Notes under the pieces: model-generated
The model's database searches: none
Told to the model about the DNA's origin: nothing
The model's input: the letters and a program-made list of their open reading frames with translations, nothing else
Program-made: the position numbers and the translations under genes
NCBI GenBank assembly: GCA_964036045.1
Contig: OZ038381.1
Location: forward strand, 132,625,708-132,689,707
From: Eutreptiella sp. 'Long Island Sound 2002'
Lineage: Eukaryota; Euglenozoa; Euglenophyceae; Eutreptiales; Eutreptiaceae
DNA length: 64,000 nt
Direction: 5' to 3'
Shown: one piece after another, positions 1 to 64,000 of the stretch
Position numbering within the stretch: position 1 is the first letter of the stretch
Layout: each line of letters opens with the position of its first letter

Positions 1-1767
1 CACGTGGGCGAAGACCGCTGGCGCGATGCGGCCCAGGATGAGCGTCCACACCAGCTTGACCTCGGTGGTGGCGCATACTATGGGCCGCCAGTTCCCCGGC
101 TGCGCCCAGTCCCCCTTTTTGTAGAGGGGGTGGACCAGGTTGGCCCACTCAGGGGGGATGGGCGTGGCGCCCGTGACGATGTCCCACAGGCGGGCTGCCA
201 GGCGGCGTTTGATGGGCAGGGTGAGACGTTGGTATGCTTCGGCCGGCAAACCGTCGACGCCGGGTACGACCCCCTTCTTCAGGCGGTCCAGGGCGCGCTG
301 CAGTTCTGAGATGCTGAAGGGGTCGTGTTCGATGGCGCGCCGCTGTTCCCGGTTGAAGACCCTGGGCACATGCTCGCGGATGGTGTTTCTGGTGTGGGGG
401 TCGAGCTCGGGGAGGGCGTCCCCGTGTTGCGCCTGGAAGCTGTCCAGGACTGCCTGGAGGACGGCGTCGGGGTCATTGGTGAGGCCTCCTTCGGGGGTGC
501 GGACCGCGTGGATGGTACGGCGCCCCGTGTCCTCCAGGATGCGGCTGACGTACCGTAGGGACTTGTACGGCGTGTCGTTTCTGCCGTATCTTTCGCGTTC
601 CTGGGCTGCTGCCGCTATGCGGTGGGCGTGCCATTCCTGGAGTTGGTGGCGGCGGGTGGTGAGGAGCGCACGGAGGTGGGCGTCCCGGTCTCGTGCCTCC
701 GGTGTGCTGGGGCGTAGCAGGGTGGCGAGTTCCCCTTTCGTGGTCCAGATGTCATGGACGAGTTGCTGGAGGGTGAGGTCCGGTGGTGCTCCCGTGTGGT
801 TGGTGTCACGCTCCATGCCGCATGCTTGTGCCGCCCGGCGCATGGCGGTGGTGAGTGTCGGTGCACCCGGGCGGCGTAGGATGGCGTGTAGGGCCCTGTT
901 ATACCTGTGCCAGGCGCCGTGGTCGTCCTCGGCCGGGAACTGCAGTGTGGGAGGGAGGGTGTCGTCTGGCAGGGTGGCTGCGGGTGGGGGTAGGTCGGGG
1001 ATGATGAGGTCGATGTAGAGGGGCCGGTGGCCCGTGCCTGTGGGCGGGAGGTCCCCGTAGGTTGCTTCGTGGACGCGCACCGTGGTTGGGTCCCCGTAGC
1101 ACGTGTCGATGCGGGATGGGTGGGTGCCGGCTTGGTGGGGGTAATGGGAGGGTGTGCCGGTGAGCCCTGCCGTGAGGTCGGTGAGGCCCAGCTGGTGCAT
1201 GGCGTCCCGGACAGCTATGTCGGTGGCTGTGGGTGGGCCGGTGCGGTCGTCGTCGGTGGGAGCGGCGTTTAGGTCGCCTATGATGATGGTGGGTGCCAGG
1301 AGGGAGAGTCGGCGGTACGCCAGGCTCAGGGTGTCCAGGAAGTCCTTGGTCTCCTCCCCGAACGGGACGTGCGTGAGCAGCACGTTTAGCTGCCATCCGG
1401 GCCCCACGCATTCGTACGCCCCGAGGCGACCATCCACTCCGAGGTCGGGGTGGGCATGTACCGTGACCGATGTCTTGTGGTAGAGGGGTACCCCCCGTTC
1501 CCAGTGGGCGTGATATTTGTTCCCCTCTGGGTCCAGGATTGGTGCTGGTTCGGGTTGGTCCGCTTTGCGGAGGGCTTGCTCCAGGAACCCCAGGAGGTCT
1601 GCGCCTTGGGGGTGCGGCCCGGGCATGGCTTGCAGTGTGGCGGCCTTGGTGGGGTCGTAGGTGACCGCGGGCTCGTTGAGGATGTTGATGCGGGCGTGGG
1701 CTTCCGCAGGCGCCGGTTTCTGGGGACCGGTAGTTGGGGGGGCGGGCCGTGTCCGGCCCTGGCCCCG
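1..1767 (-). CDS. LINE ORF2: AP endonuclease plus reverse transcriptase (partial, runs off window)
   Basis: The frame is open for 589 codons, from directly after the ORF1 stop to the window edge. The endonuclease comes first: GDLNA at about residue 165 (near 1261-1278), then SRID, then GHRPL in place of the usual SDHRPL. Reverse transcriptase starts near residue 500 with PGVDGLPAEAYQ (about 227-265), followed by PLYKKGD and NWRPI (about 85-120), both typical of non-LTR reverse transcriptases. The YxDD box and everything after it lie outside the window. There is no ATG between the ORF1 stop and the endonuclease start; the first in-frame Met is about 47 codons in. The ORF is therefore probably reached by readthrough. 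It would nick target DNA and reverse-transcribe the element RNA. No internal stop or frameshift is visible, so the element looks young. The family call is firm; the clade cannot be decided. Confidence 0.9.
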
Positions 1768-1770
1768 TCA
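1762..1770 (-). promoter_or_regulatory. Putative stop-readthrough site, LINE ORF1/ORF2 (TGA CGG GGC)
   Basis: ORF1 ends in TGA and ORF2 continues in the same frame with no other stop, giving TGA-CGG-GGC-CAG. A stop followed by CGG is a known leaky context in several plant and animal RNA viruses. The same STOP-NGG-RGC pattern occurs at the gag/pol boundary of four LTR elements in this window. Confidence 0.65.
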
Positions 1771-4700
1771 GGCGTTGAGGAGGTCGATGACGCCCTGAGC
1801 TGCGGGTGCCCTGCGGTTCCGCTTCTGGGGTTGGGGTAGGGCCCATGCATTGTGGACTTCGCCCGTGTACTCGGTGCCGGTGAGGTGCTCCGTGTCGGGG
1901 GTGCACAGCTGCATGGGGACCATCTCACGACCGGCTTGGTCTCGCCAGAGTTCGATGGTGCGCCCCAGCTTCTTGTCGTTGGGGGTGGCCGGGTCCCACT
2001 TGACGTTGATCTTGAACCCCTGGTGGTCCCCGGTGACGCGGTACCGGTGCTTGACCTCCCCTGCGGCCCATATCCACTTGGAGGGGCCCGCGGCCGTGGG
2101 GTACTCGAAGGGCAGCTGCACCCGGGTGTTGATGGCGTATTCGGGATACAGGGCAGCGGCTTCCTCTTTGGTCCAGCTCTTCGGCTTGGCCCTTGGCTTT
2201 GGCGCGGGTTTGGCCTGTGTGGAGGCCTTGCGCTTTTGCGCACCTTGGCGGCGTCGGGCAGCGGGTTGTCCCCGTTGGGGAGGTGCGCCCTGGGGCCGCT
2301 GTACGGGTGCGTGGCCCGGTGCAAACACGGGGTGTTCGCGTGCGGCTGGGACGTCGGGCTTGGACGTGGGGACGGGGTCCGCCAGTTGGAACACTTGCTT
2401 GGTCATGAGGCCAAGCACTTCCTCGGCCTCCTGCAGGGCGTCGGGCGGGTCCGTGGGCCAGGTGAGGAGCCGGTGCCCGGTGCCTGCCCCGTGGCGGCGC
2501 ATGTGGGCCGTGTAGCGGGTGGCGTGGCGTGTCCACGCTGGGGTGCGTTCCGGGGGGAGGGGGCCTTCTGGCGCCCCCTGCGCCCAGTAGAGGGCGTAGT
2601 GCAGCGCTTCCCAGGCTGCCTCTGGGGCGTGGGGGATGCGTGCGGCGAGTCGCAAGCGGTCTCCTCCGCGTGGTGGGGGCGGGACTTCGCCGTCGGGGGC
2701 GTGTGCCGTTGCCCGTCTGACCTTGCCGTGGTCGTCCCATTCCACCGTCCACCAGGTGTCCCGGTGTTTGAGGATGTGGACCTCCGTGGTGGCCGGGGGG
2801 GCGTCCATGGCGTCCCAGCTGACGAGTTGGATGGGGCGGACCGCAGGGTGGGTCTTCGGGGGTGCTCGCATGTTGAGGATTTGGTGGATGTCCTCGGCGG
2901 TGGGGCCCGTGTCGGGGGGGTCCTGCGCTGCTTGGGCTAGAGGTGGGGAGGGGCGGTCCTCCCAGAGGCGGGATGCGGATGCCGTGGCGTACATGGCTGC
3001 GATCAGGACGTGTTCCGTCAGCCCTTCCACCATGAGGTGGTTTTCCCCCTCCAGGTCTCGGGGGATGGCGGCTTCCGCCTTTAGGGTGAGGAGTGCGATG
3101 GCGCGTTTGGGTCCAGGTGTGGCGTGTGTCGGCTCATCTGGCGGGCGTCCGTCGGATGGGGTGTGGGGGGGGCGCTTCTGGAAGGGGGATGGTCCCACCG
3201 CCAGGTGCTCGACAAGGTGTAGTGGTATGGCGTGGTGGCGGTCCGCCGCGGGCAGGAGGTAGGGGTGTGGGTCTCCGGGCACCGTGCCGAGGAATATGCC
3301 CCCCCTGTAGGTAGGGGTGGGCAGGGGTTGCTGCAGAGCGCCTGCGCATGGTAGCGCGCACCGAGGGTTGCAGTGGGTGCATGGGGCTGTTATGGGGTGC
3401 GGTACCGCGTACACGGTGAAGGGCCCTACCGCTCGCTGGATGTGGCGGGGGATGATGTTGCGGAGGTCCGCCACCCGTGCCGTGCGGCCTTCGCCATAGT
3501 ATATCCAGAGCGTGTCCTCCAGTGCCATTTTGGGGCGTAGTTTGCGAGCCAGTAGGTTCAAGGTGCTTTTGTGGGTGGCCTCGGTGATGGTGCCGGGCCC
3601 AGCGTTAATGCGTGGGAGCAGGTGGCTTTGGTGTTGTGCTGCGGCCCGTCTGCGGGCGGTGTGGAGGGCGGTGCTGTCGGCGGGAGGGGGCGCGTGGTGG
3701 GTGGGCCTTTTGCGTGGGGTCGGGGCGACGTGTAGGGGGTGCTTCCATGCCGGGCGTGGGTGGTGTTGCGGTGGCTGGAGGCCAGGGTAGGTGGTGAAGG
3801 TGTATACGGTGATGGGGGAGCGCTCATGCGTGGCCTGGAGGTAGTAGTGGTCGCGACCCGTGTTGTGGGTGACGATGACGTTGGGCGTTGGTATGTCGTA
3901 GTGGAGCGCGGTATTGGGTAGTTGTTTGGTGATGCGTGCCGTCGCGTCCCCTGTTTTGGGGGCGGTGTCGTGGGGCACGAGGATGTGGACTGCCCACGCA
4001 TCGTGGGCGGGGAGGTCGAGGTCCGGTAGGGTGGGATGAATGGGGCGTCCCCGGAAGTGTGCGAAAGCTGGGTTGTGGCGTGCCGCCGTTTCCTTGATGA
4101 TGGACGGTGCCCATTGGGGTGGCGCCCCAACTTGCTGGGCCATGGCGGCGACGGCGCGGGCGATCGCCGTGAGGTCTGGGCCGATGCCAGGCTGGTCTGC
4201 CGGTGGCTGCAGGCCCCCTTCTGGTGCGGGGTGGTGCCACCATAGGGTGTAGCCCTTTTGTGTGTTATCGTGGGGGGTGTGCACGAGGCCTTGGTGGTTG
4301 GAGATGGCGGTCTTGAGGGCTTCCGCTGCCTCGCGGTGGAGGGTGCGCGTGTAGGCCCAGACTCCGGTGGGGGGGGCCGCCCCGGTGTGGGATTCGGCCG
4401 TGGTGGGGGCCGGTTCGAGGGTGTGACTGGTGAGGGAGGGTCTGTGCAGCCCTTCGTGCAGGGAGGCGCACACGTGTGCCCACCTGTCCGCCCATCCCTG
4501 TTGGGCGCTTCCTGTGTCTGCTCCTGTGGGTAGTCGCACGATGACCACGTGCCAGGGGTGTGACCCCGGTACTACGGTGGGGGGTGTGGTGTGCTCGTGA
4601 GCGTGTAGCCATACTGCGGTGTCCGCGTTCGCCGTCACGTAGTCCTCTCCTTCCGCTGTGTGGACGTTTTCGACGGCGGCCTCTCCCTCCAGGGTGAGGA

Positions 4701-6564
4701 GGAGGTGTGTGCCGGGGGGCTGCGCGTGCGTCTCCGCGTCCCGGAGCCACAGGTACGTGAGCGCCACGGCGCCGGGGAGGATTTCCCCCCACGTGAAGGT
4801 GCCTTCGGGTGATGCCCACTGCAGGGGCAGTGTGCGGCGTCCCCGCGAGTCGTTGGTGGCGTGGTAGTCGTGGGGGAGGTGACGTTTGGTGAGCCGGTGC
4901 GGCATGCGTTCGGTGGTGGCCGTGGGGGGGTCCCAATTACATTCCTCCGGTGGGGGTGCGTCTGCGTCGTCCTCCTGGGGCTGGGCCAGCGGCAGCGCCT
5001 GTGCATTGGGTGCGGCGTCGGGTAATCCGCTGTGCGTGAGGGTGTAGAAGCCCTCGGGGGTGAGTTGGAGGACGATGTCCCACTTCGCCGTGTGCTCTGG
5101 GGACCACTGGTGGGGCCCGTCCTGCGGTCGGTGGAGGGTGACCTGGTGGCCCCATCTCCAGCTGTGGTAGGCGAGGAGGCTGAGGACGGTGTCTTGCTCC
5201 GGGTCCTCCACGCTTTCCATGTATGCCGTCATGTCGGTGACGTCGACGGCGTACTCGTCCTCCCATTCTTGTGTGGGGGTGCCTGGAGGGGGGGGGGCGG
5301 TGGTGTACCCGTGGAGTCCTGGCCCCGTGACGTCGGGCAGGTCGCGCTCGAGTGACGCCCGGTACTCGGCGGGCCCGTTGCTGGCTTCGTGGGTGGGGTG
5401 GTGGCGCCGCAGGGCGTTGGACAGGTGCGTCCAGGGCGCCCTCTCGCGGGGGGGGGGGCGCGGGGGGGCATTTTGCGGGTTGGGGCCTGCGGGGCTGCTT
5501 GCTGTGGGCTCGAGCTCCGGCGGGGTGAGGTCCATATGATGCTCCGTGTCCTCCGTGTGTTGGAGTTCCAGTTCTAGCAGGCTGTCGATGTCCAGGGCCA
5601 TGGGGTCATCTTGCGTGTTCACGTGCTGGGGTGTTGCGTCATGGCACGGTGGGCGTGTGATGCTGGTGTTCGGGGCATGTGCGGCGGCCGGTGCGGGGTC
5701 GTGCGTCGGGGGAGGCGCGCCGTTTGGCGTGGCTGTGGTGTGTGGCTGCCCGCTGGTGGCTGTCCTGGCCGGTGGTGTTGCCCCTGTGTGCGGTTCGGGT
5801 TGTGGCCGGTGGTGGGTGCCGAGCTGGCGCGAGGTGTGCGGGGTTTCCAGGGGTGGTGCCGGTGGGGTGGGGTGCGGGGTCGGTGGGGCGTGGCTTCGTT
5901 CCTGTGTTGGTGGGCTGTGGTGTCCCGTGCCCCCGGGTGGGGGAGGGGGGTGCGGTGCGGTATGGTGGTGTTGTGCTGTGTGGTGGCCTTCCCGTTGGGG
6001 GGGGGGGGCACCGTGTCCAGGTCTGGTGGGGTGGGCTGTCGCCTGTGGTTTGTCCTCTGGTGGTGCGGGGCAGCCCCGCGTGGTCTCTTGATCGTTCTCC
6101 TGGTGTGTTTCAGTACGTGGCCTGTGCGGGGTCGGTGTGGCGTAGGGCCTGGGGTCCCCTGGGGCGGGGTGTGCGGGACTGGAGTGTCGCAACCAGGGGG
6201 GTGTGGTCGTGTGGTGCTTGGGGGTGCCGGCCCGCCGTTGGGTGGGTCCGTTGGTGTGGGGTATTGCGCTTGCGGGGTCCGCGGGTCGGTGGGTCGCGGC
6301 TGCTTGGGCGTGTTGTGGCCCCGGTGCGGTGCCCGCGGGTGGTGTGTGGCGGTGTGTGGCTGGGGTGTATCGTTTCCACGGTGGGAGGGGGGCTATGTGC
6401 TCGGGTGTGGGGTGGGCCCGCGGTAGGATGCCGGCGGGTAGCGGGTGTCGGGGCCGCACTGTGGGTGGGTATTCCGCGGCGTCCCCTTGGTGCGTCCCGT
6501 GGTGGCCTCTGGCCGGCCGGCTGAAGGGGGTTTTTGGGGTGTACCGCATCCATGGGGGCAGCAT
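1768..6564 (-). CDS. LINE ORF1: giant Pro/His/Thr-rich protein, 1598 aa
   Basis: This is a single open frame ending in TGA (1768-1770) and in phase with ORF2. The N-terminal third is low-complexity Pro/His/Thr/Ala, partly a result of the strand's T-poor composition. The middle looks structured, with ordinary hydrophobic spacing and a Cys cluster CTHCNPRCALPC (CX2CX3CX3C). The last about 110 residues, after a basic linker, form a compact region rich in W, Y, V and K that could be a Tudor- or chromo-like fold; that is only a guess from appearance. No RRM, esterase or CCHC knuckle was recognised. Position suggests an RNA-binding ORF1 protein, but 1598 aa is several times the usual LINE ORF1 length. 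The true start is uncertain: the first Met is in low-complexity sequence and a start further inside is possible. Confidence 0.7.
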   Translation of the reverse strand: MLPPWMRYTPKTPFSRPARGHHGTHQGDAAEYPPTVRPRHPLPAGILPRAHPTPEHIAPLPPWKRYTPATHRHTPPAGTAPGPQHAQAAATHRPADPASAIPHTNGPTQRRAGTPKHHTTTPPWLRHSSPAHPAPGDPRPYATPTPHRPRTETHQENDQETTRGCPAPPEDKPQATAHPTRPGHGAPPPQREGHHTAQHHHTAPHPPPPPGGTGHHSPPTQERSHAPPTPHPTPPAPPLETPHTSRQLGTHHRPQPEPHTGATPPARTATSGQPHTTATPNGAPPPTHDPAPAAAHAPNTSITRPPCHDATPQHVNTQDDPMALDIDSLLELELQHTEDTEHHMDLTPPELEPTASSPAGPNPQNAPPRPPPRERAPWTHLSNALRRHHPTHEASNGPAEYRASLERDLPDVTGPGLHGYTTAPPPPGTPTQEWEDEYAVDVTDMTAYMESVEDPEQDTVLSLLAYHSWRWGHQVTLHRPQDGPHQWSPEHTAKWDIVLQLTPEGFYTLTHSGLPDAAPNAQALPLAQPQEDDADAPPPEECNWDPPTATTERMPHRLTKRHLPHDYHATNDSRGRRTLPLQWASPEGTFTWGEILPGAVALTYLWLRDAETHAQPPGTHLLLTLEGEAAVENVHTAEGEDYVTANADTAVWLHAHEHTTPPTVVPGSHPWHVVIVRLPTGADTGSAQQGWADRWAHVCASLHEGLHRPSLTSHTLEPAPTTAESHTGAAPPTGVWAYTRTLHREAAEALKTAISNHQGLVHTPHDNTQKGYTLWWHHPAPEGGLQPPADQPGIGPDLTAIARAVAAMAQQVGAPPQWAPSIIKETAARHNPAFAHFRGRPIHPTLPDLDLPAHDAWAVHILVPHDTAPKTGDATARITKQLPNTALHYDIPTPNVIVTHNTGRDHYYLQATHERSPITVYTFTTYPGLQPPQHHPRPAWKHPLHVAPTPRKRPTHHAPPPADSTALHTARRRAAAQHQSHLLPRINAGPGTITEATHKSTLNLLARKLRPKMALEDTLWIYYGEGRTARVADLRNIIPRHIQRAVGPFTVYAVPHPITAPCTHCNPRCALPCAGALQQPLPTPTYRGGIFLGTVPGDPHPYLLPAADRHHAIPLHLVEHLAVGPSPFQKRPPHTPSDGRPPDEPTHATPGPKRAIALLTLKAEAAIPRDLEGENHLMVEGLTEHVLIAAMYATASASRLWEDRPSPPLAQAAQDPPDTGPTAEDIHQILNMRAPPKTHPAVRPIQLVSWDAMDAPPATTEVHILKHRDTWWTVEWDDHGKVRRATAHAPDGEVPPPPRGGDRLRLAARIPHAPEAAWEALHYALYWAQGAPEGPLPPERTPAWTRHATRYTAHMRRHGAGTGHRLLTWPTDPPDALQEAEEVLGLMTKQVFQLADPVPTSKPDVPAAREHPVFAPGHAPVQRPQGAPPQRGQPAARRRQGAQKRKASTQAKPAPKPRAKPKSWTKEEAAALYPEYAINTRVQLPFEYPTAAGPSKWIWAAGEVKHRYRVTGDHQGFKINVKWDPATPNDKKLGRTIELWRDQAGREMVPMQLCTPDTEHLTGTEYTGEVHNAWALPQPQKRNRRAPAAQGVIDLLNA

Positions 6565-8487
6565 TGTGTGTTGGGGCGCCGCAGCGGTGGGTGCGGCGGG
6601 TTTAGGGGGTGGGGCTTGTGTCGGTGTCGACCGTGTGTTTGGCGGCGGTGTGTCGTGTGTCGTCCTCGGCGGCTCCTCTTGGTGGTCTGTTGTGGTGGTG
6701 CCTGGGGGGTGGTCTTGGGCTTTGCGGTTCCTGGGAGGGTGCGGGACATGCGGGGTTGGGCTGGCTGGGGGGGGGGGGCGCGCGTGTGTGGGCTTGCGTG
6801 TTTGCCCTCTGTTCCCCCCGTGGCCCCTTCCTCTGCATGTCCCTTACTCCTCTCTTTTCGCTGGCTTGTTTGGCTTTGTTTTTTTTTTTTTTTGGGGGGG
6901 GGTGGCTGGGGTGCTGTACGTGGGTGTGGGTGTGTGCCGGTGTCGGCTCCCGGTTCTCAGACCGCCAGGGTGGGTGGCTGTGGCTCCTGGTTAGTGTCCG
7001 GGTGGCGTGGCCGGGCGTGGGCGTGCGTGTGGGTGTGTCCGTGGCGTGGGCTGCTGGGGTGGTGGGCAGTGTGGGCGTGGTTGGTTTGTGTGGGTGTCGG
7101 GTATGTGTGCGCCGAAGGCGCAGTGGGTTGGGCTGGGGCACCGTGGGCGATGCAGTGGGTGGAGGTGATGCTGGTGACGCCTACGGGGGGGTGCTGTAGG
7201 CGTCGGAACGGGTCCGTGTTGTTGACGTGGGTGCTTCGGGTGACGCGCCGGGCGGCGACGGGGTTGGTGATGTTGTTGGCGTCATAGGTGACGGGGCGGG
7301 CGCTGGGGGGGCCTGCGGCTCCGGTGGTCGCTGTAAGTGGTGCGGTGGGTGGTGGCGCGACTGGTGGTGCCGGCGGTGTGGGTGTTGCCGGCGACGTCGA
7401 TGGTGAGGGTGCTGTGGGTGATGTCATGGGTGGTGGCGATGTTGATGTGGGTGCTGTAGGTGGTGTGCCGGCTGGTGGCGCCGCTGGTACTGTCCCTACG
7501 TAGGGTGTTGCCGGGGGTGCTGTGGGTGGCGGTGTCGTCGGTGGTGCCGATGGTGAGGGTGACGTAGGCGATGCACTGGGTGGCGGTGTCGTCGGTGGTG
7601 CCGATGGTGAGGGTGACGTAGGCGATGCACTGGGTGACGGTGAGGCCGGTGTGCGCCGTAGGTGACGCGCTGGGCACGGGTGGTGGGGGGCCGGAGGGGG
7701 GTTTGGCGTTGGTGCAACGGGCGATGGTGGCGTTGGTGCTGCAGGTGGTGGCTTGGGCGTTGGTGCTGTCGGTGATGCCGACGGGGTGGTTTGTCTGCCT
7801 GTCTGCCCGCGGAGTCGGTGCCGGTGTTGGGCGGTTGCCTGTGCTTGTGGTGGTCGGTGCGCCGGGCGCTTGGTGGGCGTGGCCGGGCGCGGGTGTGCGT
7901 GTTGGTGTGTACGTGGCGCGGGCTGCGGGGGGTCTGCGGGCGTCGGGTGCGCTGTTGCCGTGCGTGTGGTGGTTTGTGTTGTCTGGTGGAGCGTGGCCGG
8001 TGTGTGCGTTGCGTGGGTGTTGTGGGGTCTGGTCGGCGTGGGTGGTGTCGGTGTGGGTGTTTGGGGTTGGGTGCTGGTTTTGGGCGTGTCGTCGGCGTGG
8101 TGTAGTCGGGCGTGATGGTGGTGCCGCTAGCGGCGTCGATGGTGACGGTGCTGCAGGTGGTAGGGGTGGGACGGTGGTGTTGGCGGTTTCCGGTGTGGGT
8201 GGTGTGAAGTGTGGGGGTGTGGCAGGTGTGGTGCGGGGCGGATGGTGGTGTGCGTGGCGCCGGCGTCGCGAGTGCTGCCGGGGGGGAGGGTGTCGTTGGT
8301 GATGTTGTGGGCGGCCGGTGGTGGGTGGTGGTGGTGGTTGTGGCTGGACTGCTTGGTGGTTGTGGTGTCGGCGGGTGGCTCTGTGTGTGGTGGCGGGTGG
8401 GCGCGCTTGGTGGTGGTGCTGGTGTGTCCTTGCGGGTGGTGTTGGGTGTGGTACCATTGGGCGTGTGGTTTGCGATAACTGAGACGG
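6565..8487. other. A-depleted, G/T-rich non-coding region, probable LINE 5' region
   Basis: I find no credible gene here. The plus strand is strongly depleted in A, so stops (all need A) are rare and several frames stay open by chance. There is a 15-T run followed by 9 G at 6879-6902, and a 54-bp tandem duplication beginning at 7524 and 7578 with a partial third copy at about 7632. It lies immediately 5' of LINE ORF1 and is most simply the 5' UTR of that element, though the 5' boundary is not visible. Confidence 0.6.
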
Positions 8488-8815
8488 CGGCTGCTCCGTA
8501 GCCGGCAGGGGCTGGGTTCACTGCCGGGCGCACACACGTCCCTCCGGACGGCGGCTGTTTCGTAGCCGGCAGGGGCTGGGTTCACTGCCGGGCGCACACA
8601 CGTCCGTCCGGACGGCGGCTGTTTCGTAGCCGGCAGGGGGTGGGTTCACTGCCGGGCGCACACACGTCCATCCGGACGGCGGCTGTTTCGTAGCCGGCAG
8701 GGGCTGGGTTCACTGCCGGGCGCACACACGTCCATCCGGACGGCGGCTGGTTCGTAGCCGGCAGGGGCTGGGTTCACTGCCGGGCGCACACACGTCCATC
8801 CGGACGGCGGCTGTC
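8488..8815. repeat. 64-bp tandem repeat, 5 copies
   Basis: The phase marker TTCACTGCCGGG starts at 8517, 8581, 8645, 8709 and 8773, exactly 64 bp apart. Each unit carries a near-palindromic CGTCC[A/C/G]TCCGGACGG. The TCCGGACGGCGGC core recurs in the 10.7-11.0 kb repeats, so the arrays share a source. Confidence 0.95.
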
Positions 8816-9316
8816 GCGCTGTGGGGACTGCGGGGCTTGGACTTGTTCTTGGCGGCTCGTTCGTCGTCGGGTGTGGGTGTTTGCCGTGGTGGTGTCGTGT
8901 TTTTGTGCCGTGGTGCGTGCTGGCGTGCGGTGCTGCGTGTGTGCCCTGCTTGGCCTGTGTGTGGCGCGCGCTCCTTGCCCGGGCGTGCTGCTGCGCAGGC
9001 GCGGGGACACACCCTCTCTCTGGCGGGCCCGTTTGGCTCCATGGCGGGCCCTGTTGGTGCCCGGCTGTGGCCCGGCGCGCGGCAGTGGGGTGTGTGCTCG
9101 TTGGGGGGGGGGGGGTTCGGACCCCTCTTCTCGCTTTCCCCGCCTTGTCCCTCTGTCCCTCTTCGCCGGCCTGCCCTGCCTGCCCTCCCTCTTCGTACCC
9201 GCTGGGTTGGCCTTGGCCGGTCGGTTGGTCTTGGCGGTCTGACATTGTGTTTCTTTCCTGCAGGGCGGCGTGGGCTGGGTTCGTTTTGGGGGCGGGTTGC
9301 TCGTGTGGTGTGCCGC

Positions 9317-11320
9317 GCTGCTTGGCTCCTGTTCACCGGTGTGCACGCTCCGTGTGTGGTGTCGTGTGTACGGTGTCCTGGGCCTCCCGGCTCCTGTTCA
9401 CCGGTGTGCACGCCTTGCGTGTGGTGTCGCGTGTATGGCGTCCTGGGCCTCCTGGCTCCTGTTCACCGGTGTGCACGCCCCGCGTGTGGTGTCGCGTGTA
9501 CGGCGTCCTGGGCCTCCCGGCCCCTGTTCACCGGTGCGCACGCTCTGCGTGTGGCGTTGCGTGTACGGCGTCCTGGGCCTCCCGGCTCTTGTTCACCGGC
9601 GTGCACGCTCTGCGTGTGGTGTTGCGTGTACGGCGTCCTGGGCCTCCCGGCTCCTGTTCACCGGTGTGCACGCCCTGCGTGTGGCGTCGCGTGTACGGCG
9701 CCCTGGGCCTCCCGGCTCCTGTTCACCGGTGCGCACGCTCTGCGTGTGGCGTTGCGTGTACGGCGTCCTGGGCCTCCCGGCTCCTGTTCACCGGTGTGCA
9801 CGCCCTGCGTGTGGTGTCGTGTGTACGGCGTCCTGGGCCTCCCGGCTCCTGTCCACCGGTGTGCACGCCTTGCGTGTGGTGTCGCGTGTACGGCGTCCTG
9901 GGCCTCCCGGCTCCTGTTCACCGGTGTGCACGCCCTGTGTGTGGTGTCGCGTGTACGGCGTCCTGGGCCTCCCGGCCCCTGTTCACCGGTGCGCACGCTC
10001 TGCGTGTGGCGTTGCGTGTACGGCGTCCTGGGCCTTCCGGCTCCTGTTCACCGGCGTGCGCGCTCTGCGTGTGGTGTTGCGTGTACGGCGTCCTGGGCCT
10101 CCCGGCTCCTGTTCACCGGTGTGCACGCCCTGCGTGTGGTGTCGCGTGTACGGCGTACTGGGCCTCCCGGCTCCTGTTCACCGGTGCGCACGCTCTGCGT
10201 GTGGCGTTGCGCGTACGGCGTCCTGGGCCTCCCGGCTCCTGTTCACCGGTGTGCCCGCTCTGTGTGTGGTGTTGCGTGTACGGCGTCCTGGGCCTCCCGG
10301 CTCCTGTTCGCCGGTGCGCACGCTCTGCGTGTGGTGTTGCGTGTACGGCGTCCTGGGCCTCCTGGCTCCTGTTTACCGGTGTGCACGCTCTGTGTGTGGT
10401 GTCGCGTGTACGGCGTCCTGGGCCTCACGGCTCCTGTTCACCGGTGTGCACGCCCTGTGTGTGGTGTTGCGTGTACGGTGCCCTGGGCTCCCTGGCTCCT
10501 GTTCACCGGTGCGCACGCCCTGCGTGTGGTGTGGTGCGTACGGTGTCCTGGGCCTCCCGGCTCCTGTTCACCGGTGTGTTCGCTCGGTGTGGGTGTGTGG
10601 TGGTGGGTGGGCGTGCTTGGTGGCGGTGTCGGTGTGTCCTTGCGGGTGGTGTTGGGTGTGGTACCATCGGGCGTGTGGTTTGCGTTTATTGGGCACTCAC
10701 CCCTCCGGGTGGCGCGGGCCCGGTGGTCCGGTAGCCCGTCCGGCAGGTGGCGCCGGGTGCTCACGCGTCCCTCCGGACGGCGGCGTGGTGTTGCGTGTAC
10801 GGCGTCCTGGGCCCCCCGGCTCCTGTTCACCGGTGTGCACGCTCTGCGTGTACGGTGTCCTCGGCCTCCCGGCCCCTGTTCACCGGTGCGCACGCCCTGC
10901 GTGTGGTGTTGCGTTTACTGGGCACTCACCCCTCCGGGTGGCGCGGGCCCGGTGGTCCGGTAGCCCGTCCGGCATGTGGCGCCGGGTGCTCACGCGTCCC
11001 TCCGGACGGCGGCGTGGTGTTGCGTGTACGGCGTCCTGGGCCTCCCGGCTCCTGTTCACCGGTGTGCACGCTCTGCGTGTACGGTGTCCTGGGCCTTCCG
11101 GCTCCTGTTCACCGGTGTGCACGCTCTGTGTGCGTGTGCGGTGTCCTGGGCCTCCCGGCTCCTGTTCACCGGTGTGCACGCTTCGTGTGTGGTGGCGCGT
11201 GTACGGCGCCCTGGGCCTCCCGGCTCCCGTTCACCGGTGTGCACGCTCTGTGTGTGGTGTTGTGTGTACGGCGTCCTGGGCCTCCCGGCTCGTGTTCACC
11301 GGTGTGCACGCCCCGTGCGT
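9317..11320. repeat. 65-bp satellite array plus rearranged second block
   Basis: The marker CACCGGT is at 9334, 9594, 9659 and 9724 and still in phase at 10569, which is exactly 19 periods of 65 bp with no net indel. From about 10590 the array is broken by unique G/T-rich sequence. A second block follows with a 229-bp larger repeat (for example CACTCACCCCTCC at 10694 and 10923) and shortened units of about 53 bp. Because 65 is not a multiple of 3 and the unit lacks stops, all three plus frames stay open. The resulting Cys/Arg/Val-rich reading frames are not believed to be genes. Confidence 0.93.
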
Positions 11321-11639
11321 GGTGTTGCGTGTGCCGTTTGGCCCTTTTGCGCCTGCGTGGTGCGTGTTGTGTTGTGCGTGTGGTGTCCTGGGACACTTGG
11401 TTCGTGTTCTTCGGTGTCGCGGTGTGTTGCGGTGTGTGTGTGGTGTCCGGTGTGCGGCGGTGCGTGTGCGGTGTCTTGGGCCTCCCGGCCCCTGTTCACC
11501 GGTGCGCGTGCTCGGTGTGTTGCGTGGTGTGTGCGGCGTGGGTGTGGGTGCGTGCTCGCGTGTGCCATACCGTTGCAGCATTTTTCTTTACACATTGCTT
11601 CCTATGGCGTCTTACTTATTCTTCCCGTCCTGGACTCGT

Positions 11640-12430
11640 TGATTTTGGCGACGCCCAAGAGTAAGCGTGTCTTAATGCATGCATGGCGGTGTATGCTTTT
11701 TACGTGTTGGTTTGTGGACTCTTTGCATTTTGCGACGCCCAAGAGTAGGCGTGTTTGCTTAATGCATTCATGGCATGCTACTTATTCTTTATGCCTTGGA
11801 CTCTTTGTTTTTTGCGACGCCCAAGAGTAAGCGTGTCTTAATGTTTGCATGGCGGCATATGCTACTTAACCGTTTGTTTGCGGACTCTTTGTTTTTTGCG
11901 ACGCCCAAGAGTAAGCGTGTCTTAATGTACGTATGGCGGCATATGTTACGCACTCTTTGGTTTGTGGACTCTTTGTTTTTTGCGACGCCCAAGAGTAAGC
12001 GTGTATTAATGCCCACAAAGGTGGGTGGGGAGGTACATGGAGAAGGACAAGGGAAGAGAAAGGGTGCGAGACGGTGGGCATGGCGTGTTAGTATACTATT
12101 TTTCGGTTTTTTCGCGTTGCTCGCGACGCGTTTTTCTTTACCTATACGGCGTGTTAGAGGGTGAGAGGCATGGTGTTGTATTCCTAGGCTCGGTACGGTG
12201 CTTACGGCGTCTACTATTTACCTCTTTGTATTTTGCGACGCCCAAGAGTAGGCGTGTTTGTTTAATGCATTCATGACATGCTACTTATTGCTTATGTCTT
12301 GGACTCTTTGTTTTTTGCGACGCCCAAGAGTAAGCGTGTCTTAATGCATGTATGGCGGCATATGCTACTCACCCTTTGGTGTGTGGACTCTTTGTATTTT
12401 GCGACGCCCAAGAGTAGGCGTGTGTGTTTT
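11640..12430. repeat. 82-84-bp tandem repeat, 8 copies in two groups
   Basis: The core GCGACGCCCAAGAGTA begins at 11648, 11732, 11814, 11898, 11982, 12235, 12317 and 12401. Spacing is 82-84 bp apart from one 253-bp gap at 12010-12230, which holds a different repeat. Composition is AT-richer than the satellites to the left. No gene is seen. Confidence 0.92.
12020..12232. repeat. Diverged copy of the 34.9-kb repeat
   Basis: This segment matches 34905-35095 in order: a GGTGGGT...CATGGAGAAGG start, a purine tract, CGCTGCTCGCGACGCGTTTT-like text, a GAG-rich stretch and a ...TACGGCG..TA.TA..CACCT-like end. In both places it lies at the right edge of an A-depleted satellite block, so it probably marks the same end of the same repeat family. 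It may be a promoter or 5' terminus. Confidence 0.6.
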
Positions 12431-12699
12431 GTTTTGGGGCGCGCACAAGTCCCTAGCGCCTAGGGCACGCACTTTGTTAGGTGGTTTGGGGCAAGCAACG
12501 CTCAGCTTCTTCGCCGTCGCGACTCTATTGTTCGTCTTTTTCGGTGAGTGTCCTATATTTTGCGACCTCGCCAAACAGCGGCGTCAAATTGTTGGGGGGG
12601 TTTCTGAGGTCGGAAAAGACGATTTTTCGCTTTATTTCTGCTGGCGGTGCGTCTTTTTCTCGTCATTTTATTTTTTCTTCTGCTGCGATCGCGCGACGG

Positions 12700-15600
12700 A
12701 GCCCTTATGTTCGAGTTGGAGAGCTTGTATTTCGTCATCACTTCAAGGTCCTGGAGATTTTGCCGGATGTGGTACTTGGACTACCATGGCTTCGAAGCTA
12801 CAATCCAACTGTCAACTGGAAGGAACGGTACGCGGACATCCAACATGGTTGGAATTCGTACCGGTTATCTTTTGGCAAATCAAGACATTCCACCCAGCTA
12901 CAGTTTCAAACTGCTTCAAAGCTGGACCTTCTTTCGATACTTTCATCCAGTTCCTCGAAAGCGAGTCCGGTTGGGAATCCTACCCCGCCTGCCAAGGAAC
13001 GCCTTGACCTACACTCGTCGACACACGTTCAGCACGGTACTGACATGTACGATGAGTCCGAAACGGAAGATGGTATCACCGATGAGGAGTGCAGAGATAT
13101 GGAGATTGGGTACATTTCGTTGCCAAAACTCAAAAGGGAGATCCGTCGAGCTGATGTCACGGGAGATCAAGTATTTCTGTGCTGCATGCCTCGACGAGCA
13201 CTGCCGGTCGATCAAATGTATAAGATGCAAGCCAGTGATGGCAATGATGACGGGCTTGACCCCGTTCGACGCAAACTGCCGAATCGATTACACAAGTCGG
13301 CAGACCTCTACGACCGGGAGAAAGCGGAGTATGGAGACCTACCTCCGTATCGACCTGGTAGAGATCATCAGATACGCCTCGATTCGGAAGACAATCCACC
13401 GTGGGTACACCCTTACAAAACGGATCCGAGCCAACTAGATGAACTTCGACGACAATTGGACAAGTTGCATCGATCTGGTCGGATCAGACCATCCTCCAGT
13501 CCATACGGAGCGGGTTGCCTACTGGTGAAGAAAGCCAATGGTAAATGGCGCATGTGCGTCGACTACCGAGCGTTGAATACGCGAACTGTACGAGATCGGT
13601 ATCCTTTACCATCGATCCAATCCATCTTGAGTACACTGGGGGGTTCCACTGTATTTTCGAAGATCGACCTTGTTAGTAGATTCCACCAGACCCGAATCTA
13701 AGACGAAGATATCGAGAAAACCGCCTTCAATACGCAATTTGGCGCCTTCAAGTGGGTTGTTATGCCCTTTGGCCTCTGTAATGCGCCATCAACGTTCCAA
13801 CGCGTCGTGAATGATGTCCTTCGAGATCACTTGGGGATCTTTGTGTGGGTGTACATCGACGACATCCGCGTCTTCTCAAAGGATGCGGATGAACACCAAC
13901 GACATCTCGATTTAGTACATGAACTACTCCGTAAGCACCAACTCTTTCCCTGCAGCGATAAATCCACATCTTTCCGGAGTGGACTACCATTCTGTGGATA
14001 CATCATCGACAAAGATGGAGTACACATGGACCCCGAAAAGATCAAGGTCATTTGAGGTTGGCCTCCACCAACTACGGTTCATGAAGTTCCACAATTCATT
14101 GGATTGTGCGGATTTTACCAGCAGTTTGTCGAAGGGTTCCAAGCTGTCGCAGCCCCTCTGACCGCCATGTTTAAGGCAGACTTCGAGTGGGAAAGGACAG
14201 CCGTCCATCAGGTTTCCTTCGACAAGCTGAAGCAGGCGATGATCAATGCAACACATCTAAGTGCTATCGACCCTCGACAGCCGTATCACCTGTACACAGA
14301 CGCTTCGAAAGACTGCGTGGGTGCTATGCTGGCGCAACGATGTGCGCATGGAAAGTACAAGGGACATCTTAGACCTATTGCCTTCATGTCGCAGAAGATG
14401 CAGCCTGCCAAAACTCGATACCCAATTCGAGAACAGGAGCTGTTGGCCATGATATTAGCCTTGAAACAGTGGTTTCACCTACTTCGAGGACCGCAGCAGG
14501 TGCACGTGCAGACTGACCACGAAAGTCTTCGATATTTCAAGACATGTCCTCCACCGCTGACACCACGGCAAGCACGATGGTCCCAATTCCTCCAAGAATA
14601 CAACCTGACGTTGTGGTACGTACCGGGCCTCGAGAATCCCGCGGCAGACGCCTGCTCCCGTCTGACTTCGCAAGAGTTGATGGACATCGAGAATGCCACA
14701 CGTACACGGGCTTTCGTAATTCCCCTGGTCGAAAATTGGGTTCCACCGGAAGGAGAACCTGTCGATGAGGTCCTACATGTACTCGAAGACTCATTCTCTC
14801 AGGACCAGGTGCGGCCCCAGCCGTACGACTACATGTATGTTTCGCTTCGAAGCGGGCGCTCCGTGGGGAACGAACCTGACGCTGATGAACTTGCGGAACC
14901 AGCCCCCCAATTCGACACTGAACCCGCCGTCGAACTGGAGGACCTGGGGCCGCTACCATCAGACGGGACGACTGTCGAGCCGGAGGACCTGGGACTGGAG
15001 CCAGAACCATCAGACGAGATCATGGCTGAGGATCCACACCAACCAGACATGCATCTTGATGATGCTGGCAACGAGCCAGACATGCCCGCCGACACCGACG
15101 ACCTTCCCGATGTAAGCATGGATCGCCCTCTTCGAGTCACTTTTGGCAATGAACTTCAATGTGCTCCGACCATGGCGGAACTGATTCGCTGTCGACGCCA
15201 CCGTGACGGCACGTTACAATCGGTTCCCTTGCCGAAGGTTGGGTCGAACGCGCCGTACCCATCGAGTCTTCAAGGTACGCACTGCCGAGTACATCGACAT
15301 TATCAGTGCAAAGACTTGACTTCGACAGCTGTGTGGGCAGCGGCCTATCGAGAACACCCACGTACGAAGCACCCGTACGAAGTCGCGATTCGAAGCCCTG
15401 CGGCACGACAGCAGCTTCGCGATGCCAAGTTGTCCTTCGATGATGGCAAATTCTTCCATTTGTCGGCGATGGGCAAGCGTGTGCTTGTCCCTCGAACACT
15501 GGTGACGTGGATTGTGGCCACGTATCACGAGTCGGAGTTCTATGGCCATTTGGGTGTCCTTCCAACCATGGCCCTGATTAAGAGCGACTACGTATGTTCG

Positions 15601-16770
15601 CACCTCCGACACTACGTCGAGCGATACATACTAAGTTGCGATGTCTGTCAAGCGGCGAAATCAAGGCGAGTCGACACCGCCAGAGTGCCAAGACCATTAC
15701 CGGTGCCCGACACCAAATGGCACAGTGTGTCCGTCGATTGGGTTTCCGGATTGCCGCCGACCACAAGGGGCCATGACGCCATCATGACTGTAGTCGACCG
15801 ATTCTCCAAGCGTGGAATGTTCATCCCTTGTCGCAAGGATATGGCAGCCGAAGACCTTATCTATGTGTTCCTGCGTGAAGTAGTTCGACTGAAAGGATGC
15901 CCTCGACAAATTGTTTCTGACCGACACAAGCTGTTCGAGTCCCAAGCGTGGAAGGAGTTGGCTCAGCGTTTCAAGATTGAGATGCACCAAACAGTAGCCA
16001 ACCGCCCTCGAGGCAATGGCCTGGCGGAGCGCAGCAACCAGACCATCCTCCAGCGCCTGCGTACACACGGCATCTTCGGCAACAAGGAGTGGGATGTCGA
16101 CTTCCTGTGTGCGGAGATTCAGTTTAATAACCTGACATCCAATAGCCTTGGGCTATCCCCGTTCGAGATAGATGATGGACAAACACCCCATTTTCCATTG
16201 GATTTTCCCCGCATGACTTCTCATGCACATGAGCCATCGACCGTGAATGATTACATGCAACGAGTGGAACGTACCTTCGATTCTGTGCGTGCAATGCTTG
16301 CCGAGGAACGTGGACGCCAGATGCATGTGGTCCTGCAAATGGACCGACATGTTCGAGTGCCGGAAGTCGGTGAATGATGGTGGGTGTTGGTACCGGAATA
16401 TCGACATAAAGGGAAAATCGATGTTGTCTGGTGCGGCCCTTACAAGGTCCTCGAGGTACTGAACAAGGGCGAATTGTTAAACTTGACATCCCTGCACCCT
16501 TCTATGGGTTGGGAGGTTTCAATCGAGACAGCATAAAGCCCTACGTCCATCGAGAGGGACAGCCGGTGTGGGAGTTCCCGATGCCCCCTGTCAAAACTGG
16601 AGAATATCCTCGACTTGTCAAGATTCGGGCTAGACGTCGAATGGGATCTAAAAAGCGCCGCTTTCCTGTACCGTTGTGAATGGGATGACGACGCATGGTC
16701 TTGGAATTCGAGCAAAGTTCTAGAGGATGATCCTGTGTACCTTGAGTTTGTTCGACTCCACCCTGAGTGA
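12700..16770 (+). pseudogene. Element A pol: PR end, RT, RNase H, integrase, chromodomain remnant
   Basis: The protease tail VVLGLPWL lies near 12770. RT carries the fingers motif VKKANGKWRMCVDYRALN (about 13525-13575), FGLCNAP and the catalytic YIDD (near 13850). RNase H follows with YTDASKD (about 14295). Integrase has a CDVC half of the HHCC finger (near 15640) and an intact D-D-E set: VDWV, VSDRHK and LAERSN. A GPYKV/KPYVH C-terminal integrase domain follows, then a chromodomain-like end (YRCEWDDD, WSWNSSK) stopping at 16768. The frame is broken by TAA at 13699-13701, TGA at 14053-14055 and TGA at 16375-16377, plus two frameshifts after about 16480. It resembles chromovirus-type Ty3 pol and is not functional as it stands. 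Confidence 0.9.
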
Positions 16771-19598
16771 CCTTACTCTTCTCTGCAGCGTGGTTTTTCG
16801 AAAAACTCATGCGAGGTTCCGGGTCGACCGGCGGAGCCTCCGCCTACGGTACTACATCCCGGACGCCCGGAACTTCCTCTCGACCTCCACCTCCTCGAGC
16901 ATCGGCGTCGGACGTCATCGATGTTGATGCAATCAATGACGACAATGGTGCCAAACCCCCAGCGAGGTCGACTTCAGCTCGCCGCTGTTGGTCGGTAGCA
17001 TCAGCGCCAACTCGACCGAGTGGACGTCTCGATCCATTCGAACCGCCAAACTACAGCCAGTCGGCATATGCTGCGAGCTCGAAAGGAAAAGGAGGCCCCT
17101 CGTCAAAAGGAGGCAAGGGAGCGCCCGGATGGGTCGACAGTTCTTGGACATCGAGGCCGAACACCTGGACATCAAGGCCATCCAGGGACGAACCGTCGTG
17201 GGGACCGAATACCGGAAGCCGAATACCTCCAGCTATAACAACAACGATAACGCTGCCCCCAACGACTGGGTCGACCAATCCCTGCAGTCGAATGCCCCAA
17301 AGACGCAAGCTTCTACCCGAACGAACCAATCCGACTCCTACTACTACAATAACGACGATGAACCCTGGCCACTCGAGTCCGACGACGAGGAGGATTATCC
17401 GTACGAGCCCTCAGCGTACGACGCCACACGAAGTTGGTCGACACCACCGCCCAGCTACGATTCTGTGCCGGCGCCAGAACCGCAGTGGCAGCCCTATAAC
17501 ATGCCGCAATACAACCATGAAATCGAGACCGTCGATCAACTCCGACACTTCGGTACGTTCCGAATGAAGCCACCCTATCGATTTGGGACACACGAGGACG
17601 ATCCAATGAGATCGCAATACACCAAGCTCGAATCATCGTTACTCACTATTGCGTCGAGCGCCATTGCTGGTCAACGAGCAAGGTACGTATTCCTGAACGA
17701 ACGCCATGCCGCAGTTGCGACGAAGACGAATGCCACTATCTCCGAGTTAGGCAAGACCATCAACATTGACAGTTGGGGACGAATCGCACCATTCCCTTAC
17801 GAGATGGCGCTAAGCGCACCTGACACATGTTTCGATGAGCGTGCGAATGCCGGTGGCAAGCCGGGCTACCAGTGGTATACAAAAATCGAAGCGGCTTGCC
17901 AGAACTTTGGAGCGTCCCTCGTCGACTGGCGACACTGCGACGAAGAGCTCGATTCGGAAGTGCAACAAAATCTCTCCAAATATGACCTACCAAATCAAAT
18001 TGCTCGACTCAACCGCATGCATCGAGAGATCTCAGGAATCGACGACCTGATAAACGTCGCCGATGGAATTGACCTGATCTTCAGGTATCGACGCCTCTGG
18101 ACCCAGGACAAGATGAAGCGAGAAGACCCCGCCGCCGTTTCGATTCCTTGGAGTTATTCGCGATCTCCAGAAGGTCTGCCAGGCGAACGACTGGCTCTTC
18201 GAAGATCCAGCCCCCTTTCTCGCGTACAAAGTCGATTTGCTTCTTCGCAGACACCAACTGCGAGGTCTACGAGGCACCTCTCGACTTAGGTATAAGCGAT
18301 ATGGGTGCGCTCCACGTCGAACACAGGACCTTGCAGTCCAGCTCCAGGAGTACTTTCGACTCGGAGAACAGGCCGAACCCTATGCGTACAACGCCTTCGC
18401 ACCAGGCGCCGCCATCGACCTTGTCCAGTTGGCGACGATTTACCAGACTGGACCTGGACGGCTTGGATACCACGACTTCGATAGGGCAATCCGACAAGTT
18501 GCTGCCCTTCACTCGACCAGTGAGGAGTATGTCAACCTGTTTCCTTTCGTGGACGCCGCCGATTTGGTTGTACGCATGGGTACCTCGAAATACCTCATGA
18601 CCCCCTTCGAGGACGGATATGAAGGTGGACAACGTTGACGTTGAGCGGTCCAGTTCCAAAGGGATGTCTATGCTGATGAACGGGAGGAGGTGGAGCCCGC
18701 CGACTCGCCTGCGAGTGACCCGTTCCACCCGGACCCCGTCGACCACCGGTTTTTGCCGGCAGAGTCGAATGCCTATCAGCACGACTTCGACATCCCGTTC
18801 TTCAAGTACCTCACGCCGATCCATGGTGATTTCAAGGCTGCCCATCGACACAAGGTCAGCTGCCGAGACACAGTCCTCGAAGCGGTCATTGTTGACACGG
18901 CTTCGAGCCTTGTGACAGCAGAAGCGGTTCGATTCGCTCTGCAGAGTTCCCTCGCTGATGGTCAGTATGTACATCAACACCTCGGTCGACTCCAAGAAGA
19001 AGGTTCTCGAACCGACATGCTTGAGGTCATTGACCGATATGCCCTCGGCCCTGGAGTCGATTACGTCAGTGCCATCATTGTTGTGCGACGAGTTTCGATC
19101 GCTGACACGCCATGGTGGCGAGTCGATACGCCGACTGGTCAGTTCTACCACAGCATGGCCGCTGGTACTGGTTAGAAGGAGACCTATGGATGGTCTACTG
19201 GTCGACATGACGGGTTCTCCTTCGAAGTCACCAATCGGACCGATCTGTGGAGCGAGGACGCTTGAAAACCGTCGAACCTTTGCGATTTCTATTCGACCAA
19301 GGCACAAACATTGGGACCGGGACAATTTCGAGCGCTTGCCCGTGAACATGTCTTTGTCTTACAGTACAAGTGCCCCGTCGACGTCCGACCTTGTGATCCC
19401 CACCTTTGATTGCTGAACCATCGATCTCGTATCCTGATTCAGAAGCGTGCCCTCAAAAGTGACATCCGTGGACACTACACGGGTCATGACACCTTCAAGT
19501 TCATGTCTGGCGTCGAGACACTGAAGGAAGTGCACGAAGTGTGTCGCCTCCAGGTGGATCGTTCATCCACGTTTACGTGGGGCACGGACTGCTGATTC
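16771..19598 (+). pseudogene. Element A third ORF, unknown function
   Basis: A protein-like region follows pol in the position where env or an accessory gene sits in some LTR elements. It begins with a Ser/Gly/Pro-rich acidic segment (SASDVIDVDAINDD, SSKGKGG), then an Asn/Tyr/Asp-rich stretch. A longer part of ordinary composition follows, containing GTFRMKPPYRFGTHEDDP, ARYVFLNERHAAVATKTN and LNRMHREISGIDDLINV. The frame must shift near 17200, 18150 and 18650, and TAG (19174), TGA (19261) and TGA (19412) interrupt the last part. No signal peptide, transmembrane helix or known domain was recognised, so it is not evidently an envelope. It could be a capsid-like gene or a captured gene. The coding call rests on codon texture and the same CGA-rich usage as pol. 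Confidence 0.55.
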
Positions 19599-20059
19599 GA
19601 CAAGTCTGCATGCCAAGTAATGGCTTATTCGACAGTCTGGATGCCATTAATGGTATCGACTGCTTTCTTATGTCCTGTCGAGTTGACAGATGTATTGGTT
19701 GTTTGTCTGCTGGGCAACCAGCTTCGATAGCTGTGCCCAATGATATGGTATGTTATGGTTCGACGTGTCCACAGCCTCGGTGTGGGTACAGCGCCCGTGC
19801 AGTGTGCCTGGCGAAGTTGTCTTCTGCAGCTTCTGCCAAGACACAGCCGTGGCAGAGTGGAACACGGCGTATGAATGAGGCGCTGATGACAGGTATACCA
19901 TGACTGCACCTCAATGTGTGAGTTTCGACCACTGTTATGCTTCCGTAGCCAGCACATGTCGAGGTCCAAAAAACTTTTTTCTTGGCCTGCTCTGCAAATA
20001 CAACATTGTGACACCCACCCAGATGAGTGAGACCTCTTCGAGGTCTCAAGGGGGGGTAG
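19599..20059 (+). other. Element A 3' UTR and polypurine tract
   Basis: No gene seen. It ends in a purine-rich tract AAGGGGGGG (20048-20056) next to the LTR, the expected plus-strand priming site. Confidence 0.7.
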
Positions 20060-20250
20060 TGTTATGGCTTCGAACAGCAGCAGCGCAGCGAGCGCGCAAG
20101 TCGCAAGTCGCAGTCGCAATCGCACTGCAGTCTGTGAATAATAAACAAGCATCAAATGCCAACTGTCTGAATGAGCGCTGTAAGATACTTCGATCTCTGA
20201 ACAGGGTTTTTGTCTTCGAGATTGTGTTATGTATTGGTGCCCCGTCTACA
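20060..20250 (+). repeat. Element A 3' LTR, 191 bp
   Basis: It starts TGTTATGG right after the polypurine tract and ends TCTACA, giving the canonical TG...CA ends. AATAAA at 20140-20145 is a possible polyadenylation signal. The base after it (20251) is already element B integrase sequence, which fixes the boundary. No 5' partner is in the window. Confidence 0.8.
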
Positions 20251-23200
20251 GATCCTGCGAGGTTGTCGATTTGGGATTTTGGATTTTGAGAAACAAAGAG
20301 GCACAGGAGTACAAGTCAAGTTCCCAAGAAACAAGCCACAACATAGACTAGAGTAGAAACACTCGCGGAAGAAGTCCACTGAGCGATTAGCGCCAGTGTG
20401 ACCAGAGCTGAGATGGGACCACTGTAGGCACCCATCAAGTCGGGCCTCAGGTACAACAACACGGTCCTCGTAGAAGAGGTACTGGTTGTTTTCATACCAC
20501 TGGTGCCCGTCAATGACACGGAGTTCGGGACAAGTGCTGAGGGTCTGCAGAATTTGATTATACTCTGACTGATAGTCGGTTCGGCTCCATCCCTCCAGGA
20601 TTCCAGCAGTGCGCATGGACAGGTCAAGCTGGACATCCATACGCTGGAAAGCCTCTTTGGCGAGCGCCTCAGAGCTCTCACCTATAAGTGCATCGAAGTT
20701 ATTGCGCGATATATAGTCAGAGAGTTCATTTTTTATACCGGGGATATAATGAACTGTCAGCCTGAACTGGCTCAGGTAAGTCCACCACCGCTTTAGTTTT
20801 GCTTTCTCTGGTGGTGGGCCCTTCTGAAAAGACTTCACAGGTTCCTGGTCACAGAGCCAGACGATAGGTTTGGATCCCAGGAGTCGGGATTGTGACGAAA
20901 GCACCAACATATGACCTATATGACCTAAACTATGAGGAGGAGTTCCTGGTCATAGGTGCTGTAATTGGAACGCGCTTGGTTCCATTTCCAATACCAGTGT
21001 CCCAGTGGCACCAGCCGCCACTCACTGGTAGGATAGTCATGTTTTAAGGAGCCATCACGGTTCAGTCCACTAGTACGATAATGGCAGTGGGTTAGTTCAG
21101 CTGGGTTAAGCTCCTGCCATTGGTAGATCGTTCCACCCCCCCCTACATCACTGGCATCAGTGATCAGGACTATCTCGCCCTTAGGGCGGGGTACTCCCAG
21201 GCAGTTGGATGAGGCAATTTTCTTCTTCAACTCATGGAAACACTCCTCCTCTCTGGCGGTCCACCTCCAGGGAGTAGTTTTTTTGATTAGGTCAGTGAGG
21301 GGGGCAGAGGAGTAGGTAAAATTGTGGATGTGACGCCGATAGAAATTAGAGGCACCCACAAAACTCCTCACCTCGTGTAGACCCTTCTTAGGGTCATCGC
21401 GAATCTGCATGTCCTGTAGGGGCTGCATCTTAGATGCGGCTGGTTTCCAACAGCCATACCCCCACGTCAAAACCCAAATACTCCATCTCCTCTTTCATCA
21501 ACTCACAATTTTCGACTTTGATTCGAAGATGGTTTTCTTGACAAACAATGAAAAAATCACGGAGGAAAGGACATGGTCCTCTTGGGTATTAGTACCCAAA
21601 CTCACGTCGTCGATGTGGGCCTCCATTTCTGCACCCCGAGAAATCAACTCCTGTACTAGAGGTCTGCGCCTCAGTATGTACAAAATTTTGTTCATTAGCT
21701 CCTGGAAGAGCGCTGGGGCATTAGCCACCCCAAAAGGCATGACCTTCCATTTAAACACACGACCCTTAGGGGTTATAAAAGCGAGCAGCTCCTGACCTGC
21801 GGCGGTTAGGTCTACCTGCCAGAAACCACTGTGTTTGTCCATTTTGGTCTTGTACCTGCATTTGGCAATACGCTCCAGGGTATTTTCCATGTTAGGGATA
21901 CTCCCTGAGTGCTTCTGGGTTTTCTTGTTGACCTCACCATAGTCAACAACCAGTTGTAGAGCGTCGACCCTGGTTTAGCGACCAGGAAACAGGGACTGCA
22001 GTGATGGGGGTAGTCCCCCTTCTTATATTCCTCCACGAGGCCAGCATCAATACATTCCTGGATCTGGCGCTCGATTTCTTCAATCTGTTCTTGTAGAGGG
22101 TAGGGACGACGCCTCACTCGCGTCTTTTCAAATTCGGGTTTCAGTTTCAGGTCCATCTGGACCAGTTTTTTACAAGAGAGGGGGGGCGGCAAGGCGCCCA
22201 ATACCTCCGCATAGGTTAGCAAAAGTTTCTTCAGTCGGGGGTCAAGGTTAAGACTCTCTATTTTCTGCAGGAAATCCTCCTCAGCATGGAGGTTGCTCTT
22301 TCCATGTTCTTTCTTTTTCTGCCGATCAGCAGTGTCGGCAGGTACAGAACCATCGTCCCACTCAGGGGAACATTGCCGCCCATAGTGCAAAGAATACGCT
22401 AGTATCTCAGGGTCAGGCAGCGTGTAGGAATCGTCGTCCTCCTCAGACCAGATGGAGGATTTCCAGGTCTGTCTGAGGTATTGCAGCCGCTCTTGGCGCT
22501 CAATACCTTCGGCATTCAGGTACAACAGCCGTCGTAGTTCCTGAGTGTCATGCTCAGACAGTGGCATGTTATTAGAAGCAGGCCGCGCTAGAGCATCAGA
22601 ACTCCGGGCCATGGGTTCACCTGTGTGCATAGGCTGCATATGTAGCACCGGTTTCCCAACAGGGGAAGTGGGTTCTGAGGTTTACTCTGGATCTACCTCC
22701 TCCAGCAACAGCTGGGCTAGGAAGGCACTGTGTTTTAGATCAACACAGCTGGGATCTACAGGAAGAATAGTGCTGGCGATCTCAGACAGTTGGTCGTCAG
22801 CATCCTGCTTTACAGCTGCAGGTTCCAGATAGCCATCGGGAGATTCACACCCTGTAAGTGTGGCAGATAGGTGCTCACGAGATCGATTTTTGAGATCAGA
22901 AAGAGTCAGGCCACGAATTTCAGCCATGACCTCTTTCAGTAGCACCTGATTTAGGTCACACAGGGGTACAGGATTGAGAGTTCCATCGACAATGGATAAG
23001 AAACTGGCCCACGCAGGGGCCTGCATAGCTGCGTCTGAGTCCTCAGTCACATAGATGGGACCGTCGGGGAGTTGCACTGTTCCCACGGTCATTCGATCTA
23101 GCATACGGCGCCAGTAAGCGTGTTCACCAGAGCAGCCCCAGTCAGGGGTGCACATGACAACCCTTCCTCCCTCATAAGCGATTTTGGTTAGAACCTTCCC

Positions 23201-23784
23201 GAGCACGGAGAAGGGAGGGTTAACATACGCTAAGCCCATTGCTTTCCAGAAGAAACAGAAAGCGTTGTTCAAATGTTTCGAGCTGTACAATTGCATGATG
23301 TGCTGCTGTCGGCTCGCAAACCATTCCACCTGGATCTCATCTAGGTTTACCTGGAGGGCCGCCAGTCCATTTTCAAGAACATGACGGGCCAATTGGTAGT
23401 TTTCAGTACGATAGTTATTCTTGGATGCATAGCGCAGCCCAGACTCTTTTCGTCCTGACAGCTCCAAAGGTACGAAGAAGAGCCCAGTGCCAAAGTCGCA
23501 GTGCAGAGAATAGGGATGCTGGAGAGACAGCATTTTTACCTGGGGGTTTCTTCGTAGGAAGTCGGTACCAATGACGATGTCAAAGGCGTCGGTGTCCAAC
23601 ACTGTGCAGTGTTGGGTCACAGTTTCGTGGCCGGGGCATATAGTCACATCCAACCCCCCAAGGAATGGATGGTACGCCCATCCCCTACTGTTATGGCCAC
23701 GGTCTTAGTTTTCTTCAAAGTTTTTAGCAGGCGCCGGGCCACTATAGCAAGTGTTGCACCGGTGTCAAGCACCGCTCGAAAAAC
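20251..23784 (-). pseudogene. Element B pol: PR, Dam-like domain, RT, RNase H, integrase start
   Basis: Protease LDTGATLAIVA starts right at the insertion junction (23770 downward), followed by IVIGTDFL. A Dam-like domain follows with EWFASRQQ and YVNPPFSVLGKVLTKI (NPPF at 23210-23221) and a VVMCTPDWG strand. RT spans about 22200-21500: DYPHHCSPCFLV, WQVDLTAAG, MPFGVANAPALFQE and catalytic HIDDV, where Tyr is replaced by His. RNase H has LITDASDVG (near 21150). The integrase zinc region (SSGHTGANR...KSKIPNRQPR) ends at the element A LTR. Frameshifts lie at a C6 run (about 23653), near 21900, near 21500 and near 20920. Architecture matches elements D and E. Confidence 0.88.
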
Positions 23785-25019
23785 TATTTTCTAAAACATG
23801 TTAACACCTCTGCGAGTCCTTAAGGGTTCAAGTATGCACACAGCGGTATGTACAGGGGGTGGTTGGGGCTCGGCGGGGCCTCAGATGATTTTTAGGGGTC
23901 GTCATGGGGCTGTGCCGGCCGTCTGCGCACCCTGCACGTGTACCTGTGGCTGTCCTTGGAATCAGTAAGGCCAATTCGCGTCGTGTACAGGGTAGAAACA
24001 GGCAGGAGGTGGGCGCTTCCTGATGTTACTGGCTGTCACCCTCCCAGGGCCACTGGACCTCTGGCGTCAGTGGGTCTGACTGAAAACAAGCAAGGAATGG
24101 CAGGCTGTTGCCAGCTGGGCGACGCGTGAAAGCATCGTCGAGAGGGGGTGCCCAGGGGGGTGGAGGAATAAGGGTGGGGGGTAAGGGAGCCCGGGAACGC
24201 AGCTGACATAAGCCGACGGCAAAGACACAGGCAGGTGCTTGGTCTGGTCATCTTGGCGCCTGATAGAATGTACACATCCCTGGTGGCCAGCGAACAATTA
24301 GATTAGGCCGCTTGTGATGACGAAGCTGGAGTTCCGTTCATTCCAGGGACCTGGGGAGCAGAGCCGGGGGCGAAGGGGAGCATATGGTCAAGGGACAAGG
24401 ACGGATGGTTATACGAAACACCAGATTCGGGAAGCAGGGGCGCTAGACAAACTGTACTGATGAGGTAGAGAGGTGGAATGGCAATGCCGCGGAGCTGATG
24501 ACTGTGCACGGCTCTGCGATGCACCATACAAGAATGGTGGCGAGCCCAGGGCCGGATATAAGCCTGCGATGTGAGAAGGGTCCTGTGAGACGCAGAAAGT
24601 GTGTCACCGGTTGCCAGGGCAAAAGAAGGAGGTAACCGAGGAAAGGCGGCGGGACTCCTTTTTGCTTTTTCGTGGAGGGGAACTGTGTCCTCGACACGCG
24701 GGGGTAGTTCGCTTTGTGCCCCGGCGCGCGGGGGCTTTGAGGGTGACTGACGTCGGGACTGGGGGGGGGGGGGTGATATAAGTGCTGGGGTGTGGGGGGG
24801 GGACCATCGAAAGGTGCTGTATGGGCCATGGGACACAAAAAAGGGGTTGGCCCCCAGGGGTGGAGGTAAGAGCTCGGGGAGGGGGTGGTCGCGGCGTGCA
24901 GTGCAAACCGCTTTGACTATAGAAGTGAGGTGAGAGCGTCCAGATGGAAGGGCCTCCCAGAGGACTGACTTCTTTGATGGATGTGGGATCAGCTGCTTGT
25001 AAAGTGTCAACGGGACAAA
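23785..25019 (-). other. LINE 3' UTR remnant
   Basis: Open frames here show no conserved domain. A poly-G run near 24762-24772 is present. Read as the 3' untranslated part of the inserted LINE. Confidence 0.55.
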
Positions 25020-25755
25020 AGTGCGCGCTAAATTCCGGTCCTAGAGCCAGGAGTGCACCACAGGTGCCAGCGCAAATCCCCAAGCGTCAGCCATTTGATG
25101 GAGGAAGGGACGGAAGATGGCGCAAAAGGCGACACAGGATGGGAGATCTAGAGGGTGAATGTCGTCGCAGTGGGGGCATTTGCGGCCAGGCAGTTCCCAG
25201 TAGGGTGCAGAGCCTGTAGAACCTTTTACTTACATGACCCACTTGTCCGCGAATGCGCTGAACCAGCTGTAATGAGACAACCAGTCGAAGCTCAGGGGCG
25301 TTGCAATGCCTGTGTGTTGGTGGCGGGGGTACAGGCGCCGCCTTGCCGCGCCGCTGAACTTATGGTGCCACAGGCTTCCTTGGAAGGTGACCGAGTACCG
25401 TGCCGCCGGCTGGCGGTGAGTGAGGGTGACACGACACGCATATGCGGTGTATTTCGCGAGGCTGTCTGCGACCTCGTTGCCCGGAAAGCCCACGTGGGAC
25501 TTAAGCCAACCCGCCCCGATGGTGAATGTGGCCTCAGAGATGAGACTGCAGATAACTGTCCGCCACGTGCCCTGGGACGAAGAAGAGGGCGGGGGGTACG
25601 CTGTGCCAGACAGAAACCTGTCAACGCAATCAACTAGCTGAGAATTTTCAATACAGAAGAATGCCTTAGCACGGAACCGAACTGATTCTCCATAACGGAC
25701 ACACTGAACGAAAGACCAGAACTGAGGGTCGCGACTGCCTAGGTAGGGGGACGGA
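25020..25755 (-). pseudogene. LINE ORF2 C-terminus: RNase H and zinc knuckle
   Basis: The reading frame enters from element B (first 17 residues belong to B) and then shows LINE-type RNase H. ENSQLVDCVDRF takes the place of the usual TDSQAA helix, and GWLKSHVGFPGNEVADSLAK is a typical LINE RNase H end. The frame stops at 25230. In the same frame beyond it, KCPHCDDIHPLDLPSC (near 25160) is the Cys/His motif that closes many LINE ORF2 proteins, so the 25230 stop is probably a decay mutation. The substitution of the acidic Asp in the DSQ motif by Asn suggests loss of RNase H activity. Confidence 0.8.
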
Positions 25756-25823
25756 ACCGCTCGAAAAACCTGATCCCCGATTTTCACGAGGATCCAGAAA
25801 ACCAAGTCCTCCTCTTCGGAGCC

Positions 25824-25832
25824 GCCCCCTTA
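25824..25832 (-). promoter_or_regulatory. Putative gag/pol readthrough site, element B (TAA GGG GGC)
   Basis: gag ends in TAA and the protease frame continues in the same phase without another stop until the LINE junction. The context TAA-GGG-GGC-GGC fits the STOP-NGG-RGC pattern of elements C, D, E and the LINE. Confidence 0.6.
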
Positions 25833-27035
25833 CTCGTCAGCAGGGAATTTGACGTCCACCCCTGCAGCCATGAGGGACTTGGCCATCCAGGCCAGTTGCC
25901 TCTTCTTGGAGTTACTCCCCTCAGGGGAGGCATTATCCCCCTGTGGGCGCTTCTTAGGGTCAACTTCGGCAGGAGGGGGAGTAGCAGCGGGCGCTGATGA
26001 CGGCCTCTGGGAGTTAGGGGGTCCACATTTGCCACCCCCCTTGCCACCTCCTTTACCACCTTTATCCCCATTCTGAGGGGCTCTGGTGGGTGTTTGGTTC
26101 TTCTGGCGTTCAGCCTCCTGCCGCTTGAGTTTATCACTCTCACGTTTCTTTATGTGACATTCGTCCTCGTAGTGACGATGTTTGCCACAAAAGCCACAGG
26201 TGATGGTACACCTGAAATGATCTTGATGGGTCACAGTTTTCCCATCTTTCGAGTGCTGCTGTCGTTTCATCTGCAGCATACAACTACTGCGATGGTCGCA
26301 GTCAGGGGCATGACAAGGTCCCCCCTTGTCATTGACAGGTTTACAGTAGAACAGAGGGGGTGTACCTGTATCAGGTTTAACCTCATTCATGGCACGTAGG
26401 TTACCCCTTCCTTTACCACCTCCCTGGTTGGCGTTAGTGGGATTTTCGGGCCCTTTCCCTTCGCCACGCTCGGGGGTAGGGGTATCACCTCGACCCAAGT
26501 GCTTCTTGAGGAATTTCTCCATGTGGGAGTCATTCTCCCTCCCAAGAGCTAGCTCGATCAGCAGGTCCGCCAGGTCGTCATACGAGTGGGTCCGACTTTT
26601 CCACTCAGAGGTAGCGCGGCAGTCATCCCACGTACGTTGGGGGATCTTACTCATGATCCACAGGTGGGGCTCAGCGGCTCCATAGGAGCCCACCTTCATC
26701 CGTGAAAACAGATACTCTAGGTCGCACACGTATTCAGAGACTCGCGCAGCGGAAGGAAACTCGGGGAGCATAGGTAGCTCCTCTATCTGTGTGCGCACAC
26801 GGAGGTCAGTCTCATAGACTGGGAATGTTTTCTCCAGTCTTTGGAGTACCTCTGCCCATGTTGAACAGGTTTTCACAATCTGTTTCACCTGTTTTTGCAA
26901 AATTTTTCTTTTGCATGAGCGTTTCAGCAGTGAGCATTTAGTGGCCACATCCACATGGGATTGGCCAGTTAGCAAAAGAAACTCAGCAAATTCCTCTGCC
27001 CATTCAGGCAGATTTTTTGGGTCGAACTCCGGCAA
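25830..27035 (-). CDS. Element B gag
   Basis: 401 codons from the first clear Met. The N-terminal half is a capsid-like helical region (FDPKNLPEWAEEFAEFLL..., ...SYDDLADLLIELALGREND). A canonical nucleocapsid knuckle CGFCGKHRHYEDEC (CX2CX4HX4C) follows. A second Cys/His cluster (CHAPDCDHRSSC) lies about 50 residues before it. The C-terminus is Gly/Lys- and Pro-rich and ends in TAA in phase with pol. The true start may lie further upstream: 27036-27860 carries gag-like text in two other frames. Confidence 0.85.
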   Translation of the reverse strand: MPEFDPKNLPEWAEEFAEFLLLTGQSHVDVATKCSLLKRSCKRKILQKQVKQIVKTCSTWAEVLQRLEKTFPVYETDLRVRTQIEELPMLPEFPSAARVSEYVCDLEYLFSRMKVGSYGAAEPHLWIMSKIPQRTWDDCRATSEWKSRTHSYDDLADLLIELALGRENDSHMEKFLKKHLGRGDTPTPERGEGKGPENPTNANQGGGKGRGNLRAMNEVKPDTGTPPLFYCKPVNDKGGPCHAPDCDHRSSCMLQMKRQQHSKDGKTVTHQDHFRCTITCGFCGKHRHYEDECHIKKRESDKLKRQEAERQKNQTPTRAPQNGDKGGKGGGKGGGKCGPPNSQRPSSAPAATPPPAEVDPKKRPQGDNASPEGSNSKKRQLAWMAKSLMAAGVDVKFPADE

Positions 27036-27860
27036 TTCTAGCTTAATGTTCGCCTCGGCAACCGGTCTGCCAATCTTCCCACCCCCTGGAGTTGGCCTGA
27101 AGGGGGAGGAGATACGCCGGCAACGAGTGCCAGGGCTGCAACCCTCTTTTCTCGTTCTCAGTCACAGGCACGTCCTGTAATTCAGCAATTGGGACTATCC
27201 AAGCACGAGGATGAAAAGGGCTGGGGCAAGTGACCTTGGGTAGCAACCTGGACACCCTTGATCTTTTGAGATCATCAGCCATCGTGCTCAATCCAGGTGA
27301 AGGTGAGAGTAGTGCTGGCTTGGGTAAGGGTTCGGTGATACCCAACTTTGCCTTGACAGCCTCTGACAGAGCTGTCACATCCGGGTCTTCAGATCAGGAT
27401 AGAAGTTTGGCCAAAAGTTCGGCCGTGCAATCCAGAGCCCCATAGGTGGGCTCTGGGTGAAGGAATCCAGACTCTTTTCAGGAGCCCTTGAAGTTGTCGG
27501 CAGGTCTGGATGCCATGCTCTCGGCTGCTGGTGTACTCTTGGTCGTCTCGGTGGTGATACTGTGTCCGCCATGTCTGTAGATGGCCCCGAATAAAGGAAG
27601 GAACCCATCTCAGTTTGAGGCGAAGACCCCAGGGCATCAAGAGGTACTTCTCCATCTTCCCCTACGGTGGACTTGTGGTACTCCTCGTGGAGCATAAACT
27701 CATCCATCCTCCTTCGTAGGTCCTCTTGCTCTTCAGGACCACCTCCAAGAACAGTAGAAAAAGAGGCCGGACAGGCCGACCGGGCGACGGAGGCTTCCAC
27801 TCGCCTGCGGAGCCTTTGCAGGCTGTCCTCACCATGGGCCGCTCAGGTCTCCATGGTTAA
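27036..27860 (-). pseudogene. Upstream gag/leader of element B, frameshifted
   Basis: Two stretches look like coding text, 27375-27800 (EEQEDLRRRMDEFMLHEEYHKST and similar) and 27043-27378. They lie in different frames and end in stops before the main gag ORF. They are probably the decayed N-terminal part of gag. Confidence 0.45.
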
Positions 27861-28516
27861 AGGGGCTGTGGGCGGATTTCGATTCGCCCTTCTGTGCTCT
27901 GGATCTTCCTGAGACCCAGATGCTGCTCTGAGTGGCGGTTCACTCTTTGGGTGGGCTACACTGCCAAGTTGGACTTGTACACTTCTGATCGGCCAGGTTC
28001 GGGAGGACAGTTGAGTGGACATGTTCAATGTGCTTTTCAGTGTGCTTTTCTTGTGCTTCTGCTCAGAGTCGGTTCGAAAGGTACTCAGAGTTTGCCACTG
28101 CTACCGGAAAGATGTCCTTGTTTAGTGCCCTAGATATTTTGGTGTAATCTTGCAGGTTTTGATGTTGAAAACCCAAACCAAGGCAGTAAGTAGAGCAAGA
28201 ACAGGATGTGGATCGAATCAATGAATAGTTTGAAATCCAGTGTAACACAGAAGGGCTGCAGATAGACAAAGCAGGCTTAAATACAAAGATTCAATCACAA
28301 AAGAATAAAACAAATGATTTTTATATCAAAACCCGCATGACTCTTGCCTCCCAATTAGCCTCAAGCACTTGATGTGCACTCTTTTGGATGAAATGGAGTT
28401 GGTTAGGAATATGGGGCAAAGCAGTTACGCCAGACACAGATTTTGACTTGGCCAAGCAACTGAATTCAGAAACAGTTAAAAAGTAGAACCACAATAAGTG
28501 GTAGAAACAATTGAGT
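27861..28516. other. AT-rich stretch, nothing recognised
   Basis: No coding potential, repeat or RNA gene recognised. It may include the 5' UTR or LTR of element B, but no TG...CA boundaries with a partner copy are visible. Confidence 0.4.
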
Positions 28517-29661
28517 ATAGGGGTCTTGGGGTTGGAGACCACTAGGCTTAACCTCCAAGGCTTTAGGCATGAAAGGCCTATTTGATTTCGGTATAACCTC
28601 CATGAAGGAAGATACCTCCGCTCAATTGAGTGGTAGGGGTGAACTTCATGGGGGGCTAGGGTTATAACCCTAGTTACTTTGAGAAAGTGTACTTAAAGCT
28701 TCAAAAGAGTGATAAAAAATACTTAGGAGAGCCTTGGCACCAACAAAAGGGTTTCAAGGGGGGCTTGGCCTGGATCAAGCCGTCCAAGAAAGACATGGTA
28801 GTGACTTTTTCTTACTGCCACCAGTCAGGTCTAGCGGGATGTAAGTTGCCTCTCCTCTTCAAGCGCGAAGCCTCTTCTTGTTCATCACAGCGGCAACGCC
28901 AGCGGAAACCATGGGGCGCCTCTCCACGACCGAGTGCACCTACCTACCTACCTCCGCGGTGGCGGCAAGCCAGCAGCGTTGAACCAGGTGGTTGTTCTGA
29001 AGCCGGTTTGGACCCCCGTGGCCATCTTTGGGTCACTTGGGATGTGTATCTATGTGCTGGCAAGCCGCCATTGGCTGATATCATACTCTCCCATCCACCT
29101 GACCTAACCTGATGTGATAGTATGATAGGCTTGGCCATTCCAGCTATGAGCGGCCATATTCAATACCGAGGCGCCGCCGGCTGAGATTTATATATCGAAA
29201 TGTCAGGAATCAACAGGGTTTTTTTATCATAATGTTTCCGTAATTTTTCGGCTATCCGTTCTGAGTGTCAATGTATCGGCGACTGTCAGTTGGCTCGCGA
29301 TTTTGCGGTAACCGATTGGTTAACTGTTATTTCCAGATATTTTAGCGGAAACCCCGATGAAGGGTCAGATTTCATCAGTAAAGGGTTCGTTGCTTCCGCA
29401 ATTTTCATGTTATACACTCGCAAAATTAATCCGACTTTTTCAGACGTTCAGAAGCGGATTTTGGACTTCGAGGTCGCCGCACTTGATATGATGAATTTCG
29501 AGTGGTCCTACATTTTTCCCTGATCACGAATCAACCTTCCTTTTGTTGTCTCCTTCATTTTTCTTGGAGATATAGGCGAAACAAAATTGATTGGTGAGGC
29601 CACTTTGAAAGGGCATATCTCCGGCTCATGGCGAGGAGTTACAAATTTGACATATGGGCTA
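28517..29661. repeat. 1145-bp direct repeat, left copy
   Basis: It is the same length as, and nearly identical to, 35288-36432 (constant offset 6771). I noticed only three single-base differences. It holds an 18-bp perfect palindrome CTAGGGTTATAACCCTAG (28656-28673), a 140-bp segment ending in (ACCT)n (28819-28960) and a 77-codon open frame (29290-29523). A diverged relative of the latter part lies at 43854-44135. It lacks TG...CA ends, so it is not clearly an LTR. Confidence 0.93.
28819..28960 (+). mobile_element. LINE/SINE 3'-end fragment with (ACCT)n tail
   Basis: From GTCAGGTCTAGCGGGATG to GAGTGCACCTACCTACCTACC it matches the reverse complement of 29662-29799. The microsatellite-like tail after a shared 3' end is typical of non-LTR retroposition. 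A further copy sits in the right direct repeat at about 35590-35731. Confidence 0.6.
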
Positions 29662-29799
29662 CGTAGGTAGGTAGGTAGGTAGGTGCACTCGGTCGTGGAG
29701 AGGCGCCCCATGGTTCCCCCTGGCGTCGCCCCTGTGACGAACAGGAAGAGGCTCCGCGCGTGAAGAGGGGAGGCGGCTTACATCCCGCTAGACCTGACT
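29662..29799 (-). mobile_element. (ACCT)n-tailed 3'-end fragment, inverted copy
   Basis: Reverse complement of 28819-28960 with scattered substitutions and a longer tail (five ACCT units). The tail lies directly at the edge of the direct repeat, as expected if the block to the right is a non-LTR insertion in minus orientation whose 3' end is here. Confidence 0.6.
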
Positions 29800-30879
29800 T
29801 TTGGCCCCCAACAAAGCGGCCCCGGGCTACACCGGGAGGGCTGATCGCCGCCAGCGTGACGTGCTTGTCTCGCCGGGAGGGTGGGCCCCCGTGCTTGCGC
29901 ACGTCCCCTCCTTTGGGCGGAACCCTAGGGGTTCACCGGACTTCCTGGCGTATCCCGTTCCCAAGGCATGCATGCATGTTCTTGGTACTAGGGTTCCGAG
30001 GCGCTTGGGTGTCGCACGCTCCGCCTCGAGTCCCAAAGCAGCGCTGGCCTTAGGATGCAGCCTTACCCCCGGGCTCCGGATCTCGTTTGGCCGGGTCACC
30101 TGCATGGCGCGGGCTGCCTCAGTGCCTGGGCTGTGGGCACTGGGTTTCCTACTGTTGGCTTGCGTTGGTGGTTGAGTCCGGGTTGCGGTTGGTCGTGGGT
30201 TTTGTTTTCACCTGCCCGTCGTGGCTGGGGTCTTGGGTGGGTGTGTTTGGGCTCGGTTTGTGGTGTTGTCCCTCTTTTGCCGGCTGTTTGTGGTGTTCGT
30301 GGTTGGGCTTTGGTGTCGGCCCGCTTTCGGGACGTGTGTGGTTTCGTGCGCGTTTACCTTGCCCCCCGCCACGGTGTGGGCGTGCGTGCTGGGCCCGGGT
30401 CTCGGCTGTGCCCCGCCCTTCTTGGCTGGGTTGTCGGGGTGTGTTTTTTTTTTTTCTTTTGTTTTTTTTTTTTTTCCGGTTGCTCGTTGTCCCCGTCCCG
30501 GGCCTTCTGGTCTCTCCCCCCGTCTCCTTTTCTTTTTGGCTGGGCTGCTGGCTTTTTTTTTTTTTTTTTTTTCTGCTTGTTTCGGTGCCCCTTTTCCCGC
30601 TGGGCCGCTGTTCCTGGCTTGGTGTTGCCGGTTTTTGCTGGGTGGTCCCCCTGTGCCTGTTTGGGGGTCCTGTCTTCGGTGCTTTCTGGGGGGGGGGTTT
30701 GGCCTCCTTTTGTGTTTTTGGCGGGCGGTTTGGTGGCTGTGGGCTCTTTTCGCGCGGCCCCCCTTTCCCCGCCCCCTTTTTTTTTTTTGGGGGGGGGGGG
30801 GGGGGCGGGGGGGGGGCGGCCTCGCTGTTTCTCCCTTTGCCTTCCCTCGGCTGGCGCTTGCTCTGTGGCTGGTGTGTGG

Positions 30880-32850
30880 TGTGGTTGGTCCCTCGCCACT
30901 CCTGGCGGAGGTTCCTGTGTGCTACTCCCCGCCACTCCTGGCTGGGTTTCGCTGCCGCTGGTGGTGGGCGGTCCCCGCCACTCCTGGCTGGGGTCCGTTC
31001 GCGGCGGTGGTGTGTGGTGTGTGGTGTGTGGCGGTGGTTTGTTGGTGGGGTTGTGGCTGGTGTGTGGTGTGGTTGGTCCCTCGCCACTCCTGGCGGAGGT
31101 TCCTGTGTGCTACTCCCCGCCACTCCTGGCTGGGTTTCGCTGGCGGCGGTGGTGTGTGGTGTGTGGTGTGTGGTGTGTGGCGGTGGTGTGTCGTTGGGGT
31201 TGTGGTTGGTGTGTGTTGTGGTTGGTCCCTCGCCACTCCTGGCGGAGGTCCCTGTGTGCTACTCCCCGCCACTCCTGGCTGGGTTTCGCTGGCGGCGGTG
31301 GTGTGTGGTGTGTGGTGTGTGGTGTGTGGCGGTGGTGTGTTGTTGGGGTTGTGGATGGTGTGTGGTGTGGTTGGTCCCTCGCCACTCCTGGCGGAGGTCC
31401 CTGTGTGCTACTCCCCGCCACTCCTGGCTGGGTTTCGCTGCCGGTGGCGGTGGGCGTTCCCCGCCACTCCTGGCTGGGGTCCGCTGGCGGCGGTGGTGTG
31501 TGGTGTGTGGTGTGTGGTGTGTGGCGGTGGTGTGTTGTTGGGGTTGTGGTTGGTGTGTGGTGTGGTTGGTCCCTCGCCACTCCTGGCGGTGGTCCCTGTG
31601 TGCTACTCCCCGCCATTCCTGGCTGGGTTTCGCTGCCGCTGGTGGTGGGCGGTCCCCGCCACTCCTGGCTGGGGTCCGTTGGCGGCGGTGGTGTGTGGTG
31701 TGTGGTGTGTGGCGGTGGTTTGTTGGTGGGGTTGTGGCTGGTGTGTGGTGTGGTTGGTCCCTCGCCACTCCTGGCGGAGGTTCCTGTGTGCTACTCCCCG
31801 CCACTCCTGGCTGGGTTTCGCTGGCGGCGGTGGTGTGTGGTGTGTGGTGTGTGGTGTGTGGCGGTGGTGTGTCGTTGGGGTTGTGGTTGGTGTGTGGTGT
31901 GGTTGGTCCCTCGCCACTCCTGGCGGAGGTCCCTGTGTGCTACTCCCCGCCACTTCTGGCTGGGTTTCGCTGGCGGCGGTGGTGTGTGGTGTGTGGTGTG
32001 TGGTGTGTGGCGGTGGTGTGTTGTTGGGGTTGTGGTTGGTGTGTGGTGTGGTTGGTCCCTCGCCACTCCTGGCGGAGGTCCCTGTGTGCTACTCCCCGCC
32101 ACTCCTGGCTGGGTTTCGCTGCCGGTGGCGGTGGGCGTTCCCCGCCACTCCTGGCTGGGGTCCGCTGGCGGCGGTGGTGTGTGGTGTGTGGTGTGTGGTT
32201 CGTGGCGGTGGTGTGTTGTTGGGGTTGTGGTTGGTGTGTGGTGTGGTTGGTCCCTCGCCACTCCTGGCAGAGGTCCCTGTGTGCTACTCCCCGCCACTCC
32301 TGGCTGGGTTTCGCTGCCTCTGGTGGTGGGCGGTCCCCGCCACTCCTGGCTGGGGTCCGTTGGCGGCGGTGGTGTGTGGTGTGTGGTGTGTGGTGTGTGG
32401 TGGTGGTGTGTTGTTGGGCTTGTGGTTGGTGTGTGGCGGTGGTGTGTTGTTGGGGTTGTGGTTGGTGTGTGGTGTGGTTGGTCCCTCGCCACTCCTGGCG
32501 GAGGTCCCTGTGTGCTACTCCCCGCCACTCCTGGCTGGGTTTCGCTGCCGCTGGTGGTGGGCGGTCCCCGCCACTCCTGGCTGGGGTCCGTTGGCGGCGG
32601 TGGTGTGTGGTGTGTGGTGTGTGGTGTGTGGTGGTGGTGTGTTGTTGGGCTTGTGGTTGGTGTGTGGCGGTGGTGTGTTGTTGGGGTTGTGGTTGGTGTG
32701 TGGTGTGGTTGGTCCCTCGCCACTCCTGGCGGAGGTCCCTGTGTGCTACTCCCCGCCACTCCTGGCTGGGTTTCGCTGCCGCTGGTGGTGGGCGGTCCCC
32801 GCCACTCCTGGCTGGGGTCCGCTGGCGGCGGTGGCGTGTGGTGTGTGTTC
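30880..32850. repeat. Satellite with higher-order structure, 11 units
   Basis: The marker GGTTGGTCCCTCGCCACTCC starts at about 30883, 31071, 31220, 31369, 31563, 31752, 31901, 32050, 32245, 32477 and 32708. Spacings run 188, 149, 149, 194, 189, 149, 149, 195, 232, 231. The first eight units form two four-unit blocks of about 681 bp. Longer units contain an extra CCGCCACTCCTGGCTGG block. Confidence 0.9.
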
Positions 32851-34904
32851 GTGTGCGTGCTTTGCTTGGCCGGGTCGGGCGGGCCGGCCTCCCGGGCGCG
32901 TTCTGGTGCGCCTCACCTTTTCCTTTGGCCGCTTTGTCTTCCTGCTTTGCCTGGCCCCCTCCGGGCCAGGGTTGCCCCTCTCTCTTTCGCTGCTGTTGCC
33001 GTTCCTCGTTGGTTGTTTTTCTCGGCCTCCCGCTGCCTGGCTCTCCGTGCGCTCCCGCCTCGTTTGTGTCTCCCGCTTGGCCGTTGGCTGCTCTTTGGTG
33101 ATTGCTCCCCCGCCCCCCTCCCCTTTTGTGTCTCGCGGTTTTCGTCGCTCCTGCTTGGTGCCTTCGTGTTTTTTTTTTTTTTTTTTTTTTCCTCCTTCTT
33201 CTTCTTCCTCTGTGCGCCCCCGTTGTCTCTGGTTTGCTCTGGTTTCCGGCCCCGGGTGCCCTGGGCCTCGGCGCTTGCGGTGTTTGCTCTGTTTGCCTTC
33301 CGTTTCTCGGCTCTCCGCGCGCTTGTCGCTCTTTCGTGCTTTCCGCCTGGTTGTTGGCTGCTCCCGCGTGGTTGCTGCCCCCCCCCCCCCCCTTTGTGTT
33401 TCGCGGTTTTCATTCCTGTCGCTCGTTGCTGTGTGCCGTGTGGTGCTGTGCTTCCCTGGGTGCGGTGCTGCGCCGCGCTGCTGCGCGTTGTGTCGCCCGG
33501 TGTTCTGCTGTCGTGTGCTGTGTTGCGCTCGTGTGGTGCCGCTGCTTGTTGCGCCGTGCCCTTTGGCGCTGCCCGTCGCCCTGGGGCCCTGTGCTCTGCG
33601 GCACTGTGTTTTGCGGTGTTCCCCCGCGCTGTGTGCTCTGTGCTGTGTATGTTTTGTCGTGGCGCCGTGGTGCGTGCTGTTGTTCGCCGCTCTGCCTTGT
33701 GCTGTGTGTGTCTCGGGGTGCTGTGCTGTGTGTGTCTCGGGGTGCTGTGCTGTGCGTTCCCTGTGCTCTCCGTTCTGTGCGGTGCTGTGCTTCGCTGTGC
33801 TGGTGCGCTCGTGTTGTGCTGTTCGTGTGGTGCGTGCTGCTGCTGCTGGCGCCTGGTGCTGTGGTGCGCTGCTGTGTGTTGTGCTGTTTCCTGTGGTGTG
33901 CCGTGGTGCGGTGCTGGGTCTGGTGGCCCGTGGCTGTCTGCTGGTGGCGTGTTTCGGTGTCGGTGTCCCTGTCTGGCCGCGTGGTCTGCTTCCCTGTGGT
34001 TGGTGTGGTTTGCTGTGGTGCCCTGCTTTCCTGTGTCGTGTTCCGTGGTGCTGTGCTGTCGCGTGCTGCTGTGCTGTTGTGCTCTGCCGTCGTGTTGCGG
34101 TGCTGTTGGGGCTTGCTTTGCCCTCCTGTGGGCTGTCGTGCTGTGCTGTGTTGTGCTGTTGGTTGGCTGTGCTGTCTTTGGCCCGGTGGTGGTGTCTGCG
34201 CGCTGTGGTGCTCTTTTCCTTGTGCTGTGCGTTCCCTGTCTTCTCCGCTCTGTGCGCTGCGGTGCCTTGTTGTGCTGGCTGTGGTGCCCTGCTTCCCTGT
34301 GTCGTGTGCTGTGGCGCTGCGCTGTCGTGTGGTGCTGTGCTGTCGTGCTCTGCTGTCGTTTTGCGGTGCTGTTTGTGTTGGCTTTGCCCTCCTGCGGCCT
34401 GTCGTGCGGCGCCAGTGTGGTCTGCGCTATTGTTGGTGCCTCGTGCTGTGGCGTGTCCTTGTGCGTTGTGGTGTCTCCCTGGGCGTTCTGCGGTGGTGGT
34501 GCTGCTCTGGTGGGTCGTGGTGTCTTGCTGTGCTGTGCCTTGTCCTGTGGTGTCCTGCGCCCTGTGCCGCGTCCTGCGGTGCCGTGCTGCCCTGCGGTGC
34601 TGTGCTGTTTGTTTTTCCTTTTGTCCTCTTTTCCTTTGCTAAAAACCCCTGCCGTTTTTCCGTGCCTTTGAAAACTTTCTGAAAACCAAAAATTTAAAAT
34701 GTTTCTCTTTAGAAAATCAAACTCCACGCAACTCACGCACGCAGGCAAGCAGCAATACCAAGGCGTATTTCTTGACTTACGCGTCGCCGGGCGGCCGCAA
34801 AGATGGTGGTCTTGCTTGCAAGGGGTTGACCGCTTTTCCCCCAGGGCCGGTCGCCTAAGCTGACGGAAAGGAGTGAGGGGGGGCACGAGGGAAGAGGGGT
34901 GGGT

Positions 34905-35095
34905 GCATGGAGAAGGAAAGAAAAGGAAGGGTAGCAGGGCGAAGGGACGCGGCGGCTTAGAAACATTTGTTTTCGAGTTTTACGCGCTGCTCGCGACGCG
35001 TTTTGCTTTGCGCCTACGGCTAGTTAGACGACGAGAGGGACGGCGTTAGGGTCCTACGAGCGTTACGGTTGTTACGGCGCTAAGTATTCACCTAT
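34905..35095. repeat. Partner of the 12.0-kb repeat
   Basis: Shares an ordered series of blocks with 12020-12232, including GCTCGCGACGCGTTTT. It sits at the right edge of the A-depleted block, as its partner does. Confidence 0.6.
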
Positions 35096-35287
35096 TTCAC
35101 GTCAAAAAATTTCTCGTCGCGTTTTTACGCGTTTCGCAGCGCGCCTTTTGGCCTAAGCGTTTTTTATGTTAATTACCTTTAATTTCAGCTATTTAGAAAA
35201 ATTTTTTCGTCGTGTTTTACTTATCTTTTAATTTCTTTCTGGCGCCAGGCGCCAGCGCGCACGACCTATACTGCCTGCGTGGGTCAC

Positions 35288-36432
35288 ATAGGGGTCTTGG
35301 GGTTGGAGACCACTAGGCTTAACCTCCAAGGCTTTAGGCATGAAAGGCCTATTTGATTTCGGTATAACCTCCATGAAGGAAGATACCTCCGCTCAATTGA
35401 GTGGTAGGGGTGAACTTCATGGGGGGCTAGGGTTATAACCCTAGTTACTTTGAGAAAGTGTACTTAAAGCTTCAAAAGAGTGATAAAAAATACTTAGGAG
35501 AGCCTTGGCACCAACAAAAGGGTTTTAAGGGGGGCTTGGCCTGGATCAAGCCGTCCAAGAAAGACATGGTAGTGACTTTTTCTTACTGCCACCAGTCAGG
35601 TCTAGCGGGATGTAAGTTGCCTCTCCTCTTCAAGCGCGAAGCCTCTTCTTGTTCATCACAGCGGCAACGCCAGCGGAAACCATGGGGCGCCTCTCCACGA
35701 CCGAGTGCACCTACCTACCTACCTCCGCGGTGGCGGCAAGCCAGCAGCGTTGAACCAGGTGGTTGTTCTGAAGCCGGTTTGGACCCCCGTGGCCATCTTT
35801 GGGTCACTTGGGATGTGTATCTATGTGCTGGCAAGCCGCCATTGGCTGATATCATACTCTCCCATCCACCTGACCTAACCTGATGTGATAGTATGATAGG
35901 CTTGGCCATTCCAGCTATGAGCGGCCATATTCAATACCGAGGCGCCGCCGGCTGAGATTTATATATCGAAATGTCAGGAATCAACAGGTTTTTTTTATCA
36001 TAATGTTTCCGTAATTTTTCGGCTATCCGTTCTGAGTGTCAATGTATCGGCGACTGTCAGTTGGCTCGCGATTTTGCGGTAACCGATTGGTTAACTGTTA
36101 TTTCCAGATATTTTAGCGGAAACCCCGATGAAGGGTCAGATTTCATCAGTAAAGGGTTCGTTGCTTCCGCAATTTTCATGTTATACACTCGCAAAATTAA
36201 TCCGACTTTTTCAGACGTTCAGAAGCGGATTTTGGACTTCGAGGTCGCCGCACTTGATATGATGAATTTCGAGTGGTCCTACATTTTTCCCTGATCACGA
36301 ATCAACCTTCCTTTTGTTGTCTCCTTCATTTTTCTTGGAGATATAGGCGAAACAAAATTGATTGGTGAGGCCACTTTGAAAGGGCATATCTCCCGCTCAT
36401 GGCGAGGAGTTACAAATTTGACATATGGGCTA
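35288..36432. repeat. 1145-bp direct repeat, right copy
   Basis: Near-identical to 28517-29661. Its palindrome is at 35427-35444. The flanking bases outside the two copies do not show a convincing target-site duplication. Confidence 0.93.
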
Positions 36433-37140
36433 GAATCGCCTTGGTCTCAACTTAATTTAGGAAGCGTCAAACGCCTTTGATGTGTACACATGCCTGGTGT
36501 AGCAAGGGATAATCGTCAAGAGGGTAGAAAGTGATATATAACTCTTGGACCATGCAACCGAATATTTTAATGCGACTTTCGAGTGTACCGCATGAGTGTT
36601 GGTGTTGCATAGAAACTTTCTTTGGGTCCCCACGTATTTTTAACGTGAAGTTATGTCCATGGAGGAGCATGGCATACCATGGTGGGAGCCACCTTTTAAG
36701 GGTATGTGTTATATGGATGGTATGTGCTTCGATATGCTCACGCCCATGTTATATATCTCCGCTTGTAGGAAGATGTGTGGAGTCATACGTGGCAAGGGCT
36801 TCGCCCATGTCCCAATGGTGAGCTCCATAGTGCTAGACTATGTCTACCGCACATATAGTGCATGTGGGAAGGTTTACTGAGCGACCCACAAGCGCAACTA
36901 TCAATTTTCCCATTTTCATGGTGCGTGTTGGGAGGAGGTTTGAAGGTGTCCCCATGCGTCCATGTGGGGATCCAAGTGGGGGGATTGTTTGCAAATGGTC
37001 CCAAGCAACTGTGTTTTGAACCATATGTTGATACCATGGGTGAGCGAAGTTATATACTATTCTGATTACTTTGAATTTGGCTTTATTTGCATGTTTTTGA
37101 CCTCATTTTATGCTCATTTTTGTATTTTATGTGGTCAACT
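36433..37140. repeat. Diverged inverted repeat, left arm
   Basis: Aligns in order with the reverse complement of about 42940-43640: GTCAAGAGGGTAGA, then TTCGAGTGTA, then GAGT.TTGGTG.TGCATAG, then CAATTTTCC and CCAAGTGG. Identity is modest. No coding content recognised. Confidence 0.6.
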
Positions 37141-38378
37141 GGTCGACTAACAGTAAAGTGCCTAGAGATCCGTGAACTATGGTATGTTGCTTATATGTTG
37201 GCATATGCTTTAGTGTTGTACCTCACCATATGCCGGATCACGTGGTCTCTTTGGCGTGGCACACAAGGCCTCACAAAATTAGGTCTCAAATTCGTGAGTT
37301 GACTTGGGAAGCACGGCACGTGTATATCCGGAGGGGTTTGAGAGCCAATGGTGGGATATTCTTGGGCATGGACCTTTGGTCTATATCACCCTTGTATATT
37401 ACTTTCCGGTTTGACACATGTATGGAGCATTTGAATACTTGCCGTATGCATTTTTGAGTATATAATTGATTTTTGGGCATTATGGTGTGATTTGCCTGAT
37501 TTTGCCATGTTGTGAGGTCATCTTCATGGGGCACCTCTCCAAGCCCAATCGACTCCAAGTCCAACCAAGGTTGTATCAGGGTAGGGCATGGTCCTGAGTG
37601 CCACTCTAGGCCATGACACGCCACCTCCCCTATTGGGCTAGGATTTAGAGGCTTGGGAGGGAAAACATTTTTGGGGTTTGTGTAGTGACTTTTGACACAT
37701 GGCATTTAGCCATCTTGTTTGACTTGGTTCAGGGCATCATGTTGGCCAGTCAAGGGAGGTCGTTAATTCTAGGGAATGAGGGGTCTATGGCTGTGATTGT
37801 GTATGTTTCCATCTTTCCCCAATTTTTCTTGATATGTGTTCATATGCCAATTTCAGGGCTTTCTCTTTGGTGCAATTCTGTGTATATGCCCAACGCCCAT
37901 GTCTCCGTGTGCACCATGAGACGACCGGCGTGTTGAAAGGAGTTGTTGAGTGTCAACGCGGGACCTCAAACATCCTTGGAAGCCCTCAGTGTGGATTGAT
38001 TGGATTTGGATTGTACTTGGGATTTGGGTATAGCAAGGGATCAGGATTTGTGTGAAGGAGCCATTTTTACTATTTTTTGTGGGAAATTGTGCAGGATAAG
38101 GCAAGATCATGCAGAACCTGGTGAGAAGCAAGACCATAGGAGTGACAGGAAATGGTGGAAGGGGTACAGCAGGGGCCGGTCCTGGTAGGGACCTTCTTTA
38201 TGGTAGCAGAGGAGTACCTGCCCCCTACCGCCGCACGGGGGACTCGGGGCCTCATGAGCCCTGTCCAAGGACGCCCCGGGTGCAGATCGTCGAGTCCGTT
38301 GAGTCGACGCCGGACTGGGAAGCCTGAGAAGAGCGAAGATGCTCAGAACGGAAAGCCCTTGCAGGACATGGGCTAGAC
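37141..38378. other. No gene recognised; leader of element C at its right end
   Basis: 37.1-38.0 kb is AT-rich with only short open frames. From about 38.1 kb composition rises to that of element C and probably represents its 5' UTR or LTR-proximal leader; no LTR partner is visible. Confidence 0.4.
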
Positions 38379-41300
38379 ATGGAGGACCTGGCCTCCATGT
38401 GTGAAAGGCAATGCCGCAAGGCTTGTAATCTCCGCTCCGCTGCGGAGAAGTTGGAGGAGACTGGCAGCAACGGCAGAGCCCGGCGTGGGTCCCCAAAACC
38501 CGCGGCGGAAGCCAGGGCGATGGAGACGGATCCCAGCCCGGTCAGGCTGTGGTCAGCTGCAGATTCCGAGGGGTACTCCGAGCGCTATCGGACCGCTTAC
38601 CCTTCGGAGTCGGAGGAGATGGCCAGACCGCCCACAAGGGCGCACACGGCCTCCGAGCCCAGCCTGGAGCATGACGCCCAGGCGTTGGAGAGGCCTGCCA
38701 GAGCCAGAACGGCGCCTGTGGCCCGGCACACGGAGCCAACGCGGGATAGCATGGGCGACACACCCATGGCGGAGGAGTCCGAGGCGCCGGGAACCGTGGG
38801 ATGCGCCGGATCAGGTGGACAGCACGTTGAGTGCCACTGCGAGCACGTATCCTTCCTCATCGGCAAGTACCCAAAGATGGGGATGGACGCCATCGTGCGC
38901 ACCTCGACCGCCTGGACAACGCAAAGGACGGCCTAGAGGAGGATGTCGCGGGGATCCTGGATGACCAGTTGGCAGCGGAGAGAGACATGGCCGAGCTGCG
39001 AGCGGAGCAGGACCGGTACCGGGAGAAGCGGGAGATGGCCCTGCAGAAGCAGCAGCGGGTGGTGGACAGCCTTCTCCACCTGGTGGAGGACATGTCGGGA
39101 CGCCTGAAAAGGCTAGAGGAGTTACAACCCCTCGCCTCGGGTCCGGAGCCAAAGCCGGCAGCGGCAGAGCTGGTGGAGCGGGTTAAGACCCTCAGGAGCG
39201 CCATGGAGAAACCCATGGGCGGCCCTGCAGAGGCACCTTACGCGCCTCCGCGTGTTGACCCGGGTGCGCTGCCGTTTGTTCCCATGTTCAGCGAATCCAG
39301 AATGCTCGGGGAGCAGACCGCACCGGCTGGGTCCATGCGCGAAGAGCGCGCAACCACGGACCAGAGGAGCCTGACGGTACAGATGCCTCATGCTGCCCAG
39401 GATCCACAGACCACTACACTGCCCATGCAGTTTATGCGGAAGAGGAGATCCAGAGCCAGACCATGCAGGGGCGAACCATGGGAAGGACCGACGGACATGG
39501 TCGAGGCCATCCAGGCGGAAACCTGTGGGTGAAGGACCCCACTACGGGGATATGGACAGCCGGTGGAGCAAGTCCTTCCCGCATCTCAAGCCCCATGGAT
39601 TCAGGCCCAACTGAACCGCACTCCATGGAGGAGAGGGATGTACGGGGACTGTACTCACACCCCCCGGCCACAGGTGGTATCCGTCTCGGTGGAGTGGTGG
39701 CTGCGGACGTCGGAGACGCCATCAGGATTGACGACCTCAGGGGAATCAAAATCCCCTATTACGATGGCAACCCCTCCAACCTGGATGACTTCATCCTGGA
39801 TTGGGAGGACTTCGCCGAGGAGGTCGTCGGGGAGATGAAGGGAGCGCCAAGGGACAAGTGGGTATGTCGGACATTCCCACACAGACTGGCGCAGGAGCTG
39901 AAGGAGAAGCTCAGGGATCAGATCCGCGAGGGAGTGATCCAGACAGAGCAGGACTGCCTCCAGTGGCTGGAGGACGAGGAGCGAGTGCACACCCCCAACC
40001 AGAAGTTGGAAGATTTGTGGTCCACTCCGCTGCCGCTGGAGCGCGGAGAATTGAGGGTCCGGAAATGGAATCGGTACATCCGCAAGTACCGAAGAAGCCT
40101 CAAGCTGGTGGAGGACTGGAATGAGGCCAGCGAGATCCGACACCTGCTGAAGGACGTCCTCCCCGGCCACTGGACAAATAGAGTGGAGGATGAGGAAAAG
40201 AAGAGGGCAACGAAGCGCGTGGCCGTACGGATCATGGCATCGGAGGACAGCCACGCCCGAATTATGGAGTTTTTCCGGCGAAACCTCGGCGAGCCCAGCC
40301 GAATGTTGGGGTTGAAGAACGCCGTCCACGTGGAGGTATTCGGCGACACCATGGGGCAAAGGCTGATGCGCCTCAACAACGTGGAGTGAAGGCGCGGAGA
40401 GCCGTTGAGGATGCAGGTCATCTTTGCCCGCATGAGCCTGGACGAGATTGTGAAGTACATCACGGTGGAGCTGAAGCTCAACGCCAAGAACGAGGCCCAC
40501 GTGCAAGATCGAGAAGGCCAAGGACATCGAGGTCATCGAGAAGATCGCCACCACCGAGAAGTCAAGGGGGACACGGTCGGCACCGCGGAGGAAGGGAGTG
40601 GAAGCGGCCAAGATCTCTGCACCGCGACCACCCCAGAGGATCATGAAGAACCCCACTTCTTCGCGTTCGTACCGCACAACATGAAGGAGAATGGGCAGGA
40701 CAGGTCCAGATGAAACCGCCTGGACCCCAGGACCAAGAACCGCAGAGAACCGCGGAGGATCGGGAACCCGCCGCTCTCGTTCCGCGAGTACAGATCACAG
40801 CACACCGATTGCCCGGTCTGCTACGGCAAGGGGAACAACCATGCACATGACCACCGGCATTGCAAGGTATATGAGGATGACAAGAAGACCTACTTCGCCG
40901 CCCATCCCGACAAGAAGCCCAAGGAGCAACGAATTGCCGATTGGAAGGCAAAGGGCGGAGACGGTGGAAAAGGCCAAGGAAAGGGTCAAGGGAAAGGCGG
41001 AGGAAAAGGCTATGGTGGAGGACCAGGCCCAGACCGACGCGTGAGGTCGATCGAGGAGGTTGCTGAGGACATGTTGAGGACGTTGGAGGAACTCAAAGCC
41101 CAGCAACGTGGTGGACAAAGTCTGAGCGGATCGCAGCAGGAGGGAGCTGCGGCAGGCCATGTCTAGAGGAGCCCCCACGGGAGTGGGACCCCGGAGGTCT
41201 CTCCTCCGAAAATCAGTGGAATCCCAGAGAAAGCGAAGGCACATCGGGTGCCGAAGAAGGGTCCAGAAGAGCCAAAACCACTGAGTCTCGCCACTCCCAG
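38379..41300 (+). pseudogene. Element C gag and start of pol, truncated by an LTR
   Basis: The N-terminus has MCERQCRKACNLR (CX3CX3C), also found in element D gag. A coiled-coil follows (38.95-39.15 kb). The capsid-like core at about 39720-40390 carries IKIPYYDGNPSNLDDF, EVVGEM and WNRYIRKYRRSLKLVEDWNE. After FVPHN comes an expanded knuckle, CPVCYGKGNNHAHDHRHC (CX2CX8HX4C, about 40810-40865), then a Gly/Lys-rich tail to TAG at 41164. The frame stays open past TAG to 41300, where the LTR begins. Frameshifts lie near 38900 and 39500, and TGA interrupts at 40387 and 40711. Clear homologue of element D gag on the opposite strand. Confidence 0.85.
41164..41172 (+). promoter_or_regulatory. Putative gag/pol readthrough site, element C (TAG AGG AGC)
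   Basis: The gag tail ends in TAG and the frame stays open beyond it. Context is TAG-AGG-AGC-CCC. A hairpin CCCAC/GTGGG with a GGGA loop follows at 41174-41187. Confidence 0.6.
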
Positions 41301-41786
41301 TGACGCGTTCCCGTGGGGGGCCTGGCCACGGGACGCTGCGGTGACACGCACAAGCAAGCAGGCAGGCAAAGCATGCGCTCACAGGGGCATCAATTACGCT
41401 CGTGTCATGAGACAAAGCGTTTCAGGATCCTTGCCACTCTGCAAACGAGGGAACAAAAGTATGTACAGCAACACATCAGGATATGTACACATGGGGTTAA
41501 GACTGGACTGGGGTAAGGGCATCACAGGACAATAGACACTCAGTCCTAACTCGTATCCCAATCCCAGGTCCGACCCTCTCAGTGGGTGGTGGGGGCGGGG
41601 GCTCAAACACAACCCATGCCCTGCTCAGCCCGGACCCTGAAACCCTGCCAATAGGGGGGGTGTCCCGCCCAGCCACAGGCAAGTCCCTGCGAACCAAGGA
41701 GCTCCAAGGCCAACCCACAGTGGCTCCCTATGCTCCCTCAACGGCGAGTCCCAACTCCCCTCCGGGCCAGAGATATGGCCCCGCCA
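41301..41786 (-). repeat. LTR, 486 bp, probable 3' LTR of element D
   Basis: On the minus strand it begins TGGCGGGGCC and ends ACGCGTCA, the canonical ends. A polypurine tract (plus-strand TTATCCCCTA, 41787-41796) lies on its inner side. It is about 97% identical by eye to 55646-56130, in the same orientation. Flanking bases CCCAG (left) and TTATC (right) differ, so it is not a solo LTR; internal element sequence lies to its right. Confidence 0.75.
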
Positions 41787-42939
41787 TTATCCCCTAGGAG
41801 TTGGTAGCTGAAAATGGGCTGTTTCAGCCCAAACTGATATTAGCTCAAAAATCTCCGAAATTGACTCCTCGTCCGGACCCACCAGAGGTGAGGACGAGGC
41901 AACTGACCCTATGCCCTTCGAATACGAACTCCCTGGAGCCCTCACCCAACCCTCGTTCCCTCTGAGGTCCCGGCATCAGGGCACCACGGGTTCGTCAAGT
42001 GGGGTCATGATGCCAAAATCACCAAAATTGGCGTTATTTCCACGCGTGGCTCGCCCAGCCAGGGCAAGGCCAATGGCTCACAGGATAGGAGGCAGGGCCT
42101 AGGACTTATATCTGAGTGTACAACTTCGAATTAGGTCCTGGCTTCCTGTGGGCATAGAGATATGGGGCCGCCAATTGACCACACGGGGGGTGAAATTGGG
42201 GTCCCAAAAGGGGGTCATTTTGCCTACTCAAAATGAGCCAAAATTCGGGGTTGCTCCCAATAGTATATCTCCACGCCGGCTTGGAGATCGGATCCGCCAT
42301 TCCATACGCGATCCACGGGGAGTCCAACTGAGACTCCCATACCCTTGGCTCTCAAAGATCTCCATGCCACTCGGCGTGGTGACAATCCCAATGGGGTCCA
42401 CAAGTGCCAAAATGGCAAAATTGTCCACACTCACTTTGGGCTAGCACCCTAACGAAGGTTGCTCCGCTTTGCCCACGTGGTGTGTGAACCATGGGGACCA
42501 ATATACATATCACCCATGTCATATATGGTCCATTGGTCCATGCGTCTGGTGTGCAGGAGGGTGCTGAACATGGTGCACGGCGGGCGGAAAATGTGTAAAA
42601 TTGCTCAAAATGGCCGAAAATGCACACACTCATGGTTGGGGCAAATGACGCACATGCCCGACTTGGACCGGAGTGTGCCATAGGATTGGTATCAAGTCAT
42701 ATGCGTCCAACATATCTTTTGGGCGTCGCCCAACTCCTCCGGTTTCGGGAATGGCAGGGTCGCCAAGTGAGCCCATGATTTGGGATAGTCCCAAATCGCC
42801 AACATGGCGGCCACGGTATGCCAAGCCCAAGAGGAGTTATTCGCCGGGTCCAAGATATGTTGGGCACCCAAGTATGTACCCTCATAACAAACTTGGGTCA
42901 TGATGTCAATTGGGCGCAACGTTGAGATACACGGTCGCC

Positions 42940-43640
42940 ACTTGACATCATGACGGGCAAAGAAAAGCAATATTGGCGAAAAAACACTCAAAAGGGCCTT
43001 GAAAGGCGCACAAATATATTATAATGTCTTCGGCTTGGATTGAGTAATCGACCAATCCTTCTAAACACAATGACTTGACACCAATGACCTTCGATTCCAC
43101 ATATGTGCTCCACTTGGGGCGCTTTGAAAGGTCACGAGCGCTACTTCCCAAGTGGGCACATGAAAATATGGAAAATTGCAAAACACACACCTTGCTCCCA
43201 ACGCATCGCTTTGGGATCGCCACACAAGCTTTCCTCCACGAAGGTTAGGCTTGCAATTGATCGTGGGGAGTATAAGGAAGGGCCTCGTGCAATATGAGGT
43301 CCATTGGTGGGTGTATCGCTCTTAGCCAAACCCGCCAATGGGCACGCAATACAACACATGGCACATACCACATACTGCCCAAAAGGGTAGCTCCCCCCCG
43401 ATATGTCATGCCCCTCCAAGGGCATAACTTTGTGTCAATCGCTCATAGGAACTCAAGCAAAGTTCCTATGCATCACCAATACTCGCGCGCTACACTCGAA
43501 GGTTATCTTAACGCACGCAATATCATGGCCAAAGAGTTATAACGCAAACTCTACCCTCTTGACCATGATCCATTACGCTAGCGCGCACGTGTGGAGACGC
43601 AAGGCGTATAAAGCTTCCTAAATTACGTCGGGAGTATTGT
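42940..43640. repeat. Diverged inverted repeat, right arm
   Basis: Reverse complement aligns with 36433-37140. The two arms enclose element C gag and the element D 3' LTR. Confidence 0.6.
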
Positions 43641-43853
43641 GAATACATCCCATGCTTCCCTATTGTCATTCCTTGCAAGCAGCACGAGATATGACCCTCA
43701 CAAGTGGCCTCACGAATCAACTTTGTTTTGCCCATATCTCTAAGACAAATGGAGGGCAAGACAAAAGGAAAGTTGATTCGTGCATAGGGAAGCACGTAGG
43801 TCCACTCAAAAGAGGTCAAATCAAGTGCGGGGATGTCGAAGTCGAAAATCCGA

Positions 43854-44135
43854 TTTCAACATCCTGAAAAATTCGGATTAAGGTTGCGAGTGTACAATGT
43901 GAAAATTGCACATGCATCAATGCAATTCCTGAAGACTTTAGAGTCTTCGTCACGGATTGCGCTAAAATGTCTGTAATTAACAGTTAAACTGGCGGTTACG
44001 GCAAAGTCGCGAGCCAACCGCCAGCAGTCAAAACATTGATTATCAGAACGGAAGCGTGAAAATTTACGGAAACAATATGAAAACAAAACCCTGTTGAATC
44101 CTGATATTCTGATGTGTAAATCTCAGCGGGCGACG
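43854..44135 (-). repeat. Diverged fragment of the 1145-bp repeat family
   Basis: On the minus strand it shares CTCAGC..GATTT, TCAGGATTCAACAGGGTTTT, a TTTCCGTAA-like tract and a LARDFAV-encoding stretch with 29140-29480. Similarity is partial and interrupted by indels. Confidence 0.65.
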
Positions 44136-44278
44136 CATCGGTTGACGATGCGGCCGCTAATAGCTGAAATGCCCAGATCTCTCACACAAACACGTCTTAC
44201 CTACATCTGTTGTTAGGGTTAGGTTGCCGAATCGACGGCCGAAGGCGGTGCGGGGCAGATTGGCGTGAAGTAGTAAGA

Positions 44279-44304
44279 TACCGGCAAATGGCAGTTTGCC
44301 GGTA
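44279..44304. other. Perfect 10-bp hairpin
   Basis: TACCGGCAAA and TTTGCCGGTA separated by TGGCAG. A second, imperfect inverted repeat of about 17 bp (GGTCCTGGGTAC arms, about 44450-44470 and 44530-44550) lies nearby. Role unknown. Confidence 0.8.
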
Positions 44305-45291
44305 CATGGTAACATGCCCCAAGTGTAACGGGGGCTTTACGGCAAGGGACACGCTCCTGCCGGGCTCTCACCTGGCTTCACCGGGCGTCTTCCCCTCCGT
44401 ACATGGGGTTAGCGGGCACACGGAGACCGGTTGTATACCCCACCATGGTCATGGGGTCCTGGGTACCGCTTCACCCCCCTCCTTAGAGCAAACCCTGGGG
44501 GGGGCTCGATAACACCCTGGCATGGCAGCGGGTACCCAGGACCATCCCCTGAAGGGGGGGGGTGTCACATCCCACTTCAGGCTGATTCGCAGGTTAGGCT
44601 GTCCAATCCCACAGTAAGACAGGTACGGTGCTGTAGCTGTTAGTAACTGCAAGTATAGTATCAAGTATCAAGTCCCGGGTCCTGGCGGCGATTGTTCGGC
44701 ATCCAAAGGACCCGTTAACCCATACCAGGCGCACCGGGTGCCGGCTGCTACGGTCACCACCACAGTGGCAGTGGCATACACGGCCAACATAGGCGTCACA
44801 CGACGACCGAGGTGGTCCCACAGGTCGAAAGCGACCACGAAGATCCATCAGGCTACCCCAAGCTTCCCAAGGCCCGCCGGCTGGGGGAGAGTCCCCACGG
44901 GTCCTTCCTCGGGCGCACCATGTCCATATCCACGACGCGAGTCCAGAGTGGTACAGCCGAACGAGCTCCTCCTTAAGGGATCGGGCATCAAAGCCGTCTT
45001 TTCCCTCGCCCTATTACCACGAAGGCCATACATGGGGGAGTCCCCATGCAGTGTGGGCGGAGGCATGGACTCCTCAAACCACCAGTTTTCCAGGCAGACT
45101 GACCGAGGTCAGGAGCACCGGAGGCCGCCACCCGACTGCAAGTGCGTCTGCGAGTCGGTAGGCTCACACTGGGACTGACAGTGGCGGACCGCTGGGAGTG
45201 CATTCAGGCAGCTGGGCTTCCCGCCTGGCGCCATCAGGATCTCAGCACATCACAGCCACTAGGGCACACGGTATCACAGGCACTCAAACAG

Positions 45292-45319
45292 ATGAATCTG
45301 TACTTAGGTACAGATTCAT
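45292..45319. other. Perfect 12-bp hairpin
   Basis: ATGAATCTGTAC and GTACAGATTCAT with a TTAG loop. Located in the element D 3' region; role unknown. Confidence 0.85.
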
Positions 45320-45490
45320 GCTGGACCTCATGTAAGAGCATGTACACGGCGACTCAAGGCGCCTTCGTATCACGATTCGCACCCCCTCGGGGGGAAAGAC
45401 AGTCCCTATCTGGCTATGGACTGACAATACTTAACATACAGATGCACATATCCTGGGGAACAGAAAAACAAGAAAAAAGCGGGGTAAATA

Positions 45491-45530
45491 GGCGTGTAAA
45501 CACACTCTGGATAGAGCGCCAAACCACGCC
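45491..45530 (-). promoter_or_regulatory. Conserved two-stem 3' UTR RNA element, element D copy
   Basis: Plus-strand reading: outer stem GGCGTG (45491-45496) with CACGCC (45525-45530), internal loop TAAAC opposite CAAAC, inner hairpin CTCT-GGAT-AGAG. Two A.C mismatches lengthen to a perfect 7-bp inner stem if two CpG-to-CpA changes are assumed. Same design as 56892-56928 in element E with different stem sequences. Confidence 0.7.
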
Positions 45531-45954
45531 CCGGTTAGGATAAGGCATATGCAGGAGGGTGGACAGGAAAACGCCTGAGTTCAGGCCATATATAGTCTGC
45601 AGACACACGTCGACTGGTCTGGATCCCGCAAGTGCCATGGGACCAGACCACACACCAAAAATTGCAATGCCGATGACAGCGGCATCCGTTGCGCAACGTC
45701 GTATGGGCTTCAAGGCCCCAAGAGCTCAGAAAACGGGTTAGTCGCCCTGCCTGGTTTCCCAAGGATTCAGCAGGCGGGGAGTGACGAATAGAAGTTGAAG
45801 AGAGGGGCCATCCTCCTCCGGAAACAGCAGGGGGGGGGTATATGGCCACTCTGATGGCAGGTCACCAAAAGATGTAAGAGAGCAAGCAAGTAAAGGACGA
45901 TCCGTTGACCTCACAAGCGCTCAAAATGCATCAGGGGAGAGCTCAGGGCGCTGA

Positions 45955-48900
45955 TCAGGCACCCCTGGCTGCAATCGCCCGGGTGAGTGCTGCCAAGTCC
46001 GAGACATGGATCTTGGTCTTGTGCTTGCGGATGTACCCCATGAAGGGAGTGTTAATCCGCGGCACCAACGAGGAGACGGGTTTCCAGGTGTCGTGGGACG
46101 GCCCATAGCCTCACCAACGAACCTTGAACTCCAGGCCTCCGGGTGCCGAGGCGTTCGGACGCTGAGCCAGGATCTTCTCGACGGTGTAGTCGTCCTGCTC
46201 AGCATAATCGTCGTCCGAATCGGCCTCATGTGCAGCATAGCTCAGGGACACATGTTGGCCACGGAGGTCGGGTTCCCGCACACGGAGTTGACTCTCGTGG
46301 CGCTCCCGGAACTGTCCGTGAACCACCTTGATGTGGTAGGTGTCCTCACCAATCCTGCGGACCACCTCTCCGGGTGTGAACCAGGTCTTGGTGCGGTGGG
46401 TGCCCATAGGGCGGGGTCTGATCACCCAAACCGGGTCTCCCACCCTGAACTTCTGCGCTGTCGAGCTCGGGGCGGACTTCTGACGCTCAGCATGCTCCTT
46501 CTCGAGCTGCTGGCAGATGTCCCGCGCCGTTTGCTCTTGCCGCGCGAAGAATTCCTTGGCGTCCATAGCCATGCCATCACCAGACAAGGGAAGTCCCCGA
46601 CCCAGGGGGTCCCTGCCGAACAGAATCTGGTGAGGGGACAAACCACCCGGAGTGGGGATGTCATGATGGGCCTTCAGAGCGGGCCACATCTCCTCAAACC
46701 AGTTCCGCGTGGATTGGTGATGTGAATCTTGCGCAGCTTCTCGAACAGCTGCCGTCCAGCCACTTCAGCACGGCCGTTAGACCGGCTGAGATAGGCGACG
46801 CTCTTGGCATGACGTATTCCCATGAGGGAACACATAGCCTTGAACCAGCCACCAGTAAACTGGGGCCCTCGGTCACTGCAAATGGTGCGGGGGATGTCAA
46901 AGACGGTCAGCCAATGACGAATCATCATGACTGCCACTTCCTTGGCAAGCAACCCCTTTTTGCGTGCCGGAACGTCTACTACGTAGCCGCTGTGGCGGTC
47001 CACACAGAGAACCACACAGTCAAAGGTCTCCTTGCCAATGTGCACTTCGGGCATGGAGAAGACGTCCATGGCCACGCTCTCCATGGGCTGGTCAGCAACC
47101 GGGGTCCATTGGGCTTCCCCCTTGACGTTCCGGTTGTCGGGATTGCAGGCCTGACAGACCGAGCAACCCTTCCTGACCTTCTTGATGGCGGTGTAGAGAT
47201 TGATCTGGTCGATCTCGAACCGGCGCTGCATGTCAAGGGCTTGCTTCTTGACCCCTGGGTGCAGCATGTGGTGGTGCCAAGCTTCACATAGCTCGAGCAC
47301 TCGGGACTCTGGTACTAGCAGCTTACCGTTCCGGTAGAGCTTGCCATCTTCCTCAGTCAGCCCCTTTGGCCACTTCTGCCCGTCATCAGGGTCGGTCAGA
47401 GCCCTATACTCGGCCGCAAAGGCCTCAGACTTAGCGTAGTCGTCGGTCCAGTCGTCCTGGAGGCAAGACTCAGGGAAGAGGTGCTTGTCGGACTCAGCTC
47501 CATCAGGGGCGAGTACTCTGACCGCTCTGCCCATCCTCGTTCCGAGGGGGGCATCCGCAGCCATGACTACAAAGCATTTAACACCCTCCTCCTCCATCAG
47601 GCGCTCCATTTCAATGATCCTCTTGGCTTCAGCGGTCTCAGCCTCATCGCCATGGGCAGAGACATCCGTCATGCCCTTGCTGGCGGGATAGGCCCACCTG
47701 CTGTGACAGTCCGCCACGGTGTTGTCCTTTCCAGGAACATACACAACCGTGAGGTCAAACTTGGCCAAGGTCTCATGCCATCTTGCCCGTCGGGAGGCGG
47801 GACCAGAGGGGGTGTCCACGTGCTCCTTGTGCCACGACTGCAGACTCTGATGGTCGGTGCAGACGGTGACGGGATGGAGGGCTATGTACCCAGCCCATTT
47901 CCTGAGAGCCATGACGATGGCATACGCCTCCTTTTGTCGGCGCGTCCACGTCCGTCTCTGGCCTTCGGCCAGGACTCGGCTCCAGAAGGCCACGGGCACG
48001 TGCCTCCCATCGTCAAGCACTTGTTCCAACACAGCGCCAACGGCGTAGTCCGAAGCGTCGGTGCGCAGGACGAACCCTCGGTCGGGATCCACGAGGTGCA
48101 GACCCACTGCGGATAGCAGCGCCTGCTTCATCCCCTCAAAGGCACGGTCGGACTCTTCATTCCAGATCAGAGCCTTCTTGGACCCCTTCTTGGTCTCCTC
48201 TCGGTTGCCCTTGAGCATGGTCGTCATGGGGGCTGCATACTCGGCATACATCCTGATATACCCCGAGTAGTAGTTGCAAAACCCGAGATACGCCCGTAGC
48301 TCAAAGGCCGTCTTTGGCTTTTCCCAGTGCTCAGTCGCAGCCACCTTGCCAGGTATGGGCTTTCGCTGCCCGTTCCCGACTACGTGGCCAGCGAAGACCA
48401 CCTCGCTTACCGCAATGGTGGCCCTGTCACTGCTGCCCGTGAGTTTGTGCCGAACCAGAAGGTCCAGCACTCGAGCGACGTCCCTCTCGTATGCCTCCAG
48501 GAGCTCCTCGTAGCTCATACTGGGGTCCCTGGACACCGATGATAGGTCGTCCACGAAGGGGTCCGCACAGTCAAGCACGGCTCAAGCAGGTTCTCCAGCA
48601 TCCGCTGAAAAGCCGCATTGCCGTTGGTAACGCCCATGGGCATCACCTTCCACTGGAGAGTTCCAAGTGGGGTGCTCATGGCTGTGCAGGCACGGGACTC
48701 CTCGGCGAGAGGCATCTGATGATAACCATGTTTCAGGTCAATCACCGTGAAGATCCTCCGCCGGTGTTGTTTTTGCAGCATGTCCTCAATAAGGGGCAGC
48801 GTATAGCTGTCGTGCTGCGTTTGGGCGTTTAGGCCGCGGTAGTCGACCACGAGCCGCCACTCACCGGCCACCTTCTTGGGGACGACGAAGCATGGAGAGG

Positions 48901-50925
48901 CCCACTCGGAGTGGCACGGCTCAAGCCAGCCTCTCTCGATGAAGTCACGGAGGATCTTCTCCATGGCCTCCTTCCTCTCGCCCCTCAGGGCAAACTCCCG
49001 GTGCCGATACACACGGGGGTCCTGCTTCAGTCGTATCTTGGCCTTGCCATACAGTCCACGCACCGGTGGGGGAAACACAGGCTTTCCGCTGAAGAAGGTA
49101 TCCCCATACTTCTGCTTCAGCCTGGCCCTCAATGCCTGGATCTTGGGGCAATCATCGGACTCCGCCTTGGCCTTTCTGGGCACCTGAACCACTGAGCTTA
49201 CTTGAGGGGTAGCGACCCCGCTCGGTTTTGGCTCAGGCGGTCTTTCCAGGTGGCCCAAAGGGCCATTTCTGGTCTTGCCTCGGAACAGATCGCTGTAGGT
49301 GGGTGGGTTCCCGCCGATTGGCTCGTCCTGGCTGGACAAGTGGTCCAGTACCCTCCTTACGAAGGTATCTCCGTCAAAGGAACCAGAGACGATGGCGTCC
49401 ACTTCCCACCAGGCTTTGTCCTGGCCCTTGCCCTCAGGGTGGCTTCCCCAGTTGTAACAGGGCTGATCCATATACCCCTGAACCAGATGCAACTGCTCTT
49501 CCGTGAGGGGGTCTTCCGATTCTCTGATGTCAACAGGGGGAACCGCAAAGCATTGCCGCCATGGCTCCGCTATGATGCGGTTGACACACACGAGATCCGT
49601 GGCGTCGGCCTGATCAAGGCCCCCATCCACATAGTGGAATTCCGTTGGCCATCTCTGGGGTGGCATGGGCTGTCCCTTAGCGTCCTGATAGACACTCTCT
49701 CCACCAGGTAGGACGACCTTGTTTAAGGTCATGTTGGTCAATGAGACTACCCAATGTCGGGTACTTTCCTCCTCGGTGCATCCCATAGGAACGACCAGCA
49801 CTGCCTTGGAGCGGTTGTTGCGGATCTTTGCTACCGCCCTTGGAATGTCCCATCGAGGGCAAAGGATCCACATCAATCCCTGATGCGGACTCCAGTGCTT
49901 CTTCCACGCGGAGTCCTGGGCGCTCCAGTACTTCTCACAAAACCGAAGATGGGCGGAGGTTCCTGAAGAGAACGCATCCAGGGCCAGATCCGAAGCTCCC
50001 AGGTCCGCGACCGCTCGGCTCGCCACTTCCGGCATTACGCCGTACTCCTGGTTTGCTGGCCCAGTTGGCTCAGTGCCCAGTGCGGCCAATCGGAGATGAT
50101 TGCGTTCCGGGTGGTTCCATTGGCATTCCACATGGTGCTCAGGTGACGAAAGCCACGAGAGCTGGTCGTCCTGGTACAGGGTCATTGAGGCCTGGGCCGG
50201 GAGAACGCCGGAGTCCGTCTCCATCATGAAGTCGTACCCAACAATCATGTCCCAGTCCATCTCGGCCTCGTAGAAGCGACCTTGCAGGAGGATTTCCTTG
50301 CCGAGGTCTGGCTCAGTTCACGGTGGTTCAGGAACTGCAGCCCGATGGCAGCTTCCTTCGTGCCTCCCACCATGTACTGGCCGTTCGCCACCTTCAGCCT
50401 GACAGGTTTCCGACTGTCGGTCAAACACTCTGGTGGAAGTAGGCCAGCCTTGACCAAGCTGACCTGTGCTCCCGTGTCGACCAACACGTCGAAGACCTTT
50501 TCCACTTCCCCGCATAAGGCACGGACCTTAAGGTGCAACTGCCGCTCACGCCCAACTCGGCGCACGGCGTGCAAGCTCAGGATCTCCTGCCGTTCCAGAA
50601 GCTCCACGAGCGACTGGTGCAGGTCGTGGACAATGGGCTCAGGCTGCCCATCTGCAGCATCCAGCTGCGGTCCGGGTGATCCTCCGATACTCTCGGATAG
50701 ATCTTGAAGTACATCAAACACATTCTTGGTCGCGAAGGATGGACGGGTGCAAGGGTTCGTGCCTTCACTTGCCCTCACCCCGCCACCGCGACTGGGTGCC
50801 GGACCGGGCCTGCCGCCCGCGGCAATCCCTTTGTGCTCACGGACTCCCGATTGGGATGGTGTGGCGCCTCCCACGACACCATCCTGCGACCGCCCTAGCT
50901 GGGGCCCTTAACTGCAGGGGCTCCG
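45955..50925 (-). pseudogene. Element D pol: PR, Dam-like, RT, RNase H, integrase, chromodomain
   Basis: Protease VDTGAQVSLV (near 50480) and IVGYDFM. Dam-like domain with LALDAFSSG, an HWSPHQGLMWILCPRWDI segment replacing WINPPF, and KAVLVVPMG (about 49750-49990). RT: CFVVPKKVAGEWRLVVDYRGLN, LKHGYHQMPL, MPMGVTNGNAAF and catalytic FVDD (near 48550). RNase H: RTDASDYAVGAVLEQ (near 48060). Integrase: HHMLHPG with CSVCQAC, then MDVFS, CSDRGPQF and GRAEVAG (D-D-E intact). Chromodomain at 46180-46010 (DDYTVEKI, FKVRW, GYGPSHDTW). Frameshifts near 50290, 48577 and 46700, TAA at 50908-50910 and TGA at 46111-46113 disable it. Confidence 0.9.
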
Positions 50926-50928
50926 CTA
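50920..50928 (-). promoter_or_regulatory. Putative gag/pol readthrough site, element D (TAG CGG AGC)
   Basis: The knuckle-bearing gag tail ends in TAG in phase with the protease frame. Context TAG-CGG-AGC-CCC. A TAA six codons later (50908-50910) is probably a decay mutation, since it is absent from C and E. Confidence 0.6.
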
Positions 50929-53900
50929 GGGGGCGTCGGTTGTGGAAGTAGGGGTATTCTCTTCCGCAACAACCTCGTTGACACCCTTCTTCCTCCTATT
51001 CCTAGGCTTCTTGTCCTTGTCCTTGTTCTGGTCGTTCTGGTTGTTCTCCTTGTTCTTGTTGTCCGACCTGGGGACCCAGTTCCTCTTGATCTCCTGGATC
51101 TCCTTGGCCAACTCGGTCCCCACCGACATCAGCTTGGAGAGTTTGTCGCTGTCCACCTCCACTTTGGCCTCCCGGATACCCGCAGGTGCACCCTTCTTCG
51201 ACCCGTGCGCCTTCTTGTAGGCCTCCGTGTCGGCCTGGTGGGTGGGGCATGTTCGGTGGTCATGGTTGAAGCCTTTCTTCCTCCCATAACACACGAAACA
51301 GCCCTGAGGGTGAGCTTGTATAAACTCCCCAAAGGACAGCGGAGGGTTGCCAATGCGGCGAGGGTCCCTCTTCTGCTTCTTCTTCCAACCCGGCTGCAGG
51401 GGCTTCTAGCTTCCCCGGTTGTTCCCCGCGCCGTTGTGGGCCACGAAGGCACAAACGGCCATCTCGGCGGGCTCATCGTTGTCGTCATCGTCGACGAGAG
51501 TCTCATCGCCGTCGGCTCCCGCTGGGTCCATGGCAGCTTCCCCGCCAGGCCCCTCGCCAACGTAGTTGACGTCGCGGTCGCCGGGCCTCAACCCGCGGGT
51601 GTGGTGGAGGTTCCGGTACTCCTTGAGCACCTCCTCTCCAACCCACTCCAGGATCTCGTCGCAGCTCATCCGCGCCGGGATGGCCTGCAGACGGATGGTC
51701 CAGCCGCTCACGTCGCACTCGTCAAGGCGCCACATCGCGGTCTTCTCGCGATCGCCCGAGACGGTGATGAGGAGAGCGTTCCGCAGGGAGTGCCGTTTGA
51801 CATCCCGGGCCACGCTCGTCCTCGTCAAAGCCACCACGTTCGTATGATACTCTTTGGGGAGCATCATCTTGACCGTGTGGTTGGACTTGGCCCTCTTGGC
51901 TTCCTCCTTGGTGACCCTCTTGATCCATGCTTCCGGCAGCATGGAGAGCAGGCGAGCCTGCTCGTCACCCTCGTTCCAGTCCTCCACGTTGCGGCGGAAG
52001 AGGGTGTATTGCCCTCGGAAGTCTCGCCAGTCCCGTAGGCGGATCTCCCGTCCATCATGCTGAAGCTTGATGTACTTCCACCGCTTGGCAGCCACCTGCG
52101 GAGCGTCCACCCGCTCCTGCTCGTTGAGCCACTTCTTGGCTTCCTTGAGGGTCTTGATTTTTCCCTCCTTGGCCGCCACGAAGTACAGCTCTTGGAGCAC
52201 TTCCGGCAGGCGGTACCTGAACCGTCTGAAGACATATTTCTCCGCATCCGTGGGATCCATGTCTTCAGTGACGGTCACCCCCCAATCGTCCAGCTTCTCC
52301 AAGAAGCGGTCGAGGTTGAGGGGGTTGCCATCGTACATGGGGGTCTTGATGGCCTTCAGGTCTTCCCACACGGCGGCATCGGCGGCCTTAGAGACCATGA
52401 ATGCCGGCCGCGAGGTCGACCGAGGTTCCCATCGGCCTCTCCCACGGACTCCCACGTCTGCCACTTCCATCTCCTCCCCAGTATCCGCGTGGCCACGCCG
52501 TGCTTCCTCGATGTACGCTGAACCTAGACGTTCACGCCGTACTCTTTCCATGTATGCCTCCTCATCACGGCGCCGGCGGCTGCGTTCAGCGGCCTCCCGT
52601 CGTACACCACGCGGCGGGGAGATGTCAAACTCCTCCAGGTCCAGGTCTAGGTCCTCGCCTCCACCGACATCCCACTCCACGTCTCCCCTGGGGACCTCAT
52701 CCCTGAGTCCACCATAACGTCCACCAGCCATGGGGATTGGCTCCGGGGCTGGTGCGGGGCGTCGGGGGCGTACCGGTGTCCGCAATGGAGCACGGCGGCT
52801 GTGGTACTCCGCGCTGAGCCACTCATCACGCCAATCCTCACTGCCACTGCCGGGCGGCACGCGCTGGTTGCGGCGGCCCGCGCTGTGGTGAGAGGGGGCG
52901 GTGAGAGAGGGGGCACTGGCGCTGGGGCGACTCCTGGGGGCTCCGCTGGGGGCGTGGGGTCTGCCTGGACCTGGTCCGGGTCCCCAGCCGTCGTCCGACG
53001 AGCCAGACTCCAGGGGTGGGTGGTCGCTGCCGACGCTCCCACGGGCTTCCGGCGCGTCGAGCCTCCGCTGCAGGCCGCTGATGACCTTGTTCAGCGACCT
53101 GGTCTCGCCCCTGGCGATGTCCAGCAGCTTCTGGGTGGCGGTGGCGACCTGGGCGCTCTTGACCATCTCGATCTTGGCGATGTTCAGCTCCCTCTGTGCG
53201 CGCGCGGCGACCCTGGCGATGCGAGTCATCTCGCCCTTGCCCGTGTCTACCTCACGCTCGAGGGACTGGACCCTCCTGCGGAGGTAGACAATCCACCGCC
53301 GGGTGGCATCCGGGTCGCCGTCCCCTGGTGGGTCGTCGGGGTCCCCAGGGGGTCCTCCAGGAGGGCCTCCGCCGGGTCCGCCCGGTCCAGGGGGTCCTCC
53401 TCCGCCAGGGGGTCCGCCTCCGGGGGGTCCACCTGGTGGGCGTCCTCCAGGGGGTCCTGATGGTCCTCCGCCAGGGGGTCCCCGTGGATCTCCACCAGGT
53501 CGCCTCGGTGGGTCCGAGGATGGGGGCTTCGGCGTGTAGTCGAAGTCCATGTCCTCATCCTCGTCCATGTCGCCCCACCTAGACGTCTCGGTCTCGGAAG
53601 ACTCCTGGCTCCGGTAGGGAGGAGGGGGATCCTCATCCTCACCTTTCGCCTCCATGGGGACGTCTCCGCCTCTTCCGCCAGCCACTCCTCGGCGATGTCA
53701 GCGGCCTCGTTCATCCCCGTCGCTGGCGGTGAAGAAGGGGTCACTGTCGTGGGGGTGTCCGCCCGCTGGCCTCCGTGGCCTCTCGGGGGTCTTCCCCTTA
53801 CCCTTCCTCCGTCGGTAGGCGGTGGGGCCACTGCTCCCACTGCTGCCTGTGTCGACCTTTCCCAGCGTCATCTTGGAGGAGGCGTCCCCTTCGAAAAGCT

Positions 53901-55291
53901 TTCGAAGGGTCTCCACTCGTGATCCTCCCGGGGGAGTCTCGCGGCGGAGTTTGGCCTCTGCCTCCTCCATTGCGGCGGCTGTGGCTGCGGCAGCTCGCCC
54001 TTTGGCTTCCTCCCGGGCACGAGCCGCTTCGGCTTCCCGGGCCTGCTGCAGCCGAGCCTTCTCCGCTTCCAACGCCGCCAACTCCGCCTCCGTCTTGGCC
54101 CTCTCCTCAGCGACCTTCCGTCGCGCGGCCTCGATGGCGTCCTTCTTGGCGGCGTCCGCCTTGGCCTTAGCCGTTGCTTCGGCGTGGGCCCTTTCCTCCG
54201 CCTCCTTCTTTGCCCTCTCTTGGGCAAGCGCCTCTTCCAGCGCCTTCACCTCGGCCTCCTTGCAGGCAATGGCCTCCTGGGTCAGGCGGGCTTCCTCGGC
54301 GGTTGCCGCCACCTCACCCCTGACTCGGGCAGCCACTGCCTCATGGGCGGCCGCAGCCGTGCGAACGGCCGCGATGGCTGCCACGGTCGAGGCGTGGTAG
54401 TCCATGCCTCTGCCCCACTCGGTGGCCTCCTCATGGGCGATGCCGGCGGCGCCCTCCACGGCAGCGTTCTGCTGCGTGGCTCGTTGCCGGGCAACCCGAA
54501 GGTTGCAGGGCACCCCACAGGTGCGCTCGCAGGCGCGCGCCACATCCCTTTGGTGGGGAGCGACGCTGCCGCTGGAGCTGGCCTGGTCGGCCAGCATCCT
54601 CCCGCGGTGGGCCGCCTCCACGTCGCTGCTGGGGCCTGACTTCCTCAGGAGCAGCGGACGGGGCTTGGCCTTGGTCTGCTTGGCAAACTTCCAGGAAGTC
54701 ACCAAGGGTGGTGTGGCCGGGGTGGTGACTGCCATTGGCCCGTTGGGGGCTGTGGGCTGGGGTTCCGCCCCTGGCGCCTTGGGCGGCATCGGCGGCCAGG
54801 GACTCCTGGTACTCCCGCCGCTTCCTGTCCCGCCTCCTGTTCCCGGCGGAACGCTTCTCCTTCCCAGGCGATGCGCCGCTGCTGCTGCTGCCCTGCAGCC
54901 GGCGCTCATTCCGCAGCTCCGGGAACTCCTTCTCGATCATGTCCCACATGGAGACTTTGATCGAGGCGCCCGACGGGTACTCGTTGGGCTTCTCGTCCTC
55001 CTCAAACCCGTCGGGGTGCAGCCCTTCGCCGGGCCTGTCCGGGCGGGTCCAGGTTCTCCAGCGCTTGCGGCGGAAGCGGTACTCATACCCTTCCGTCCGC
55101 AGCCATTCCTCCACTGCCCGCAGGCGGTCCTCGCCCATGTCCTCGCGGAGCTCGAAGCTCCCGGGCATGCCTCCTTCGCACCGGGGATCGCTGTGGCGGT
55201 ACTGCTGCCCCCACAGCAACCCACGCAGTAGGCGCGCCGCATGGGGGTGGGGCTGCGGCCAGGTCTTGCCCGCCTCGTCCCAGTTCACCAT
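50926..55291 (-). pseudogene. Element D gag
   Basis: The N-terminal domain (55291 to about 54760) contains MVNWDEAGKTWPQPHPH and WDMIEKEFPEL. A frameshift near 54760 is followed by ARACERTCGVPCNLR (CX3CX3C) and a long Ala/Glu/Lys coiled-coil (about 54310-53950). After TGA at 53698-53700 the same frame continues with a Pro/Gly-rich hinge (53530-53310), a second helical segment and a capsid core (IKTPMYDGNPLNLDRF near 52330, RRNVEDWNEGDEQARLL near 51980). TAG at 51406-51408 precedes an expanded knuckle CFVCYGRKKGFNHDHRTC (CX2CX8HX4C, about 51245-51300). About 1450 codons in total, unusually large for a Ty3 gag. Confidence 0.85.
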
Positions 55292-55645
55292 CGGTGCTCT
55301 TGATGGGGTGGTCCTGGGGTGGTTGTTGAGGTGGGTGATGTAGCACTGGACTGGGAGTGCGGCCGGTGCTGGTCGGCCGGTGGTTGTGGAAGTGGTTGCT
55401 GTAGCTGGGTGTGCGGCCTTGCTGGTCGGCCGATGGGACTCGCTGATGAGGGAGTCCTGGTCAGTCCACCTCCTTCACGGTCGCGGCGCTTCCGTGGTCG
55501 CTCAGGGCGATGCTCTGGGCGACGCTGCGGGCCGCTGCGCTGCGCTGCGAGCTGCGAGCTGCGAGCTGCTGCGCCGCGCCGCTCGGGGTTGGTGGCCCCG
55601 AGTGGCACGCAAGGGCTGGGTAACCCCGCGGCGGTGAAACGCTTT
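55292..55645 (-). other. Element D 5' leader
   Basis: GC-rich 354-bp stretch between gag and the LTR with a run of GAGCT/GCGAGCT-type short repeats (about 55535-55575). A primer-binding site should lie next to 55645, but I cannot match it to a tRNA with confidence. Confidence 0.5.
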
Positions 55646-56130
55646 TGACGCGTTCCCGTGGGGGGCCTGGCCACGGGACGCTGCGGTGGAACGCACAAGC
55701 AAGCAGGCAGGCAAAGCACTACCGCTCACAGGGGCATCAATTACGCTCGTGTCATGAGACAAAGCGTTTCAGGATCCTTGCCACTCTGCAAACGAGGGAA
55801 CAAAAGTATGTACAGCAACACATCAGGATATGTACACATGGGGTTAAGACTGGACTGGGGTAAGGGCATCACAGGACAATAGACACTCAGTCCTAACTCG
55901 TATCCCAATCCCAGGTCCGACCCTCTCAGTGGCTGGTGGGGGCGGGGGCTCAAACACAACCAATGCCCTGCTCAGCCCGGACCCTGAAACCCTGCCAATA
56001 GGGGGGCCGTCCCGCCAAGCCACAGGCAAGTTCCTGCGAACCAAGGAGCTCCAAGGCCAACCCACAGTGGCTCCCTATGCTCCCTCAACGGCGAGTCCCA
56101 ACTCCCCTCTGAGCCAGAGATATGGCCCCC
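55646..56130 (-). repeat. Element D 5' LTR, cut by element E
   Basis: About 97% identical by eye to 41301-41786. Its inner end is TGACGCGTT on the plus strand (ending in CA on the minus strand). The outer end stops at ...TATGGCCCCC where element E begins, missing the last few bases of the LTR. Confidence 0.8.
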
Positions 56131-56662
56131 TGAAAGTGCTGCCCTGGGTCGTTGAGGGTGCCGGAGGGCTCGGGGCCGGCAAGACCAGTGGGGCAGGCAC
56201 GCGAGGAGTCTCCCTGGATGTTGTTATTGGGGGTAGAACCGGATACTCGAACACCAACGGAGGCGAAAGCAGCGACAACAGAAGCAAGGTGCATGCTGAT
56301 TGTTATCCGGCAGAAAATCCCAGTCTATGAAGAAAATTGAGGCGAATTATTCTAAATACATCTGAGTGTCCAAAACTGTCTGAAAAGATTTAAATAATCC
56401 ATTTATTTAAAAATGTTTGGCCGATCTGGCCCGCGAGCGCGCGTCAGCGGCAAATGGCGATTCCAGCTAAAATAGCGGAACGCGGCGGATTTACGGGAAA
56501 TGGACCGCGGAATCAAATCCGGCATATCAGAAATATATAGGAAATATCCTGAGACTGAGCTGCGAGGCGGCAATTCCGCCGAAGCAAAGAAAATGACCAA
56601 AATGTAGCCAATCTGGGCAGAATGTCTGAAAATCTGAGCAGATGGGGCTAGCCGCACTTACA
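56131..56662 (-). repeat. Element E 3' LTR, 532 bp
   Basis: On the minus strand it begins TGTAAGTGCGG and ends GCACTTTCA. A polypurine tract (plus-strand CTCCCCCTCC, 56663-56672) lies on its inner side. AATAAA is present on the minus strand near 56405. It interrupts the LTR of element D at a C-run. The 5' LTR lies outside the window. Confidence 0.8.
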
Positions 56663-58318
56663 CTCCCCCTCCAAAAACACACTGGGTGTGTCGCTACGTC
56701 AACGAAGAACGTAGTGCGGGTAAGTCCCAGAAAAAAATAGAAATGTAGCCTTGATGGGGCGAAATCTGCTTGATCTGACCTGATTTGGGCTGAATTGGCA
56801 CTGAATCAGGCTGGATGAACCTGAAATGAGACAGAATGAGAAGTGACGAACAGTCCTCCGTGCAGTAAAAGATTAGGTTAAGGGCTAAAAAGCATGTAAA
56901 CGTATCGAGAATCGATACCAAACCATGCATTGGTTGAGAATGAGGTAGATTATTGGTGGAATGAGTGGGGGGATCAAGAATTGTAGTGACATCTCAGCGC
57001 TCTGGCACAGTTTCGCTGTCGCGGGCACGCTACGGTGTCCTCGCCGAACTCTACATCGTGTTTTTCCCGCTTTTCTCGTTCTGAAAAGTACAGCATGTGC
57101 TTCAGATTTGGCGCATCTGGTGGATGATCACAAGATTCAGCAAAATGAGAATGAATTTGGGCAGAGATGAAGGAGATTAAACACTCACAGAGAGGAAAAA
57201 CAAATACAAATGTAGTCTACAGACCCTAAGTGCACCACAGAAGGTAAGGATGTTTTTCTGTGCACTTAAATCTAAACAGATCTTCGAGGAATGATGGGAG
57301 ATGACAAGGCAATCAACCTAAATTGTCCTAGAATCAACAAATTCCCTCGGATGAAGGTGAAATGCAGCGGCATGTCTAGAACTAAAACTACTAACACTTT
57401 CGTTTAGACTAAAGTTAATATATATTGTCGTTTATTCAGCTCAATTGTGCTTTCCGGCACGTTGGTTCGCGAGCATCCAACAGATTCCATCAAAATGTGG
57501 ATCATGTGATGATGCATCATGATGGGACATGATAGCCCTGGATCCTTGGCATGTAACGCGCCGAAGGTTCTCTGAAGGCGCTTTACTGACAGTATATAAC
57601 TGAGAGACACCGAATTTACAGTGGCGGTGGTGTCAATCGACTTGGACAAGGCCAATCTTTCGATGAAGTCCCACAAGACACTTGGATTCACCATTTTCGA
57701 CAGTTTCAGGTCGGATTAAGCTCACATTGGCGTGTGCCAAAAATACAACGAAGCTTACGGACTTCAGAGGTTGCTGTTAGAAGTCCCTAGAGCTCCTAGA
57801 TGAAGATTGTCTGAACAATTGACGTCTGGGTTTCGTACAACAGTGGCAGAATGATGGACAAACCTGAGAAATTCAAGGTAAATTTGAGGATCCTGGATCT
57901 GAATCTGGACTTTGGCGTCAGCATCACAGCAAATGAAGGTAAGATCTGAGTTCCTGGCGTCGCATCTGGTGCAGCCAGTACTACAGGGGATACCTGTAGG
58001 GGTGAATGTCGCTGGCCAGCGTTTTGATTATGTACATTTGCTTCCATCTGCACGAGTAGCCAAATTCCAAAGATGCACAGACCAACAAAGACAAGATTAC
58101 CCCGAATCTGCCTGAATTAAGCCTGAGTTTGGTTTTTTCTGAACACGGCAGCACACTCCGTGGCTTTCGGTTTTCGACTTTCGATACGCTACCGAACGGA
58201 GACCAAAGAAAAATTGATTGATTGACGTCAGATTATCAAACATTCGCAGTTCTCCACATCATGACATAAACAGAAAGAATGAACAGTGGATTGAGCAGAA
58301 TGTAGTAGGATGGCTTCC
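56663..58318 (-). other. Element E 3' UTR
   Basis: 1.65 kb without coding potential between the pol stop and the LTR. It contains the conserved two-stem RNA element (56892-56928). Confidence 0.7.
56892..56928 (-). promoter_or_regulatory. Conserved two-stem 3' UTR RNA element, element E copy
   Basis: Plus-strand reading: outer stem GCATG (56892-56896) with CATGC (56924-56928), symmetric internal loop TAAAC opposite CAAAC, perfect inner stem GTATCGA/TCGATAC with GAA loop. In RNA sense the loop is GUUUG opposite GUUUA. Stems differ from the element D copy but pair equally, while the loops are kept. Confidence 0.75.
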
Positions 58319-61300
58319 TCAATTCGGCCAAGCACGAATACATGTGACCACCAACCTGTCTGGCCTGGCCCTCGTACGGCTTGGGCGCTGCAAATCAGCG
58401 GCCGAACTTGAAGCTTGGTCCTCATTTGGCTCCTGGGCTGGCCTGACCGCAGGAGGGGGGATCGACGGATCAGCCCTGGAATGTGGCTGCTGAGGGCCGT
58501 AAAGAGCTGGATCTCGATTCACCACAGGTCGTTTTCCGTCGCTCTCCACTTGTCTGTCTGGTTTCGACAAACAGTCTGTCAGGAGTACACCAATTTCGGG
58601 GTGCTTCTTCAGGAAGTCAATGAACCCCTTGGTGTATCCATGGACAAAAGATTGGGCTGGTTCCCAGTTGTTGTGACTGGAATCAAAACCCCTCCACTCA
58701 CACCGAAATTCCCATTCGCCCTTGGCGTCACGTCTTGCTTCAACAATCCTCTTGAGTTCGTACTTTCCCCCTTCGATGACCCGATCAGACAAGTGTTTCG
58801 CAGTCCAAAAAAGGGGTTTAACCCGATCCTTGGGGGAGGGGATCTCTCTCTTGAGGCGATCGCCCGAAACGTCAATTTCCCTGCTGACATCCACACGAAT
58901 CCTCCACCTGTTCTCACCAAGACGCGCTGTAACAGCGAATGGCCCCTCCCACAAGGGAAGAAGCTTGTCATCTCCGTCCAGGGTGGTTTCGGATTTTCGA
59001 AGCCAAACTCGATCATCGACTTCAAAATTGTGGGGGTTTTTTCGACCTTGATTTTGAACCCAAAGCCAGTCAGCTTGATGCTTCTCAATTAATTTCGACA
59101 CAGTCTTATCTGCCCGTTGGACTTCGTCCAAAAACAGCGAAGCATCTTTACAGGGGCGAGGATTATTCAACGGCATGTTCCACCAACACTTCTTTCGTCC
59201 AAAGACAATTTCATTTGGAGAAAGGCCATGATACAAAGGCGTGTTGTGGTAACGGCGAAGCATGGCGAACAGAATCTCAAGCCAATGGAAATCCTTTTCA
59301 CTCGCGAGCTCCTTACGAAGCATATTTATAAGTGAGCGGCCGGCTCTTTCGCCAGGCAGCGCTCGATGCGAGTGGATTTCACATCGGAGGTGGTGGATTC
59401 CAAGGCGAGCACATAATTCTCTCCACCATTCGGAGGTGTACTCTTTGCCTGAATCCGTCACCACCTCGGATGGGACGTCCCAACCTCCCATCCAGGTCTG
59501 CGCGCACCATTTGGCGGCAGCCTTGCCAGTCATCGACTCAATGTTGCAAGGCAACACTTGAATGTAGCCGGAATGACGGCACTGAATGAGGAGCACACCA
59601 TTGACTTTTTTATTAGTCCAATGGCACTCTTCGTCATCGAGTTCACCGAGATAGAAGAAATCACTGGTGACTCTGTTAAAGAGGCGCTCCGGAATAGGAT
59701 GAGGCCTCAGATGGCCGTGCTTCTTCGCGCTGGGGGGCGTCGAGACAGCACATTGGGCACATCCGGCGGCTACTTTCATGCAGTGAGTATATAGCCGTGA
59801 GCCAAACAACCTATGTTTAATCATCAACCACAGTCGACGGCCATGTGCGTGGGGGGACTCCCATTTATGCCACCAGTTTAACACTCGGGGGGCCAGGGTG
59901 TCTGGTACGCACAATTTACCCTCCATCCACAGCTTCCCCCCATCCAACGAGTACTCAGCAAAAATCCCATCCTTGTGAGCATCTTTGGATTGGAGATTTC
60001 CAAAGACCTCTTTAAACATGGGATCCTGCAGATAATCGGACGTCCAGTCACGGATGATCAGGGAATCTTTAGGCAGGGGTGGAGTTTTGGCCGGACCTCG
60101 ACGCTTAATGCCCTGGATCAACCGAAATCGACTTACTTGTCGGGTGTAGTCAAACCGTTTCACACTCCCTGAGGAGGGATCGGTGACTTTTTCCACGACT
60201 TTCAGTGTTTTGGTGCAGATCTCATGAGCATGCGCCGGATCTGTGATGGCCGTGATGTCGTGACACGGCAATGCGTGCTGTTTAACAGCGCACTGCATGC
60301 ATGCACGTCGAATGAGTTTCTTTTCTTCCTGATCCCATTCGATGATGACATGGCGGTCCTGCTCCGTACCATGGATGTTGGTACTTTGCAGCCCCTCTGA
60401 GGCGGGGTAAGCCCATCGGCTCAGAGCATCCGCTACCGTGTTGTATTTTCCAGGTAAATACGACACATGGAGGTCAAACAGACTGAGGAATTCGTGCCAT
60501 CTGGCCCGTCGACCAGCTGGGCTCGCGACAGTATCAATGTGTTCGGTCGCCCAATACTCCAGAGATCGATGATCCGTCAGGACCTCGACTCGATTGGTGC
60601 CAACCCACGATTGGTACTTTTTTAAAGCACAGATGATGGCGTATGTTTCTTGCTCACGCGGCGACCATTGCATTTGGCGTGGGGCCAGCTTCCGAGACCA
60701 AAATGCAAGAGGGTAATGATCGCCGGTGGCTTCATCAACCTGTTCAAGAACAGCTCCGATCGCGTACCTAGAAGCGTCGGTTCTAATGTAGAAGGGTCGG
60801 TCAAATTGGGGCACATGCAACGTGGCGACTTCGCAGAGGGCTGCCTTCAAGTGATGGAAGGCCTCCTCGCACTCGTCAGTCCACTTGACACGAACCTTTG
60901 AACCTGCCTTGCCCGCATCTCTCCCTACCTTCAATAATTCAGTGAGGGGGGCAGCAAATTTGGCATAATTCGGCACAAAAGTGTGGTAAAAATTGCAACA
61001 ACCCAGGAATCCTCTCAACTCCGTGATCGTCTCAGGGCGCTTCCACTTCTGAATAGCGACGAGCTTCCCTGGACTGGGTCGTCGGGTGCCATTCTCAAGG
61101 AGAGAACCACAAAATTCGACTGATTTTAAAAATAATTTTCCCTTCTTTGGCCCACAAATAAGCTGATTAGCATCAAGAATGTCCAAAACTTGGTTCAGCT
61201 GCTTCTCATGTAGGGCCACCAGCTCGGCTTCGGTCAGTCCCTCCCCCTCCGTCGCGATGATTATGTCATCTATGTACACACTCACGAAGGCACGAAGCTC

Positions 61301-63502
61301 AGGATGGGTTGTGAACAGCACATCCTCCATCATTCTTTGAAAAAATGAAGGGGCGTTCTTCAGGCCCATGGGCATGACCGTCCATTGGACTGGGCCACAT
61401 GGCGTGCACATACAGGTCAGAGGTCGGCTGTCCTTCCTCAACGGCATTTGGTGAAAGCCGTGACGGAGATCCAGCACAGAAAACAAACGACCTCTCGCCC
61501 TCTTGGCGATTTCCTCCTCAATGAGGGGCAGGGGGTGCGAATCCGCCTTGGTTTCGGCGTTGAGATTGCGAAAATCAACCACCATTCGCCAACCATCAAT
61601 AGTGTTCTGGTCTGCAGGCAGCGGCTTCGGGACTGTAAAGGGTGCACAGCACCATTCGCTGGTCATACAACCCTCAAGCCAACCAAATTCCCTGAGATTT
61701 CTCTCGATGATTTTTCTGAGGATCTCATGTTTATGTCCATGGTTCTCATAAGGGCGCTGTTTTTTTGCCTTGTACCCTTCACGAAGCTCGATGAAGGCTT
61801 CACCGAACTGTCCACGGACAGGGGGGTCCTTGATCAACTTCCCTGAAAGGGTTGTGTCCTTCCGTTCCTCAAAAATCTTTTCTCTTGACTTGGAACACAA
61901 TTCAGTGTCCACCTGATCGCCAGGAATTACTGTCGAAAAAACTTTGGCGACTTCTTCGGCTTTGGCAGGAAGAATCTTCTTACGGATGTCCCTAAACAGG
62001 TCCGTATCAACTGCCTCTTGAAGATAGGTGGGTCGTGTGTCGAAATCCCAGAGATTCTCTTCGTGATCCAGCTCCTCGAAAGGATCCATGAAAGCTTCCA
62101 CAGGGGGTTTTTCATAAAAAACTCTGAATTTGCGGCGCGATTTGGAATTTTTCTTCGCCCGTGCACTGAAGATTCTTTTCGATGTCGATCGTATTGGGGA
62201 AGAGGGAGACGAGGCGGATCCATTGGACGTTGAATCACCTTGGGTATCTGACGAACAAAAATCAGAAAAAATAGATTCATCATCAGTACCACGCTCAACC
62301 TCAGATTCTGACCCAACACAAGAATCAGTACCAGAATCAGCAGAATTAGAGTCAGAAAGCTTTCCATCGACCAGGAATGCAAGCGAACTCCAGGACCGCT
62401 GTGGCAGGGGACCTGTGTCGTCCCTGGCATACAGCTTAATCTTCCTGGGAAGTTCGATGTAATCAACACAAATGTCTTGTAATTCCTGAAACCAAGGCTT
62501 GTCGTCCCACAAGGGCACAACTAATATTGCCTGGGTTTTATCTTGCTTGATCTTGTGGATGACCTGCTGGATTAAGTGAAACGGAGGATTAATCCACAAC
62601 TTCTTGTCCCATTTGTGGGTCCAAGCGTCGCTAAAGTGCTTGTCAAAGCGCTTGTTCATACGGTTAGCAAAGGCATCATACTGGGGCCAAAAGGAATGAT
62701 GTTCATGAAAGTATTCACAAATTGCATCGCGCCATTTGTCGACAACTCTGTAGGATGAAGAGTGCCAGCGCGAAGGGCGTCGTGGCTGGGAGTCCCTACG
62801 AAGACATTCTAACTCTTGGGAATAATCGGCACTCCCATTCACCTCTGCAATGGTGACATCTTCACCAAATTTTGGTGTCACCTTTTGCTTCAAAAATTCT
62901 TCTGCACTTTTAAACCCTGCGTGCAAAAAACGAAATTCAGGACGCTCCAAGGGACCTGACTCCAGCAAAAAACAAGGACGATGACCTACGGGCGCTACCC
63001 TGTTCTTGCGAAGCCAAGGATGGCCCAAATAAAGGTCATACTTTATGTCGGCACGATAGAAGTAGTCATCCTTAAGGACAACTTCTTCCACATTTTGCTC
63101 TTCCCAAAGGTCTTGAGCGACCAAATGAGTTGATATATAACAACCGCGTTGCCCACCTGCGAGAGAATGTCCAGAAACTCCCTCGAGGGTAACAGGATGA
63201 GGCGATTCAAACACGCAGTCGTCGGGTAAGAATGAATTGGATTGGAGATTTACCTCTGATCCATTGTCACACAAACAAGTGGCGAGGTGGAAATTTCCCT
63301 TGCAATCAGAGACCCACAGCTTTGTGACAAACTGACGGGCCCTGTGCTTGGACTGTACACCAACCTCGTCCACTACAACAGAAGGATCCGCTGCCGGATC
63401 CAGGGGAGAGGAGACAAGCGACCCTACATCAAGTAATGGTCGAGATGGAATCTGGGGATCATGCCTGAAATCGCCTGGGGAGGGGCGATTTTCGTGGCTC
63501 CC
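58319..63502 (-). CDS. Element E pol, intact: PR, Dam-like, RT, RNase H, integrase, chromodomain
   Basis: One open frame of about 1728 codons from just after the gag TAG. There is no ATG between the TAG and the protease, so expression by readthrough is likely. Protease shows CDNGSEVNLQ, an unusual Asp-Asn-Gly in place of Asp-Thr/Ser-Gly, and YLGHPWL. Dam-like domain: YDAFANRMNKRFDKHF, LWINPPFHLIQQVIHKI (NPPF near 62580-62591), AILVVPLWDDKPW. RT: LRHGFHQMPL, MPMGLKNAPSFFQ, catalytic YIDD. RNase H: IRTDASRYAIGAVLEQ. Integrase: CAQC half of the zinc finger, then SDFFYL, VVTDSGKEY, PGERAGRS (D-D-E intact) and WEGPFAV. Chromodomain: YELKRIVEARRDAKGEWEF, RCEWRGF, NWEP (about 58740-58620). The best candidate for an active element here. 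Confidence 0.93.
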   Translation of the reverse strand, partial: GSHENRPSPGDFRHDPQIPSRPLLDVGSLVSSPLDPAADPSVVVDEVGVQSKHRARQFVTKLWVSDCKGNFHLATCLCDNGSEVNLQSNSFLPDDCVFESPHPVTLEGVSGHSLAGGQRGCYISTHLVAQDLWEEQNVEEVVLKDDYFYRADIKYDLYLGHPWLRKNRVAPVGHRPCFLLESGPLERPEFRFLHAGFKSAEEFLKQKVTPKFGEDVTIAEVNGSADYSQELECLRRDSQPRRPSRWHSSSYRVVDKWRDAICEYFHEHHSFWPQYDAFANRMNKRFDKHFSDAWTHKWDKKLWINPPFHLIQQVIHKIKQDKTQAILVVPLWDDKPWFQELQDICVDYIELPRKIKLYARDDTGPLPQRSWSSLAFLVDGKLSDSNSADSGTDSCVGSESEVERGTDDESIFSDFCSSDTQGDSTSNGSASSPSSPIRSTSKRIFSARAKKNSKSRRKFRVFYEKPPVEAFMDPFEELDHEENLWDFDTRPTYLQEAVDTDLFRDIRKKILPAKAEEVAKVFSTVIPGDQVDTELCSKSREKIFEERKDTTLSGKLIKDPPVRGQFGEAFIELREGYKAKKQRPYENHGHKHEILRKIIERNLREFGWLEGCMTSEWCCAPFTVPKPLPADQNTIDGWRMVVDFRNLNAETKADSHPLPLIEEEIAKRARGRLFSVLDLRHGFHQMPLRKDSRPLTCMCTPCGPVQWTVMPMGLKNAPSFFQRMMEDVLFTTHPELRAFVSVYIDDIIIATEGEGLTEAELVALHEKQLNQVLDILDANQLICGPKKGKLFLKSVEFCGSLLENGTRRPSPGKLVAIQKWKRPETITELRGFLGCCNFYHTFVPNYAKFAAPLTELLKVGRDAGKAGSKVRVKWTDECEEAFHHLKAALCEVATLHVPQFDRPFYIRTDASRYAIGAVLEQVDEATGDHYPLAFWSRKLAPRQMQWSPREQETYAIICALKKYQSWVGTNRVEVLTDHRSLEYWATEHIDTVASPAGRRARWHEFLSLFDLHVSYLPGKYNTVADALSRWAYPASEGLQSTNIHGTEQDRHVIIEWDQEEKKLIRRACMQCAVKQHALPCHDITAITDPAHAHEICTKTLKVVEKVTDPSSGSVKRFDYTRQVSRFRLIQGIKRRGPAKTPPLPKDSLIIRDWTSDYLQDPMFKEVFGNLQSKDAHKDGIFAEYSLDGGKLWMEGKLCVPDTLAPRVLNWWHKWESPHAHGRRLWLMIKHRLFGSRLYTHCMKVAAGCAQCAVSTPPSAKKHGHLRPHPIPERLFNRVTSDFFYLGELDDEECHWTNKKVNGVLLIQCRHSGYIQVLPCNIESMTGKAAAKWCAQTWMGGWDVPSEVVTDSGKEYTSEWWRELCARLGIHHLRCEIHSHRALPGERAGRSLINMLRKELASEKDFHWLEILFAMLRRYHNTPLYHGLSPNEIVFGRKKCWWNMPLNNPRPCKDASLFLDEVQRADKTVSKLIEKHQADWLWVQNQGRKNPHNFEVDDRVWLRKSETTLDGDDKLLPLWEGPFAVTARLGENRWRIRVDVSREIDVSGDRLKREIPSPKDRVKPLFWTAKHLSDRVIEGGKYELKRIVEARRDAKGEWEFRCEWRGFDSSHNNWEPAQSFVHGYTKGFIDFLKKHPEIGVLLTDCLSKPDRQVESDGKRPVVNRDPALYGPQQPHSRADPSIPPPAVRPAQEPNEDQASSSAADLQRPSRTRARPDRLVVTCIRAWPN

Positions 63503-63505
63503 CTA
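63497..63505 (-). promoter_or_regulatory. Putative gag/pol readthrough site, element E (TAG GGG AGC)
   Basis: gag and pol are in the same frame with only this TAG between them. Context TAG-GGG-AGC-CAC. A stem GGGGAG/CTCCCC can form immediately at and after the stop (about 63478-63503), as in retroviral-type readthrough signals. Confidence 0.7.
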
Positions 63506-64000
63506 GGCGTTCTGACCTCCAGCGGCTGCGTTAACATTGTGAACACAGCCTGATTCGTCGATCCACTCATCTTGGAACGGATCATCTGCTGGATTCAGGG
63601 CATTTTCGACATAATCTCGATCTGCATCGGACACCTGATCTGCACCTGAGACCTGATCCACACGATGGTTGCCCTTTCCACGTCCACGGCCACGGCCGCC
63701 GGATGATGGACCACCACCGTCGCCACGCCCTCTGCCCTTAGCAGAGAAAGGGGTTCCTGAAGGATTTCCCTTACCTTTACCCTGTGATCCTGGAGCATTT
63801 CCTTTGTTTGTACCGGATTGAGGGGCTTGGCCTGGATTTCGATTTCCGCCTCCGGCGTTGCCATTGGGACTTGTCTGACCGTTCGGCTGCCCACCGGAGC
63901 CGGATGGAGTCCGATTTCCTTTGCCTTGGGACCCGCCAGGGCCTCCAGTATTTTTGTTTCCACCGGAGGGGGTCGGATTACCCTTTCCCCCCTTTGCACC
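63503..64000 (-). CDS. Element E gag, C-terminal part (5' end off window)
   Basis: The frame is open from the window edge to TAG at 63503-63505. It is Gly/Asn/Lys/Pro-rich (KGNPTPSGG, SGGRGRGRGKGNHR), then acidic (DRDYVENALNPADDPFQDEW), and ends VNAAAGGQNA. The RGRGRG box suggests RNA binding; no Cys knuckle lies in the visible part. In phase with pol. Confidence 0.75.
   Translation of the reverse strand, partial: GAKGGKGNPTPSGGNKNTGGPGGSQGKGNRTPSGSGGQPNGQTSPNGNAGGGNRNPGQAPQSGTNKGNAPGSQGKGKGNPSGTPFSAKGRGRGDGGGPSSGGRGRGRGKGNHRVDQVSGADQVSDADRDYVENALNPADDPFQDEWIDESGCVHNVNAAAGGQNA

Follow-up and report, generated by a model that had tools for sequence, protein, structure and literature searches.

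In-frame stop codons ahead of the enzymes of Ty3/gypsy elements and a LINE in Eutreptiella suggest programmed readthrough

LTR retrotransposons of the Tf1/sushi group belong to the Ty3 type. Stop codons lying in frame between gag and pol are already known in other LTR retrotransposons. The Tf1/sushi-group elements Tj1, Tosmo1-3, and Tcry1 of fission yeasts are described as carrying such a stop with conserved bases around it, and the Tj1 stop is reported to be essential for transposition (PMC10085805). Candidates with an in-frame gag/pol stop are also listed among gypsy-type elements of rice (PMC2754532), and in Tca2 of Candida albicans, gag and pol are separated by a UGA that may have a pseudoknot on its 3′ side (PMC2194720). 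In the Tca2 report, the flanking sequence alone gave no readthrough in S. cerevisiae, which counsels caution about claims made from sequence only (PMC2194720). In RNA viruses, type II readthrough is described for alphaviruses, tobraviruses, and coltiviruses, where UGA is followed by CGG or CUA and, in most cases, by a stem-loop about 8 nt downstream (PMC3542737). Type III combines UAG, followed by a 3′ G or a purine-rich stretch and including UAG-GGR, with structure; gammaretroviruses use type III with UAG-G and a pseudoknot, and epsilonretroviruses have UAG-R and an extended stem-loop (PMC3542737). For LINEs, the described route to ORF2 in SART1 and L1 is coupled reinitiation (PMC5972666), and our literature search found no LINE using stop readthrough.

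The DNA analyzed here, called the window, is a stretch of 64,000 nucleotides from Eutreptiella sp. 'Long Island Sound 2002' (contig OZ038381.1); the assembly searched with it comprises 2.28 Gb in 2205 contigs. According to an earlier note, five unrelated retroelements in the window, a LINE and the elements B, C, D, and E, share the context STOP-NGG-RGC between two ORFs that are in phase across the stop. All five nine-base contexts are present where they were reported (Table 1). However, four of the elements are relatives of one another: B, C, D, and E are Ty3/gypsy elements (C by its gag) and therefore not independent. Both this kinship of four elements out of five and the lack of a polymerase in C weaken the proposed convergence of unrelated elements. 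Readthrough itself fares better. From the sequences, a Ty3/gypsy clade and one LINE family probably express their enzymes by programmed stop-codon readthrough; as an expression strategy, readthrough has good support in E and the LINE, and it is plausible in B and D. Scans of viral contigs and a scan of genome contigs found no relatives.

Table 1. Features of the retroelements and of their stop junctions, in window coordinates.
Feature	Position	Strand	Remarks
LINE ORF2 start with endonuclease	1..1767	-	Pfam Exo_endo_phos and flank L010
LINE predicted extended stem-loop, GGGGC-CA-GGGCCG-GACA-CGGCCC-GCCCC	1739..1766	-	1 nt after stop
LINE in-frame TGA, then CGG GGC	1768..1770	-	TGA in all 100 listed of 965 copies
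LINE ORF1 frame, 1691 codons stop to stop	1771..6843	-	Open to the stop
Insert in B protease with LINE-like fragment	23785..25755	-	Flanked by 14-base repeat GTTTTTCGAGCGGT
B in-frame TAA, then GGG GGC	25830..25832	-	Relative L034: TAG GGG GAC
B gag, 443 codons	25833..27161	-	CCHC zinc knuckle read by eye
C gag frame	39259..41163	+	Stops at 40387 and 40711, both Trp in relative L043
C TAG, then AGG AGC	41164..41166	+	Polymerase homology absent downstream
D protease motif (50487) and pol, shifted frames	46677..50487	-	Domain and motif matches
D TAG, then CGG AGC	50926..50928	-	TAA next at 50910-50908
D frame holding gag	50929..54936	-	C-gag homology from about 52404 down; stops 53700, 51408
E pol, 1727 codons	58322..63502	-	Protease motif, Dam-like domain, RT, RNase H, integrase, chromodomain
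E predicted hairpin, AAATCGCC-CCTCCCCA-GGCGATTT	63468..63491	-	11 nt after stop
E in-frame TAG, then GGG AGC	63503..63505	-	TAG in 99 of 100 listed copies, TAA in one
E gag, last 165 codons	63506..64000	-	Frame open 758 codons into flank

The E element, whose 5′ end lies outside the window, has a single stop in the 2485 codons of its joined gag and pol frame, and the two parts are in phase across it, as had been claimed. Its pol follows the Ty3/gypsy domain order of protease, RT, RNase H, and integrase: RT and RNase H score above cutoff, the integrase core reaches 29.3 bits against a cutoff of 32.6, the protease motif was found by pattern, and the chromodomain match is weak. The junction occurs in 3851 genome copies at up to two anchor mismatches. 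The 100 listed copies (exact anchors, all on C1) have TAG in 99 cases, TAA in one, and no sense codon, and NGG-RGC fits 99 of them. Twenty copies were fetched, 16 of which are open to both edges of the locus (504 codons before the stop and 506 after it) and four are not. Genome-wide, with exact anchors and first-base changes counted, 13 copies have a sense codon (nine CAG, two GAG, and two AAG). None of six close relatives found by protein search, which are cluster representatives of 0.55-1.75 times the query length, extends upstream of the stop. A distant relative, P0007 (36%), has gag-pol in a single frame. Between protease and RT, E pol also has a Dam-like match (62318-62785, PF05869, E 2e-4, below the curated cutoff), and a stretch related to this region is present in B at 25% identity.

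The LINE also has one stop, in the 3465 codons of its joined ORF1 and ORF2 frame, and its in-phase arrangement likewise stands; the ORF2 frame of 1774 codons extends past the window edge into the flank. Its class is given by an AP-type endonuclease in the window copy, where the Pfam match begins at residue 53, and by RVT_1 (PF00078) in the relatives P0008 and P0009; a FADD motif was read by eye in the flank. The junction was found in 965 genome copies, 174 of them with exact anchors; the 100 of these that were read (C1 to C7) fit NGG-RGC in 95 cases. P0105, which represents an ORF1 cluster of 377 members, stops at the residue where the LINE ORF1 does. P0110, a cluster of one member, has Trp at the stop position. 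By our own reading, the ORFs are fused in frame in the distant relative P0096 (45% identity), and P0024, P0100, and P0109 are relatives that bridge in another frame. Thus, the earlier note's expectation that other copies would keep the stop and its context was mostly borne out among the E and LINE copies listed, and sense codons, named there as a counterargument, occur in rare copies (the 13 first-base changes in E and P0110 in the LINE). Because the copies of both families are young and alike, conservation within each family mostly reflects a recent common ancestor.

More distant comparisons come from other Ty3 families. P0004 represents a sister family of E; it shares 57% identity with E across the searched region, and its genome search gave 44 matches (40 of 52919 candidates scored). 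Five listed copies have frames of 1727 or 1728 aa; only the C14 copy has no stop inside the match (1728 codons open), the other four having one to three. The junction in that copy was predicted beforehand from the layout of E to lie at C14:2417185, and the 181 bases there hold a stop at the predicted place and a second stop nine bases on. All eight copies shown, of 193 sites, have a stop as the second triplet (six TAA and two TAG). The first is TAT in the seven other copies shown, and the double stop was rejected as a feature of the family, which has a conserved stop three codons from the place expected. AGG-CGC belonged to the anchor used in this search, so that variation was possible at the stop triplets only. 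In another Ty3 family, L048, gag, TAG-GAG-TGC, and protease are in phase (L048:2311-2600). In L036 (L036:1-2100), a relative of family A, which the earlier note leaves unnamed, gag and protease overlap in different frames by our own reading, which suggests frameshifting in family A. On this reading, with gag and pol in different frames, two or more strategies are in use in the genome.

The remaining window copies are damaged to different degrees. In B, the protease begins after the gag stop and is then split by an insert of about 2 kb, with a protease motif near 23772, beyond the insert and in another frame. An out-of-phase reading of B was rejected on the basis of its relative L034 from the 200-kb sample: there, gag, TAG-GGG-GAC, and protease share one frame, with a further stop between. 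The in-phase claim for B thus holds through L034, although the window copy itself runs into the insert. The stop is kept in this pair, as TAA in B and TAG in L034. The LINE-like fragment in the insert gives a weak RNase H match (E 0.024), the rest having been read by eye. For D, phase is kept up to the protease, but the frame meets four stops (53700, 51408, 50928, and 50910) and changes after the protease; D is a decayed element. For C, whose gag is homologous to that of D, the in-phase claim fails, no polymerase homology having been found after the stop. With Trp in L043 at both positions, the C stops at 40387 and 40711 represent decay, and the two in-frame TGA codons suggest G-to-A changes. 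For these reasons, C was set aside as evidence of readthrough. A second stop common to C (40711) and D (51408) was also considered and dropped, its C part not being supported by L043. The region 41301-41782 of C is 97% like 55646-56129.

The window contains other repeats as well. Two direct repeats of 1145 bases (28517-29661 and 35288-36432) differ at three positions and enclose tandem arrays with units of 149-344 bases. The layout of the whole (28517-36432) resembles that of a young element bounded by terminal repeats; one long frame inside it was scanned and had no Pfam match. Next to a Ty3 element, 9324-11132 consists of tandem arrays with units of 65 and 229 bases, where long ORFs are probably artefacts of repetition.

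Predicted RNA structure follows the stop in some of the families. Folding energy was calculated from +3 to three end points (+48, +63, and +83) and compared with 500 dinucleotide shuffles. For the LINE, in which the predicted inner stem begins 8 nt after the stop, p was 0.006 at +63, 0.054 at +48, and 0.042 at +83; for E, the corresponding values were 0.026, 0.084, and 0.128. In L048, where a stem-loop is predicted, they were 0.010, 0.004, and 0.032, and in the P0004 family 0.07, 0.006, and 0.028. D (p 0.96), C (0.37), B (0.15), and L034 (0.12) gave no clear structure at +63. The combined p at +63 for seven junctions without L034 is 5e-4, uncorrected for the choice of length, and the strength of the fold signal varies with the length taken. 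Stretches starting at +9 reach a z of only -1.1 to -1.3 for the LINE and E. Within the same element, windows folding as well make up 1/450 in the LINE, 11% in E, and 18% in L048. For the LINE, E, and the P0004 family, the folds to +63 place the bases directly behind the stop in the 5′ arm of the outer stem, and pairing in this predicted arm may explain part of the shared NGG-NGC.

If these junctions work by readthrough, most ribosomes would halt at the stop and yield gag or ORF1, and a few would insert an amino acid there and go on to translate pol or ORF2. Three things would make up the signal: the stop itself, the adjoining 3′ bases, and a predicted stem-loop starting 0-2 nt on, with its inner stem at about 8-11 nt. 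In the LINE, this would be UGA-CGG with an extended stem-loop of the viral type II; in E, UAG-GGG with a hairpin resembling type III. The frames, the conservation of the stop in the copies read, and the computed folds come directly from the sequences, and from them we infer ribosome passage, its frequency, and the decoding tRNA. The likeness of the NGG-RGC contexts would stem from descent among the Ty3 elements and perhaps from the 5′ arm of the predicted stem-loop. Readthrough may be ancestral to this Ty3 clade.

The comparison with known systems differs between the two families. The LINE fits type II in both sequence and predicted structure, with UGA-CGG and a predicted inner stem at 8 nt; unlike the viruses of that type, it is a non-LTR retrotransposon with the signal between ORF1 and ORF2. 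It resembles SART1 and L1, as described, in having two ORFs on one RNA, but its ORFs are in phase, separated by one stop, and have no AUG close to that stop. E fits the sequence part of type III. It shares with gamma- and epsilonretroviruses a UAG with a purine next and the phase from gag to pol, and it may share a 3′ structure, but it is a Ty3 element. The fission yeast elements are described as sharing GAA-TGA-CT, whereas the Ty3 elements here have TAG or TAA, mostly with NGG next, and a predicted stem-loop.

Several other explanations can be weighed against readthrough. If ribosomes terminated and reinitiated downstream, as in SART1 or L1, pol or ORF2 would be made as a separate protein. 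This mode is documented for LINEs (PMC5972666), and the ATG at residue 48 of the LINE ORF2 is the start in 30 of the 40 printed alignments that begin before residue 60 (97 database hits, in a search whose reach ends at fusions of 1030 aa), a start that a gene caller would choose anyway. Yet this is the first in-frame ATG of the LINE, and it lies inside the endonuclease region, which begins near residue 27 by our own reading, such that initiation there would cut into the enzyme. In E, the first in-frame ATG is pol residue 282, 281 codons in and past the protease motif at residue 79. The earlier observation that no ATG precedes the enzyme domains in these two elements therefore stands. In addition, reinitiation needs no shared phase, and yet E, the LINE, L034, and L048 are in phase, as is D up to the protease; we regard reinitiation as unlikely. 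The stop could instead be a passenger mutation of a master copy, with enzymes supplied in trans by other copies. The homogeneity within families and the existence of sense-codon copies would agree with this, but a stop near the same place in the 57%-identical P0004 family, as TAA or TAG, and again in B and L034, would not; nor would a pol that is open for 1727 codons in E and for 1728 in one P0004-family copy. A passenger origin is accordingly improbable. Removal of the stop by splicing or editing in a fraction of transcripts is very improbable, as E and the LINE are open in frame on both sides up to the stop.

The broadest proposal of the earlier note was that the host decodes STOP-NGG-RGC leakily throughout, extending cellular proteins as well. 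In the window, 3063 stop triplets were counted, and NGG-RGC comes next in 19; in the 200-kb sample, it does so after 45 of 11637 (0.39%). Among the 51 window stops between long frames (at least 120 open codons before and at least 100 after, a length limit that D misses), four match: those of the LINE, B, C, and E. This enrichment is not a test, because the motif was derived from the same sites. Three junctions were found afterwards, with one copy read freely per family: TAA-AGG-CGC in the P0004 family, TAG-GAG-TGC in L048, and TAG-GGG-GAC in L034. The strict motif fits none of the three. A looser STOP-NRG-NGC, a relaxation chosen after these junctions had been seen, fits two of them, against a background of 104 of 11637 in the 200-kb sample, and there may be a weak shared preference for it. 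The bases close to the motif in several families speak for a host-wide rule, but the failure of the strict motif at all three later junctions, the change of frame in family A, and the shared descent of the Ty3 elements speak against it. The rule in its strict form is not supported by these junctions or by family A, and we consider host-wide leakiness of this kind very improbable.

Programmed readthrough remains the preferred explanation for E and the LINE. A bolder version of it can be offered tentatively, as a possibility that we do not favor: a LINE and several Ty3 lineages would each have settled on STOP-N(A/G)G-NGC, which would also form the base of a stem-loop, since termination in this host would be unusually leaky at such sites, and the LINE would be the first known to express ORF2 by viral type II readthrough.

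The analysis replaces an over-broad host-wide rule with a narrower claim, which is easily testable given many, similar copies. A Ty3 family with 3851 junction copies found, together with its relatives and a LINE, thereby joins the elements in which readthrough apparently sets how much structural protein is made relative to enzyme. If true, the LINE case would carry a signal known from viral translation over to non-LTR retrotransposons.
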